A DNA stretch of 64,000 bases. Origin: Taxawa tesnikishii (nom. ined.) (lineage: Eukaryota; Ascomycota; Dothideomycetes; Dothideales). The position numbers were made by a program, and so were the translations under genes. This document shows positions 1 to 64,000 of this stretch, piece by piece; the stretch's first letter is position 1, and each line of letters begins with the position of its first letter. The stretch is from assembly GCA_030247885.1 (NCBI GenBank), contig JAPDRO010000008.1, positions 248,001 through 312,000 of the forward strand, in the 5' to 3' direction. The notes under the pieces were generated by a model that worked only from the letters and a program-made list of their open reading frames with translations, was not told the origin of the DNA and ran no database searches.

Positions 1-21
1 GAGGGCAAGACGATAAGACCC

Positions 22-1008
22 TCATTTCCTGCTGAAGAACATGTCGTTGCTATTCTTCCAAGCAGCCTCCGCAATTTGCTCGACAGAGACGCCCTTTAGA
101 CCGGCAACGACCAACGCGACACGGCTGATCAAACAGCTCTCGTTTCGCTCCTTGACCATATAACCCATCTCAAACTTGTCCTTCTTCTTCCTGGGGGCAT
201 TGGAGGCGCATTCTTCAGGTAATTCTTCGCGACGTCGGAATTAGCGGGGATTTCGCCCCATGGCGCGTCTGTTTCCAGCTGCAGCCTGTCCAAGGGAATT
301 GCCTTTACCATCTCGAGGGACTCTTCGTCCTTGAAGCTAAACCCGTTGACGCTGACGTCGAAGCCCATCTCAATCAAGGCCTCCATCTGGAACTTTGGCC
401 CAACGAAAGAATGAACAAGGCCCCGGTGTGGCAATTTTGCAAGATACGGCTTGATGACTGTAACGAAATCGTCGAACGCAGCCCGACAATGAAGGAATAG
501 AGGCAGATCGAGCCTGTGCTCTACGAAAAGATTCAGTTGTGCCTTGAATGCGGAGATCTGAGCTTCCTTGGAAGCCTTTGCAAGATGGTCGTAGTCAAGG
601 CCGAGTTCTCCGAACGCCGCTAGCGGAGTCTGATCCTCCTTCAACAAATCTTGAACGACCCTTGCCATTTTCGCCAAGTAGTCCGGGTCTTCATTCGGTT
701 CTAACGCATGATATGGATGAACTCCAACAGTCACGAAGCATTGTTCTGGATGCGACCGGGCAAGGTCAAGGTTGAAGTCGACGTCGTGTAGGGACATGCC
801 AGTCAGCATTATCCTCGTGACACCGCTAACCATGGCTCGGTCAAGTACAGCAGGAAAGTCGGGCTCATGTTGTTGTTTCCCACGGTAGATACCGGCAAAT
901 TCTCTTGCTGTCGCAGTGACGGCGACCTTGTAGACAAGTTAGCAGATGTGAAACCATTTTCATCTTGGATCGAAGGGTGCCCACATCAGCGAAGAGCAAC
1001 TTTTCCAT
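22..1008 (-). CDS. TatD-family metal-dependent DNase, frame-disrupted
   Basis: TatD-like hydrolases are TIM-barrel metal-dependent 3'-5' DNases linked to DNA repair and apoptotic DNA breakdown. The body shows the family order: FAGIYRGKQ near the N-terminus, MLTGMS, VGVHPYHA (metal-binding His), FGELGLDY, FLHCR, and LETDAPWG near the C-terminus. A tiny first exon (1008-985, starting MEKLLFAD) joins 926 across a 58-nt intron with a TGCTAAC branch site; its GTGGGC donor is unusual, so exon 1 is less sure. The frame breaks in a G5 run at about 193-197. After it, the other frame reads on as KKKDKFEMGYMV and ends FFSRK-stop at 22. Adding one base gives 309 residues, normal for the family. Without it the protein ends at 129 with an unrelated tail. 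The family call is firm. Confidence 0.82.
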
Positions 1009-1526
1009 TCTTAGACAAGGTTGAGCAGCTTGCGAGTCTTGTTCAATTAAACACGCTCTTGTTGATGTTAGAAGACAATTAATCGATAGTTGTTGCGGTG
1101 CTTGCAGGCTGGCGGCTCATGTAACTAATTTGGTCACCGATGTTTAGCCGTAGCGGCCCTCAAGAAAGTGGTGCACCATATATGTACTCTCCTGAACTTT
1201 CATTTCGCTCTTCTCTACGGACAAGGCCTTACAAGGTAGCCTGGAACACAGTTGTGACTTACGCACAGCTAGCATGAGGAGTCCAGCAATGCGGTATGTG
1301 GTGTTAAGAGCTAACGTGTCAGGTTGGCTTCCTGGCGGGCCTTTGCAATGAGAGCCACTGCCTGCGCAGTCAAAGAAACAGTGTTCTCGTGTCCGATCAC
1401 ATGATTCTGATGTCGGTCACCTGATTGTATGAATGCGTTGTCTAGGCTAGACTAGAATGCAGACCAACCTTCAGCACACCCTTAGAGAGCACCAGAGCGT
1501 CAACGCTTACATCGTCTTCCCCTCTT
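1009..1526. other. intergenic: TatD upstream / GH16 downstream
   Basis: About 520 bp between the start of the TatD gene and the stop of the GH16 gene. It should hold the TatD promoter and the GH16 3' UTR. I see no further coding or RNA signal. Confidence 0.5.
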
Positions 1527-2587
1527 TCACTCTTGCCCAGTCTCTATCAAATCCCTCCCAGCCACTTGGGGAACGTCTGAGAGACAAAGTTCCCGAACAT
1601 GAAGATCGTAGGTACCGTCTCTAGGCATATGCCCCTGGCAGACGTTTCCGCCCACGGCTATGTTGATGAGAATCCTAAAATCTGTCATTGGCCTTGCTCC
1701 CGCAGGTCTGCTCGCCTTCATGACAGCGTTTCCGTCAATACACCACAACATCTTGTCTTCGTTCCAAACGAAGTCGAACTTCACGCCCTGAGGATGGTCG
1801 ATCCCTGGAATTGCCGTTTCTATAACGCGATGTTTGTTCCAGTCCTGTCCATTGAAATGACCCCAGTGCAGACATGAATGGTTTGTGCGTTGACCATCCC
1901 ATGCCTCAAAGATGTCCACTTCGCCATCCGTCGGCCACTGAAACGGATCATGCGGCAGAAGCCAGAAAGCAGGCCAGATTCCAGTCGCCACCGGGGCTGT
2001 GATGCGCGCAGACAAGCAGCCCCTTGCTTTAGACAAACGCGCATGAGATGATAAACGCGCACTGGTGTACTTCTTTTTGGATCGGAATTGGTCGAGTCAA
2101 CAATGGCACGGACGACAAGGCCATTGCTGGACGTGTGAAATGAGTTTGCGGGTGAGTCGGTGTAGTTCTGAGCTTCATTGTTGCCCCAACCCCAATTCCC
2201 CTGCTCATGGTGAAAACTGGCCGAAACAGGGCCAGACGGCTGGAAGATTGGTTGCCAGTAGGGTGCATAGTGGTGAAAATCAGCAGAGAGCGGCTTGCTA
2301 GCGTAAGGGATTGGTGGAGCACCTTCCCTTCTCTCATCGATAGCTTGCTCGGCTTTGTTGGCAAGCCTTTCGATAACTTGTCTGAGTGGCATTGTCTGTG
2401 TGTATGTCGCAGATCTATGAGGGGAATCTGGGAGGGACTGGAGCGCATCATTGTTGATGGATTCATCGGGCAGGAGACTTAGGTAATGGTTATAATGATA
2501 GTAAATTACTACTAGTTCGTTTCTACCTACGATCTCTGGGTTGTTGTGTTGTTGACCTGTTTGGGGCGCTCGAGGCACCGCTAACAT
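1527..2587 (-). CDS. GH16-family beta-glucanase-like protein, frame-disrupted
   Basis: A concanavalin-A-fold glycoside hydrolase of family 16, which cleaves beta-1,3 or mixed 1,3/1,4 glucans. The signature E-x-D-x-x-E is present as GEVDIFEA (nucleophile and acid/base Glu), preceded by GIWPAFWLLP and followed by HWGHFNG and a late FRILINIAVGG strand, all in family order. The N-terminal half contains WGWGNNEAQNYT, the usual start of the fold. I see no signal peptide, so a cytosolic or unconventional location is possible. The start at 2587 is the longest; Met at 2392 is an alternative. The two halves lie in different frames, separated at an A5 run (plus strand T5, about 2074-2078); one added A gives a 353-residue protein. 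Exact substrate cannot be read from sequence. Confidence 0.8.
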
Positions 2588-2915
2588 AGAGCCTGGCTAG
2601 GCAAGTCTTGTCACCCAGGTCTACGACAGACGTGACGGTCTTGTAGCGTTGTCGCTGTCTTGTAGCAAACAATCGATTGACCATCAACCAGGTTGCTTGG
2701 AATGTGAATCAACATCGTTGTAAACAAGTCTCCAGACGCGTGGATCGTGTAGGGTGTGGAGCTGATCCCAATCCCTCGAGCGCGGGGTTATTCCCCGACA
2801 TCGGATAAACGACCTTCTCCTTCTATCGTGCTTCTTGTGTTTCTGTACCATCTCTCCACAAACAAATCATGTGGAGTTCCCTCTCAAGGTATTGTGGAAT
2901 TCAAAGCTCTCCGAC
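2588..2915. promoter_or_regulatory. divergent intergenic region
   Basis: About 330 bp between the minus-strand GH16 start and the plus-strand methyltransferase start, so it probably holds both promoters. No specific site was recognised. Confidence 0.35.
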
Positions 2916-3803
2916 ATGTCGTTTCGCGTCTCACCTCTCATTCACTCAAAACGCGCCCTGACGCGCGTCTTTGTCATCCAAACAAACAACCGATCTTTCC
3001 ACTCGTTGCCAGCAAATATGGCAGCCTCCGACTGGAGCGCAGTGCAATATCTGAAGTTTGCCAACGAGCGTACGAGGCCTGTCCGGGACTTGCTAGCCCA
3101 AGTTCCGTTGGAGTCACCGAAACGCATTGTCGACCTGGGTTGCGGACCAGGGAACTCAACCGCTGTACTACAAGCTCGCTACCCTCGATCTCACCTTAGC
3201 GGGATAGACTCCTCTCCTGACATGATCCGGCAAGCGAAAGGAACACTGCCTGGTGTTGAATTCGGCTTGGAAGACCTGAGTTCGTACATGCCGCATGAAA
3301 AGGTCGATCTTTTCTTCTCGAATGCGGTGTTCCATTGGCTGCCATACGCCAATCGTGTCAATGTCATAGCACGACTGATACGAACGCAGCCCTCTGGCGG
3401 TGTGTTTGCATTTCAGGTGCCAGATAACGCTCTGCAGCCTTCGCATGAAGCGATGGCGCTCACGGCCGCGGAAGGATCTTGGGCGGCAACATTGAGTCGA
3501 CACAAACCAGCATGGGATCCATTTCAGTCAGTACAAGAAATCTACGATCAGCTCAAGCCTCTCTGTTCTACTATCGATCTCTGGCATACGCACTACCATC
3601 ATGTACTGGCAAATCACGAAGCTGTCGTCGAATGGGTAAAAGGAACTGGGCTAAGACCATTCATTGATCCACTGTCTGCCGATGAGAAAGCAGGCTTTCT
3701 GGAAGCATACCTGAGGCGATTGAAGGCAGTCTACCCCACATCACAAGACGGCAAGGTCATACTACGGTATCCACGGCTGTTCATGGTCGCAGTACGTGCA
3801 TAA
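2916..3803 (+). CDS. trans-aconitate 2-methyltransferase-like SAM methyltransferase
   Basis: A class I SAM-dependent methyltransferase of the Tam/TMT1 type, which esterifies trans-aconitate. Motif I is VDLGCGPGNST (SAM binding), followed by SGIDSSPDMI and the family-typical DLFFSNAVFHWLP; the C-terminal part has AEGSWAATLSRH-type substrate-loop sequence. The core begins at Met 3018 (MAASDW). An in-frame Met at 2916 adds about 34 residues rich in Arg, Ser and Phe that could be a mitochondrial presequence, and the open frame extends back to 2835. The gene is intronless and unbroken. The enzyme family is clear; trans-aconitate as substrate is inferred from family resemblance. Confidence 0.85.
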   Translation: MSFRVSPLIHSKRALTRVFVIQTNNRSFHSLPANMAASDWSAVQYLKFANERTRPVRDLLAQVPLESPKRIVDLGCGPGNSTAVLQARYPRSHLSGIDSSPDMIRQAKGTLPGVEFGLEDLSSYMPHEKVDLFFSNAVFHWLPYANRVNVIARLIRTQPSGGVFAFQVPDNALQPSHEAMALTAAEGSWAATLSRHKPAWDPFQSVQEIYDQLKPLCSTIDLWHTHYHHVLANHEAVVEWVKGTGLRPFIDPLSADEKAGFLEAYLRRLKAVYPTSQDGKVILRYPRLFMVAVRA

Positions 3804-4262
3804 TGTATTGAAAAGCCAGCACTTCTGCAGACCAACAAGCGACGTATGGACTATTGCTTCCTAGTGGACAGTAGCGGAACTCTCAAATCCCAGGCATTTA
3901 CTTGGGGTCATGAGCGGCACTTGACATCTCGGATCAAGATAGTAGCATGATGGAGACGTGCCACAAGAACGCAAAGCATTTGGGCTGCACTTGCGAGCCG
4001 CAACATGGACAGTATCGAAAGGTTGCGACCAGCCGAGCTCCCTGATATGATTACGACGGCTAAGAGCTTTGCCTGTATGTCAAGTGAATGTCCAGCTTCC
4101 GCTCCTGCAGATCTCGTGTTCTTCTTTTCAAATGCTTGTCTTTGAATCTTTCACGAGGCAACTCCACACATTCAAGGCCCTGTGAATGTCCCAGCAGGGC
4201 CCGATGTATGCCTCTGTAAAGTTAGGCGTAGGTCTGTCTTGTTAATTTCCTTACATCAAGGC
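3804..4262. other. intergenic
   Basis: About 460 bp downstream of the methyltransferase and upstream of a gene remnant. Nothing recognised. Confidence 0.4.
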
Positions 4263-5038
4263 ATGCTTCTTTGCTCGCTGTTTCAATCCTTGTGAAGCTT
4301 GCATCTGCAAGCTTTCGAGACAACTTGAACTACAGGTCTCTGTCTCTTCATCATCCCGGGTTGGAGATTAAAGTATCCAAAGTCCAGGAACTATTGTCAC
4401 CGCCAACAACCAGTCCAGCTTGCTTGTGCGCGACAACGAAGAGTTGCAAAGGAACGAAGGATACTACAGCGGATATTTCGAACTGCAGGTCGGTTACGAT
4501 ACCATCAACGCAAGCTGTTTCGGTACGAAATTATATCCGCTCGGCCAGCAGTTCACACAGCCCTCCGCTGACCAGACGATTCCAGGCTGTCCGACAGTTG
4601 CAACCCGCAACCCATACGAGATTAGCCTCGCCAACTTCACGGTGCAGAACGGCGCCAACAGAATTTCTCGTCCGATAGCTGGCGGCAACGTTCAGTCCGG
4701 AGCCCTGCGTAGTGCAGAGTTCCTCCTCAACAACGTGACGCTGAACACGGAGACCAGCGAATACCTGAAGATCGGCTTTGTTTCTGACACTTCGTGGATA
4801 TCCATCACGCTCGTACTCTGACAACTACAGCCTTGTCCGTCGCCGACCAGGAATCTGCTCCAGGCTTTGCCACCGCTATTGAGCGCGATCCAGGATCAGA
4901 CTAGAATGAGACCCTCGTCGTGGCTGGTGCAGATGCCCGCCAACGATGAGCGTCATGACAGCGTCTACGATGTGCAGTCGGCGAAGAACAAGTGGAAGAT
5001 GCTGGACGCCATTGACGACGCTCAATGAGCAGCTATTG
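4263..5038 (+). pseudogene. degenerate or heavily frame-broken gene of unknown function
   Basis: Several coding-like pieces lie in shifting frames. Around 4271-4380 is a stretch with NLNYRSLSLHHPGL, which resembles the conserved segment after the signal peptide of fungal PhoD-type alkaline phosphatases, but no phosphatase core follows. From about 4387 to 4821 an open frame has the composition of a secreted, Asn/Thr/Gly-rich protein (YYSGYFELQVGYDTINASC). After a stop, 4822-5038 carries more coding-like sequence (SWLVQMPANDERHDSVYD) back in the same frame, with an intermediate piece in another frame. It could be one gene with several missing bases or a true remnant, and it may be chimeric. I do not recognise the main part. 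Confidence 0.35.
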
Positions 5039-5184
5039 ATACGGCATTTCAGTGATAGATGGCGCTTGCGGACATTGCTTGTATGAAGCGGCGATCTTAT
5101 GACGTTGAGATCTTCTCGTGGCTTCCCCGATATATTCAGTCTAATCTGATTACGAGGTAGCAGTATCCCTCGTATTTGATTCAT

Positions 5185-6153
5185 CTAATAACGAAGTCTT
5201 CCTTCCATGACCTGCACCGCCTGTCCACTCAGATGAATTTCGTCGATCCTTCCCTCTTTCGTCGTGGTGACCTCTACACCTATCTCACTCCTGCGGCCCA
5301 TTTCCACTCCTTGTACGATGTTGTACTTACGCGTGTGCGCCTTATCGCCACGCTGGAGCGACAGATATGCACCAAGCCCACAGGACGCGCTTCCGGTAGC
5401 AGGATCCTCAAACGCGTCGTTCACCATGCGAGTGCGCAAGTTAACTTCATCTGAACCGTCAGTAGAGGGCAGCTCAACGTAGTAAAGACTGAAGAACGGC
5501 CCAAATCCCCAGCCTTCGTCCAACTCCATACCCAGCTGTCCGGAGTAGGGCTTGATGGTTTCTAGAGCTTCCAAAGAAGGGAGCTTGACCATCAGGAAGG
5601 ACATGCCCTTGACCGGAGACACGAGATCCGCCTGCAGCATCGTCCTGCCAGAGGACTGGAGGTGGGTCTGGAGCGCCGGTTGGGTGGCAAATACAGCTTC
5701 CGATGTAGGCCTGTTTGAATGGATGCGGACATTATGAGGGATTGACGCGTTCGCTTCGCCATTCTTGACGTTGTATTCAAGGCCAATCGTTCCGGCCTTG
5801 ACTTGAAATTTGCCTCTCACAACCTCGCTCCCAGTCTGAGCCTTGTCTTGGGCAGCAGCAAGTTCACCTAGGACATGGCACGCGGCGCCTATAACTGGGT
5901 GTCCGGCGAAGGGAATCTCCATGTCCGTAAGGAAGATATCGACACGCCATTCTGGCGGCACATCGGGCTGAGCTGCTTGGCGCTCGTGCAGAAAGAGCGT
6001 TTCTGACAGATTGAATTCTCGCGCGATGGCTTGTTTCTGATCCTGTGTGGGAGACGGCGCGAGAGAGGCGGGGAGCTTGACCACCGCGAGCGGATTGCCG
6101 GCGTAGGGTGTGCTGGTGAAGACGTCCAGAGTTGTGAAGTCGAGAGTGGACAT
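5185..6153 (-). CDS. PhzF-like isomerase/epimerase family protein
   Basis: PhzF-fold proteins are two-lobed isomerases related to diaminopimelate epimerase; fungal members are mostly uncharacterised. Hallmarks are TLDVFTSTPYAGNPLAVV at the N-terminus, NLSETLFL with the conserved catalytic Glu, IPFAGHPVIGAA, and FEDPATGSASCGLGAY in the second lobe, where the Asp-Pro-Ala-Thr-Gly-Ser loop lies. MSTLDF at 6153 is chosen as start because it sits just before the first strand; the frame is open to 6189 (12 extra residues). Length is 322 residues, normal for the family. Intronless and intact. The name does not imply phenazine synthesis here; no other phz gene is nearby. Confidence 0.88.
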   Translation of the reverse strand: MSTLDFTTLDVFTSTPYAGNPLAVVKLPASLAPSPTQDQKQAIAREFNLSETLFLHERQAAQPDVPPEWRVDIFLTDMEIPFAGHPVIGAACHVLGELAAAQDKAQTGSEVVRGKFQVKAGTIGLEYNVKNGEANASIPHNVRIHSNRPTSEAVFATQPALQTHLQSSGRTMLQADLVSPVKGMSFLMVKLPSLEALETIKPYSGQLGMELDEGWGFGPFFSLYYVELPSTDGSDEVNLRTRMVNDAFEDPATGSASCGLGAYLSLQRGDKAHTRKYNIVQGVEMGRRSEIGVEVTTTKEGRIDEIHLSGQAVQVMEGRLRY

Positions 6154-6609
6154 TGCGGCAACCGTTTTTGTTGATGGAAGGGATGGCAATGGAAAGGTGT
6201 GTGGATTTAGTTATATTGACGAAAGCTTTCTGACTCACGCTTCGGACTGCGAAGATGTTGACGGCTGTGACTCTTCGAATTCGTCCACGTCAGTGGCCGT
6301 TCTGATGTCGAGACGCCCTACGCCCTATGCGCTATGCGCTATTTTATATCTTCAATAATGAGGTTAGACAACATAAAAAATTAGAGAGTATCCGAGTGGT
6401 ACTGTGGCTAGATTCCGCAGTTGTTTCACTGAAGCAACGGGAAGAATAATATATACACCTTACCACTCTATGCTTAATCGGCTTATGAGGTAAGAATGCA
6501 GATCATGAATGGTTCGTTGCATGGTCTGAAGCCAGTTCATACGTCGTTAAACTACTACCGAGTATGACAATTCATACACATCTCCGTCTTCGTTTCCACA
6601 CCAAGCTTC
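6154..6609. other. intergenic: PhzF upstream region
   Basis: About 455 bp, partly AT-rich (6350-6480), between the PhzF start and the stop of the BNR hydrolase gene. No gene seen. Confidence 0.4.
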
Positions 6610-7991
6610 TTAGAACTGGACGTGACGTCTCTTCCTGTTGCACTTCGCCAGGCTTGGTCCGGTTGGCGACCAGGAGATGTCAAAAGCAGTTGTTGTCACA
6701 GAGTTGTTGGTCCCACTCAGCACACCACCGCCCGTGATCAACAGTCTGTCCTCATCCGGGAGAACCATGAGGAAACGCGTGTAAGAGATAGGCTCTGGGG
6801 TGGCAACCTTGATCCAAGCACCCGGAGCACCGAGAGCGTGGTTGAGGAAGATCTCGCTGTTAGAACCGGCACTGACAGCGATAGTACCTGCGATTTTAGG
6901 TCAGTGGATGGGGTTTCGCTCGCCTAATGCGGCGTTGACTCACCGAGGGGTCCGCCAGACGGAGTCCAGACGTTCGTTGGGGAGCCGACAGGGATGGTAC
7001 CGTCAGTTGCTCTAATGACCTGGCCTTGGGCCTCGTTGAAGAGAAGCGGGCTGTCAGCAATGCGGTAGTAGACGGAGAAGGCGCCCTCAGTAGCACCGTA
7101 GAACTCGTAAGTCATGAAGTACGAGCCGTTCGCGATTTGAGAAACCGTGGTCATGCCAGGACGCCAGTCGGAGTTGTTGTAGGCGACATCATTGACAATA
7201 GGGCCCCAGTTCTTAAGATCGGTGGTGGTCTGGTGGACGAGCTTCTGGCCGTTGAGAGGGTCGCGCTGGTCAGAGTAGTAGCAGATGAGCTGGCCTTCGT
7301 ACATGTAAAGAAATGGTTCCTGAGGCATGTTAGTCTTTGTCCTTCAGTGCCCCGTTCTTGTGATATACTCACCCAAATAGCTGGGATACCGTTGTCGGGG
7401 ATGGCTGCACCGCCACGGGCAACGCTAGAGACGAACTTCCAGTTGTGGCTGTGATAAGGTCAGCGACATGCACTGAGGAAGAACCATGTTGTATGCAGCA
7501 TGTATGAGGGAAAGAAGGGCTCACCCTTGGTCCTTGCTGGCATAGATATCGATCTTCGTCTGGGACAGATCGTTCGGGATCGAGTTGACGGCGAGGAGAA
7601 CAGTCCCAGCAGGGTACCCTCCGAAAGTGTTTGACAATTCGAAGAGGAACGGCTGGTACCTCAGACCCCAGCCGTTGACCTGGTCGTAGACCTTCGCCCG
7701 CTCAGACCAAGTGCGACCACCGTCGTACGACTGGTAGATAGGAGTGTATGGGAAGGAATCGTTGTTTGGAAGGTAATTCTCCCACGTCGCAAGGATCACG
7801 TTTTCCGTCTCGCAGTTCTGGTTCAGCAGAAGGGTCCTGGCGTACAGAGTGCGAGGGACAGTGTAGTTACTTGGTGGGTCGAAGATGGTGACAGGGCCGA
7901 AGGTGCCTGACTCGGTGGAGGCGGGTGCTGACTTTGCTGAGGCAAGGACTGAGAGTCCTACCAAGGACAACAGGGAAGAAAGGAACCGCAT
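6610..7991 (-). CDS. secreted BNR/Asp-box glycoside hydrolase (GH93-like)
   Basis: Four exons: 7991-7525, 7448-7373, 7319-6944 and 6887-6610, giving 398 residues with every junction GT..AG and in phase. The N-terminus is a signal peptide (MRFLSSLLSLVGLSVLASA), so it is secreted. Two Asp-box motifs, SYDGGRTW and (across the first splice) SKDQGHNW, point to a sialidase-type six-bladed propeller. Further blades carry SDQRDP, NWGPIVNDV and DWRPGMTTV. In fungi this architecture is typical of GH93 exo-arabinanases and related neuraminidase-like proteins, so arabinan side chains of pectin are a plausible substrate, but the catalytic residues were not assigned. No frame break. Confidence 0.82.
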
Positions 7992-8825
7992 GGTTGAGAC
8001 GAGTGCCTGTGAGCTGAGGAAGGATCTGACTCTTTACCCAGTTCGGACCTCTATAGAAAACTGCAGGAGACAAGGAGGTAAGTCGAGACCAAAGAAGCTT
8101 GAAACTTGCCTGCCGAGTATCACTCGACCTGTCTACATGGGACATGCTGGCGACTTATACTCCGCCGTCAAAGTAGTATCTCGATAGAGATCGTCTCGTC
8201 AACAACCGCTGTCATCGCCGCCAAAGTGCGGAGAAAGCTCTCGGGTCCACGATGCAGGTACCAGTGGATATTAGCAGGGTCACGCCAAGAAGCTGGTTGG
8301 AGGAAAATCATGAAGCCATGTGCTGCAGCATGGTTGTATGGCCTACTTAGATTGCGGATCCCGAGCTTAAACAACTCCAATATCTCCCGATCAGCGAGGG
8401 GCCCTCCATACAAGCCCCCGCGTCTCCTCATTGGAGTCTCCCGTGGGGATGTTTCGCCCACCGGAAGCGCACAACATAGCGCAATTTAAATAGGGCTTCG
8501 TCATGCTTGTCCATGCTTGGTGACGGTGAGATATACGAGTGACGACGTGGCTTGTCTGCACTCGTGACTTGCGAGGTGTGCCTTTGAGGCTAGCCAGGCA
8601 CGATGGTTGTAGTCGGCAAGCCGCAAACGGAAAAGGCTCTGTGTGCAGTCCATCGCGAGTCAAAGCGCTTCGACGCTGTGCAACTTGCGACTGTGCAACG
8701 CAAAGTCGATCCGGAGCCTCGGTCGCGAACTCCGGCGTAGTGAACAGAGGGAGCTCCTGTGTAATTGCGTACCAAAACCACACCTGCGCTACAGGCAGCT
8801 TCGTAAGGAGGTTCAAAAAAGGCAC
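7992..8825. other. intergenic: BNR hydrolase upstream region
   Basis: About 830 bp between the secreted hydrolase start and tRNA-Ile. Short open frames on both strands show no family resemblance. Presumed promoter of the hydrolase. Confidence 0.4.
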
Positions 8826-8919
8826 TGGTCCCTACGAGGGTCGAACTCGCGACCTTGGCGTTACCATGAGAACAATCTCATTATTAGCACCACGCTCTAA
8901 CCGACTGAGCTAAGCGACC
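8826..8919 (-). tRNA. tRNA-Ile (AAT) with about 20-nt intron
   Basis: Read on the minus strand, the gene starts GGTCGCTTAGCTCAG, with box A and a normal D-arm. The anticodon stem is TGGTG/CGCCA around loop CTAATAA, giving anticodon AAT. A 20-nt intron follows the base 3' of the anticodon, the usual position. Box B and the T-arm are GAGTTCGAGCC. The 3' end is GGACC plus discriminator A, and CCA is not fully encoded. The acceptor stem pairs except for a G:G at position 5:68. The identity is secure. Confidence 0.93.
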
Positions 8920-9208
8920 TGGACAGTATCGGGAATTGTAGCAAGTAGCATGTATGCTATAGGATACACACCACAATGGTATTCTGAGCGGCAGTAGCTC
9001 AGGTATTGCCGGCACCCATTGTTATGAAATTGGTATCAATTGAGCAGGCTATGAAAAAGAGACGCCACGGTCCAGTTCAGTTCGCTGTTAGTACACTGAC
9101 TGCAACGAATCCCATACAAAGGAAATAATGGTATAGGCCATGCCACTATTACAATCTTGTCCAATCTCAGTTACCTTCCATTACACCAGGGTAAGGCAAT
9201 CTGCCAAT

Positions 9209-10540
<1,332 letters not shown>

Positions 10541-11247
10541 GGTTATGTGGTTGATGGATGAAAGGATGGGATAAAATGGAGATGAGAAGGGAGAGGAAGG
10601 AGTGGTGAGGAGTGGTGAGATGTAGGAGAGATGGGGGCGACTGAGGCGACTGTGGATGTAGGTAGAGAGAGACGCGGAATGGCTGGTGCCTGACTGAGTC
10701 CGGGGAAGGAGCTACGAGCAGCAGCTTGTCATGCGCCCAGCTTAGGTAGGTGCACGGTTCTTTCCGGTATCGATGACGTTTCCCCGGTTGTCAAGAACGA
10801 CCAAAGAGCCGCCGCTCCTTCTGCTTTTGGGTTCCGTGCCAGGAATACGAAGCCGGAACTGTTCCACTCTGCAGACGAGACGAGACGCGACGCGACGCGA
10901 CGAGACAAGACAACTCAATTGCGCCCGAGCAGGAACAGGAATGATGCGATTGCGGGCAATGCCACAGACATCGACACATGGAACAGCATCCATCACTCTC
11001 GCAACGACAAGCGATACGACCACAATGGACGACGGGTGGCGCGTCTAACCGGTGGACCGCGGCTATTGAACGCCACAAGTCTTCGCTCTCGGCGCCTGTT
11101 ATTGAAAGCAGGCCAACGCCCATGCCCTATCCTGAAACGCTGCAACTCTGTGACCATCCCAATGCGTATTGTCAAACGACCTTGCCCAGTGAACAACAAG
11201 CCTGCCCTCGTGCATTCAGCCGTCACTTCTCAATATCCCTTCCGTCA
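10541..11247. other. intergenic: protease promoter / UBR1 3' side
   Basis: About 700 bp. It should contain the vacuolar protease promoter. It also holds a pentanucleotide repeat, listed separately. Open frames here show no recognisable protein. Confidence 0.4.
10874..10911. repeat. (GACGA/GACGC)n pentanucleotide repeat
   Basis: Imperfect 5-bp tandem repeat of GACGA, GACGC and GACAA units. A similar GACGA-type run lies at 30281-30322. Confidence 0.8.
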
Positions 11248-14200
11248 TCACAGCGTCTCCCATCCGCCCGTGTTTATATCGCCTTCCAACCGCCTAGAGA
11301 TAACACTGGGCACTCCATGCGCGAGCCACACGTCGCGCAGGAGCTTGTCGTACCGCTTCTGGTTGAGGAAAAGCTGGTGGTGTCTCCTCAGCGTTGGGTC
11401 CACCTCGCCGTGCTTGTCGAGGTACGGTGCATGCGCCCAGCTGCCATGGTTGTTATGCATAAACAGCACCATGCATTTTCGAACGTTGATGAAGATGCCT
11501 ACATTGCCTCCGCACCTGTCACTTTGATTAGTGCTCTGCTGAAACTTTGACACTGTGGGAAGGAAGGAGGGCAGGATGGGCGAAGACAATGTGAGATTAC
11601 GACGGCTAGACTTACCTCTTCTGGTGTTGGTAGCACCCGCCCTTGTTCCGATCCTTGAGGCAGCAAGTAGCCTGGCTGCAGAAGATCTCGCCGCAGAAAA
11701 GACACACGGCAGCGTCTGTGACTTCCTTGCCCGTCGTTGGGCATCTGGCCTGGAATGCCGCTTCAGTCAAGGCGTCGTAGTTCTTTGGCAATCCGACCAG
11801 CTCGAAGATAGCCGGGTGGCTGAGAGTCACCGTCTTGCTGTGTCCACCAAACCCGTCAGGGCTGCCTGCTTCCTTTACCCATCTCTCACCCAGCGTGCGG
11901 AGTACTGCTCCGGTTGGTGTATCCGCAACAAAATCACGGAAGATCTGGTTAAGCGACGGAAGACGGAGCAAGACAGACAAGCGGTCCAGCTCTGAGGTCT
12001 CGGGATCCACTTGCGCGGCCATGGAGAAGTCGACGCCAAAGCGAACGTGCATAAGAATGAACGCTTTCCTCAAGAAAGTCAAAGCGTACTTCTCCAAGAA
12101 AGTAAGGATTGGACGCATGAACTCTTCAGTTCGGACCTGCAGCATCCTCTCAAAACGAAGGTCTGCGGCGCCGTTAGCTTCCGCGTTCCATTTGCATACC
12201 AAAGCGTCCGTCAGAGCGAATGCGGGTTCATGTTCTCTGTCGCTCAGTGGAATTTCCCTCTCCAGACGAGCACCTGTCTCGGTGTTGTAGTAGCCAGTGC
12301 CCTCTAGCGTCGAGTCAACCATGAGAACCTTCAATATCTCGGCGAGATAGCATATTCTCAAGAGTTCATGCGGATTCTCAGAGCGGAACGAGAGGCTTGC
12401 AAAAGCACAAACAGATCTTCCTCAAAGAGCGATCTTTGAATACCCAGCGCTCTTGATCGCATGGCGTCCTCTTCGTCTGTGTACGGGATCCCCCAAAGCA
12501 AGTCTTCCTTCTTTCGCCAGCTGAGGCTGTGCGGCGTCGAAGCACGGAGTCCGCTGTTCTCTGGATTGCGGACGTGGGTCACCGCCGCGTATGAAACCGC
12601 TGTCTCGGCCAGTATTCGGAGGTGTGTGAGCGTTTGGTCAGGTATAACGTTCAGAAGTGTGCCAGCACCACCCGCTGCGCTCATGCTGCCTACTCCGCGA
12701 TAGGCGATCTCGATGGCGGAAATCGACACTCCAACACTGTCGTACATAGCTTCGACGCAGGCTTGATCTGCAGATATTGTCGTATTGTTGTAATAACGCC
12801 CGCTGGTTATGCCGTTCTTCGCGAGGCTTTCTTTAATACGATGGTAAGCTCGAAGAAGGTCCGCGTGAGGAGCATAGGATTGTGTCCCATGAGCGGTGTC
12901 GGCGAGATGAGTAGGCTCCCTTGGTTCATCGGTCCGACGAAGGAACGCGGGGAGATGCGCTGAGGCCCAAGACGACTCTCGGGATATAGAGGATGGACTG
13001 GAAATTGAAGGCGAGGGGTTGCTCGGGACATCAGCAACGATAGTAGCCAGAGACCGGAACACCGTCTTCGTGATGTATTCTCGGTCGCCACTGAGCAGCG
13101 CGTCTTGATCGGGTGGCGTACGTTCGTTGGCCTTCTGCTGAATCCAAGTATCAAAGTTTGTGTCCGAGGTTAGTACTCCGGGAAACATTCCTCTTTGCCT
13201 TTCCAAATGACTGGCAGGAAGACGTTTCCGAGAGCTTTGCACAATGGGCACAAAAACTCCTTGTGCTCCATCCTTTCGGGATGATTTCTGGCGATCTGAT
13301 GCGCGTGTCGTCTTTGGGTGGCCGCCAGGTATGCTTCAAAACAACTGAAATGCATAATGTGCCCACAGCCCGTAGTGACCGGCCCTTCATGGGGGTCCTG
13401 TTGAGGAAATCCCTTCGAAAGCCCTTGACGTTCTTTTCCTACAACACTGCCGTCTCCCAGAGTCTTCTCGACGGTGTACTTGTTTTTGCAGCTACTCCAA
13501 AGGGTCGGATACCGTCGGCACTACGGTCAAGCGAAGATGGAGTGTTGTAGACCTCGGCTACAAAGTCTTCGTCGTTCCTCGGGGTTTGCCTGATGATCCT
13601 GCTTTGTGTGATGAAGGCAAATGTTCCATAGAGTCTGTCGTCATCGGTTTCTTCTTGACACAGCATACACGATCCAGATGGATACTGCCACGTCTTCCGG
13701 GTGATGGCTTCAGCCGCCCCTGTACCATCTTCCTGCTCATTTGCTTCCTCGTCGTCTAGGTCCCAATCGAGACCCTGATTTGCCATGAAAGAGGTCTGTT
13801 GTTGTTTGAACTGTGCCATGACGCGCGCCTGCCGTTCCAACGCCTGTTTCTTCTTACGCTCCCGATCTTCAGCTGACACTGGCGCAGGTGACTGTGTCTC
13901 GTCTCTGGACATTGTAAGTCCCATTCGCTCTCTTGCTTTTTGCAAGACGTCCGGCTGTTTCTGCTCCATGCGCTTCATGATAAGCGTGACCTTCTTTTCG
14001 CAAGCCGCAAACTGCTCCGTCTTGAGAATCTCGTCAAGTAGAGAGAAGGTGGAGGCTACGGAGCCATCATGCTTGATGGACTGCCGGCCAGTTGCGAGCG
14101 ATATAAAGGTTGACCTTCCAACAGCCAGAGCGCCAGGGTCTTCCTGAACAGCGACAAGTGCCAGGTGAAGCACCACCTGGAGGAACGTCTCCAATCTGGT

Positions 14201-17200
14201 AGCAGGAACTTTGCCTTGGCTATCTCTCACGCTCTCTAATGCGAAGTTGAGCGCAGCGTAGATGGTGAGATCGAACAGGCTTGTTCTTGTGAACCCAGCC
14301 AAGTCCTCAAACAACCCAAACTTGATGAGAGGTAAACGCGGCTGGAACACCACGTCCGTTTCAGCGATGCCTGTTTTCTTAGCAATGTATGCCTTGTATA
14401 TGTTCTCTGCTTCTTCGCGCTGATTTCGGTTGTAGTAAGCATAGTATGGATCAATCATCTCAATGTACTCGGGCTTGAGCTCAAATGTACCGGAGTCCGA
14501 TAATCCTTCGGGTGCTCGGAAGGTGGTCATTCCTTCCAGTACTTCATCGAATTCTTCGGCATCGCCAACCCGATCGGTGAGGCGCGCTTCAATGTCGGAA
14601 AACGAGAGAGGTTTGAAGCAAAGAACATGGGCAATCTCCCTCTGTAATGACCTGATATGCTGCTCAGGGTCATGGCTCGCTGGTAACAGAATTGTCCTCT
14701 CACCGAGGATCACAATCAGCATGTGAAAGAAATCCTCCATGACGTCCATTCGCTGGTCTTGGTCGTAACCATCAGGCACAGCATAGCTCCCTCCAATGAA
14801 CGACTGCATGTCGTATCTGTCGATCATTTGAGCGAGGAACTTGCTGTTCAATGGTTCTTTTGGCGAATGGCCGAGGAGCTTGCTACGCTGTGGGTCCTCT
14901 GGAGATTTGCACAATACCATGCCAGCTTGCAGCATGAAAATATCACGCTGATATGCTATATCACGCTGTGAAGTACCCCGATATGTGAGCATCTGATGTC
15001 GGAGGGTTATACCGTTCCGCACCCACATTCCAGCTCGCATCTGGGAGAGCCAAACACAGACGCGCAGAGGGTGGTCAAACAATAGTGAGAGAAGCTCATC
15101 AGATGTTGGACGAGGGACGACAGTTGGATACTGAGATCCGGTTGAGACTTCTTTGAGATCGGCAGCTTCAAAGTGCAATAGCTGCCGGATGTCGTCGACG
15201 TGCATGTTGCGACCGGCTTCGAGCAGCCAGGACAACAAGTAGTGCAACGGATGATGGAAACTCATAGGCTCCTTCAGTACAGCAAATTCGGAAACTCTTT
15301 CAGGATGTCCATAAAATTTGTGTACGTCATGGAATGTGGCATCTTTCTTGATTTCGGCAGCAATGAATCGTTTGCGGTCCACACCGAACGAATTGTTCAA
15401 TGTCACCAGCGCAGTGGTCCGAATAGCACGGCAGGTTGGCTCAAGTTCTTCTCCAGGAGCCAAGCAGAAGGCTTCTCCCACCTGCCGACAAAGCTTGTTG
15501 ATCTCTTTGATTATCATAGATGCACTAATCCAGGCGTCTGCCTCGTATTCGACATGCTCGCCAACGGCTCGTACGTTGGGACATATTCCCTGATGTAGTT
15601 TGACCAGATCCAAGAACTGCAGCAGATAGCGGGATTCGTTGCGGACCTTCTCTTGCACGAAGCCAGACTGAAACATGTACTTCGTGTCGTGGAAGAAGTG
15701 AAACATGCGCCTGTTTGTGACTGCACCAGCATCAAAGGCCAATGTAGCCTTCGGGTTCACACTTGAGGAAATCCAACTTGTCGGGTCGTGAGGAAGGTGT
15801 ACAGGATGGCCAGGAGATTAGTAAGAAAATTGCCTCTTTCCACCACCTCCGCAGTTATCGAAGGTGTTGTAAGCATCTGCACAGAGAGGTTGATGATCGA
15901 GTGATCAGGTTCACGGTCAGCAATGAGGTACAGCTGAGAGAGCAATGTATAAAGGCCCGCAAATCTCAGTCCCAGAATCCTCTTGAAGTGAGGCACAGTC
16001 ACCACTGTGCTGATGTACAAATGGCGCAGATTGATCCGTAGCGTCTTCCACAAGCGTAGGTCGAACAATATCAAGTAATCTAACCGAAGGCGCTTCCAGA
16101 GATCTTCGGCAGGTGGAACAGACTTCCGAGACATGAACTCTTCAGGCGCATCAAGCCAGTGCCGCAACGGCCAGGACTGGCGCGGGGTTCTGGTGCTAGT
16201 TTTGGGTGTCTTGGGAACATTTGAGAACGGTACTGGTTGCTGAGCAGAAGAACCCTCGCCATCATCAGAGTCGTTAGGGCTCAGGACTCTTCGAGCTGTT
16301 GGTAAGTTGTTATGATCTGCGCCTGTCCGGCGAACCGCAGGTGGGGGAGGAGGCGGAGGGTATCCTGCCATAGTTGCTTCGAGTGCTTCGGTCGTATCCT
16401 CCGACTCATCCAACATGTCCATGTCAGTCTCGATGTTGCGTGCGATTCTTTCCAGCTCACGAGCCTCTCCGGCATCAACGTCCATCGTGTCGTCGTCCAT
16501 TTGCATCTCCTCGATTTCCTCGTCCATGATAATCTCCTCATCGTCCTCGTCGTCATCGCCCTCGTCGCCCTCATCTAGCTCCAGTTCGACTCGTACGACG
16601 TTACCTGGACCAAAGGGACGGAGGAGCTGTTGATATTCTTGTCGTTGCTTGACGTTCTCTTCGTATTCATGGTCATCAATACCAGCTTTGCCAATTCCGC
16701 TGTTGATACCCTCGCTCCCCTTCTGCCACGGCTTCAGGAGTTCTTCACAAATAGTATCGCGTAGTATATGAGGGTCAGGCCCTACGCTGCATCCAGAAAT
16801 GTCCGATATCCAGTCAATGATGGTACCGCACATCTGCTCTCTGAACGTGTCCCTCGCCGAGCGTATGGTGACCGTGACTTTGAGCTCCTCAATAACTTTG
16901 GTCATGCGGAGCAACTCATTCAGGTTGGTGGAAGTATGCACCACACTGCGCCCAATATCGTTTACTTCCATAGCTTTTCTCAACCCGAACCTCTTCGACT
17001 GCGCGCATGCCTTGGCCACCTGGTTCTGCACGTCCTCCACTGTATGCTTCTCATCGTTCCATAGAATGAGCGCGTATTCCTCATCAGCATCCAGGTGTTC
17101 TTGTCCCTCATAACGGTTGGGAATTAGCCTGGCTTTAAGTTCGTCGAATCTGACGGAAGCTTCGGTCTTTGGTAGACGGAGTTGCTCTGGCGAGCAGGAG

Positions 17201-17781
17201 AAGACGTCGACCATATAGTCCAACACTCTGCCGATCGTCATCCGAATGACCTCTACAATCTCTTCAGGAAGTGCTGGGGCCTTGCCCGCATTTTTGTCCT
17301 CAACAGCGCCGTTCGTGCTGTGTATCGAGCAACGAACCGGCCGGATCCATGCCTCGTCATCGGCGCAATCGCAACAACCGCTGTTTCCAGGCGACACACT
17401 AATGAAGACCGTGTGACCGTCATGGTCCGAGGACTCGAAGCATCGGGCGCACAGGACGCAGGTATCGTCCGCGGCACAAGTCTTGCATCGGTAGGTAGAT
17501 TCTCCATCCCTAAAGATGTGCCCGCAAGGATGTCCTCTTGCCGCCTCAGTGTACTCGGCCCCATCCACAGCACCCTGCGCTTGTCGCAGACTCCATGGTT
17601 CTGTGGGGTCTTCTGGGATTCCTTGTGGGAAAAAGAGGCGCAAGTTGGCCTCGTCGTGGCCGGCAAGTGACCTGAAAAGGTATCTTCTTAGAACTTCATC
17701 CGCCTCTTCTGTAAATCGGTTCTCGTATTCGTGCGGTAGATCCCTCAGGAAAGCGCTAAGATTTCGTTCTGCTTGCGACAT
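11248..17781 (-). CDS. ubr1: E3 ubiquitin ligase UBR1 (N-recognin), frame-disrupted
   Basis: N-end-rule ubiquitin ligase that binds proteins with basic or bulky N-terminal residues and ubiquitinates them with an E2 of the Rad6 type. Domains in order: UBR box (from HPCGHIFRDG through CCDCADDEAW), ClpS-like type 2 site (YALILWNDEKHTVEDV), an acidic stretch of about 70 residues, a long helical body (NPKATLAFDAG), RING-H2 (CMLCQEE ... GCGHIMHFSCFEAYL ... CPLCK), and a UBR-leader C-terminal zinc domain ending GDINTGGWETL. One intron is clear, 11615-11516 (GTAAGT..CAG). The frame changes at about 15770, 13485, 13183 and 12386, each equivalent to one missing base; with four added bases the length is 2,145 residues, usual for fungal UBR1. 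Start MSQAERNL at 17781 is the only plausible one. Confidence 0.92.
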
Positions 17782-18427
17782 AGGGTGTACTACCGGATGC
17801 GCGTTGTGTCGGACTCGAAGCTTTCTGTTGTCGGTTGTGTGCGTATGTGAGGTTTATGAAAGCATGGGGAAGATGTTCTGGTGTTAGGGTAGAAGGTGGG
17901 ATTCAGTATCGTGGCAACAATCACATCATGCGCTCGCTTCACGTCTCAAAGTGGGATAGGGAAAGCACATGTACATGACGTCGCGAAGCTGCCAAGACCT
18001 GGTATATGTGAACATGCTGGAGGGGACATTCAAAGGCTCATTGACATGACGGCAAGGACCACGAAATCACGGCAAGTTAGGACTAGATGTCGCTGTTTTT
18101 GCTGTTGCTGCAACTTGTCGAGTGGTTGCAGAGGGCTTTTCCGGAGCGGACGGCGAACGGATCGTCCCTTACATTCAGAGAGTCATGATTCTTTTGGCAA
18201 GGCTAGAGCGAGGGCGTGACGGAAGAAAATCGTTGCAACAGATAGAGCCGTACAGAAAGCGATTAGCAGGTCGAAGGCACCAGAGACACAATACAGTCCC
18301 CTCCCTGGGGCGGGTTGGCTCGACGGTTTTCTTGCTTGCGAAACGCTCAGTTATGATACACCATGGTACAGCTTCCGTCTATAGGTTCAGTCGCCCAATT
18401 AATTGTTCCTTTCAGGCGAATCTTTCC
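17782..18427. other. intergenic: UBR1 upstream region
   Basis: About 645 bp between the UBR1 start and the QCR9 stop. Presumed UBR1 promoter plus QCR9 3' UTR. No gene recognised. Confidence 0.4.
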
Positions 18428-18854
18428 TCATTCATCGTCATCCTCCTCTTCCTCCTGCTGCATGTAACGGTGCTTGATGTCCTTCCATTGCCTCTGCATC
18501 GTGGGTTAGCTCCACGCTAGCCATTGGAATCCTGCTGTACGTACGCCCCGATTGATCGAATCCCAAACCCTGTTCGATGCTGTGTCGAAGGCACTGTAGG
18601 GCATTAGTGGTCGACGCGCGATTGCGGGTTGTCGGGCTGGTTCTCACATCTCCATGAAAAAGGCGCTGACGAAAACAGTGCCGAGGAAGACAGTGTTCCT
18701 CTTGAAGATGGTGCTGAAAGACGGTCAGATCCGAGGTCTATTGGTCGAGGAGGCATACATGCTTGTAGATGCCTTGGAAAACCTGCAGAGTGTGTTAGCG
18801 TCCAGGGCTGGCAATGTCCATGTTTGCGCCGGCCGTTGATCTTACGGTTGCCAT
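18428..18854 (-). CDS. qcr9: ubiquinol-cytochrome c reductase subunit 9
   Basis: The small single-span subunit of mitochondrial complex III (inner membrane). The protein is split into five exons: 18854-18846, 18772-18759, 18713-18648, 18593-18545 and 18493-18428, totalling 67 residues, close to the usual 66. Conserved parts are FKRNTVFLGTVFVSAFFMEI (end of the amphipathic start and the membrane span), AFDTASNRVWDSINRG and RQWKDIKHRYM, with an acidic tail. No single open frame covers it. The second exon is only 14 nt; using the nearer AG (24-nt exon) or skipping it both put the rest out of frame. Donors are GTAAGA, GTATGC, GTGAGA and GTACGT. The first two exons are the least certain part. It faces PYM across a shared upstream region. 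Confidence 0.82.
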
Positions 18855-19140
18855 TGTGACTTGTAGGAGGGCCTTCACCACGGAAGAGGAGAGCGACGGT
18901 GTGAGTGGAGAGCAATTGGCGGTAGAGATAGAGGTGGTGTTGCTCGTCTGGAAGTCAACGAGAGCTTTCCGGCGCGGTAAGCGGGAATGGTTGGCTATTG
19001 GCTGGAAGGGGCTTTCCGCTGCCAAGGATTCATGCCCTGCTCCGCGGTTCGGTCTCACCCATTATTACTTGCGCTTTGGCAGGGAACATCAACTGTGAGA
19101 CATATCAAGGCGCGCAGTTCGCCGGTCCAGGACCCCCGAC
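18855..19140. promoter_or_regulatory. shared divergent promoter region, QCR9 / PYM
   Basis: 286 bp separate the two start codons, so both core promoters must lie here. No named site recognised. Confidence 0.45.
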
Positions 19141-19751
19141 ATGGCGCCCTCAGCGACAGGTGGGGCCGAAAAGGCCTCCAAATCTGGCATCACCACATCT
19201 ACAAATGGAGAGCGAATAATTGCAGCATCCACCAGAGCAGATGGCTCCGTGAGAAAGGAAATCCGTGTTCGTCCCGGTTACCGGCCGCCGGAAGATGTTG
19301 AGGTCTACAAGAGTCGTACCGCCGAGGCTTGGAGGACCCGTGGCGGCGGAGGAGTGCCAGGAGCAGAACCTGTGGGCAAAAGTACAACAACTGCCGCTGC
19401 GAATAAGAATGCAAAGCGGAGGGAAGCCCGCAAGAAGGCTGCTGCTTCGAAGGACGGAGGTGATGAGGATGCAACCACAACAAGTGCAAGAACCACGGCC
19501 CAGGCAGATACAGAAGAAGCCTTCAAAGAAGAAATAGTGGATCCTGAGGCGGAGAAAGCGAAGGAGGCTAAAAACTGAGCAAAAAGTTACGCCAGGCGAG
19601 GGAGCTTAAGGACAAGAAGGACAAGGGCGATTCATTGCTTCCTGAGCAGTTTGAGAAGGTCATCAAGATCAACGAGCTCATTCGACAGCTGGCCAATCTT
19701 GGGTTCGATGCAAACGGAGAGAAGACCGATACGACTAGCGAGAAGCCCTGA
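19141..19751 (+). CDS. pym1: PYM/WIBG (partner of Y14-Mago), frame-disrupted
   Basis: PYM binds the Mago-Y14 core of the exon junction complex on ribosomes and helps disassemble it. The N-terminal Mago-binding segment is clear: SGITTSTNGERIIAASTR, then DGSVRKEIRVRPGY and RPPEDVEVYKSR. A Lys/Ala-rich middle follows. The C-terminal helix region (KKLRQARELKDKKDKG, EQFEKVIKINELIRQL) is in the next frame. The break is at an A5 run at 19570-19574; one more A joins the two parts into 203 residues without any other change. As written, the first frame ends at 19578. Start MAPSATGG is the first ATG and fits the family. Cytoplasmic. Confidence 0.87.
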
Positions 19752-20649
19752 TGCCGACACCTCCTTCTAACACGAGCCACACATCGTTTGCACAGGGGAA
19801 CGTAGATCTATCCGGTCCAACACGTATCGAGCGTTGTCAGTGTGACAGCAGCGCGGCACACATTTGGCCGCATTGCCTCCACCTCCTCTTGCACCGAGCA
19901 GTAATAGGAGATATTGAAACCAGAAGACCCGCTTCCAAGCAACCTCGGCATCCGTTATCCGCATAGGTGCAGAAAGAAACTCGCTGGAGCGATTCTGTTT
20001 GTACAAACGAACGACTGTGCGCAACCCGTTCTCCCGCCACGGAACATGGCATCGGGTACTCGAGAGCACAGCGAAGCAATACCAAGATATCAAATTGCGG
20101 ACATCCATGTTGCAAACTCCCATGCAGTCCATTGATACATCGACGGCATATATCTACCACCAGAAGTGTGTAAGAATTGGTATGCAATATCTCTTTTATT
20201 ATAGACACCGATATGGAGTTGTTCACCAAGTCCTTGCATCCGCGTTGCGGTGCTCTTACACTACGTTCACTCCCGTCGTGCGATTTTCACGTGCGCAAAA
20301 GATAAGAAACTCGGTCGAGTCCTTCAGTTCATAACCATCCGTGGCGACAAGTTTCAGGGAAAGTCGGGGGTGGAGTTTGCTCGTGTTCTAGCTCGTGTGA
20401 TGTCCTGCGGTATGATGCTCGGTAGGTTGATGGCCGCCCTATGGGTTCTCAAAGCCAAGGTTCGAACCGGGAAGTTACAAAAACCTATACCATGGTAAGG
20501 TACGGGAAGCCAAAATGCAGCTTTTTTCGTACATAAAATTTCTCTCATGCCTACTTTTTCATTTGAACCAGCGATACAGATCTGCACGTTTTCAGCTTCT
20601 AAAGCATCTCGTGAAGCAACACCACAGCATCCATCACCACGTTAGCACA
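19752..20649. other. intergenic
   Basis: About 900 bp after PYM. Short open frames on both strands have no recognisable domain or biased composition. Nothing supported. Confidence 0.4.
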
Positions 20650-21408
20650 ATGCCCACCACATATCCGACGGTTTCTATACAGCACCCTTCGAGCTTCGGC
20701 TCAACGACTTCCCTAGTGTCTTGCAGGATCGACCAAGAACAACCAATCCATACGCCATCCGGTTCAACAACCTCCTTGGTTCCTCTCTACAGAGTGAACC
20801 ACCATCAAGAGCAATCAAGGAGCCCTACACGCCGCCTGGCCGAGGGTCTTGCCCGCGTCAAGAGCCGCGTGAAATACGGATGCAGTCATCTGGGAGAGAG
20901 GATCAAAAGTTGCATCCCCAGGCGAAGGTCCTGCTCGGAGCTGAAGCACTTCAGCAAAGAGAAAGGCTCCGAGGCGGACCTTACTGCCCGCCACAACAGC
21001 TGGCCCGCAGAGGGCCCTCACAACACAAGCACCTGGGGCGTTCTCAGTAGCGGGCCTGCGACACCACGGCGGCACCGTCGCAATTCAGAGGTAGATTGGT
21101 CACCGCTCATTGCCGTCTCCTCCGCTGAGTGGATGCGGCCCGCCTCGCGCCCACGACAGCAATCGGCCACGACCCCGTCGCCGCCGACTCAGTCCTCAGC
21201 ACCCACTGAGCTGAAGGAAAGGTGGCGTGTTGACAGTCACAACGCTGAATCCGCACGCTCAGCAAGCGAGGCTGCGATGCTCGTACCGGAGCGCTTTGAC
21301 GCCCGGGCTACAAGGGCGTCACGAAGGAGCAAGTTCATCGAGACGGGGCTGGAGGGTTGTGGAGATGAGAACTACGCTGCTGTGTTGGGGCGACTTGTCG
21401 TTGTGTGA
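20650..21408 (+). CDS. hypothetical Ser/Pro/Arg-rich disordered protein
   Basis: I do not recognise this protein. The frame is open from 20515, but Met 20650 (MPTTYPTV) is a more natural start at 252 residues. It is rich in Ser, Arg, Pro and Thr with repeated SFGSTTSLVS / SGSTTSLVP phrases near the N-terminus and basic RRLAEGLARVKSRVK, so it is predicted to be largely disordered. Two Ser/Thr-rich repeats could be phosphorylation sites, an inference from composition. No membrane span or signal. Intact frame of moderate length supports a real gene, but without a known family the call stays tentative. Confidence 0.5.
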   Translation: MPTTYPTVSIQHPSSFGSTTSLVSCRIDQEQPIHTPSGSTTSLVPLYRVNHHQEQSRSPTRRLAEGLARVKSRVKYGCSHLGERIKSCIPRRRSCSELKHFSKEKGSEADLTARHNSWPAEGPHNTSTWGVLSSGPATPRRHRRNSEVDWSPLIAVSSAEWMRPASRPRQQSATTPSPPTQSSAPTELKERWRVDSHNAESARSASEAAMLVPERFDARATRASRRSKFIETGLEGCGDENYAAVLGRLVVV

Positions 21409-22095
21409 CGGGAGTGGATTGAGGGAGGTGATGGTGATGGTGATGGTGATGGGGAAGTGGACGAGAGACGAATTTGAGGGGACCACTCACTGCGTCGAAT
21501 AGGGAGCAGAAGCTGCCAAGTGTTCCCAACATTTCGCAGTACTATTCGCAAACCGCTGTAGCAACGTGAACTCAGTACTGCCATTTCGACATGTGTACTG
21601 GACACTGGAAGTAGACCGTACTATGCTTGTCCTTTGCGCCTGGCTGCAACATAAGCTGCCTGCCGCTCTGGACATGGGGGCGGCCAGGTAAACGTTGCAT
21701 GATACAAGTAGCAGGAAACCCGGGTTATCCTTGAAGGGCATTACCCCGTCGTCCTTGCCTTGGTAGGACTCATGCTTTTTGATGGCTTGGAGAGCTGCGA
21801 GCTGCCGTGGCTCGGCTGAACCTTGATCCGGTGGCGAGGCTCTATTGGTAATGGCGTGCAGTTGCGACCATGACTCCTTGTCTGTTCATCGCGATACCCA
21901 ATCCACTATTGTACCTCGAATCGTGACTCACTGATTATACTCTGCATCGTGGCTCATCTTAATCCTGCTTACGAAGAGTCGGATCCCCGGGTCTGTTGAA
22001 AGCGTATATAACACGACACGGACCAAGCCACTGCGCAACCATTGCCACAGAAGACTCCGTAGTCCCGTTCAAGTCACTATTAAAAAAAAATAGGA
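21409..22095. other. intergenic
   Basis: About 690 bp. It holds a GGTGAT microsatellite at 21427-21452 just after the preceding stop and is otherwise unremarkable. Confidence 0.4.
21427..21452. repeat. (GGTGAT)n microsatellite
   Basis: About four copies of a 6-bp unit directly downstream of the Ser/Pro-rich gene, probably in its 3' UTR. Confidence 0.85.
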
Positions 22096-23824
22096 ATGCC
22101 CAAGAAACACCGACAAGACTTCCTCAAAACCAACGCCAACAGAAGTTCAAGTTATGTCCATCCGTCGTTAGGTGGCAGCAAGAAGCCAGCAGACGACCGA
22201 CCGGCTACCCCTCCCACAGTCAACGAACGGCTCAGCCAGCTGAGGCTCGCCCAAGCCTCTTCCAAATCCATAGAGAAGAAGAGAGCTGGCGGAGTCGTCA
22301 AACCAACGATCAGTACCCCCAACCTTGGGCGGAATCCTTGGCGTCCCCACGGCTGCTCCTCCGGCGCCAAGGCCTGGTATGAGATCGAGGATCCGTATGC
22401 GAACCACCACTCCCGGTCCTGCTCCACCACGCAGTTGGCTTGACAAAAGCCTCAACACTTATTGGTCTTCTTATACGCCTCCAAGTAGATCGCGTCTGAC
22501 GGCCTTGAGGGCGCGAAATCTGGCGAACAAAGCCGAGAAAGTCCGTTTCATCCCGCACGATCTGTGCGGATTCCTACATCTGGTTGGCGAGCATGTTGTA
22601 CAGCCGGGAAGCCTGTTACACTGTTCCTTGCGGACTGCGGCGGAGAACTGGGGCTCCATTGCCGAAGACGGGTGGGAGTTGATGAGTGCACTGCCCGTGC
22701 GTCTGCGCGTCCTTCTCCTCAGCTATATTACCAAATACGGCCCTCCTGGAGGAATTGACATGAGCAGCCTCGAAGCACTCATTCAGAACGACGAGGACAT
22801 CACATGTCTGGATCTTTCGGGGCTTTTCGGCTGGGGGTTCCAGGCGAAGGAGCTCAGCAGACTTCTGACCCCGTCTTCGAAGCGGAGAGTTGAGCCGGTT
22901 TCAGATGCTCAGCCAGTCGCTGAGTCCTGGGATGAGGAAGGGCCAGACGAGGGTGTCGCGTCACCTATCCCTGCAGCTCTAACGCAGTCCAGACTTCCTT
23001 TCCTGACGAAGTTATCTCTCGCACACGCTCCGAAGAACATTTCCTGGGTCGATTTATTGTCCCTTTCTAAGCACCTACACACAATCACGCATTTGTCCAT
23101 CGCATACTGGCCTCCGCCAACTCGAACACCGAACATGGATCCTGCAGCTTTTTCTCGTGACCACGGGCCACCGGTGGTTGTTGACACGGGCTCTTTGTAC
23201 GGCGCCACGCTCCGCGAATTCACGGAAGCGGCGATAGTACTTCGGCAGCTGAGTGAGCACACCTACTGCCTACGCTGGCTTGACCTTGAAGGCTGCCAGA
23301 CCTGGACGCCTGCCCTCGTGTACTTGGAATCCTCCAAAGCCGGCTCCAGCGGGACGCAAATCGATTGGATCTCTTCACAACGATCGCACGGGCCGGACTG
23401 GTCCGGCGCTTGGAAACAGATCGCGTACCTCAACCTGCGGCCGGACTGGCGAACAGACTCCGTACCACTTACCGAAACCACGAAATCCCTGCTGCCACTG
23501 CTGGTTCAACTGGAACAGCGCAAGTACCCCTTCGAGACGGAGCGGTTGCAGGTGTGTTTCGAGCTGGCCGATTATCACTCTACGCATCCGGAGAAGAGGG
23601 TGCGTCCGGCCGCTCACTGTGCGGTGTGTCACGCAGATCCTTTCGATAACTGCCGAGTGGACTGTAAAGTCTGCGAGCATTATCTCGACGTGGGGAAGAG
23701 GGAGTTCTCGCTTTGGTTGGAGAGGGAGGTGGATGCGAGGAATATTGCAAGAAGGATAAGGAGTGTGAGGAAGGGGACCAATAGCGCACTTTGCACTGTT
23801 GATCTGGGGTGGAAGCAGCTGTGA
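22096..23824 (+). CDS. conserved fungal protein with LRR-like region, frame-disrupted
   Basis: Starts MPKKHRQDFLKTN, then a disordered Ser/Pro segment (TPPTVNERLSQLRLAQ). The second frame carries GPAPPRSWLDKSL, a Leu-rich body (SLLHCSLRTAAENW, ITCLDLSGLFGWG, LPFLTKLSLAHAP, THLSIAYWPP, CLRWLDLEGCQ, AYLNLRPDW) that reads as irregular leucine-rich repeats, and a Cys-rich tail (HCAVCHADPFDNC, CKVCEHYL) that might bind metal. Similar proteins occur in many ascomycetes without assigned function. The two frames meet near 22327 in CTTGGGCGG. Here one extra G, or two missing bases, would restore the frame, unlike the one-missing-base pattern elsewhere. About 575 residues. Confidence 0.7.
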
Positions 23825-23841
23825 AAGGTGGTGGGTGGGTG

Positions 23842-23888
23842 AATGATGATGAAGATGATGAAAATGATGATGATGATGATGATGATGA
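23842..23888. repeat. (GAT)n microsatellite
   Basis: Trinucleotide GAT/GAA run just past the stop of the LRR-like gene, between two converging genes. It creates spurious Asp- or Met-rich frames. Confidence 0.9.
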
Positions 23889-23983
23889 GGTGGATGAATG
23901 TACAAAGACCAAACCAAGACAGCCTCAATCCGTGCCAAGAAGAGCGCCAAAACGCCCGTTACAAATCCCTTCAAACCACTACT

Positions 23984-25454
23984 TCAATCATCCCTCGAAA
24001 CAGCGCTCTTTGCACTCTCAGCGACTGACTCAGACAACCTCTTAGCCCTCTCCGTCGCCGTCGAGGCATACGAAGTCACGTTCTGTGCCACACCGCCAGC
24101 CCTCTCAGAAGCATCCTGCGCGACATTACCCGCCGTACTTCTCACCCTCTGCAGCTCATGCGCCGCCTGATCCTTGATACTCCCAAGCTCAGCCGGCCAG
24201 CGCTTCGTGAGGCCGAGCAAGGAATAATAGACCTGTATGATCAACTTATGCACGCTTTCCTTGAGCAACATGGTGAGTCCATGGCCCAGAAACCCCTTCA
24301 GAACCTCTCCTTCGAGGCCCGAGTACAGCGCCGCGAAGCCCTCGGTGCGGTAGATGTGGCGCAGGGAACGCAGGACGGCGAGCTGCGCGAGCTGCTGGTA
24401 GAAGATGACGCGGACAGCCTTTTTGGCGTATCTGGAGGCTTTGTAGACGGGGCGCGGCGTATCGAGGTCCGGCTTCTCGAGGTATTCCGGGGACTGGCTG
24501 GGACTCTGATGTCCTCCTTCTCTACAGCCGTCGAAGACTCGGATGAGACCTGAGCCCGAGTCTTTGCTAGACTGAACGGGTAGGTAACGGCCGTGGCGAT
24601 GGCCTTGGAGACGGCGGCGATCAGGAAGGTGAGGCGGGCGCCAGGATCGTCGCGCTTGGACTTGGGCAGCATGGTGCGCTTGAGCAGGTTGTGCAGGAGG
24701 AATGTCAGAGCTGGGTTGAGAGTTAGAATGACGCTTGCGCTGTAGCCGGCCCAGAACCCTTGGAGGCCCCGTTCGGACCGGATCTGGAGAGCAATGTCCT
24801 TCATGCTCAACTTGTCCGTCTGCGATGCGGGTACACTGGCTGTAGGATCTCTCGCGGCGACCAGTGCGGCTGTCTGTTTGCGCGTGACGATTTGCTGGAT
24901 CGGCGTCGTGATGAACTTTGAGAAGGCGCCAGCGCCGATTCCCACGGCAAGTTCGTCAATGATAGGGAGGGCCGAAGTGCCCTTCTTGGTCTGCTGGCGC
25001 TGCCGCAAAAGTTGTACGCCAGGAAGAAGAGGAAAGCGTCAGCGATGGACTTGGACGTGTCCGTGAAACAACCAGAGTAAAACGCCTTCAGCCCTCCCTC
25101 CTTGTTGTATATCTTCTGTGCAGCGTCTTGCAGATTCTTGTACTCGACGTCGGCTTCCCCAGCCGCGGACGGTGCCTCGAACGGTCCTCGGAGCTGGCGC
25201 TGAACCTGCAGACGCGTGACGACCAGGTCTAGCGGGTACAGCACAAGGTGTGAGATAGCGGTACCAGTGGACCCGGCCAATGCATGGCCGAGCGCGGGCA
25301 GACCAACGCTTCCTGCTCCTATTGCGCTGCTGTTCTGCTCCTGGACCTTGTGGTAGAGGGTAAACGCATCCTCAGGGCCAATGTCAGCACTATGATGGAG
25401 ACGAAGGACGTCGTATAGAGAACTAACAAGCTGACTGTTATAGACGTTCGCCAT
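23984..25454 (-). CDS. peroxisomal-type carrier, mitochondrial carrier family (PMP47/ANT1-like), frame-disrupted
   Basis: A six-helix solute carrier with three repeats. Each keeps a form of the PX[DE]XX[KR] signature: PLDLVVTR, PIQQIVTR and PFSLAKTR. The second replaces the acidic residue by Gln, as in SLC25A17/PMP47/ANT1 transporters, which move ATP, CoA or FAD across the peroxisomal membrane. LQGFWAGYSASVILTLNPAL is the typical helix-3/4 region. A C-terminal extension rich in Ala, Ser and Glu (about 60 residues, amphipathic) follows the last span. Frame changes at an A4 run (25007-25010; TTTT on the coding strand) and near 24515 each act as one missing base; with both added the length is 490 residues. 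Peroxisomal location is inferred from family resemblance. Confidence 0.83.
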
Positions 25455-26059
25455 GACGAATGTAATCTCTGGTAAAAGCTCGTCTAGTCCAGTCAGCTCG
25501 TACGATGGGATACAGCAATGGCAGTATAGGGTGGAGTAGTACGTTACCTTATATCCCAGGCTTGCTCACTCCGCCTGCAACATGTTGCGGGGCACTTGGG
25601 TACGGCAGTACGAGATGCGGAGAAGCTGGCCAAACACACGGGTTGGCATGCCTCTGTCGCAGATTTGGAAAGGAAGAGAGAAGGATAACCAGTGAGAGCA
25701 GATGGTTGACGCCATGTGAGTCTGTGTCATTGTGGGGTGCGTCAACGGATCGACGGAAACAAGGTGCTTGGACTGATCGGGCACTATAGCTGAATATACC
25801 CACATATAAAACACAACCCTTGTCTCTTACCTGGTGATACTGGGGCTGAGTTGAAGCAGCACGAGAGTAACCTCGGGGCATATACAGTCTTGCAAACCAA
25901 GCACTAATGGTCCAATGACTATGACTTGTTTGGCACCGGGCAACGTCGGCGTTCCAAGATGCCGGTGCGACGGGTCACTTAGGGTCTGACCCTAACAAAT
26001 GGAAATAGACGATATTCTTATGTGCCTAATTTGATCAAAACACACCATCCAAACCATAA
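25455..26059. other. intergenic: carrier upstream region with tRNA 5' fragment
   Basis: About 600 bp. It should carry the transporter promoter. At about 25890-25915 it repeats the first 18 bases and left flank of the tRNA gene at 26060. Confidence 0.5.
25890..25915 (+). repeat. 5' fragment copy of the neighbouring tRNA gene
   Basis: GCACTAATGGTCCAATG and a flanking CAAACCA occur here and again at 26050-26076, where the full tRNA follows. Here the sequence diverges after the D-arm start, so it is only a partial copy and would not fold as a tRNA. Confidence 0.7.
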
Positions 26060-26137
26060 GCACTAATGGTCCAATGGTCAGGATCCTTGCCTTCCATGAG
26101 ATAGCAAGGGGTCGGCGTTCGATTCGCCGTTAGTGCA
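26060..26137 (+). tRNA. tRNA gene, probably Gly (TCC), with enlarged anticodon loop
   Basis: Acceptor arms GCACTAA and TTAGTGC pair perfectly, discriminator A. Box A (TGGTCCAATGG) and box B (GTTCGATTC) are present. The anticodon stem CTTGC/GCAAG encloses 13 bases (CTTCCATGAGATA) instead of seven. Read as CTTCCA plus A with six inserted bases, the anticodon is TCC (Gly) and the mature molecule would be 72 nt, normal for tRNA-Gly. A six-base intron is unusually small. The D-arm also resembles tRNA-Glu, so identity is not settled. It could be a divergent or non-functional copy. Confidence 0.68.
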
Positions 26138-27035
26138 TGAATTTATCATTTATACTGTGCTTGAGAGCTCAGGTACTCGTTGCTCGTGCACTGGAGCGCC
26201 CGCCTAGCGACGATGCCATGCATGCTGTCGAGGTCGTCGTCTTTCAACCCAAAATCCTCTCAGAGGAACAGAAGGAGCGCAGTTTTCGTCCTCATCGATC
26301 ATGCACCTGTATCATTTCTTTTTCCTCTCGAGGAGTTCAATGTTCAGTTCCGGCCGTGACTATGTAGATAGGGAACACGTGACAACAACCTCCTGCGCCA
26401 AATCAAAACGATGATGTTTGTCGCTCGAATGGAAGAATGATCAGCAACGAGAGGAGTGGGATCAGATGCATGCATTTATCCACCCACTGTTAGAAACCGT
26501 TGAAAGGGCCCTTGCAAAGAAAGAAATGGCTGTCCTCGCCGCCACCTGCATAAATGATCCTTCCCGCAAATGAATAGACTCCACTTGTTCGCCAATAGTA
26601 TTGTATACTCGTTCCCACTTCATGTTTGCTCGAACCACAAAAAGACATTTCTTGTGCTGCCCAGATGGTCCTGCGCCGCGCTGATGGAATTGGATTCCCA
26701 CATTATTGCATGAAATAAAGAAAGGGTTTCGCACAAGGGGAATCTTGGTAGAGTATGCGCAATGTAATGAAACCTCCAGACAATGACTTGATTTCCCACC
26801 ATTTGTTGCGCCGTCATGCCGCTCCGTTGTTGCGATTCCGTTGAAACTGCTACGATGCGAATACCGAACGATGATCTTCACCTTAGGACGAACGGGCGAA
26901 TGTGTGGCAAAGGTAACATTCCCCGGTGCGAGAAGAGCGTCGAACGCCATTGAACTCCAGAAACAAAGACCGATACTCTGAGAAAAGTCCGAACGATGCA
27001 ACACCACTAAGTCGAGATGAGGTGGTTGAACAGTG
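26138..27035. other. intergenic: Whi3-like gene 3' side
   Basis: About 900 bp between the tRNA and the Whi3-like stop. A minus-strand open frame at 26462-27007 has no family signal and probably lies in the 3' UTR. Confidence 0.45.
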
Positions 27036-28752
27036 TTACCTGCCCATCATAAAGTCCCCAAACCCGTGGTTGGTAGGGCCGAAGCCACCGTTGGTCGGTG
27101 GAACTGCGAAGCTGCTAGGAACAGCCTGCGAGCGGAACTGACCGCCCATAGGCAAGCTGGAAGCGCTGTACACGTTGCCAGCGTACATGCCACCTACCCC
27201 ATCAGCGAAACCCCAAATCCAGAAATGTTACGGCCGGTGGGATGAGACAGTCCTGGCGGCGGTCCGTTCGCAGTAGAGAAAGGTGCACCCGTACCGTTAC
27301 CGAGTCCAGGCGACATAGCTTGAGGGCTCATTGGCGACGTGGGGACCATTCCGTTCACCTGGCCTGTGCGAACACCGAGAGGGTTCTTTGAGAAGCTGAG
27401 ACGGATTCCGCCTTTGACGCTGTTGTGCAAAACATAGCCATAGAGCTCGTACAACGCCTTTGTGGCGAAGGATATATCGTCAAACTCCACAAAGCACATT
27501 GGCCCGTTGCTCTTAGTACGGAAGCAAAGCCGCCTGTAGCCTCGCTGCTTTGAGAACAGAGCCTTTAGCTCGTCCTCGCTCGCGTCCATTGGCAGATTGC
27601 CGACATAGAGCGTGTTGCATGGTGGATGCTGGTCAGCTGGGTTGACAGGCGGATTGACGTGTCCTCTGTGGTTCAGGGAGTAGGTGCCATTGGGTCCGAC
27701 AGTAGGTGAATTCGCAGCCCCAGGTGACTGCAACGGCTGCATTGATCTGGGAGATGTGAAGGGTGGGCTCATAGGAGGACCAGCCGCGACAGTGTTCGTG
27801 CTCAGTGACAGACCACGGAACGCTTGAACGGGGATCTGTGGGTTCGTGGGACGTCGAGAAACCATATGCTGGTGGCCGCTTTTGGCATATGCGAGGGGAT
27901 CCTTTAGTAGCTCGCCAGTGTCGTCGTCGGCAACGTCGTCGTTGATCACCGACTTGCCAGAAACGTGGGTGCGGTCATCGAAAGATTTACTCATGGGTGG
28001 CTGCTGGGAGAAGAGACTCTTCAAGTGGGTATTGCCGTCGGGCGCAGAAAATTCGCCGTGGCCAATGGCCGCCGGTCCAAGAGGAGGAGAAACCTTCTCC
28101 ACTGGACGGAAAGTGCTGTTGAAGCGGGAGGTCTGGCGGCTTATGGGGCCACCAGACGAGCCGGCTGAAGAAGCAGAACCGGCCTGCTGGCGTGATGCGG
28201 TCCCGTCGATGGTGTTTCGCCTCGAGCCAAACCCGTTTCCTACAGCACTCGACACCACCTCGACTATCATGTTTGCCTCCTTTGTTGCATTCGGCTTCCC
28301 GTTGAGTCGCTCTTGCGCCTCTCGCGCTCCAGCAAGCGATTGAAAGCGGGCGATGGCCGTGGCATACCCTTGATCCTCCGGGCGATCCGATTGGACAAAG
28401 CTGTAGCTGATGAGGTCCTTGGCGAAGAGCAACATGCTGTGTAACCCATCATCTCGAAGGCTGGGCGGCAGTCTTCTCAGTCGTATTGTGGTAGTTCGTA
28501 TATCAGCTCCAGTGTAAGCTGGATCAGAGGTGCTTGTTGAGAGCGGAGGAGGCGGCATCTTCTCGAGTGGACGCCTTTCCGAAGTGGGCGACAGGCCGTG
28601 CAGTTGAGACATTCCGTTCCTCGGCTGGCCAAAAAGTCTGCTGCGGAGCCTGCGCTCGTCGGCGAGAGCGGTGACGAAGAGAGTGGGTTGCGTGCGAAGG
28701 AATTGGACAAGCCGGAAGGCGGGCTGCTCGCGCTTGGAGCGGCGTCACTCAT
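27036..28752 (-). CDS. Whi3-like RRM RNA-binding protein, frame-disrupted
   Basis: Low-complexity Ser/Pro/Asn-rich protein with an RNP-type RRM near the C-terminus: RNP2 is LYVGNL, RNP1-like is GPMCFVEF, then [25 protein letters not shown], the exact style of fungal Whi3/Cip1 regulators that bind G1 cyclin and other mRNAs. A weaker RRM-like segment ([12 protein letters not shown] ... [10 protein letters not shown]) lies in the N-terminal third. The glycine-rich tail ([11 protein letters not shown] ... GFGDFMMGR) is in another frame, joined at a C4 run at 27211-27214; the N-terminus ([10 protein letters not shown]) joins MSQLHGLSP near 28615. Both breaks equal one missing base; repaired length 572 residues. 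Start at 28752 precedes a conserved-looking Ser-rich leader. Confidence 0.83.
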
Positions 28753-29932
28753 CGCTGCTTGTGCTGTCCTTGGTGTACGTAACAAAGCGTGGACCGAACG
28801 GCAGATGTATGCTGGAAGGATGGATCGTCGCTGAGTGCCAGGCCTGTGGAGGGTCTCTGTACAGTCAGGGATTGGTGTCGCATTCGTCCAGTCGGGTTGG
28901 ATCTGCGACAGTTCGCGCGATCGACCAGCGCCCGCACGCGCAAATGCGACGGTGAGTCGGTAGCAGATCTGAGAGGTGAAGGACCGCGCAATAGCAGAAG
29001 AGCGGGAGATGAGTTACGCGCCGCTGCGAATAAGTGAATGACGTTCTGCCCGAGCGGGTGTGGAGATGCGAAGGCAAGCTGAGAATGTATCGACACAGGA
29101 TGCGACGCGCTACGTGCAAGCAAGAAAGAGATGGTAGCGGTCGGGCTGCGGTCTCAGTCAAGGCAGCTGGAGCTCCGAGGCCTCGGGACAGACTAGCGCA
29201 GTACCAGAGAATCGGGAAGCGAGTAGTGTGGGCAGATTGGGCCAGTGACACGGAGAAGACGAGGGCGGGTGTGTGGTGAGCAGGCCGACTGGATGGAGGT
29301 GTTGAGACGCGCGACTCGAGTCGACTTGCGATTTCGCGGGGGCGGGCTTGCGCGATAAGAGCACCTGGAAAGTGCCTCGAGCCGTGCGAGGCTTGAATGG
29401 CTTTGCCGGCGTGCGGAGGGTCCGTGCGCAAGCGGTGCGGTGCTTGCAGTGCTTGCGGTGCCTGTTCGCTAAGTCAGAGGTGGAGGAGTGGTGGGAGCAG
29501 GCCACCAGTGCACGAGTAGCGATTGGGCGACGCGATGGAGGTTTCTGTGTGAACGTGAGCAAGAGAGCGAACGGACGGGGAGATGAACGGGAGACGCGCG
29601 CGAAGTAGTGCGAGGCATGCAGAGATAACTGATCCGCGGGCAGGTTAAGGGCGTGAGCCAGCGGACTTGGGCTAGCTTACCGATCGAGTGCAGCGAGATA
29701 GCTCTACCCAGTAGGAGTGCGCACATGCATGCAGAACGAGGCTTGACCTGCGAGAGGGAACTGTTAGCCTGCCGTTGCTCGTGCAGTGCACTTTCGCCCT
29801 GTGTCGTGTGTGGCAGAGGGACGTCACTATCGGCCGTTGCGCTGGATGTTGATAGGTGTAAGATGAGAGAATTGCCAGGGGCTCTTGCGAGTAACAAAGG
29901 TGTCGCGCATGCAGAGGGAGCAGAGTACCAGT

Positions 29933-29991
29933 GCAGCGCAGAGCAGCGCAGAGCAGCGGAGGGCAGCGGAGAGCAGCGGAGAGCAGCGCGG
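29933..29991. repeat. 10-bp minisatellite (GAGCAGCGSA)
   Basis: About six imperfect copies of a 10-bp unit related to GAGCAGCGCA / GAGCAGCGGA. Confidence 0.88.
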
Positions 29992-30280
29992 AAGATGAGG
30001 GCACAGAGCGATACCGCGTCAAAGTCAACCAGAGTGCTCAGACGAGCGGGCGCAATCAACCACCAAGCCTTAGCGTGGAGGCTCTCCCATGCTCTGCGTA
30101 GAGTTTGGCCCCTCTTTTGGCTACCTTTAGGGTAATGGAGAGAACCTTGAATCCCTGTCTCGAGTTTGTGACTGGCCACGGATCTCTGATCCGACCGTCA
30201 AGTTCCATGGCAAACAGGGGACAGGCATGATGCACATGTACGACTATAGAGATAGCATGTACAGCCTTCGCTGACATCGG

Positions 30281-30322
30281 ACGACACGAGACGAGACGAG
30301 ATAAGACGAACAGAACAGAACA
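30281..30322. repeat. GACGA/AACAG pentanucleotide repeat
   Basis: Imperfect run of GACGA units passing into AACAG units; same theme as the run at 10874-10911. Confidence 0.8.
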
Positions 30323-30356
30323 CATGCGCGAATCTTGAGAGACAGACGCAGCTTTT

Positions 30357-30389
30357 GCCTGCCTGCCTGCTTGCTTGCTTGCTTGCTTG
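30357..30389. repeat. (GCCT)n(GCTT)n microsatellite
   Basis: Three GCCT units followed by about five GCTT units. Confidence 0.92.
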
Positions 30390-31983
30390 TCTTGCTGGGG
30401 CTCCGCAAACAATGACGCACACAGCAGAACGCCGTGCCCTCCACCGGTTCGCTCGACCCGGACCGACAAGCGCAAGAGCACCCAAACATGCCGCCGCTCG
30501 CGACGTTTGACTCGCCAGAACCGCGTCCTCTTAGCCTGCATATCTCCCGCTGTCCCGCGATGGGTTAACTGCCGCTAACTGCTAGGCACATCGGACGAGC
30601 GAGGCTGAAAGGGTCACACTCCCCTCTTCCACTCCTTCGAGGCGTCGACGGCCTCGTGCTGGTGCTGCTGGCGCTGCTGCCTCAGCATGCCTGTTGCCCG
30701 GTCGCCGGCTCACTCCATCAAGCATCGCATTTGACCCATTCTCGGCTGGGGTTGAAGCTTTTCCACCCCAAACTTCTGTCTGCTCTGGCATTTAAACGTG
30801 TCAGGGTCGCGCATCCGCCCGACCCGTGACTGCCAACGGGTATACCAGACTGCTTGGCCATTCTGACTCCGTCACCACCTTGGTTCGAATACACTCTCAC
30901 ACCCAAACCTCTTCGCTTGGCGGCGCTTGCCACTTTTTGCATAGGAGACGCAGTGCGCCGTCGCGCAGACTGATGTTCGACGACCATTTTAGTAGCCCTG
31001 CATACGATGGCGGGTGACAAGCAACGTGGCCACGGTCCGGCGAAATTTCATCACACGGAGCCTTTGGCCTTTCATTCGGCGCCACAACATGACCGACAGG
31101 TCGGGTTCGACCCGTTGTTGTTACACAATGACGCCGGCAGTTAGGTAGCGCATATCGCGCTTCGATCGATGGGCGCGCCTCTGAGTTACCAGTGGACCAT
31201 CTCTGAGTTACCGGCGGAGTCCAGTCCGACTATATTGGCCATCGTTCATCCACGGTTGCGCCCACCATGTGTGCTCACGCGCCCACTCTTGTGTTGCGAG
31301 GCATCCTCATTAGGTTGCGCCAGAGCCTGAGGCTTTCGTGGATGCTATACTGCGACTGCAGACGAGCGCACCAGTCAGGTCATGATTACACACGTGCAGC
31401 GGGATCGCGATTGAAGCACAACATCTGCAAATGTCGACCTGATAAGCATCGCGTGGGTCTGATCTGGGAGCACTCACTCTTTGCGTGACAGCCTATATGA
31501 GATTTCAATTGGTGAGATGTGGTGCAACGTATCAGATGCAGTGAGCATGGAAAGGGGTTTTGCCTATTTCTGGAGGACAGAGACATACTCTTGGAAGTTT
31601 AAGACTCAATACACTTAGGCTTGACTTGATTTGAAGGAGTCATTCTCTACACGAAGGGTCGATTACTGAAACGCAGTGCAACAGACCGGCGGCTGCGGTG
31701 CACGCAGAAAGGGGATGGTTCCGTCTCCGATGCGTACGGGCTCTCAGTGCGACCGTTTTCAGCGTACGGTTTATCGGATTGAAGTTAGTTGTCATTGACG
31801 TCGTTAGAAGCGGCTCTACTAAAGACCCTAGATATCACACAAATGGCCCATAGCCCCATGTATGAAACGAACGCAGGGACTGACGCTTCCGTCACGATCC
31901 ATTCACTTGGTGCGATCCGGTAGGCTGTCAACAATGTCAGCACCCTTCTCAAAGGCAACCCGCAGCAGCACGCGCGAACGTAC

Positions 31984-32405
31984 CTACTTCTGCTCCTCGG
32001 CGCTCAGCTTCACATCGATGACGTCCTTTCCTCCCGAGAGCTGCATGAGCGCCAGCGTCGCCTTCGCGTTCTCGGCCGTCAGGATGGTCGACTTGGGGAA
32101 GATCCTCTGGTCCCGTCCTTCTGAGGCCCAAAGAACCTTGATCTCTTCGACCTTTGCGCTCCGCCCTTGTTGGACCTGTACTTGGCCATGAACTGTGAAA
32201 CAGGCGTCCGTTAGGTGCGCGATTCTAGAAGGGGAGAGGCGTATAATGGTTTTTGGTAACCCACCTCCTGAGTGTTGGGGGACTCCTTAGCAATGCCCTC
32301 GATCTTGCTCGATAGGTCGTTCAAGCTCAGACCGGAGGAGACCAGTATCACTTCATGACGGTTGCTTCCGTCGATGGTGAAGAGGACGGGGAATTCTTGG
32401 CTCAT
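31984..32405 (-). CDS. small conserved fungal protein of unknown function, frame-disrupted
   Basis: Exon 1 (32405-32265) starts MSQEFPVLFTIDGSNRHEVI; a 72-nt intron (GTGGGT..CAG) leads to exon 2 (32192-31984). Exon 2 begins FMAKYRSNKGG and continues in the next frame as KVEEIKVLWASEGRDQRIF, then LTAENAKATLALMQLSGGKD and an LSAEEQK end. The change lies near 32158 and equals one missing base; repaired length is 116 residues. The alternation of strands and helix suggests a small alpha/beta domain. Proteins of this size and pattern occur widely in ascomycetes without known role. No signal peptide or membrane span. Confidence 0.65.
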
Positions 32406-33007
32406 TATGATTGTCGGTGTTAGGAGTCGTGTGTGTATGGCGCTAAAAGCTGTACGAGGGTCTTGTTCAATGTAGAGTGGCCACTTTGGCTTCTGTACTC
32501 CTGTGCTTGCTGCAGAAACCTGCCACTGTGGCTGGAGACACGCTCTTATGTTGTTTCGTAGTGGTGGGGTGCTGCCAGGATTGTTCGGTGACGTAAGGGC
32601 GCTTTGAACGCGTGATGCATTCGCGCGCAAAAACCTGGCATAATCACACTGTGCCACCTCCCGATGGGCTGGGGATGGAGCCACTGCGAGAATCTGAAAC
32701 GTGGGTAGTCTCTATGAACGTGCTGAGAACTACTGGAAACTCCATGCGTAAGATTGTCGGTTTACTGTTGTGGCACACAAGCCCTTGATCGTGAACTTCG
32801 GACTGGGCATTGTATCGCTGATTTCCACAAGCCAAACCTTGACAGAAAGAATCGATTGAATATATCGAACCAATGGCTACATATATAGAAATTATGTTCA
32901 TAACAATTGTTGCCGTTTGACGAGTTGCCAAGTCCCTGTATCACGAGTACCTATATCCCCCAGTCCTCTACTTATTCTAGCGTAATTTGGGCCAAACCCG
33001 ACCATCT
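32406..33007. other. intergenic
   Basis: About 600 bp upstream of the small conserved gene and downstream of the NGI1-like gene. No coding signal. Confidence 0.4.
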
Positions 33008-33743
33008 TCAAATACACTCAGCACCTCGTTGCCGTGTCTGACTGGCAGTCCACCGCTCTAGCATGTCGCTGGGGGCATCTCTGACCAGAACATGGACATG
33101 GTCAACTCCACGAACAGACTGCAGAGCAACCCAGTTCTTGAACCAAAGGACGTGCTCTCTTCCCTTGCCCTGGCCAGAGACCTGATCCAGGGGTGCCGTG
33201 AATGTGCGCTCGACGAAAGACTCGATCAAGGCTCGAGACTCCTCAGTGACATCGCCTGTCTTTGGATCGGTAGCAATGGGCGTCTTCGTCCAGACACAGA
33301 TATGCGTGATACCAGGCGCCAATCCGTAAGGCCAGTCGTTCCTCAAAATCTGGTAATCGTCTTCATCCGCAAACGGAGTGGGGTTCTTGAAGGAAAATTG
33401 CGGCGGATCCGATGGCGATTGAGACGGTAGAGGATCCCAGTGAAGACGCTCCTGGACGACAAATGCAGTGATGCTCCCGTACTTCGCCTTGGTCTGCTGC
33501 GACCAGGCCATATAGCGGCGGAGGTCGCTGGGGCGGCGCTTCAATGCTTCCAGTTTATTGGCAGCTTCCAGACATTAGAGAAGAAACGGCTACAAGAATT
33601 AGACAAATGGAACTACCTATGATTTGTTGCAGTTCTTGCCATTGTACGAGATGGAAAGCTTCATCGTTCATGGACAAGATCTCACGATCGATTGCCGTCA
33701 GCGGAAACGCATTCGTGCCGGTTCCTCCATCGACAGTGGTCAT
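33008..33743 (-). CDS. NGI1-like (N-acetylglucosamine-induced protein 1, DUF3605)
   Basis: Exon 1 (33743-33617) encodes MTTVDGGTGTNAFPLTAIDR and QWQELQQII; a 52-nt intron (GTAGTT..AAG) leads to exon 2 (33564-33008) with NKLEALKRRPSDLRRYMAWS, the most conserved segment of the family, then KYGSITAFVVQERLHW, FADEDDYQILRNDWPYG and the closing DHVHVLVR. Total 227 residues, normal length, no frame break. The family was first noted as N-acetylglucosamine-induced in Candida; its biochemical role is unknown. It shares a divergent upstream region with the cytochrome b5 reductase gene. Confidence 0.85.
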
Positions 33744-34105
33744 TTCTGAAAGTAAAGAGACAGAAAGGAGTGCAGTCTTTCCGCCTTCAAAGTCAAGAGG
33801 CCGGGCTGCCAGCGTTCAGATGCCGTCGCTGTCGCCGTCTTCGGAAAGAATTCCTCGAATTGGTGAACAAGACTAACAGACCACCCCTCTCCAACCGTCT
33901 CGGCCCGAAGAGAGAGGTCAACTCTCGCTCATTTTCCCCACTTGCGTGACTTGCTCTGCCCAGCGGGACTGTTGCCGGCAACGAGAAACCCAACCTCCAT
34001 AAAGAACTTGTCCCCTCGCGAGCTTGACGAGCTGTCTGGTTCTCGAGCGTTCGATCTACGCAGCACATTCCACGGCCCAGTTGAGTAGCGGAAGATCATA
34101 CGGTC
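33744..34105. promoter_or_regulatory. divergent promoter region, NGI1-like / CBR1
   Basis: 362 bp between two divergent start codons; both promoters must lie here. No specific factor site identified. Confidence 0.45.
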
Positions 34106-35192
34106 ATGTCCGCCGACAAGCATACCTACAAGCCCACTGGGCCTTTTGCGCCTCAATATGTTACTGGCGTTTACATCCCATCTGCCGTTCTCATTGTAGC
34201 TGCGGCGGTAGCCAAGCCATCGTTGCTGCCACTCGCTGTCGCAGTAGCTGCCGCGCTCGGAGGATGGAAGTTCTACAGCAACCGTACGTGTCATGGTAGT
34301 TTGCTAGTGTGCCAGCAATGCTAACTGTGTTGCAGAAGTCAAGAAAGTCCTTGATCCCAACGTCTTCAAGGAATACCCCTTGACAGAGAAGACCGTCCTC
34401 TCCCACAACACTGCTATCTACCGCTTCGCCCTCCCCACCCACAACTCGATCCTCGGTCTTCCAATTGGCCAGCACATCTCTCTGGCGGCCACTCTTCCAG
34501 TGACAGACCCAAAGACGGGCACCACCGCCGAGAAAGAGGTCCTCCGCTCTTACACCCCAATCTCGTCAGATGCCGACCAAGGCCACTTCGACCTGCTCAT
34601 CAAGAGCTACCCAACCGGTAACATCAGCAAGCACCTCGCGAGCATGAAGATTGGAGACATGATGAAGGTCAAGGGGCCAAAGGGTGCCATGGTATACACG
34701 CCAAACATGGTGAAGCGGTTCGGTATGATTGCCGGCGGAACGGGAATCACACCAATGCTGCAGGTCACAAAGGCTATCATCCGGGGCAGAAAAGCCGGCG
34801 ACATGACTGAGGTGGACTTGATCTTTGCGAACGTGAACGAGGAGGACATCCTGCTCAGGGACGATCTGGACAAGCTTGCGAGGGAGGACAGCCGCTTCAG
34901 GGTTTACTACGTGCTCAACAACCCACCGGCGAACTGGAGCGGAGGCGTCGGCTTCGTCACGCCAGAGATGATCAAGGTACGCTCACTAAAACCCCTCAGG
35001 GTAGTTGCACCCGCCCGGCGAAGCAGTACTGACACGTGCTAGGAACGCCTGCCCCCGCCATCCAAAGACATGAAGCTGCTCATCTGTGGACCTCCTCCAA
35101 TGGTTGCGGCCATGAAGAAGGCAGCCGATTCTCTTGGATACGACAAGCCAAGACCGGTTAGCAAGCTGGAGGATCAGGTCTTCTGCTTCTAG
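34106..35192 (+). CDS. cbr1: NADH-cytochrome b5 reductase
   Basis: FAD enzyme that passes electrons from NADH to cytochrome b5 for sterol and fatty-acid desaturation; Cbr1 sits in the ER or outer mitochondrial membrane. Exons are 34106-34283, 34336-34976 and 35043-35192, all in phase, 322 residues. An N-terminal membrane span ([19 protein letters not shown]) precedes the FAD domain with [10 protein letters not shown] (RxYTPxS FAD motif) and [18 protein letters not shown], then the NADH domain [31 protein letters not shown] and the C-terminal FCF. The short helix-only N-terminus fits Cbr1 more than Mcr1. No frame break. Confidence 0.95.
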
Positions 35193-36127
35193 ACAAGTCG
35201 AGGCAGAGGCTGGTGTTTGTGTGGCTTGATCTTTTGTGCACATGTAGCCGATGGCACGGTCCGCACGGTCCCTCGGAAAAGCGTCGGTGTCGGGTCGGTA
35301 GAACTTTGAACAGAAATCGTTTAGCAGGAATAGAGCATCCCCGAGCGCTTACAAAGATAAAGATACTGGAACAAGAACGTCAACCGATAGATGAACAAGG
35401 GCAGAATGCGTGGGACGGATCTGTTTGCTGGTCGTGTAGGAAACGCGCCGGTGGACCGGTAGCCGGTGTACAGTTAAATCGCAGTCACCGTATCACTGGA
35501 CCGACGACGATCTTCAATCGGATACTTATGAGCCGCGTCCTTTCCGCCCCCTTCCCCAGAGGGCCCAGGTTGTTGATGCTATCGGACAGGCTGTTGTTGT
35601 TGTTCTTGTTGTTGATGGCGCAAGACGGAAGCGAGAGGCCGGCCTGATGATGTTCCGGTGTACCAGCCCAGCCCAGCCGAGTCGAGCCGAGCCTCTCTCG
35701 TTCGCCGGGCGTCAATCAAAACCACCCATCTAGCCCACGTGCTCGGTGCCGGCGCTCATGTATTCCTGACGCGAAGAGGCAGCGACTTGGCTAACAGAGA
35801 GAGGAGTCGACGAGGCCTCGTACACCACGCCTCGATAAACCATGGTCTGGTCGCACGGCATGTACGGCATGCCTGAGGCTGTGCGTTCCTTCAAAGGTCT
35901 GTCACCGCCGCTAGTTCTCCCATCTGTTCCTCTGTTTCTTGCTCTCTCGACCCCGTTGCATAGCTCTTGTCGTTTACGTCGCTCTTGTCGTTTGCATCGC
36001 TATACATGTCGTGCCCGTGCCATGCGCGCTTCCGGCTAGATTCCCCGATGCGATCGACATAATCCGGCACACCACGTCTGTCGGCCGAACCCTCTTCAAC
36101 AAGCACCCCGAGTTCCAGCACCCAAGG
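35193..36127. other. intergenic
   Basis: About 935 bp between two plus-strand genes. The last 190 bp are open in the frame of the next gene but look non-conserved. Nothing else supported. Confidence 0.4.
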
Positions 36128-38375
36128 ATGGCCGGCATCCCGTCCGTCCAGGACATTCTCATGCTTGCGGGCATAGCATGGAAGATCGGAAGAGCGTTCA
36201 CTAACGGGCGCAAAGGCGCGCCCGCCGAGTTTCAATCCGTTAAGAGTGAGGCTGAAGCGCTCAGCCAAGCTCTCCAGCTGCTCGCCGATGCCTTCTCTGA
36301 GGATGGCGGAATGTTGGAGAATGCGGATGCCTCTACAAAGAACGCTGTCACCACGATACTTCAGTCTGCACAGACTACGCTGGACGATCTCGATTCGCTG
36401 GTGGAGCGATATCAAGTCATCAAAAAATCGCAGACCGAAGGAGGGTGGGTGGTCGAGAAATCATGGAGAGATGCCGTACTCAAGAACTGGAGAACTATCA
36501 TCTGGACTACCGAAAGGGAAGTATTCAGGATCTGAGAGCAATGTTGCAGATGCACTCCAGCACAATCAACCTCACCATGCAGGCAATGCAAAGGTATGCT
36601 CATACCGCGGCGTGGCTGTTCTGGATGAAGACTGATTGTCCTTAGCGGATCTTTAAGGAGGCTCGAGAAGACAGTATTGCCAATGGCAGGCAGGGTAGAT
36701 GAGATTCATCATGCGGTCCATGGATCACTCAGCGAGCAGCTGAACGACATACATCGAGTTATCATGGCCGTCGCAGATGCTACGCCCTCGTTGCGCGCGC
36801 ATCGACTGGAGACACAGGCCGAGGTTCAGCGCCCTCCACTATCACTACCTCCCAGTGGTTTATCTGCTCTCCCACCTGCAGTTCAAGAGTCTCGCATTTC
36901 GGATCCCCGTCACTGAGTTGGAGTTCAACCTCGCCGGCCTCGGAATTCTCAGACGCCAGTCCCCGTACGAGACAGGCCAGCCTGGCACGTCCACTTGGGC
37001 AGCTACCGTTCGAAGAAGATCAACACGGAACATCCTGGTTCGCGATACCATCCGACGCGGACCCTTTTCGTGCTTTGTCTGGCTGCTTTGAGCACTGGAG
37101 CCTGCCTCAATCCGCCGCCACAACCGAGAGGATCCAGGACATCTCAGCGCGACCGCGATCTTTAGCCCGAAGGGATTCGGAAACCATACCTTCAGATGCT
37201 CTCCTCGGTGTGACGTCTGCGGAGGCCCAGCAAAGCCTGTCTTCCTCGCCGGCCACGCCATCATCATTCTCGATGGACAGAGGAGCTGTTGCACCTCCTC
37301 AACCCGTAACAGCACCACCACCACGCCCGTCAACGCCTCCTCGATCCTCTCAGAGACGACAGTCGCAAACATCGACCCTCTCCCCTAGCAGTCCCTTACT
37401 CCGCCACGGTTCCGCAGCCACGGAAGCCGGCCCACACTCCGCATTCGAACGTCCTCTCTTCCGCAACTCCGTCCGCCTGTTTGAAGGTGAAGCGTCGCTC
37501 ATCGAGCTCACCCAACTCAATCCTGATGCACCAGACCCACGTTACGAGCTCGAGATGAGAGAACTGGCCACTGACGCGCGGGTGTACGTGGTCCGACGAT
37601 GCGAAAACCTGCCCAACGGCGGCCACACGTACGCGACATCAATCTGGACGATCGCGGACGACTTCTCCGTTCGCGCGCAGCACAGGCTGCCCGAGACACC
37701 CGAGCCCGTACCTTATGCGAGCGTGTTTGACGCGGAGAAGACGAGTCTAGACGGCGAGATCGTGCTGCAGTTGCACAGCGCGAAGTGGGGAGAGCAGTGC
37801 ATCTCGGAGCTCAAGACCGGGTGGGTGAACTACGTGTTCCGAACACAGGAGGCCGCGTGCGCGTTCCAGTCGGCCGTCTTTGGGCGGAGGCTGCTGGACA
37901 GTTTCCGGACGGAGAAGACGTGCGTGTTGCACGAAGGGCTGAGGGGCACCTTCGCATTCGAGGAGCAGCTGGCGGGTATTGAGTCGTTGCGGCTGTGGGA
38001 AGAGGATGGAGTGACGATGCCGGGGCCGCGGGCGGCGTCATGGCGCTCTTGCACCTGAGCTCGAGTTTCGGCGATGGTTGGATCAGGTGGTGGATAAACG
38101 ACACACGCCAGCCCATGCGCGTCAAGAGCGAGAGTGCGAAGGTGGTCAAGATCAAGGGACTAGATGTTGCGGTCGCGAGGATCAAACCGGGCGGTGGTGG
38201 ACAAGGAGGGGGCGGGGGTTCGGCAAGGAGGGATTCGGCGGTTGGCCAAAGGAGGTGGAATGAGAGGAGGTTGCCTGGTATGAAGATGGAGTTTTCCACC
38301 GAGGAGGAAAAGAAGAGATTTCTGGGCCTCGTCAGAAGGGCCCAGATGAACATGGTGGCTTTACCGGACATTTGA
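36128..38375 (+). CDS. large fungal protein of unknown function, frame-disrupted
   Basis: Starts MAGIPSVQDILMLAGIAWK, then a helical region (EFQSVKSEAEALSQALQLLA, TILQSAQTTLDDLDSLVERY) like the N-terminal helices found in many fungal STAND/NLR-like and related proteins, but no NTPase follows. An intron at 36594-36645 is clear. The middle is a long Pro/Ser-rich linker, and the C-terminal third is a folded-looking module: ELEMRELATDARVYVVRRC, EIVLQLHSAKWGEQCISELK, FRTQEAACAFQSAVFGRRLL, FGDGWIRWWIND. Frame changes near 36514, 36906 and 38005 each equal one missing base; adding three bases gives 732 residues. I do not recognise the C-terminal module. The start at 36128 is favoured over the in-frame 35939. 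Confidence 0.66.
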
Positions 38376-38915
38376 GGGCGTAAGACCGACTGTGGAGCGT
38401 TTGTGGGGGTTTTCATCGTATGGCGTTGGTGGTGAAGTGGAATTGGTGTAGATACCCATTGCTGTTCTTTTATTTTTGGGTCTCGTAGGAGTAGCGCGCA
38501 TGTCAGTGCCGCAGAGCATGGAATGGATTTGAAGTTGCACTGTGTGGATGAGGCTTTCTGATTTGGAATGGTCATGTTCTGTCGTGTTGACATAACGTTC
38601 TATGCCGTTGAGAGAAGTAGTGATAGACACAACTCCCCCATGGGTGTGTTGTCCTTTTTGTATTCATGTTCCGGTGCAATCCCTTTCTCCTCCTCCCGGA
38701 CCAACCCTCAACTGATGACGATGATGGGTACGTGTGTCATGATGTTGGTCCGTTGCAGTTGTTGTTGGCAATCCTTGTCTCAGTCAAGAGCCGTATTGAA
38801 GGATGAATGGGCTGTACACATGGAATTCAAATCACGCTAGCCAAAGCGGTGAGCGGTAGCCGTGCCAAGTTGTTCACCTGCCTCAACCAAGCCCTTGCAA
38901 ACATTCTACCAGAAC
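38376..38915. other. intergenic, convergent 3' ends
   Basis: About 540 bp between two converging genes. No coding signal. Confidence 0.4.
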
Positions 38916-40202
38916 TCAAGACAGGTACCTCCCGTCCACATACCACTGCCCCTCCCATTCAGGCCCTAAAACCTCGCTAGGTACTCTCGGCCTACTCAGC
39001 TGCGTCGAGAAATTCGCTCTCGGCCCCTCCTCCTCCACACTTCCAGGGCCATAGTTGCGGTACTCCTCAAACTGCGTCATATTCGTCCTCTCATCGCCCA
39101 CATTCCAGATACTCCAACCTGCCGGATTGACGACCTCGCTCAGATACGTCTCCTGGAAGGTCACCCTCGCGTAATTCCTCCATGGGCGGCCTAGGTAAGT
39201 TATACCGGCCTGCGCGTCCACGGAGGCATTGACGCCGCGCACGCTGCTCCGGTTGATGACGTACCAGGCCGAGTTGTTCGCGCTGCGGCCGGACGCGGTG
39301 ATGTAGCCTGCGGCGATGATGGAGATGTCGATGTGCTCGAACCAGGCTTGAGCGGTTTGTCCGAAGATGAAGTCGATGGCGCCCTGGATCAATGACTTGG
39401 CGTATATCTGGGCGCCCTTGTTTGCGAGAAGCGTGTCTTGGTAGCCGATGAGCTGGACACCGTAGTAGCCTTGGTTTGTGGCTTGCGCGGAAAGGGCGAG
39501 GGCTTGACCTTTGGTGGGTGTGTGGCCGAAGGTGTTGATGAGGTTTAGGTTGTACTGGGAAGGGATTAGGCTAGATTGGAGGTGGTATGGGGAGGTACCG
39601 GACTTACTATTTTCAAGTTCTCGGCCCAGGCTCGCACGGTAGCTGTGAGGTCGTTGCTGGAAACGTTGTTCTGCGACAGATTGAACGTAACGTTGACGGT
39701 GTTCGCATGGTACGAGTGGGCGTCTTGGGTGTATCCCTGGATCGTGAGGTTTGCCGCTCGAGGCGCAATGTACTGTGTCCGGATTAGTGATGGACAATTT
39801 AGAATCTCAATGTTCCTAACTTGCCACTTGCTCATTGTAAGTGCCAGGATAGATGAAGAGATATTGCTCGCCAGTCTCGTTGACCGAGAGCGCGTTCACC
39901 CCTTCCTGAACCGTGCCGTATGTTCCGGAGCCGCCAATAGGGTTCACTACCACAGCGCCTGCAGGAGCCTTCGTTCGAACGGCAAAGTAAGCCGACCGCG
40001 TGGCTGTATGTGTTGTGGATTTCGAATTCAATCTTGTCTTGCTAATAAACGTAGAGGAAGCTTTTGTGGTCGAGTGGGACGTGCCACATGTAATGCTTGT
40101 CGGATACGCAGATTGTCCAGCAGGGCTGGACAGAACAGGCGCAGCAGCAGCAGCGAAAGCGCAAAGTGTGAAGAGAGTCGAAGACCTCATATTGCCAACC
40201 AT
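38916..40202 (-). CDS. secreted pectin methylesterase (CE8)
   Basis: Removes methyl esters from homogalacturonan in plant cell walls, opening it to pectinases. Exons are 40202-39828, 39772-39608 and 39554-38916, in phase, 392 residues. An N-terminal signal peptide (MRSSTLFTLCAFAAAAAPVLSS, from Met 40190) and a Ser/Thr-rich linker precede the right-handed beta-helix. Conserved pieces in order: YLFIYPGTYNEQ, GQALALSAQ, GYQDTLL (catalytic Asp), GAIDFIFG (catalytic Asp), and LGRPW. Introns are GTGGCA and GTAAGT donors. No frame break. The signal peptide and full active site indicate a working secreted enzyme. Confidence 0.93.
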
Positions 40203-40977
40203 AACGATTTACAAGAAAGAAACGCAGTAAGCAGACCTACTCTCGAGAGACAGCAGCCCCAGCATATATATTGTAGACGTCAAGCCCAGTGCCAATCCTG
40301 CAGGTACGGCAGAGAGACCCAAGTAACTGGCATTGTCTACATGGCAACTCGAGAACGGATTGGCGGAACGGCGCTCGTAGGGTCCCAGATGCTGCATGTT
40401 CTTCCGAAAGGAACAAGCACCAAAGGGGCAAGAAAGATCGCTCAACATGCCCAGTGCTGTATACCATGCGGGGTAACAACAACATTCTGCCGGGGTTTAT
40501 GGAGGAATCAGGGAGGGCATGACAGGGGACGTGATTGGCGGAATCATCGTGTAGAGTCTTCTGTGCAACCACCGGCATGAGTGCCATGCTCCAGAAAGGC
40601 AGTGGTCTGCACTTACAAGCTTTCACAGTTGAAGGCGACAGGAATAATAGGCGTTCTGGGCGGAGATCTGGCTCATGCAACACATCTCTAGACGACCACG
40701 TTAGAACGATCATTGCAATTTGTTCTTTTTGGACCGCTGCTGGGTAGTGCAGACACTCTGGTCCAAAGAAGCAACAGGTTCCAAACCCGGTAATATCGAA
40801 CTCGGTTCATTATTCATCGTTTCACAACGACTATCGTGACAATAAAAGAACATGAAGCGCCCCCTTGCTAATCTCAGAAACTTTTCCCATGCCGTTGATC
40901 ATATCATCGTGCCACAGGAACGCCCTTGCTAAGAAAAGGAAAGAAAAAGAAAAAGGATGATAGCCCAGTTGGTGCAA
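40203..40977. other. intergenic: pectin methylesterase upstream region
   Basis: About 775 bp between the pectin methylesterase start and the stop of the F-box-type gene. Presumed promoter and 3' UTR. A plus-strand open frame across the esterase gene and this region is a shadow. Confidence 0.4.
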
Positions 40978-42440
40978 TTACAGCCTGATCCACCCCTTCT
41001 CCACCGCCCTCAAGTACTCATCTTCGCTGACTATCTCCCAGTTGCCCTCGTCCTTGCCGTACAGTCCAGTGGTACCGTACGGACCTTTGGACGAACTCGT
41101 CTTAGTCGCAGGCCACGAGCCGCCCGATGAGATCTGAGGCAGGGCGAAGTCTCCATGGACGACGCAGTCGCGGGGGTCGAAGATGCAGTCTGCGAAGAAG
41201 AGCTCGATGGCCAGCTGCCCTCGCACCCGCTGCCGATGTGCGATGAGGTTGCGGGCCTGATTCAGGAGTCTGCGCAGATTGTCGAGCTTGCGCTGCTTCG
41301 CGTCGGCGCCCTTGGCGGTGTGGGAGTGGGAATGGTCGCAGAGATGCAGCGCGCGCACCTGACAATCGCCCTGCCAGCGGACTTCGTCGTTGCTGAAGAG
41401 ATCAATGCACATGGATGGCACACTGATGGAGAGGTCTTTGAGCCTGGGACAGCCGGTCAGAATCTCGCAGATGTGCTCGCCGGACTGCAGGGTTCCTGGG
41501 TTTGCGTGGAAGAAGCCGTTTTCGGATCTCGGGGCGTGCTCGAGGACACGGATGGTGGATTGCGAGGCTTTGACGATAGCCATGACGCCCTCGATGGACA
41601 CGGTCGAGAGGCAGGAGATATGGAATTCTTCGAGGTTGGTCGCTGTACGGGCGATGATGGCGAGGTCTTCGTCGTTGATGGGTTTGAAAGTTGTGTTGCC
41701 GAAGATCTTGAAGCGCTTGAGGTGCTGGAAGTTGACGCGGGGTCTTGCAGTGCTTGAAGGTCGATGCGGTTCGCTGGATCTTTCATCTCAGAGTCCTTGA
41801 GGCACAAAGCCTGCAGTTCGAGTGATGTCACGGGCATGTCGTTGGCGTCTGCTATGCCCAGAAGGTGCGTCCAGTCCTCTGCGCTACCACGCCGCAGAAG
41901 AGTCCATGGTATGCTGATCGAAGTCAAGTTGCGGCAGCTTCTCAACGTGGAGAAGATGAGGCGGTCTGTCTCGGCGACGTAGAACCCGTTGAACCACAGA
42001 CGCCTGATATTCTCTGTGATCTTTGGGTGGTTCTTGAAAAGCGTTGCAGTCTGTGTCAGAAAGCCAAAGGGCGGACGGTAGGTGGCCATGTCGGACAGTC
42101 TGTCGACCAACTCGTAGAGATGGTACATCTGCCGTCGTCCGGAAAGCTCCACCCATCCTTCAGCGCCGCGCCACCTTCGCAGGTGAAGGTCCTGGAGAGC
42201 ATACTTCAGAGCCCACTCGTGCCATCGCGAGCAGACCTGGCGGATAGATGCGGTAGAATCCCAGCGGAGGGTGTCTGGACTAACTGGTCCGCGCACGTAG
42301 CGGGTGAGCTTCGCTTCCTGCAACGGCAACGGGGCCTTGCTCAGACCGTAGGTGTATGTGACGCACTCTGTACTTTCGAGCAGGGCAGCTTGCTCGAGGA
42401 TGTTGGTCAGGATTTCTTGAGGGAGGCTATTGAGGTGCAT
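40978..42440 (-). CDS. F-box-like protein with LRR-type body, frame-disrupted
   Basis: N-terminal MHLNSLPQEILTNILEQAA is a typical F-box start, which would dock to Skp1 in an SCF ubiquitin ligase. After SIRQVCSRWHEWALKYALQDLHLRRW come irregular Leu-rich segments (IRRLWFNGFYV, SCRNLTSISIPW, VTSLELQALCL, FKIFGNTTFKPI, LEEFHISCLSTV, CPRLKDLSISVPS) like those of fungal F-box/LRR proteins. The frame changes at a G4 run at 41739-41742 (CCCC on the coding strand); one added base gives 487 residues. The substrate is unknown. A CCTGTG repeat lies in its 5' UTR. Confidence 0.72.
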
Positions 42441-42450
42441 TGCTGTGATG

Positions 42451-42480
42451 CCTGTGCCTGTGCCTGTGCCTGTACCTGTG
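42451..42480. repeat. (CCTGTG)n repeat in 5' UTR
   Basis: Five near-perfect 6-bp units 10-40 bp upstream of the F-box-type start codon. Confidence 0.9.
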
Positions 42481-43346
42481 CTATTGAGGTGAAGTAGCAG
42501 TGAGTCTTTGTGATGTCGGTGGTGTACGGGGGAGAGAGAGAGGGGAGAGAGAGAGGGGGGAGCAAAAGGTTCGACAAAGGCGAGGCGGGGAGGTTGTGTG
42601 CTGAGGCAGACGACACTTATACTTCAGACCCGACTCGCCTATGTCGGATGGCGCAGGACTCGCAACCGCGACTGTTCGAGCGGTCTATGAGGAAAAAATG
42701 CGTGGCACATGGCCAAGGGACAGCCGGCGGCATCCCTGTCGTACTTCTGTCGTGTTGCGGGCGTTGCGAAAGGGTTTGCGCATCACTCGTTACCCACAAC
42801 TGCAGAACGTTGGTCTCAGCTACGGTCACGGTTGCATCTCTTACATCACGGAAACCTCTGCAGTGCTGGGCAACGTCGGCCTACCTCTACCACGCGCGAC
42901 CAAAAGAGGTTTCCCGGGGTAATAGAATCACTTTGTGGGTGAGAAGTCTTGTATTTATGGGGTAATAGTAACCAAAGCGTGCGGAGAGCGACGGTCACGA
43001 CACGATCCGCCAAGCAAAGCCGCCATGAACGCCGATGCCGTTGTTCCTTGCAAATGCTTGCATGCGAGACCGCGTGACTCGTCCGGTGTTTTTCGATGAC
43101 ACCAGAAATCCGCTGATTCGCGCCATACACCGTGATGGTTTGGAGTTGCGCTGCGATGCGAAACTGCCCTCTCAAAAGGCTCGCTTTGACTCCAACACCG
43201 CTTTGTCCAACCACGCCTGCCCGGACGCCACTTACCAATGGAAACTCCAGAGTTACCATCGCGCCGGAGACAGACTACAGAGCATCGAGCGGGGAGACAG
43301 GTAAACGTTGACATGGTTCAATGGCAGGTACACCCCGTTGTTACGT

Positions 43347-43420
43347 CCCGTCCTGTCCTGCCATGCCCTGCCCTGTCCTGCGTGGCCATGCCATGCCATA
43401 CCACATCATACCATACCGCT
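43347..43420. repeat. degenerate 5-bp repeat (CCTGY / CCATR)
   Basis: About 14 imperfect pentanucleotide units, CCTGT/CCTGC on the left grading to CCATG/CCATA on the right. Confidence 0.82.
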
Positions 43421-43513
43421 GCCACGTCCAATCCGTCGTAATAGCACTGTTGCGCCGGAACTCCGCGCTCACAGTGACAACCAATGCATGCAGACCAAAC
43501 ACTCGTCAGCTCC

Positions 43514-44535
43514 TCACATGCTCCAGATCCTGTTTCCCACCCGTATGCGGAAGGTCAACGGGTTAAGTCCAGAGCTCGAAAGTCTAGACGCGAGACCTGC
43601 ATTTGGGTCTCGCTGACTGGAGGCATCGCGGTACTTCAGGAACTGTGTACGGACAGTTTCCGCTATGTTCAGGTCCGCGATGATGATTTCGCCCGAGTTG
43701 AATGCATCGAAAATATGTGCATCGGAAGCAGGCGCCGTTGACGCAAGGAGGGCATCCCTTTCCCCTCCTCCACCCTCGGGCTCGGTACTCTCTTCAGGCC
43801 CCTCATGTCTCCCTGAAGGATTGAGGTCCTGCAGTTCAATGTCGACAGGGTCGTGGTCTGCTCTGAGCAAGCCACGTTCCTCGAAGTCGTGATTCTGGGT
43901 CGTCCTCGCAGAGTGCTGCGACCCAGCGCCCTCGGCAGCTTCTTTCGCTCTTTGTTTAGCGATTAGAATGGAAAGATGGATGAGCTGCAGTGCCAGGACC
44001 ACGAAATCAAGCAGGACAAGATGGATCTTCGATGTCGGACCTTTCTGTCCAATAAAGTCCATCGCCAGTCCTCCATGTAGATAGCCTCTTGTTGCTTCTC
44101 CTGCCTCCGGGCGATTAAGCCAGGTATGGAAGAAGAGACAGAGCATGTTAACGCCGAATATCGCGCCGATATATGGTCGATTCTGCGGCGGATCAGGGAA
44201 TATTGGAGGTTTGGGCGTCAGAAAGACGAACTGCACGAACGCGCGCAGAACAAAGCGCAGGAAGGAGCAGCTTCACATATGTCAATACAACGCTCTTAGA
44301 GCTGAGACTGCAAGCTCACGCACTCCATGTAGTATATCGTCGACAGTTCGGCGTATATCAGCATATCGATGTTCCGCATCAGGTCCCCCAGAAATGCCTC
44401 CCTCTTCTTGTTGAACATGCGCCTATTGCGCTGCCTTCGCTCCTGCAGGCTGATAACCCTATTCGAGCCATCGTTGCCAGACGCGCGTGCATTGCCAGTG
44501 TCGCTTGTAGCTGATGTTGAGGGCTCATCGTTCAT
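43514..44535 (-). CDS. dsc4: Dsc E3 ligase complex subunit 4-like membrane protein (DUF1746)
   Basis: Multi-span protein like the Dsc4/DscD subunit of the Golgi Dsc ubiquitin ligase, which controls SREBP cleavage and hypoxia adaptation. Exon 1 (44535-44324) has NKKREAFLGDLMRNIDMLIYAELSTIYYM; splicing from a GTGCGT donor to 44270 gives IYYMDCSFLRFVLRAFVQ, the most conserved family segment. Spans follow at PYIGAIFGVNMLCLFFHTWL and IHLVLLDFVVLALQLIHLSIL, then an acidic, low-complexity cytosolic tail and a conserved end. 322 residues, no frame break. A second donor three codons away would put the rest out of frame. The Dsc4 name rests on my memory of the DUF1746 family. Confidence 0.75.
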
Positions 44536-44876
44536 TGCTCGATTCGTTAAGCAGCCGGTATTCAAATACCACGGAGCGCATTAGTGCTGGGAGAGGGCAT
44601 GAGAATATGCACAGCAGTCGTTCAAAGTACCGTGGAAGGTCGGCATGCGATCTCTGGTGATCAAGACGACGATGCTAAGCAAGCTGGACTCGACCGGGAG
44701 AGACGGCGGCGACGGCCGAGATCCCGAGCTCGGCTCGCTTTCGCCGAAATGGATCTCGCGTTTGACGCGTCGCGTTGACCTACTTGCCTTACTTGCCTAT
44801 TTGGAACTCAGTGACCTCCAATTCCCTCCTCCGTACCGCGAACTAGTCTCAGCCATTAACTGTACAACACATACCA
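44536..44876. promoter_or_regulatory. divergent promoter region, Dsc4-like / RFC2
   Basis: 341 bp between divergent start codons. No named site recognised. Confidence 0.4.
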
Positions 44877-46126
44877 ATGGCAAGCTTCTTCGACATCAAA
44901 GCACGGAAAGCCGCCGCCGCCGCAGCTGCTGGTGCCGGCTCATCGAAAACAACCGCACCCAAGGAGACCAACCGACTACAGCCATGGGTTGAGAAATAGT
45001 AAGATTGAATATCTTCTACCCTACCGCTTTAGCATATCCTCGCCTCTAACACACTCAACCAGCCGTCCTAAGTCCCTCGACGATGTGACCTCCCAAGACC
45101 ACACCATCACCGTCCTCCGCCGCACCCTCCAATCCGCCAACCTCCCCCACATGCTCTTCTACGGACCGCCAGGCACGGGCAAAACCTCCACCGTTCTCGC
45201 ACTCGCCAAACAGCTCTACGGGCCCGATCTCTTCCGCTCGCGCGTGCTCGAACTCAACGCCTCCGACGAGCGCGGCATCTCCATCGTCCGCGAAAAAGTC
45301 AAGGATTTCGCACGCATGCAACTCTCCAACCCACCTGCGGGCCCGGCGGGCGAGGAGTACAGGAAAAGTATCCGTGTCCGCCGTACAAGATCATCATTCT
45401 GGATGAGGCGGACAGCATGACGCAGGATGCGCAGAGCGCGTTGAGAAGGACCATGGAGACGTACTCGAAGATCACGCGGTTCTGCTTGATCTGTAATTAC
45501 GTGACGCGGATCATCGATCCGTTGGCGAGCAGGTGCAGCAAGTTTCGGTTCAAGAGCCTGGGGGACGATAACGCGAAGAAGCGACTTGGGGATATTGCGG
45601 CATTGGAGGGGTGAAGATGGAGGACGGAGTTATTGAGATGTTGATCAAGTGCGCAGACGGGGACCTCAGAAAAGCGATCACGTTCCTGCAGAGCGCTGCG
45701 AGGCTCGTGGGCGCTCAGCCAGCAGGGGGTTCAAGGGATGAAGATGCCATGGACATGGACATGGACAGCGCCCCGTCATCTGGCAAGCTAATCACCGTCC
45801 GGAGCATCGAGGAGATCGCGGGCGTGATACCCGACTCCACTATCGACCGATTGCTGCAGGCCATGCAGCCGAGATCCAAGGGCTCGGTGTACGACTCCGT
45901 AGCGGGCGTGGTGACGGGTTTGATCGCAGAGGGCTGGAGCGCGACGCAAGTGGTCACGCAACTCTACGATAAAATTGCCATGAACGACGCTATCCCGGAT
46001 CGGCAGAAGAACAAGATCGTCATGTCATTCTCAGAAGCGGATAAGCGGCTGGTGGACGGTGCGGACGAACATCTGGCTATTCTGGACCTGAGCTTGCAGA
46101 TTGCAGCGGCTCTTGCTGGGAGTTGA
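44877..46126 (+). CDS. rfc2: replication factor C subunit 2, frame-disrupted
   Basis: AAA+ small subunit of the clamp loader that places PCNA on DNA at primer ends. Exon 1 (44877-44998) encodes [13 protein letters not shown] and LQPWVEK; an intron (GTAAGA..CAG, 44999-45062) restores YRPKSLDDV. Then Walker [19 protein letters not shown], Walker [11 protein letters not shown], the SRC arginine finger in [12 protein letters not shown], and the C-terminal collar domain. Frame changes at A4 (45364-45367) and G4 (45608-45611) each equal one missing base: the first splits EEYRK from [10 protein letters not shown], the second LEG from VKMEDG. Adding both gives 395 residues. An Asp-Met-rich insert lies before the collar. 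Essential in fungi, so true double inactivation is improbable. Confidence 0.95.
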
Positions 46127-46712
46127 AAGGAGAACCACCACCAACAACAGGTCAAATGTTGTGAGATGAAACGTTTACGGTCCGAGTTGGTGAATATGGG
46201 TTGACCGCAGTTGCTGCGCTTTCCAGGCATCGCATTCTCGGGCGAAGGGTTGCAACTCCCTTTCTTCGCTGAATCTGTAAAAGCTGAGAAGGACTACGGA
46301 AAATGGAAAGGGAGAAAGAAACTCGGATATGCAAGCATCCAACGTGACAGATACGCTGTACAAGGGCAGAGACAGGTTGACGCGCCAGCGTGTTGGGACA
46401 CTGAATACACAGTATCGAGGAACGAGGATATAGTATGAGGATGAGGGTGTATTGCATCTATTCGTGTATCAAGATCATAACGGCTCCGTTCTAAGAGATT
46501 GTGCACTTGACAGGCAGACCGCAGGGGCCGGACTTGTCGTGCTCTTCCCTGTGTTGGGGTTGTGTGCTTGTCTGTTGGGGTTCTTGTCGAGCCTGTGGTA
46601 CCGCAGCCTGCGTCGTTGTCGAAGGCTTCCCCTGCTGCGCTGGCTCCGTTGTCTCCGGCACTCCTCCGCCTACCGCCTCCTTCTCTGCCGCACCCGCGGA
46701 ACTGCCATCTAG
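46127..46712. other. intergenic, convergent 3' ends
   Basis: About 585 bp between RFC2 and the converging flavodoxin gene. No coding signal. Confidence 0.4.
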
Positions 46713-47588
46713 TCACGCGGAGAAGTTGACCTTGGCGAGCGCCTGGTAGAAGGCCTTACCCTGCTCGGTGGCCAGGAGGAGCTCCTTCTCGGTTGGCTGG
46801 CGGGAACCGTCACCACCCTGTAAATGCTGGCGTGAGTACGATTGCGTTACTTTGTCGGGGAAGAGGGGAGCGAGAGGGAGGGCTTACAGCGAAGGTACCA
46901 GCACCCCATGGGGAGCCACCGCGGACCTCAGTCAGGTCGGCAAGGGTGCCGAAGACGGTCTTGTAGCCGAGAGGGACGTAGATGAAGCCGTGGTGGGCGA
47001 GGGTGCTCATGGCGGCAATGGCAGTCGACTCCTGGCCACCACCAAGGGTACCGGTGGAAACAAAGAGACCGGCGTACTTGCCCCAGAAGGCACCAGTCTG
47101 CCACTGGGCACCAGTGTGGTCCCAGAAAGCCTTGAACTGCGCCGGGTAGTTACCGTATCTGGTGGGGATGCCGAAGAGGAATCCGTCGTACTGCTCAAGG
47201 GTCTTGGGCTCGTGGAGGACTGGGATGTTGCTCTTTGGGGAGCGTGCATCTTGGAGAGGACGTCCTCCGGGAGAGTCTCGGGGACCCTGGGCGAGGTCAG
47301 TCTTGGTCCGATAGATGGTGGAGGGAAGCGAGCGAGGTGGAGGCTTACTGGTAGAGATCGCAGGTACCGCCGGCGGCCTGATGCCCTCGGCCTCGGCCTC
47401 GGCGAGCTTCTGTACGTGACCGTACATGGAGTACTAGCAACGTCCAGCGTCAGTACAAGTGAATGTATGGTTGCAGTCAACTCAATGGTAGCGGGAAGCT
47501 GATGGTCTGAGCTGAAGCTCTAGACAAACATTGTTGCAGACTCGCGCGGGACTCGACTTACGAAGACGATGGCGATCTTTGGTGCCAT
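46713..47588 (-). CDS. Alt a 7-like NAD(P)H:quinone oxidoreductase (WrbA/Pst2 family), frame-disrupted
   Basis: FMN flavodoxin-fold protein of the WrbA/YCP4 group that reduces quinones by two electrons; the Alternaria homologue is allergen Alt a 7. Four exons: 47588-47562 (MAPKIAIVF), 47433-47349 (YSMYGHVQKLAEAE), 47286-46888 and 46817-46713. Typical pieces are MHAPQ, GFLFGIPTRYGN, FWDHTGAQW, GKYAGLFVSTGTLGGGQEST, GFIYVPLGYK, GGSPWGAGTFA and the C-terminal QGKAFYQALAKV. Exon 2 is off-frame near 47376 and exon 3 near 47234; each equals one missing base, and both added give 205 residues, normal. Dimeric or tetrameric, cytosolic or eisosome-associated in yeast. Confidence 0.9.
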
Positions 47589-48160
47589 TGCGACTGATGG
47601 ACGAGAGGTGGAGTGGGTATAGAAGGGAGAGAGGGCACTGAATGAAGGACGATAAAAGAACAACTGTAAGTCGAATTGGAGAGGACGGTTATCTTTATAC
47701 GGCACACATGGTGAGCTCTGCGAGGCGGCCGAGTGCCCCACAACAGTCGACTAATTAACAAGGATTACAATTTGCTTAAAAATCCATCACTGAGGCGACA
47801 CGCAGCAGTGTACGACAGATCTATCCGAGATTCTACCGGAGGGCATACCCGAGCGGCAACCCACCGATCAACAACCCCTGTTGACCTCAACACCCGACGT
47901 AAACTAAGCCATTTCGCGCACAACATGCATGCGGTCGTGACCATGGCGGGCATGGGCTAAGCATTGGAGAGCCAGAATGACCTGTCCCTCTGCCATCACA
48001 ACAGTCTCGTGTTGATGTATCATGCAGCCCAGTGAATGCAAGGCCGTAGCACAGCTGTTCCACAGCCGTCCTGACGACCTCTTCTTTCTCGCCTGAGCAA
48101 AGGGACCCATGCTTCGCTGCACACATGCAGACAGCGGCAAGCCATACAACCTTCCGTCGA
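47589..48160. other. intergenic / read-through tail region
   Basis: Upstream of the flavodoxin gene and downstream of the epoxide-hydrolase-like gene. As written, the hydrolase frame stays open through this region to 47887, but that extension has no family resemblance. Confidence 0.4.
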
Positions 48161-49360
48161 CTAAGCACTGCCTTTTTGCCTTGGACGGCATGACCGGCTA
48201 CAAAGCGGCTAACTATCTTCACAAAGTCTGCTGGGTTCTCCTCAGCAACATAATGGCCAGCGTCTTTTACTTCTGCAACCTCGACATTCTCATACATCTC
48301 GCTCACCATCCCCCGCTTCTTCTGCATGTCTGCTCCTGTCACCACTGAGGGCAAGGGCAGGTACACTGGATCTGCCATTTCTCGCCAGCCACTCTTTGTT
48401 CCATTTGGCGTCATCCTCGAACGCTGCATAAACAGCGAACGCACATCTCAAGGCTCCGGGTTGAGAGTATGAGAGCACGTAATGGTCCAAGTCGGCATCG
48501 GAAATGGCAGCGGCGTTGTACGAGATCTTGTCAAAGAAGTGCGCGAGGTAGATGCGCTCCCTCCCCGATACCAACGCTTCTGGAAGGTCCGGCACAGCGT
48601 GAAACATGAAGTGAAACTGCTGAACGAGGCCTTTGTCTCTGTAGTAGCTGGCGGTACCCGGCAAAGGACATTCGCCCCAGACGATGCTGGCAACCCGACC
48701 TGGATATCGAAAGGCGAAAGCATGAGCGATCATTCCCCCAATATCGTGGCCCACGAGATGGATTTTAGACTCTTCGTCGAGTTTGAGGTGGCGAAAGACC
48801 AGATGATATACATCTTCAGCCATCTGGGCCTTGGTGAAACCGTTGGAAGGCTTTGAGGATCGACCTGTCAAGTGTCAGCGTACTGTAAGGATGTTTGATG
48901 AAGGATACAGATCTATCGGCTTGAGTGTCTGATACAGGCCGTGCAACAGAAGCAGAAGGAGGTTTCTCGAGAGAGGCGCCCCGTACAGAATCAATTCTCG
49001 GACACGAGTACTCGCTGCATGCCCAAGACACTGCTCCAACACGGCATTGCGGCAAACAGTCAAGACCTCCAGCTGACGGCCTGTTGAGAGCACCGGTATT
49101 TGATGACATTCCGTTCGACACCACGTACCTGCGCCCCTGTAGTCCGGCGCGATGACTCGATAACCTGTCTCTGCGAGCGGCCTGATGACATGGCGGAATT
49201 GGTATGAAGTTTGAGGAAAGCCATGGAGAAGGACGATAGTGCCTTTGCACTCCTGAGTTGCAAGTGGTTCGCACTCTATGTAGTGTATGCGGACCGGCTC
49301 TGGGTAGGCGTCCAGCGCTGCAACTCGCTGGATCCAGGGTTGTGTCTTTTCGGCCTGCAT
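48161..49360 (-). CDS. epoxide-hydrolase-like alpha/beta hydrolase, frame-disrupted
   Basis: Exon 1 (49360-49129) starts MQAEKTQPW and carries the oxyanion motif LLHGFPQTSY and VIAPDYRGAG; a 264-nt intron (GTACGT..CAG) joins RSSKPSNGFTKAQMAEDV. The nucleophile elbow is LVGHDIGGMIAH with Asp, as in epoxide hydrolases and haloalkane dehalogenases. ALSGDRSRHAEEA precedes the acid, and DAGHYVAEENP holds the catalytic His. Between these the frame changes at a run of five C at 48310-48314 (one base too many or two too few). A further missing base in a T5 run at 48173-48177 is suspected because it gives a stop at 48161 and a standard 312-313 residues; as written the frame runs on to 47887. Met 49360 fits the family; the frame is open further upstream. 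Confidence 0.78.
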
Positions 49361-50014
49361 TGTGATACGGTAAGAAAGGAGGGAGTTTTTAAGCGATCGA
49401 GAACAGTGTGTCGTTATATGGATACGAGGCCCGTCTTCCCTCGCTCGTCTGGATGAGTATGGCGACGAGGGATGTGAGGCGGTGCCTTTTGGCCAACCTA
49501 GGGGCTTACGGCCTTTATATCCGCTAACTGCTTCTTCAGGCAGTTGGTTGGTCTTGGTCGCCGACGTCGCCATGCCTGTCATCGACGATTGCTAACCTAA
49601 CCCTAAACAAGGTCGTAACTTGGCTTCTGAGCAGACATGCCACAACTGCAGCCCCATGAAATACTAGCGTGACTCGAGATGCAAGTGCAGGACACCTGTA
49701 GCCCTTTTGGGTATAGTCCTTACCAGAACGGGCTAGCTGCAGCGGCTGCAGCTAGTCGGCAGGCTGGTCAGTCTGGACTACAACTCGTCAACCTCCTTCG
49801 TCTTAATAATTCCACACTAACAGATGAAACATCAGCGGTCTAGTGATGGTATGCTGCATACCGAATCGTGAGGAAATGCCATGCCGGACTGCGACCATAC
49901 TTCGATGATGCATAGCAGCGCTGTTGCCCGGTTTACAAAAGGCAGGTTCATCACCGCGAGCAGAGGTGGTAAGCAAGATCAGCAATGTCATCGAAGCATT
50001 CCTATATGTCGAGA
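49361..50014. other. divergent intergenic region
   Basis: About 650 bp between the hydrolase (minus) and the transcription-factor-domain gene (plus), so it probably holds both promoters. It contains a perfect inverted repeat at 49733-49755. Confidence 0.4.
49733..49755. promoter_or_regulatory. 10-bp inverted repeat, 3-bp spacer
   Basis: CTAGCTGCAG, then CGG, then CTGCAGCTAG. Perfect arms in a presumed divergent promoter. Could be a dimeric factor site or a small hairpin; function unknown. Confidence 0.5.
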
Positions 50015-51738
50015 ATGGCTACAGAGAACTTTGTGCAAAATCCAAAGATCGACAACCTGGTCTTCATCAATGCCACTGACCTATCTGGGGCTAAACCTAA
50101 GGATGCAGAGCGAAGGACGCTTATCCGCAAAAGGGTAATGAGAGATATCGGTAAGGCGAGAAGGAGAGCGCCACCACAGAGCGAGAAGCTCGATCTGGAG
50201 TTGATCATGCCGGGTGTGCTACCTGATCACGACACCACTTCCGACACCACTGTCCGCTCTTGTTCAAGTGGCTCCACAGATGCAGCCCATCGCAAAGCGA
50301 TTGGATACAAGTACCCAGACGAGCCTCCGGACTGGAGGCTATGCAGCTGGACGAGAGGCGTCTACGAGACTTGGAACCAGGTCTTCGATGCGATCAGTCG
50401 GCCGGCCTTTACAGACTATGGGAACCACCTGGTCACCGATTCAGACTCCATGCTGGAGCAGAGTAAGTGTTTTTCCCTTTAGAGACTGCGCAAGGACTCA
50501 ACCACTGACTCAGGTGATCTTACAGTTTGTTACTACTCGAGTAGTCGTGGCCTGGGTTTGTACAAAGACGCCTGGTATCCGCTCGCTTGCTTGGACGATG
50601 TCGCACGTTACCAAGTGCTCTCGCTGCTAAAATCCTATCTCCAGTTCTGTACGGCGCAGTCTGGTGATGCTTCACATACCGAGGCGCTTAAGTACTATGC
50701 GGCTGCTACTAAAGCCATCAACGCCAGAATGAACGAACCGCATCTTCGCCTCAGTGATGGAACCGTTGCAGCTGTTGTGGCTGCCGTGTGTCAAGCGGTG
50801 AGCTAATGCCAACATCCCCGTGAAACTGGATGCTGATGCACCCGAACAGCATCTGCGCAGTGATTTCCGCTTGTGGGGACTGCACATGAAAGGTCTGAAA
50901 ACACTCATCGAGTTGCGTGGAGGCGTCGACTCGCTTGCGTCCAACCAGTTGCTGCGCATCCTTCTCTTCTTGTGAGTCGATACCCCCGCTCACTCATGGG
51001 ATTGAACTCGTGCTGACATTCGCCAGCGTCGATACGATAGGGGCATGCGCGCAAGACATTCGCCCCTGCTTTCCGCTCCCGGTCGAAATGGTCGCGCAGG
51101 TCAGCAACCTACACCTAACCACAACCCGACCTCCGCTTGCGCGGGAAATATCCGATGCCTGGCAATCCGTGATGCCGCAGTCCTCTCTACTGAACGCCAT
51201 CTTCGAGGACGTCTGCGTCATCATAACCCACCTCAAGCACCAAAGCCGCGACATCTTCTGGTCCAACCCCGTCTACGTCGGCAACCTCGTGCACAACCTG
51301 ATCCACCGCCTGAACGCAGAACGCCCGGAACGCAATACTGGAGTCGAGGAGTGCGTGCGTACGGCGGGGTGCCTGGCGTTGGCAGAAATCCGTCGTACGT
51401 TAGGCATTATCCCCATCTCCGTAGAGCGCTGCACCCGCAAGATGATGCGCTTGCTCCAAGCCAATGCCCACGAATGGCGAGGGTTGGAGGTGCTCAAGCT
51501 TTGGGTGATGGTCGTGACAACGACGCAATCCAACAGCAACGAGGAACGGGAATGGTTTCTGGGTGAGACGCTGGGGATGCTGGAGCAGTGCCATCCCGAG
51601 CGCAGGGCGCAACTTGTGGATGGTTTGGAGCAGATCCTTTGGCCTAGTTTTGTGGTCGGGGCCGTCATGTCTGTCTTGAGGGGACAGCATACTGTTGCCA
51701 CGGTTCGCGATATTGGGCTGGAGCATGCACTGATGTGA
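50015..51738 (+). CDS. fungal transcription-factor-domain protein without zinc cluster (PF11951-like)
   Basis: Exons 50015-50462, 50526-50797, 50850-50971 and 51027-51738 are all in phase, 517 residues, no frame break. The N-terminus (NLVFINATDLSGAKPKD, RRTLIRKRVMRDIGKARRR) is the typical start of ascomycete proteins that have a basic segment in place of the Zn2Cys6 cluster. The body matches the fungal-specific transcription factor domain pattern: LKYYAAATKAINARM, HMKGLKTLIELRGGVDSL, LGIIPISVERCTRKMMRLLQ and EWRGLEVLKLWVMVV. Such proteins may be regulators or dead derivatives; DNA binding is unproven. An alternative ATG at 49985 adds ten residues. Confidence 0.78.
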
Positions 51739-51897
51739 TCTTTCAGCTTTAGACGAGAGGTTTGATGCGTCAATTGAGAGGTTGCTGTTTGAGCGTGGGT
51801 ATACACTACTAGCACAAGTGTGTCGTCGCAACTAAATCGTTCCAAGCCGTTCCAACTCACGGACTCCAAATAGATGTCTCACACAACCCATCTACGC

Positions 51898-52878
51898 TCA
51901 CTGATTCTTCCTCGCCGCAGCTAGATGCCACTCAAACACCTTCCTGAAAACACCCTTTCCACCCGTCTCTATCACGTCGCCGTGGCAGGGTACAATCCTG
52001 TCAAAATCCCACTTGTCGATCTTCGCGCAGCTCCGGTTGAAGCTGCCACGATTCGAAGCGCTCAACGCATACCAAATAAACCTCTTTTGCCAGATCGCGT
52101 CACCGCGTGTATTGTTTATCTTGACCATCAGCTTCGTCAAGAACCCGGACTGCGGGCTCTCGTTCGTCTTGCTCATCTGCTCGTTCGCCGGCAGGTTGAA
52201 CAGGAAATCCGCCTCGATGAGCGTCCGCGACGGTTTGTGGCAGAATACAATCTCCTTGTTGGCGTGCGCGTCGACGTACTCATAGTCGAATTCGCGGTCG
52301 AAGTCGGCGTCAATGCGTGTGCTTTCCTTCTCTTTGGCCCTGAAGAGGTATGCGAATGGAAGTGGGTTTCCGTTCTTTTCGCGCTTGGGAGCGAGGGTTT
52401 CTGGGCCGATGAGCTTGGCGTTGGGATACTCTTTGTGCCAGGGGTCGAGCGAGAGATGGTGTTCTTGGTCCAGTGCCGTGATGTATTTGACTTCTCCCAT
52501 GTCGCGGACTACATTGCGATTGTTAGTGTGGTGAACAGGATTACGGCGGGGTTGAGAGGTAGTACCAAGATTGCGGACGTCGTCGGTGAGAGAGACGGGG
52601 AGAAGACGGCTAATGTGCCATTCTGGAGACGGACTGAACTGGTTGTTAGTGTGTCGAAAAGGATCACGGTAGAGGTGAAATTTGGTACCTATGGTGCCAC
52701 GACCGCCAATCTTGATGCGCCCGAATCGCAAGAAAGGTAGAGATTGGGTTGCAAGATCTGGTGTGATTCTGCGAATTACCATCACCTGTTGCTAGCGTCA
52801 GTAGTCTTGCCAATACATCCCAACTCATGTCTCCTCACGTACCTTGTCGGGGTTTGGTGGGATGAGCTTCTGCGACAT
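51898..52878 (-). CDS. metallo-beta-lactamase-fold protein (DUF4336-like), frame-disrupted
   Basis: Four exons: a 36-nt first exon (from 52878, MSQKLIPPNPDK), then VMVIRRITPDLATQSLPFLRFG up to GGRGT, a short third exon that reads VRLQNGTLAVFSP, and the long last exon from about 52505 (GEVKYITALDQEHHLSLDPW). The region EVKYI-x-A-x-D-x-EHH is where metal ligands sit in the fold, and DRIVPCHGDVIETGGK is the late His motif. One base is missing near 52592 in the TCTCTC tract, where SPSL should become S-L-T-D-D-V. Many ascomycetes carry such proteins with unknown substrate. The exon 3 borders were set from family pattern and could be off by a few bases. Confidence 0.75.
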
Positions 52879-53967
52879 GTTATTGTGTGTTCCTCAAGCT
52901 GTCTTTGCAGTTCTGGAGAGTCCTGTAGGGCGTTGAACGGTGGCTAGGAGAAATCAGAATGAGCAGTGGATAGGAGTCGCGTGCAATGGATGTGTATATG
53001 GGTCCATTGCGAGTCGATGTAATAGTTTATATATCTAGAAGACGTCATCAGAAGATGGAAGCTGCAGGGACCGATGGACCCCGCGACGATCCGCCTACGG
53101 CCGGAATGCGTTAGATCAGCGAGGCTCTCAAGCAATATTTGCTTACTGATCGTGAATCTAATCGACGAATATCAAATAGCCGTCAGCAGTAACCCGGGGA
53201 GGACAACGCTCAGCTTCCTGTGCGTATATGCATATGGATTCAAAAGCATGACTCCGGACGCGAGATGCGATCGTACGAGTGTTTGGAACGCCACGCATGC
53301 GCATTGGCGTTTGTGACGCCTGGCGATGCTTATGTGTATGTGTCCGCACGTATGCCCTGATTCCGCGCCCGATTCGCTGTTCGTGTACAGACGTGATTCT
53401 CCCTCCGATGGCGGAGTACGCAATGGATCCCCGGCGCTCGATCCGTGCTCGGGGGTCTCCTGACGACTTCCTGAGAATTTGAAACATTTACCTGGCCAGT
53501 GTATCGCAATCGTCTTATCGACAGAGAGAAGCGTGATAACCAGGTTGACGAAGCTGTACTGTATGTTTAAGTGAACGTTCTGCCTGAGAGGCGCGAAGCG
53601 AAAAAGGCGTCACATTATTTGCTGGCTTTGCAACGCGCAGGCACGGATCAAATCGCAGGGAGTTCGCCAACGTCGCTGTGTCCCTCGACGTAGACGGCAC
53701 CTTCACACTATCCGACTTTGCAGGCGTATATTGAATGGAGTGAGCACTGAAGTCCGGCACGAGGTGAAGATTGTCTGTATATATATGCTCGGCACCACAT
53801 CCGAAGTTTGGGGTTTCGCGTGCCAAGACTCGTCACTATTTGCTAGTCTGATATTCTTTTCAGTTATCCACAGCTACTGCACGCGACACAACCATCCCAT
53901 CTTTGCCCACAGTCTTTGTGCCGCTTGCCACTTCCTTGATGGTTTCTGCGGGTCAGAGCTTATTGGA
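52879..53967. promoter_or_regulatory. divergent intergenic region, lactamase-fold gene / RRN3
   Basis: About 1.09 kb between divergent starts. Short open frames lack conserved features. Presumed promoters of both genes. Confidence 0.4.
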
Positions 53968-56129
53968 ATGGTTTCTCTCGCCGCTCCCATGGCCGTAGTT
54001 CCGCCACCCTCAGCCCAACGCTCACAGAATACCCGGAAGCGAGACGCCTCTCACCTGTCCTCCCCTCCATCCACGACACCCTGTCTTCCAGTCAGGTCAA
54101 GCGACTGAAGGTGGCCTTTGATGACAACGTCGATGTACGCATCATGGACGACTGGAACGCCAAACCGCTGGAGCTGGTGAGGGAGGAGGTGCGGGCCGCC
54201 ATAGAGGGCCACCTCAGACCTGGAGACGAAAAGGATGATGCTGCCTACGAACAACTACGACTCATGTTCCTGAGCGCAGGAGTGAACTCGGATGCGCAAC
54301 GGCCTGATGTGCAAAAAGCTGCATATACGGACGAGAAGCCTAGCACAAAGCTGCTGAAGCAGTACATCTCCGCCCTCACACAGCGTGTCAGTGATCTGCG
54401 AAACTGCGGGGCACTCATGTCGACGACCCTGGATACCAACTGGGTAGGAAGGGAAGAGGGTTTCGTAATGACATATATGCGCTACCTGGGAGCACTAGGT
54501 AGTGCTGTACCTGGCGTCCTCCGGCCCATGCTCGACAAGATCGTGCACAACTTCGTCACCTTGCCATCCTCATATGGAAGACTACCTGGAGAACCAAGAG
54601 TGGGAAAACAGCAAATGCTTTCAAGGGTGCACAACACAATCAAATACCTACAACGCCTCATCCCTTCGGCCAGCACTACACTAGCAGAGGCCCTGCGACG
54701 CGAGTTTCCAAATCACCACACCGTGAACAAGCGAACGTATATCGGATATGTGAAGAACATGCTCCTCGTTACAGAGTATGCACCGGAGCTCAAAGGAGAA
54801 ATACTCACATTGATTACCGAGAGGCTGGTGAAGCTGGACGTGGAGGTGCAGGAGGAGATCGATGACCTCGAGGAGGAAGACGAAGAAATGGTAGTGAAGG
54901 GTGTGAACAGAGCCGAAGGAGGCAACAAGGATCAGGACGATTCCGACATGTCCGACGAGAGCGGTGCTGAATCCGACGCGTCCAGTGATCTCGAAGCCAC
55001 AGCAGAGGAAAAGCGCCTACGAGCACTGCGCGAAACCGTTGACAAGATGGATGCTGTTCTCGACCTGCTCTTCGCTCACTATACCGACGCTTATCTCGAC
55101 AACCGTCCTGGACAGGCGAACGACAGCTTCCACAATCTCTTGAGCCAGTTCGAAAACTTCGTGCTTCCCACCTACCGGTCGCGGCACACCCAATTCCTCG
55201 TCTTCCACTTCTCTCAGGTGTCCCAATACAACGTGGATCTATTCCTTGACGCTCTCCTCCGCATCGCGTTCCGCCGCACCGCTCACTCGCACAGCTCGCT
55301 CTCCGCCGTGGCGTACTTGTCCAGCTACATCGCTCGCGGCGCTCACGTGCCAAAGCGTACCGTGCGCGAGATCTTTCAAACACTGGGACGGCAACTCACG
55401 ACCTATCGTCTTACTTACGAGCCAACATGCCGCGGGCCCGACCTTGCGCGCTACAGCCTTTTCTACGCGGTCGTGCAGGCCATGCTTTACATCTACTGCT
55501 TCCGCTGGCGCGATTTGATCCTGCTGGAACAGGGCCAGGACGAAGAGTCACTTGATGACTACGACGTCTTTGCATCCGGCGAACCCGCCTGGATCCCTGG
55601 CATCAAGGAGACACTATATCAGAGCATCTACAGCCGGCTTAACCCGCTCAAGGTCTGCGCTCCGCCAATCGTCCAGCAGTTCGCCGCCATTGCGCATCAC
55701 CTCCGCTTCATGTATGTCTTCCCGCTGCTGGAAACGAACAAGCGGCTTCGGCTATCGAGTTATCGGTCGCTGGGTCCGGCCGTGGGCGCGGGCGGTGTGC
55801 GTGAGCTGGGAGTTGGGAGGAGGGAGGGAGCGTTGGCGGGGAAGAAGGGCGAAGCGCATCACCAGCTTGACGCCTTCTTCCCATTTGACCCTTATCAACT
55901 GCCCATGAGCAAGCGCTGGCTTGAGGGCGATTATGTGGTCTGGAAGGGCGTACCGGGAATGAAGAAAGAAGACGACGATACCGACGTGAGTAGTGACGAG
56001 AGTGAGGACGATGATGAGCTCGAGATGGATGGGGATGTTGATGAGATGGGTGATGCGGACTCGTTGAGCAGTCAGGTGATGGATGCGCGGGAGGAACTGC
56101 ACTTGGGCGCAATACTTGGCAGGGTTTGA
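53968..56129 (+). CDS. rrn3: RNA polymerase I-specific initiation factor RRN3, frame-disrupted
   Basis: Rrn3/TIF-IA binds RNA polymerase I and makes it able to start rRNA transcription; nucleolar. The body is a HEAT-like helical repeat protein: LKQYISALTQRVSDLR, ALRREFPNHHTVNKRTYIGY, LLVTEYAPELKGEIL, LITERLVKLDVEVQEEI, an acidic insert (DLEEEDEEM, DSDMSDESG), MDAVLDLLFAHYTDAYL, FLDALLRIAFRR, AVAYLSSYIARGAHV and the C-terminal DAFFPFDPYQLPMSKRW. An acidic tail ends the protein. The start at 53968 (MVSLAAPMAV) joins the body near 54045 after one added base, giving IHDTLSSSQVKRLKVAFDDN in frame and 720 residues. As written the clean frame starts inside at 54111. Confidence 0.93.
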
Positions 56130-56503
56130 TGGACGATCTTTTCAGCGCGGCGTTGGGAAGGGGGAAATGGACACAGCACGGGATTGGCGTTCGTGGGGCG
56201 CCTATCTGGACGTGTGCGACAGTTCCGGGCAATGTGACATAGGATGGATTGAATGAAAACGTTCGCATACCTGAAATGCGCACAATTTGTGTTGCCATTC
56301 GTTCCCATGACGTCCTATTCGCAAAACAAGGGATATCTCATACGTGACATGTTCGCGTTCCTCACCCGTCTCTGTCATGCCCGCCACCACTCCTCAAACC
56401 AATCAACTGAGTCGCCAAATCCCCCATGTGCCTATGTCCGTTGACCCAAACATACGCCCGTTCCAGTTCATCGTTGTTCCGTAAGACATTCAAAGATGTG
56501 TCC
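56130..56503. other. intergenic, convergent 3' ends
   Basis: About 375 bp between RRN3 and the small Gly/Asn-rich gene. Nothing recognised. Confidence 0.4.
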
Positions 56504-56923
56504 TCAAAGCCCAAGCGGATTCTTCGCGCTTCCTTTACCCGTATTCCTGCTCTGCGCCGTCGAGGCAGGGAGTTTGTTCCCGGGCAGCATGCCTTTGGCC
56601 TGTCCGACACCGCTGAGTCCGAGCGGGTTGCCGGCTGTAGCGACGCGTGGGCCTGATGCGTGAACGCGGTCCTTGATGTCGTTGCCGTAGCCGGCCACGC
56701 CTTGACCCCAGTAGCGTGTCGTGTTGTTGATGCTGATGAGGGAGTTGGTGAACAAGGTTTGTGCAGAGGAGCGAAGGGGAACCTACGTGTTGCCAGCACC
56801 TCGGCCAGCGTTGGTGACGCCGTTGCCGACTGCGTTGATGGCGCCGCCTATCATGCCGCCTACACCGGCGACGGCATTTTGGACTTTGCGGTTGATGTAG
56901 TTGCCGTTTGCGCTGTTCGCCAT
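56504..56923 (-). CDS. small Gly/Asn-rich hypothetical protein
   Basis: Exon 1 from 56923 begins MANSANGNYINRKVQNAVAG and has GGMIGGAINAVGNGVT repeats; a GTAGGT donor and CAG acceptor join GAGNT to INNTTRYWGQGVAGYGN in phase. The tail (DRVHASGPRVAT, NPLGLSGVGQAKGM) ends at 56504 with a second NPLGL. About 120 residues, rich in Gly, Asn, Ala and Val, no signal peptide or clear membrane span, the kind of protein found near the cortex or stress-induced in filamentous fungi (inference). Similar small proteins are common in ascomycetes without a known role. No frame break. Confidence 0.68.
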
Positions 56924-57605
56924 GACGTGGGTGTTGTTGGTGGTGTGTTTCGGCATAGGTTTGTGTAAAGGGAGATTCTTCTTGTGGTATTGGAGTGTGT
57001 TTCCGAGAGTAAAACAGGTGTGGCTGAGTGCTGGAATCGGAGTCGGTCAAGCTGGAACTTTCAGCCTCTCTGGGGAAAGAGCAAACAGCGCGCGTTGATG
57101 TCATCGGGTCCAGGCCTGTGCGACTCCACTCCGTTATTTGCACTAGAGGATGATGATCTTATCATACCTTCGGATCTATCCTAGTGTACCTGCGTTAGCC
57201 CCCATACTCCTTGCCAAACTGCAACCAAACTGCAGTGAAGACTTCAGGAAGAACATCTGTGAGCCCTGATCGCTGTACAAGCACCATACGGCCTCTTCAT
57301 CCTGTACAAACGCGCCGGAATTCAAAAGCGGCATTTAGAGAACATCTTTGCCCTATGGTTCGAACCTCGACGGGCAGCGTATTGGCCACCTGGGAAGGGG
57401 GCGGGAAGTGATGCATCCTCACCTTCGTTAAGATCTTGTATGAAGGCAAGAGAGCGATAGTCTCACTCCACCTCAGTAAGTGTATGTTGAAATATTTTTT
57501 GGTCTTCCGGCCCTCCTAGTCGTTGTTCCTACATCGTCTCTGTACACAAAGTCACCTCCCCATGGGAGGTCACTACAGGGCGAAGATCTAGTACTACAGC
57601 GTGCA
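56924..57605. promoter_or_regulatory. divergent intergenic region
   Basis: About 680 bp between the small protein (minus) and the kinase (plus). Presumed promoters; no factor site identified. Confidence 0.4.
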
Positions 57606-60600
57606 ATGGACGACTCTTCAACCTTTGCGCTAACGACCCTGCAGCCCTTCCATCGTTACGGCCAGCGAGAGCGACCCGTGCCTCAGAGGTCTCGTTCAAC
57701 CACAAAATTACGGAGTAGTAGCTTATCAGAATGCAGATCTCTACCGGCGTCTTCACCTCCTCCAAACTCTCCTCCGCCAACCCCCACCTCCTCGCGCCCT
57801 CTCGGCCGCAGGACCATCTCCACCACCCATAGTAAGTGCTCCGCTCTCTGGCTCGCGCCTGCCGTTTTGGGAATGTTCCTTGCTCTGCTCTGCCCAGTCC
57901 CGCTTGCAGCCTCAACGGCTGGACTTCGGGTCCGCCGGTTAACTCAAGGGTCGGAACCTCTCTTCTACTGCAAAGCTGACCACCTAGATTCTTCTCACAC
58001 CGCAAAGATGGACACAGGCCATCTCAGTGTTTCCGCCCCCGCCGGCACAAAACATAAGCAGGTCCAAGATGCCAAGGACATGCAAAGACTCATCACGGAC
58101 CGTTGCAACAAGAACGGCACCTCTGTACCACCCTACGAGTTCCTCGAGCTAATTGGAAAGGGCTCATTCGGTCGCGTCTACAAATGGTAAGTTGCGTTAC
58201 GCTTCGCCACTCCGCTGCTCTACCCATGCCGCCTCACACCAAATCCCACTGACTGTCGCAGTCGAAAAAGGAACGTTACGCCGGACGAGTTTGTTGCTAT
58301 CAAAATCCTGGATGTCGACGCATTGGACGCTTCGGTCGACCACATGGAAAAGGACGAAACGATCAAGGATTTCCTCAAAGAAGTGAACACGCTCCTTTTA
58401 CTCAGAGAGAGCAAAGCCAAGAACATCAACCCTATTCAGGAAGCGTTTGATCTGCATTCGCAACTATGGATCGTCAGCGAATACTGTCCTGGCGGTAGTG
58501 TCCATACTTTGATGAAGGCTTCGCCAAGTCCCGGTCTGGAAGAGCAATATATCATTCCCATTGCCCGAGAACTGGCTGTAGCAATGAAGTACGTCCACGA
58601 CGTGGATATCATACACCGCGACATCAAATGCGGCAACGTCCTGATCTCCGAGGAGGGTCAACTCCAACTCTGCGATTTTGGCATAGCTGCAACCGTGCAA
58701 ACAGAGACCAACGAAGGCAAGAGAACCACTATCATCGGTACACCAAACTGGATGGCCCCGGAGATGATCAATATTCTTGGATCACATGACGAACAGATCC
58801 GATACGGCAAGGAAGTCGATCTGTGGGCATACGGATGCACCATCTATGAAATGGCCACCGGCTTTCCTCCTAACCACACGTTCCATCCGTCCATGCTTCG
58901 TAAAGTGCTGAAGACCGCTCCCAGACTGGAAGGCGGAACTTACTCCGAAGAGTTGCGCGAGTTCGTCGCATTCTGCCTCCAGGAAAGACCGCAAGACCGA
59001 CCAAACGCGGACCAAATATTGAATCATTCATATATCGCCAACACCGAGCAGGAATACCCGACAAAGAAAACCCTGGATCTTCTGAATCGCTATCATTTGT
59101 GGGAACGACAGGGTGGCCAGCGAGCATCTCTTTTATGCCAACCGGCGCCGACGCTCCCCAGACAGGAGACCAGTCGAATGATACCGACGAGTGGAACTTC
59201 AGTACTTCTGACAACTTCAACGAGGCTTTCGACAACCGCATGAGTCGGATAGGCATAGGTATATCAACTACCGACTTTGCTGATCAAGACAACCGGAACT
59301 CATCCGGGTTTGGGCAGTTTGGAGCTACCATGGCAGCTCAGCGCGGCGAACGATCTCTGCAGCGCATCTTCGACCAAAACGCTGAGTCTTACGACTACAA
59401 TACTTCAGTGGAGGAGCAGCCGCTGTCAGATCTCCCACTGCGCAACCTCTCGAGCGGTCGCGCAGCCAATCGTGAGACTCTCATTGACCTGGACATGGAT
59501 TTTGCCGGCTTGGAATACCAACCCACATTCGACTTCAACGATGTAGCCACGATCAGAGCTTCTCGCGCACTGCGTAACTCGATACAACCGGATGTTGAAG
59601 ACAACGAATACTATGACGCCCAAGGTCAGGATACTCGGCGTGCGACAAGGGATTGGAAATTCCCATCGATAGCCCCTCCTCAAGATAACGCGAACCGGAA
59701 AACCCAGGATTGGAGCTTCGCCATGGCCCAAACACTTACTACTGCAGAAGAGAATGCGAATCGGAAAACGCTCGACTGGAGTTTTACCGACGCGCAATCA
59801 CTCACAGCTCCTGCGCAAGGCAATCCCAACCGACGCACGCAGGACTGGAGTTTTGAGACAGCGCAACCGATGGAGCCTGCAGATGACGACCTCGAATTCA
59901 CATTTTCGTCCCCTGCACAAGACGAAGCAGAGCTGTCCTTCCCAACTGCAAGAAATACATCGGAACTCGCTCCTGGCTTCCGTCCGGCGCTCAAACACAC
60001 GGCGACGGAGCCGATTGGCCAGTTCAACGACTTTTACATCCCGTCGCACAGCTTGCAGTGACTGGCGATGAGCCGTCCGTGCGGGAGTCTAAGCCAATCA
60101 TCGACCTTGATCTTATGCTTGGTGCCGGTGCCAGTTTCGAACCCACCTTCGACACGGAAGACCCAGCAGGTATACCGCGGCCGTCGACGGCAGCAAGCAT
60201 AGCTACTTCGGCAAGATCAGATGTCACGGGCAACCCTTTCTTCCTGGAGGATGAAGGAGAACAGCAAGACAAGGATCGCAATCGCTATTCCCATCACCGC
60301 CAATACAAGTCGGAACCAGGACGCATTAGTCCTGCTGACCCTGATCGTCAGTCGTTTCACTCCCATGCAGCAAGTCATGGATCGTACACCAGCCACGGAT
60401 CTTACGCGGATCTAGGGTCGTACCAGCACACAACACGAGCCAGAGGGAGCTCGCTTTCGTCCACAGCCTCGTCGCTTGGAGAGCCTGATTTTGAAACGCG
60501 CGATTACAAACGACAGATGGGAGCACACACTCGTGGTCAGCTGATGAAAGGACTTCACGGCGCCTACGATCCCGGCAACTTTGCCCGCTTCGCCGGGTCA

Positions 60601-61098
60601 AACGCATACAATGACAGCGACGCCGACGCCCTGCTCGCGGCAAACGGCCTCCACGTTCCAGCCATCGACGAGCCCGGATACTCGCTCATGCAGCAGAATG
60701 GCCTGCACGCCCTGCACGGCTTCAGCGATACCGACGACGCAGGCACCGGCGACGACATCCAAGTCCCGCGCACGCGGGCGCGCGCCGCTACTGAAGCAAG
60801 CAGCAGCACGCTCTCTGGATACGATTCTGGCGAGAGAGAACGCGCGCTCGCGGCCGTGCCAGACCCGTCCGAGACTGGATTCCCAACCCTCCACCCGCCC
60901 AAGGCGGACGCCCTGATCGAAGGCGCGGATTCGGAGGCTGTGTTTATGGAGGTCGATCGCATGTTGGCGGACCTGGAGGTCGGGCTCGCGTATGCGGCGG
61001 CGGCGCTGCATCGGCGGGCGAGGGAGTTCGCTGCGGATGAGGAGACGGGGAGCGAAAAGCCGGTGCAGGACGAGGATGCCGGCGAGCACGGCGTCTGA
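57606..61098 (+). CDS. Ste20-family (GCK/PAK-type) protein kinase with repeat tail, frame-disrupted
   Basis: Serine/threonine kinase of the Ste20 group. The start MDDSSTFAL (57606) gives a Pro/Ser-rich N-tail; introns lie at 57832-57987 and 58187-58261. The kinase core has ELIGKGSFGRVYKC (P-loop), VAIKILD (Lys), HRDIKCGNVL (catalytic loop), LCDFGIAA (DFG), GTPNWMAPEM (APE) and WAYGCTIYEMATG. It is closest to fungal PAKA/severin-type kinases. The tail, in two further frames, holds about four copies of a unit with NRKTxDWSF and later Ser/Gly-rich repeats, ending in a helical LEVGLAYAAAALHRRAREFA. Frame changes near 59120 and 60058 each equal one missing base; about 1,087 residues once added. 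Polarity or septation roles are known for relatives, not shown here. Confidence 0.88.
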
Positions 61099-62830
61099 GG
61101 CTCGATCGATGGACGGGTCCAACTATAGGTATACCCTTGTATATGCAGTTTTAGTTCGCTAAAGGGATGAGGAGATTTCAGGGTGTAACATGGCGAATTT
61201 AATGCCTGGCATGTCCTACCTCGTGCTATACCTGAATCATCGATGTGTTTTGGTGCCGCTGGATGGCGGTTCTCGGCGTAGGAAGGCCGGTCTGGTTGTT
61301 TTTCTACCGCGAGCGGGCCCGTACAAAGCACAGCAAACCGTGTCGCTAGCATGTCGCAAGGACTCAAGATAAATTGGGTGTTCGATGTGGTCGTGAACCA
61401 CGAGCTGTGCTATCGTCGCGACGGTAGATTTTGGAGAAGACCATACACGGCATGGTAGATTCGGAGGCCTGGTATCATCGCGGTCGGTAGATGAGAGCTT
61501 GGCGTGGTCTCCATATCGTGTACCCGATATCGAGTTGCGGCAACCTTGCACTGCGATAGGGTAACGAATGTGTTCCGGAGCGATGAGATGAAGGCCCTTG
61601 GGATAGTACTAAGGTTCGGAGGGCCGGGATCCCAACTCGCCACTCACTGTGTTGCATCTTGCTCTTGGCTACAGCATGCGCCCAGACACGAACCTTCCCC
61701 GGACAGCACTCTATGACCGGAACCGGAAATCGTTGGCAGAACACAAACGCTGGCAGTTGCTGTCCGGGCCCAAGGACACAAGGGGTTCGATACGATCCGA
61801 TCAGGCGATCGAGTAAAGATCTTATACCGATCATTCCGCAGAACACTCCGGTGCGTGGGCATGCGATGAACGATGGGATGAGGTGGGTGGGATGCATGGC
61901 GTCGGCTCAGACGGAGCGCCAAACCGGGAGCCATGCTCGATGCGGAAGTGAGGCTCGACACTCCGCATCCTCCGGTTCCTTTCAAACACGCCTCGACCTC
62001 GGCGATGCCACGCTGACTGCAGCGTCAATTTGCTCGGGCTTGGTCTGCGAGCGAGCGAGCCCTTGCGACAAGAGGCGGACGGGCCTGATGGGTCGGTTAC
62101 GAAAAATCATCACGTCGCGTCGAGGTACGAGGGTACAGTACCCTGACTTTATCCGGTCGTCTTTGCCGCGGGCTTGGCCCGTTGAGGGCTCGCGGCGGCT
62201 GAAGTCGATCCTCACGAACGGCATTGCTTTTTTAATCTGCGACTCTGATTTTCTCCAGATGCGGATACCGAGGATGTGAGCAGGAAGAGGCACTCACTCC
62301 CTGGCATCTATGTTTACCGGCGACTGGGTTACGTGTCAGAGACAGAAAGGTCCCGCTCCGCTCGCTTCGGCGCAATGCTTTTAGCGTGTGCCCCCGGTGA
62401 GGCGAGAGTTGTTGGTTTCGCACAGCAGTGAAGGATAATGAGTTTGTAGGAGGTGTGCTTCCACGCAGCCGGCCGGAAGATTCGCTAGACTACAAAACAA
62501 CAATGCAGGAGCGACTTGGGCCGCGAGGCGCTAGGCGTTCCTGTACGTACATATCTATCGGGTGCTTTACTGCCTCTCGACTCGTGGCGTACGTCCGTTT
62601 TGCTCCTGCCTCGCGGAACCTTGCTCCCGCCGGCCAGCGGAGAGATATCCCGCCTGTTTCTTCTGGAATATCTCGGCATTGTTCCTCCAGATCCCACCAG
62701 ACCTGATTAGAGAGGGTGGCCATGGGTTCAGGCAAGGTAAATGGTACGAGCTGCCCACCCCCTTCAGCCTTTCATCTGTCCTGCTCTCTTGTGTTGTTGC
62801 GCTTGACGCCCTCGTCCACTCGTTGACACA
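61099..62830. other. 1.7 kb intergenic region upstream of GH3 gene
   Basis: No convincing gene. Open frames of up to about 200 codons on both strands show no domain. It should hold the GH3 promoter. Confidence 0.5.
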
Positions 62831-64000
62831 ATGACAGGAATGAAAGTGCCTGGATTGGAGAAGCCCGACGATCGAGCAAGAGAACTTGCAAAGAGTCTTT
62901 CTCTCGATGAACAAGTAGGTACTCTTTCGTGTTTCACGACAGGTTCATATGTTCACCCAGATGGGAGACGACGCTTTGTACTTTGTAGCCTGCAGTCTTA
63001 CTCAGCCACGACAACGTCCACGCTACAGAGCCTCCTTCGACCATGTCGCTTCACCACGTGCTGATCTGCAGGGTCCACACTGAGACATGTAGCCCTCCCT
63101 CTCTCTCTCTCTCTTCTCGTTCTCCCAGCCACTGTTGATCGGGCATCACCCGATTTGTAGCACCGGACAGTATTACTGCGCCATGATACTAATCGAGAAT
63201 CGCCTAGGTGTCCTTGCTCGCTGCCGCAGACTTTTGGCGAACTGTCCCAAACACACAACGCGGCATCCCGTCTCTCAAAACAACAGACGGCCCCAATGGA
63301 GCGCGGGGTGAGTTCTTCAAGAACGGCACCAAGGTACAGTTCGGACCAAAACAGCCATCTTCACGAATCGTTGACTCAAAGCGCATAGGCTGCGTTGTTC
63401 CCCTGCGGCATCAGCCTGGCCTCAACCTGGAACCTAGATCTTATGGAAGAGATCGGACGCCACCTCGCTCAAGAGACCAAAGCTCGAGGTGCAGATGTGT
63501 TGCTGGGCCCAACCGTCTGCATGCACCGCTCACCTCTCGGCGGCCGCAACTTCGAATCTTTCTCAGAGGATCCATACCTCACCGGCAAGCTGGCAGCGTC
63601 TTACATAAGGGGCCTGCAGAGCGAAGGCGTTTCCGCGACCATCAAACATTTCGCCGTCAACGAACAGGAAACTTGGCGCATGACTTACGACGCTACGGTT
63701 GCCGAACGGCCGTTGAGGGAGATCTATCTCAAGCCCTTCGAGATTGCGGTGCGCGAGAGCGCTCCGTGGGCGCTGATGACGTCTTATAATTCAATCAATG
63801 GCAAGCATTCTGACATGAACGAGCATCTCCTGAAGGACATCCTAAGAGGAGAGTGGAAGTACGACGGGTGAGTGATGACTTCTCGCTGTGTTCCGCAACA
63901 CCAGTGTTTCGCAGGCATCGATCAGAGCCATGCTGATGGACGGCTAGCTTGGTAATGTCTGACTGGACAGGGGTCAACTCGGTAGCGGAGTCCATCGAAG
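62831..64000 (+). CDS. GH3 beta-glucosidase, 5' part (cut by window edge)
   Basis: Family 3 glycoside hydrolase that releases glucose from beta-glucosides. Exons 62831-62914 (KVPGLEKPDDRARELAKSLS), 63208-63333, 63389-63867 and from 63948 on, in phase. VSLLAAADFWRTVPN, LKTTDGPNGARG, LASTWNLDLMEEIG, ARGADVLLGPTVCMHRSPLGGRNFE and IKHFAVNEQET are the standard GH3 N-domain motifs, and VMSDWTG contains the nucleophile Asp. No signal peptide: it resembles the intracellular fungal clade. Met 62840 is a possible alternative start. Intron 1 is long (293 nt) with a CT run. The C-terminal domains lie beyond the window; no frame break seen in this part. Confidence 0.92.
63096..63114. repeat. (CT)n run in GH3 intron 1
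   Basis: Dinucleotide CT run of about 19 bp inside the long first intron of the GH3 gene. Confidence 0.85.

What the first reader, a model, noticed from the sequence alone, without database searches (positions are those of the whole stretch)
22..61098. Systematic single-base frame losses across most large genes
Seen directly: 26 places where a conserved protein continues in a different frame; 24 of them act as one missing base. Sites (approx.): 195, 2075, 12386, 13183, 13485, 15770, 19572, 24515, 25008, 27212, 28615, 32158, 36514, 36906, 38005, 41741, 45365, 45610, 47234, 47376, 52592, 54045, 59120, 60058, plus 22327 and 48312 that go the other way or lose two. Many lie in runs of 3-5 identical bases. 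For UBR1, PYM, RFC2, RRN3, the 36128 gene, TatD, GH16 and the flavodoxin, adding the predicted number of bases makes the CDS length an exact multiple of three. Established: long-read assemblies under-call homopolymers. Inference: this window comes from such an assembly and the genes are intact in life. If it were biological, this fungus would have lost UBR1, RFC2 and RRN3, or would use frameshifting on a scale unknown in fungi.
Basis: partly seen in the sequence, partly recalled or inferred. Interest (0 to 1): 0.72.

Follow-up and report, generated by a model that had tools for sequence, protein, structure and literature searches.

The report
Long-read assembly errors breaking gene frames
Many genes in this fungal genome look broken because the assembly appears to have dropped single letters, mostly in short runs of one base; the genes are very probably whole in the living fungus, so this is an ordinary sequencing artefact.

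Summary
The one-base frame losses are in the sequence, but they are almost certainly an artefact. Eleven are "missing base" slips, all within 17 bases of listed sites; I read the twelfth as a short intron. Targeted scoring supports 5 more of the 26 sites, 5 are plausible only and 5 are unconfirmed. Introns cannot explain RFC2, which matches yeast Rfc2 in three frames with only 20 and 8 bases between the matched parts. Similar slips occur on at least six other contigs. The cause is visible inside the assembly: in two of four comparisons, copies of one mitochondrial sequence on contig C25 differ by 18 one-base indels, all in runs of 3-10, and no substitution. A second mitochondrial molecule was assembled twice, with atp6 broken in one copy and open in the other, and a tRNA-Met one base shorter in one copy. 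Mitochondrial cox3 lies in four frame pieces. The same defect is described for nanopore-only fungal assemblies (PMC7500977, passages). Raw reads were not available.

The parts
11615..17853 (-). UBR1 (N-recognin E3 ligase): one gene in five overlapping open frames, breaks near 15770, 13485, 13183, 12386
   Evidence: Pfam zf-UBR, ClpS, UBR1-like_wing and PRT6_C in successive frames; PRT6_C positions 14-133 end at 12400 and 136-386 begin at 12409, so the two frames overlap with no room for an intron. HMM slips at 12394 and 15774; 13183 and 13485 only by targeted scoring, where the lax test scored an intron slightly higher.
45058..46105 (+). RFC2 (replication factor C subunit 2): three frames, breaks near 45365 and 45610
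   Evidence: Yeast Rfc2 chain 7sgz_D residues 30-122, 125-205 and 209-351 in three frames; 20 and 8 bases lie between the matched parts. HMM slips at 45379 and 45611.
25..938 (-). TatD-type DNase, break near 195
   Evidence: Pfam TatD_DNase 12-211 in frame 1 and 215-252 in frame 2 (E = 0.007, below the family cut-off); slip favoured by 63 nats over no change and no consensus-type intron. Not an HMM slip, whose coding segment starts at 195.
19099..19748 (+). PYM (Mago-binding), break near 19572
   Evidence: Pfam Mago-bind in the first frame; no Pfam hit in the second, 59 aa; HMM slip at 19576.
24236..25565 (-). Mitochondrial carrier, breaks near 25008 and 24515
   Evidence: Mito_carr repeats in three successive frames; HMM slips at 25011 and 24507.
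36703..38372 (+).
   Evidence: HMM slip at 38009; searches do not support a missing base at 36514 or 36906.
40981..42623 (-). Protein without a Pfam match, break near 41741
   Evidence: HMM slip at 41738, overlapping open frames 40981-41787 and 41460-42623; no Pfam family at E 0.01.
58191..61095 (+). Protein kinase with long tail: three frames, breaks near 59120 and 60058
   Evidence: Pkinase in the first frame; HMM slips at 59116 and 60041 inside one coding segment 58278-61095.
53940..56126 (+). RRN3, break near 54045 just before the conserved part
   Evidence: RRN3 profile 5-557 in one frame from residue 77, so the RRN3 domain itself is open; slip 14.8 against none -18.6, extra 11.3.
27039..28744 (-). 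RRM protein; break near 28615 supported, near 27212 plausible
   Evidence: RRM_1; scoring, where a consensus-type intron competes at 27212.
46716..47433 (-). Flavodoxin-like FMN reductase: plausible losses at 47376 and 47234 plus short introns
   Evidence: FMN_red; three-frame reading by eye; HMM 'extra' at 46884 read as an intron; scoring not decisive.
51901..52791 (-). DUF4336 protein: plausible loss at 52592 plus a possible intron at 52509-52565
   Evidence: Pfam DUF4336; frames read by eye; scoring not decisive.

Best explanation
The window comes from a long-read assembly whose consensus drops single bases, mainly in homopolymers, all over the genome. In life the genes are very probably intact. 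Shown: the slips, their missing-base bias, their excess in runs, their presence on other contigs, and homopolymer-length disagreement between copies of the same mitochondrial sequences in this assembly. Inferred: that the same process made the nuclear slips, and that the platform was nanopore without short-read correction.
For: 11 missing-base slips found without the list, with 0 false slips on 60 kb of simulated coding sequence. RFC2 breaks leave 20 and 8 bases between parts matched to yeast Rfc2. Outside the window, 31 distinct slips in 54 nuclear loci: 15 have a consensus-type intron as competitor, 2 a poor one, 14 none (11 missing, 3 extra), on C1, C3, C4, C9, C20 and C30. 17 of 24 placed slips have a run of 4 or more in their 90% interval, 6.0 expected. 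Copies on C25: four comparisons, 12,107 columns, 24 indels (20 in runs of 5 or more) and 12 substitutions; two of the four have 18 indels and no substitution. C26 against C28: 15 isolated one-base indels, 14 in runs of 5 or more. atp6 is in two frames in C26 (profile 2-121, 117-217) and one frame in C28 (18-217). cox3 is in four pieces, profile 1-91, 72-114, 114-211, 211-258. tRNA-Met is 73 nt in C26 and 72 nt in C28. Precedent: PMC7500977, passages.
Against: No reads, so no single nuclear site is proven wrong. C26 and C28 also differ by 49 substitutions and 14 clustered or other indels in patches, one patch around the atp6 break at the end of C28, so not every difference is a homopolymer error. 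Two C25 comparisons have 4 and 8 substitutions. 5S rRNA genes show few indels: 44 of 47 are exactly 120 nt, which fits errors limited to longer runs but does not add support. Nuclear homopolymers show no sharp length cut-off. Slip density is higher in the window than elsewhere (p 0.03-0.07), though the other loci were picked by matches to intact families and some overlap. Mitochondrial run-length differences could in principle be heteroplasmy.
Confidence: 0.97

Rival explanations
1. The frame changes are short spliceosomal introns that the reader missed.
For: Short introns with CTAAC/CTGAC-like branch sites are common here: 15 of 31 distinct HMM slips outside the window have one as competitor. 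In the window, 46884 is one by eye, and introns also sit near 47376, 32158 and 52592. With any GT..AG allowed, an intron ties or wins at 9 of 26 sites.
Against: RFC2 has 20 and 8 bases between matched parts; PRT6_C in UBR1 continues across overlapping frames; of the 11 blind window slips, 10 have no consensus-type intron candidate and the one at 15770 scores 28 nats below the slip.
Confidence: 0.01
2. The fungus decodes its genes by very frequent programmed -1 frameshifting or by base-insertion RNA editing.
For: Frames continue with coding signal after the breaks; genes such as RFC2 and UBR1 are expected to be needed.
Against: No X-XXY-YYZ heptamer within 25 nt at 0 of 11 sites (0.32 expected by chance, so a weak test). 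Breaks also occur in mitochondrial genes, and assembled copies of one DNA sequence disagree at DNA level, which neither mechanism predicts.
Confidence: 0.005
3. The genes are real, recently decayed pseudogenes or frameshift alleles.
For: A minority of sites could be real variants; none is excluded one by one.
Against: Slips occur on seven contigs including the window's and in core genes; the frames after each slip still score as coding.
Confidence: 0.015

Closest known systems
Nanopore-only assemblies of Drechmeria coniospora (PMC7500977; passages seen)
   Same: Fungal long-read-only assembly; homopolymer indels alter reading frames of conserved genes; the paper says fewer than one-sixth of 305 conserved genes were predicted full length in the initial assemblies.
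   Different: There, long-read polishing added more insertions than deletions; here losses dominate (22 to 3). Short reads were available there and repaired the errors.
Gene-fragmenting long-read errors catalogued by Kastor (PMC12007338; passages seen)
   Same: Most indels are false deletions, tied to homopolymers of 2-8 with a peak after runs of 4-5, with a small share of non-run losses, as here.
   Different: The error profile seen there is for a bacterial genome; the paper's main text has no occurrence of 'fung'.

Membership tests
Long-read homopolymer indel artefact | Single-base indels, mostly losses | tested here: met
   11 of 12 window slips are missing-base; 22 to 3 with other loci
Long-read homopolymer indel artefact | Excess in homopolymers | tested here: met
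   17 of 24 with a run of 4 or more in the 90% interval, 6.0 expected
Long-read homopolymer indel artefact | Copies of the same sequence in one assembly disagree by run length | tested here: met
   24 indels, 20 in runs of 5 or more, 12 substitutions, four comparisons; C26 against C28
Long-read homopolymer indel artefact | Hits genes regardless of compartment or kind | tested here: met
   Mitochondrial cox3, nad1, atp6 and a tRNA-Met copy; but 44 of 47 5S genes are full length
Long-read homopolymer indel artefact | Accurate reads contradict the consensus | not testable with these tools
   No reads held
Spliceosomal intron | Donor, branch site and acceptor with room for 40 bases or more between coding parts | tested here: not met
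   RFC2 gaps of 20 and 8 bases; no consensus-type candidate at 10 of 11 blind window slips, a poor one at the other. Met at some other slips, e.g. 15 of 31 outside the window
Programmed -1 frameshifting | Slippery heptamer X-XXY-YYZ at the site | tested here: not met
   0 of 11 within 25 nt, 0.32 expected

The most novel reading that the evidence does not exclude
A fungus whose nuclear and mitochondrial genes both carry pervasive true one-base losses that are corrected during expression, by frameshifting or insertional editing.
Probability: 0.004. Interest if true: 0.95.

Novelty: not a real feature. Interest (0 to 1): 0.1.

Why it matters
It matters as a warning: gene calls from this assembly will show false gene loss, false short introns and false pseudogenes. 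At the window's blind rate (11 slips per 30.5 kb of model coding sequence) a long gene is likely to be broken at least once. The mitochondrial copies inside the assembly give a way to show the error without reads.

Tried and rejected
Rejected: introns as the general cause. The lax GT..AG test was not discriminating because GT and AG are everywhere; it tied or beat the slip at 9 of 26 sites. Rejected: slippery-site frameshifting (low power). Not informative: the nuclear homopolymer length distribution, which shows no sharp cut-off and for which I had no fungal control genome; 5S rRNA copies (44 of 47 at 120 nt; 30 copies compared, where the alignment was spoilt because the loci were not turned to one strand). 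Led nowhere: three literature searches, two of them for the source assembly by size and contig number, which did not identify it; organism left unnamed. A search for 5.8S rRNA gave no hit; two searches for the small-subunit rRNA failed at the server.

Rows dropped before counts: the two L084 slips repeat those of L078 (same place on C14) and were counted once; L004 2914 and L049 2491 were set aside as ambiguous; L075 3758 was counted among the 11 missing-base slips but left out of the run test as weak; window slip 46884 was left out of the bias test as an intron. Coding length outside the window (71.5 kb) counts some overlapping loci twice.

Full report
What was checked. The window is part of contig C33 (positions 248001-312000) of a 29.37 Mb assembly in 34 contigs; it looks fungal. 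I tested whether the listed frame changes are present, whether introns explain them, whether they are local, and what makes them.

Are they there? It found 12 slips in 30.5 kb of window coding sequence: 11 of the missing-base kind and one 'extra'. All 11 lie within 17 bases of listed sites. The 'extra' slip at 46884 is, by eye, a short intron. On 60 kb of simulated coding sequence the model made no false slip and it found 39 of 40 planted losses. Scoring each listed site directly supports five more: 195, 13183, 13485, 28615, 54045. Five are plausible (27212, 32158, 47234, 47376, 52592) and five are not confirmed (2075, 22327, 36514, 36906, 48312).

Are they introns? Not the best ones. The three open frames of RFC2 match yeast Rfc2 (7sgz_D) at residues 30-122, 125-205 and 209-351; the DNA between the matched parts is 20 and 8 bases. 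In UBR1 the PRT6_C profile runs 14-133 in one frame and 136-386 in the next, and the two stretches overlap on the DNA. Requiring a consensus-type donor and a branch site, 10 of the 11 blind missing-base slips have no intron candidate, and the one at 15770 scores 28 nats below the slip. A laxer test that accepts any GT..AG is not discriminating: an intron ties or wins at 9 of 26 sites. Introns do matter in this genome: of 31 distinct HMM slips outside the window, 15 have a consensus-type intron as competitor.

Are they local? No. Of those 31 slips outside the window, 14 have no such candidate (11 missing, 3 extra), on C1, C3, C4, C9, C20 and C30. Some of these may still be introns with unusual signals, as 46884 in the window is. 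Missing outnumbers extra 22 to 3 over window and elsewhere (p = 0.00016). The window's density is higher than elsewhere (p 0.03-0.07 depending on the count), but the other loci were chosen by matches to recognisable families, and some overlap.

Where do they fall? For 24 placed slips (14 window, 10 elsewhere) the 90% interval holds a run of 4 or more in 17, against 6.0 expected (0 of 5000 draws). Window alone: 11 of 14 against 3.3. Intervals are 6 to 115 bases wide, so single positions are not fixed.

What makes them? The assembly contradicts itself. Contig C25 (80 kb, mitochondrial) carries the same sequence several times in mirrored order. Four comparisons of copies: 2886 columns, 0 substitutions, 12 indels; 3074, 0 and 6; 3076, 4 and 5; 3071, 8 and 1. 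Of the 24 indels, 20 lie in runs of 5 or more. C26 and C28 are the same mitochondrial molecule assembled twice (99.4% over 15.4 kb). They differ by 15 isolated one-base indels, 14 in runs of 5 or more, but also by 49 substitutions and 14 other indels, mostly in patches, so a second source of error is at work too. The ATP synthase A profile is split between two frames in C26 and lies in one frame in C28; this site sits in one of the patches near the end of C28. cox3 in C26 falls into four successive frame pieces (profile 1-91, 72-114, 114-211, 211-258) and nad1 into two (2-182, 175-297). A tRNA-Met is 73 nt (62.6 bits) in C26 and 72 nt (57.2 bits) in C28. The missing base is not in a run; from the bases around it I place it in the T-loop, which is my reading and not a tool result.

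Reading. Nuclear coding genes, mitochondrial coding genes and a tRNA gene are all affected, and copies of one DNA sequence disagree at run lengths. That is the signature of an uncorrected long-read consensus, not of decoding, editing or gene decay. The passages I saw of PMC7500977 describe the same in nanopore-only fungal assemblies; those of PMC12007338 describe mostly false deletions tied to homopolymers, with a peak after runs of 4-5. I did not identify the source assembly, so the platform is inferred.

What weakens it. There are no reads; 5S rRNA genes are nearly all full length (44 of 47 at 120 nt); nuclear homopolymers show no sharp length cut-off; mitochondrial heteroplasmy is possible in principle. 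None of these offers a better account of the whole.

Noticed in passing
G000:C25 (L010-L014, L027-L031, L038) and C26/C28 (L069-L072): The assembly holds two different mitochondrial genomes: parts of C25 match C26 at about 74-91% in pieces (90.8% over 660 bases of small-subunit rRNA, output cut). This suggests two fungi, a mixed culture or a contaminant.
   Followed up: partly
G000:C25, mirror points near 14106 and 49575: C25 is built of mirrored copies of a unit of about 35.5 kb, judged from tRNA positions and mirrored loci: fold-back misassembly or a real inverted-unit mitochondrial DNA.
   Followed up: partly
C26 against C28, near 2576-2643, 7966-8604, 14829-14847, 15093-15186: Patches of clustered substitutions and indels between two copies of one mitochondrial molecule. 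Mis-polishing with reads of the other mitochondrial genome is a guess, not tested.
   Followed up: no
G000, all 34 contigs: No 5.8S rRNA match at E 0.001 (39 of 883 candidates scored), so the rDNA repeat may be missing from the assembly; small-subunit searches failed.
   Followed up: partly
G000, 47 5S rRNA matches: 5S rRNA genes are dispersed over many contigs; 44 of 47 are exactly 120 nt and 30 of them fall into 24 distinct sequences (strands not unified).
   Followed up: partly
window 8826-8919 (-) and 26060-26137 (+): An Rfam tRNA of 94 bases, probably with an intron, that ARAGORN does not report, and an ARAGORN tRNA-Gly that Rfam does not report at its gathering score.
   Followed up: no
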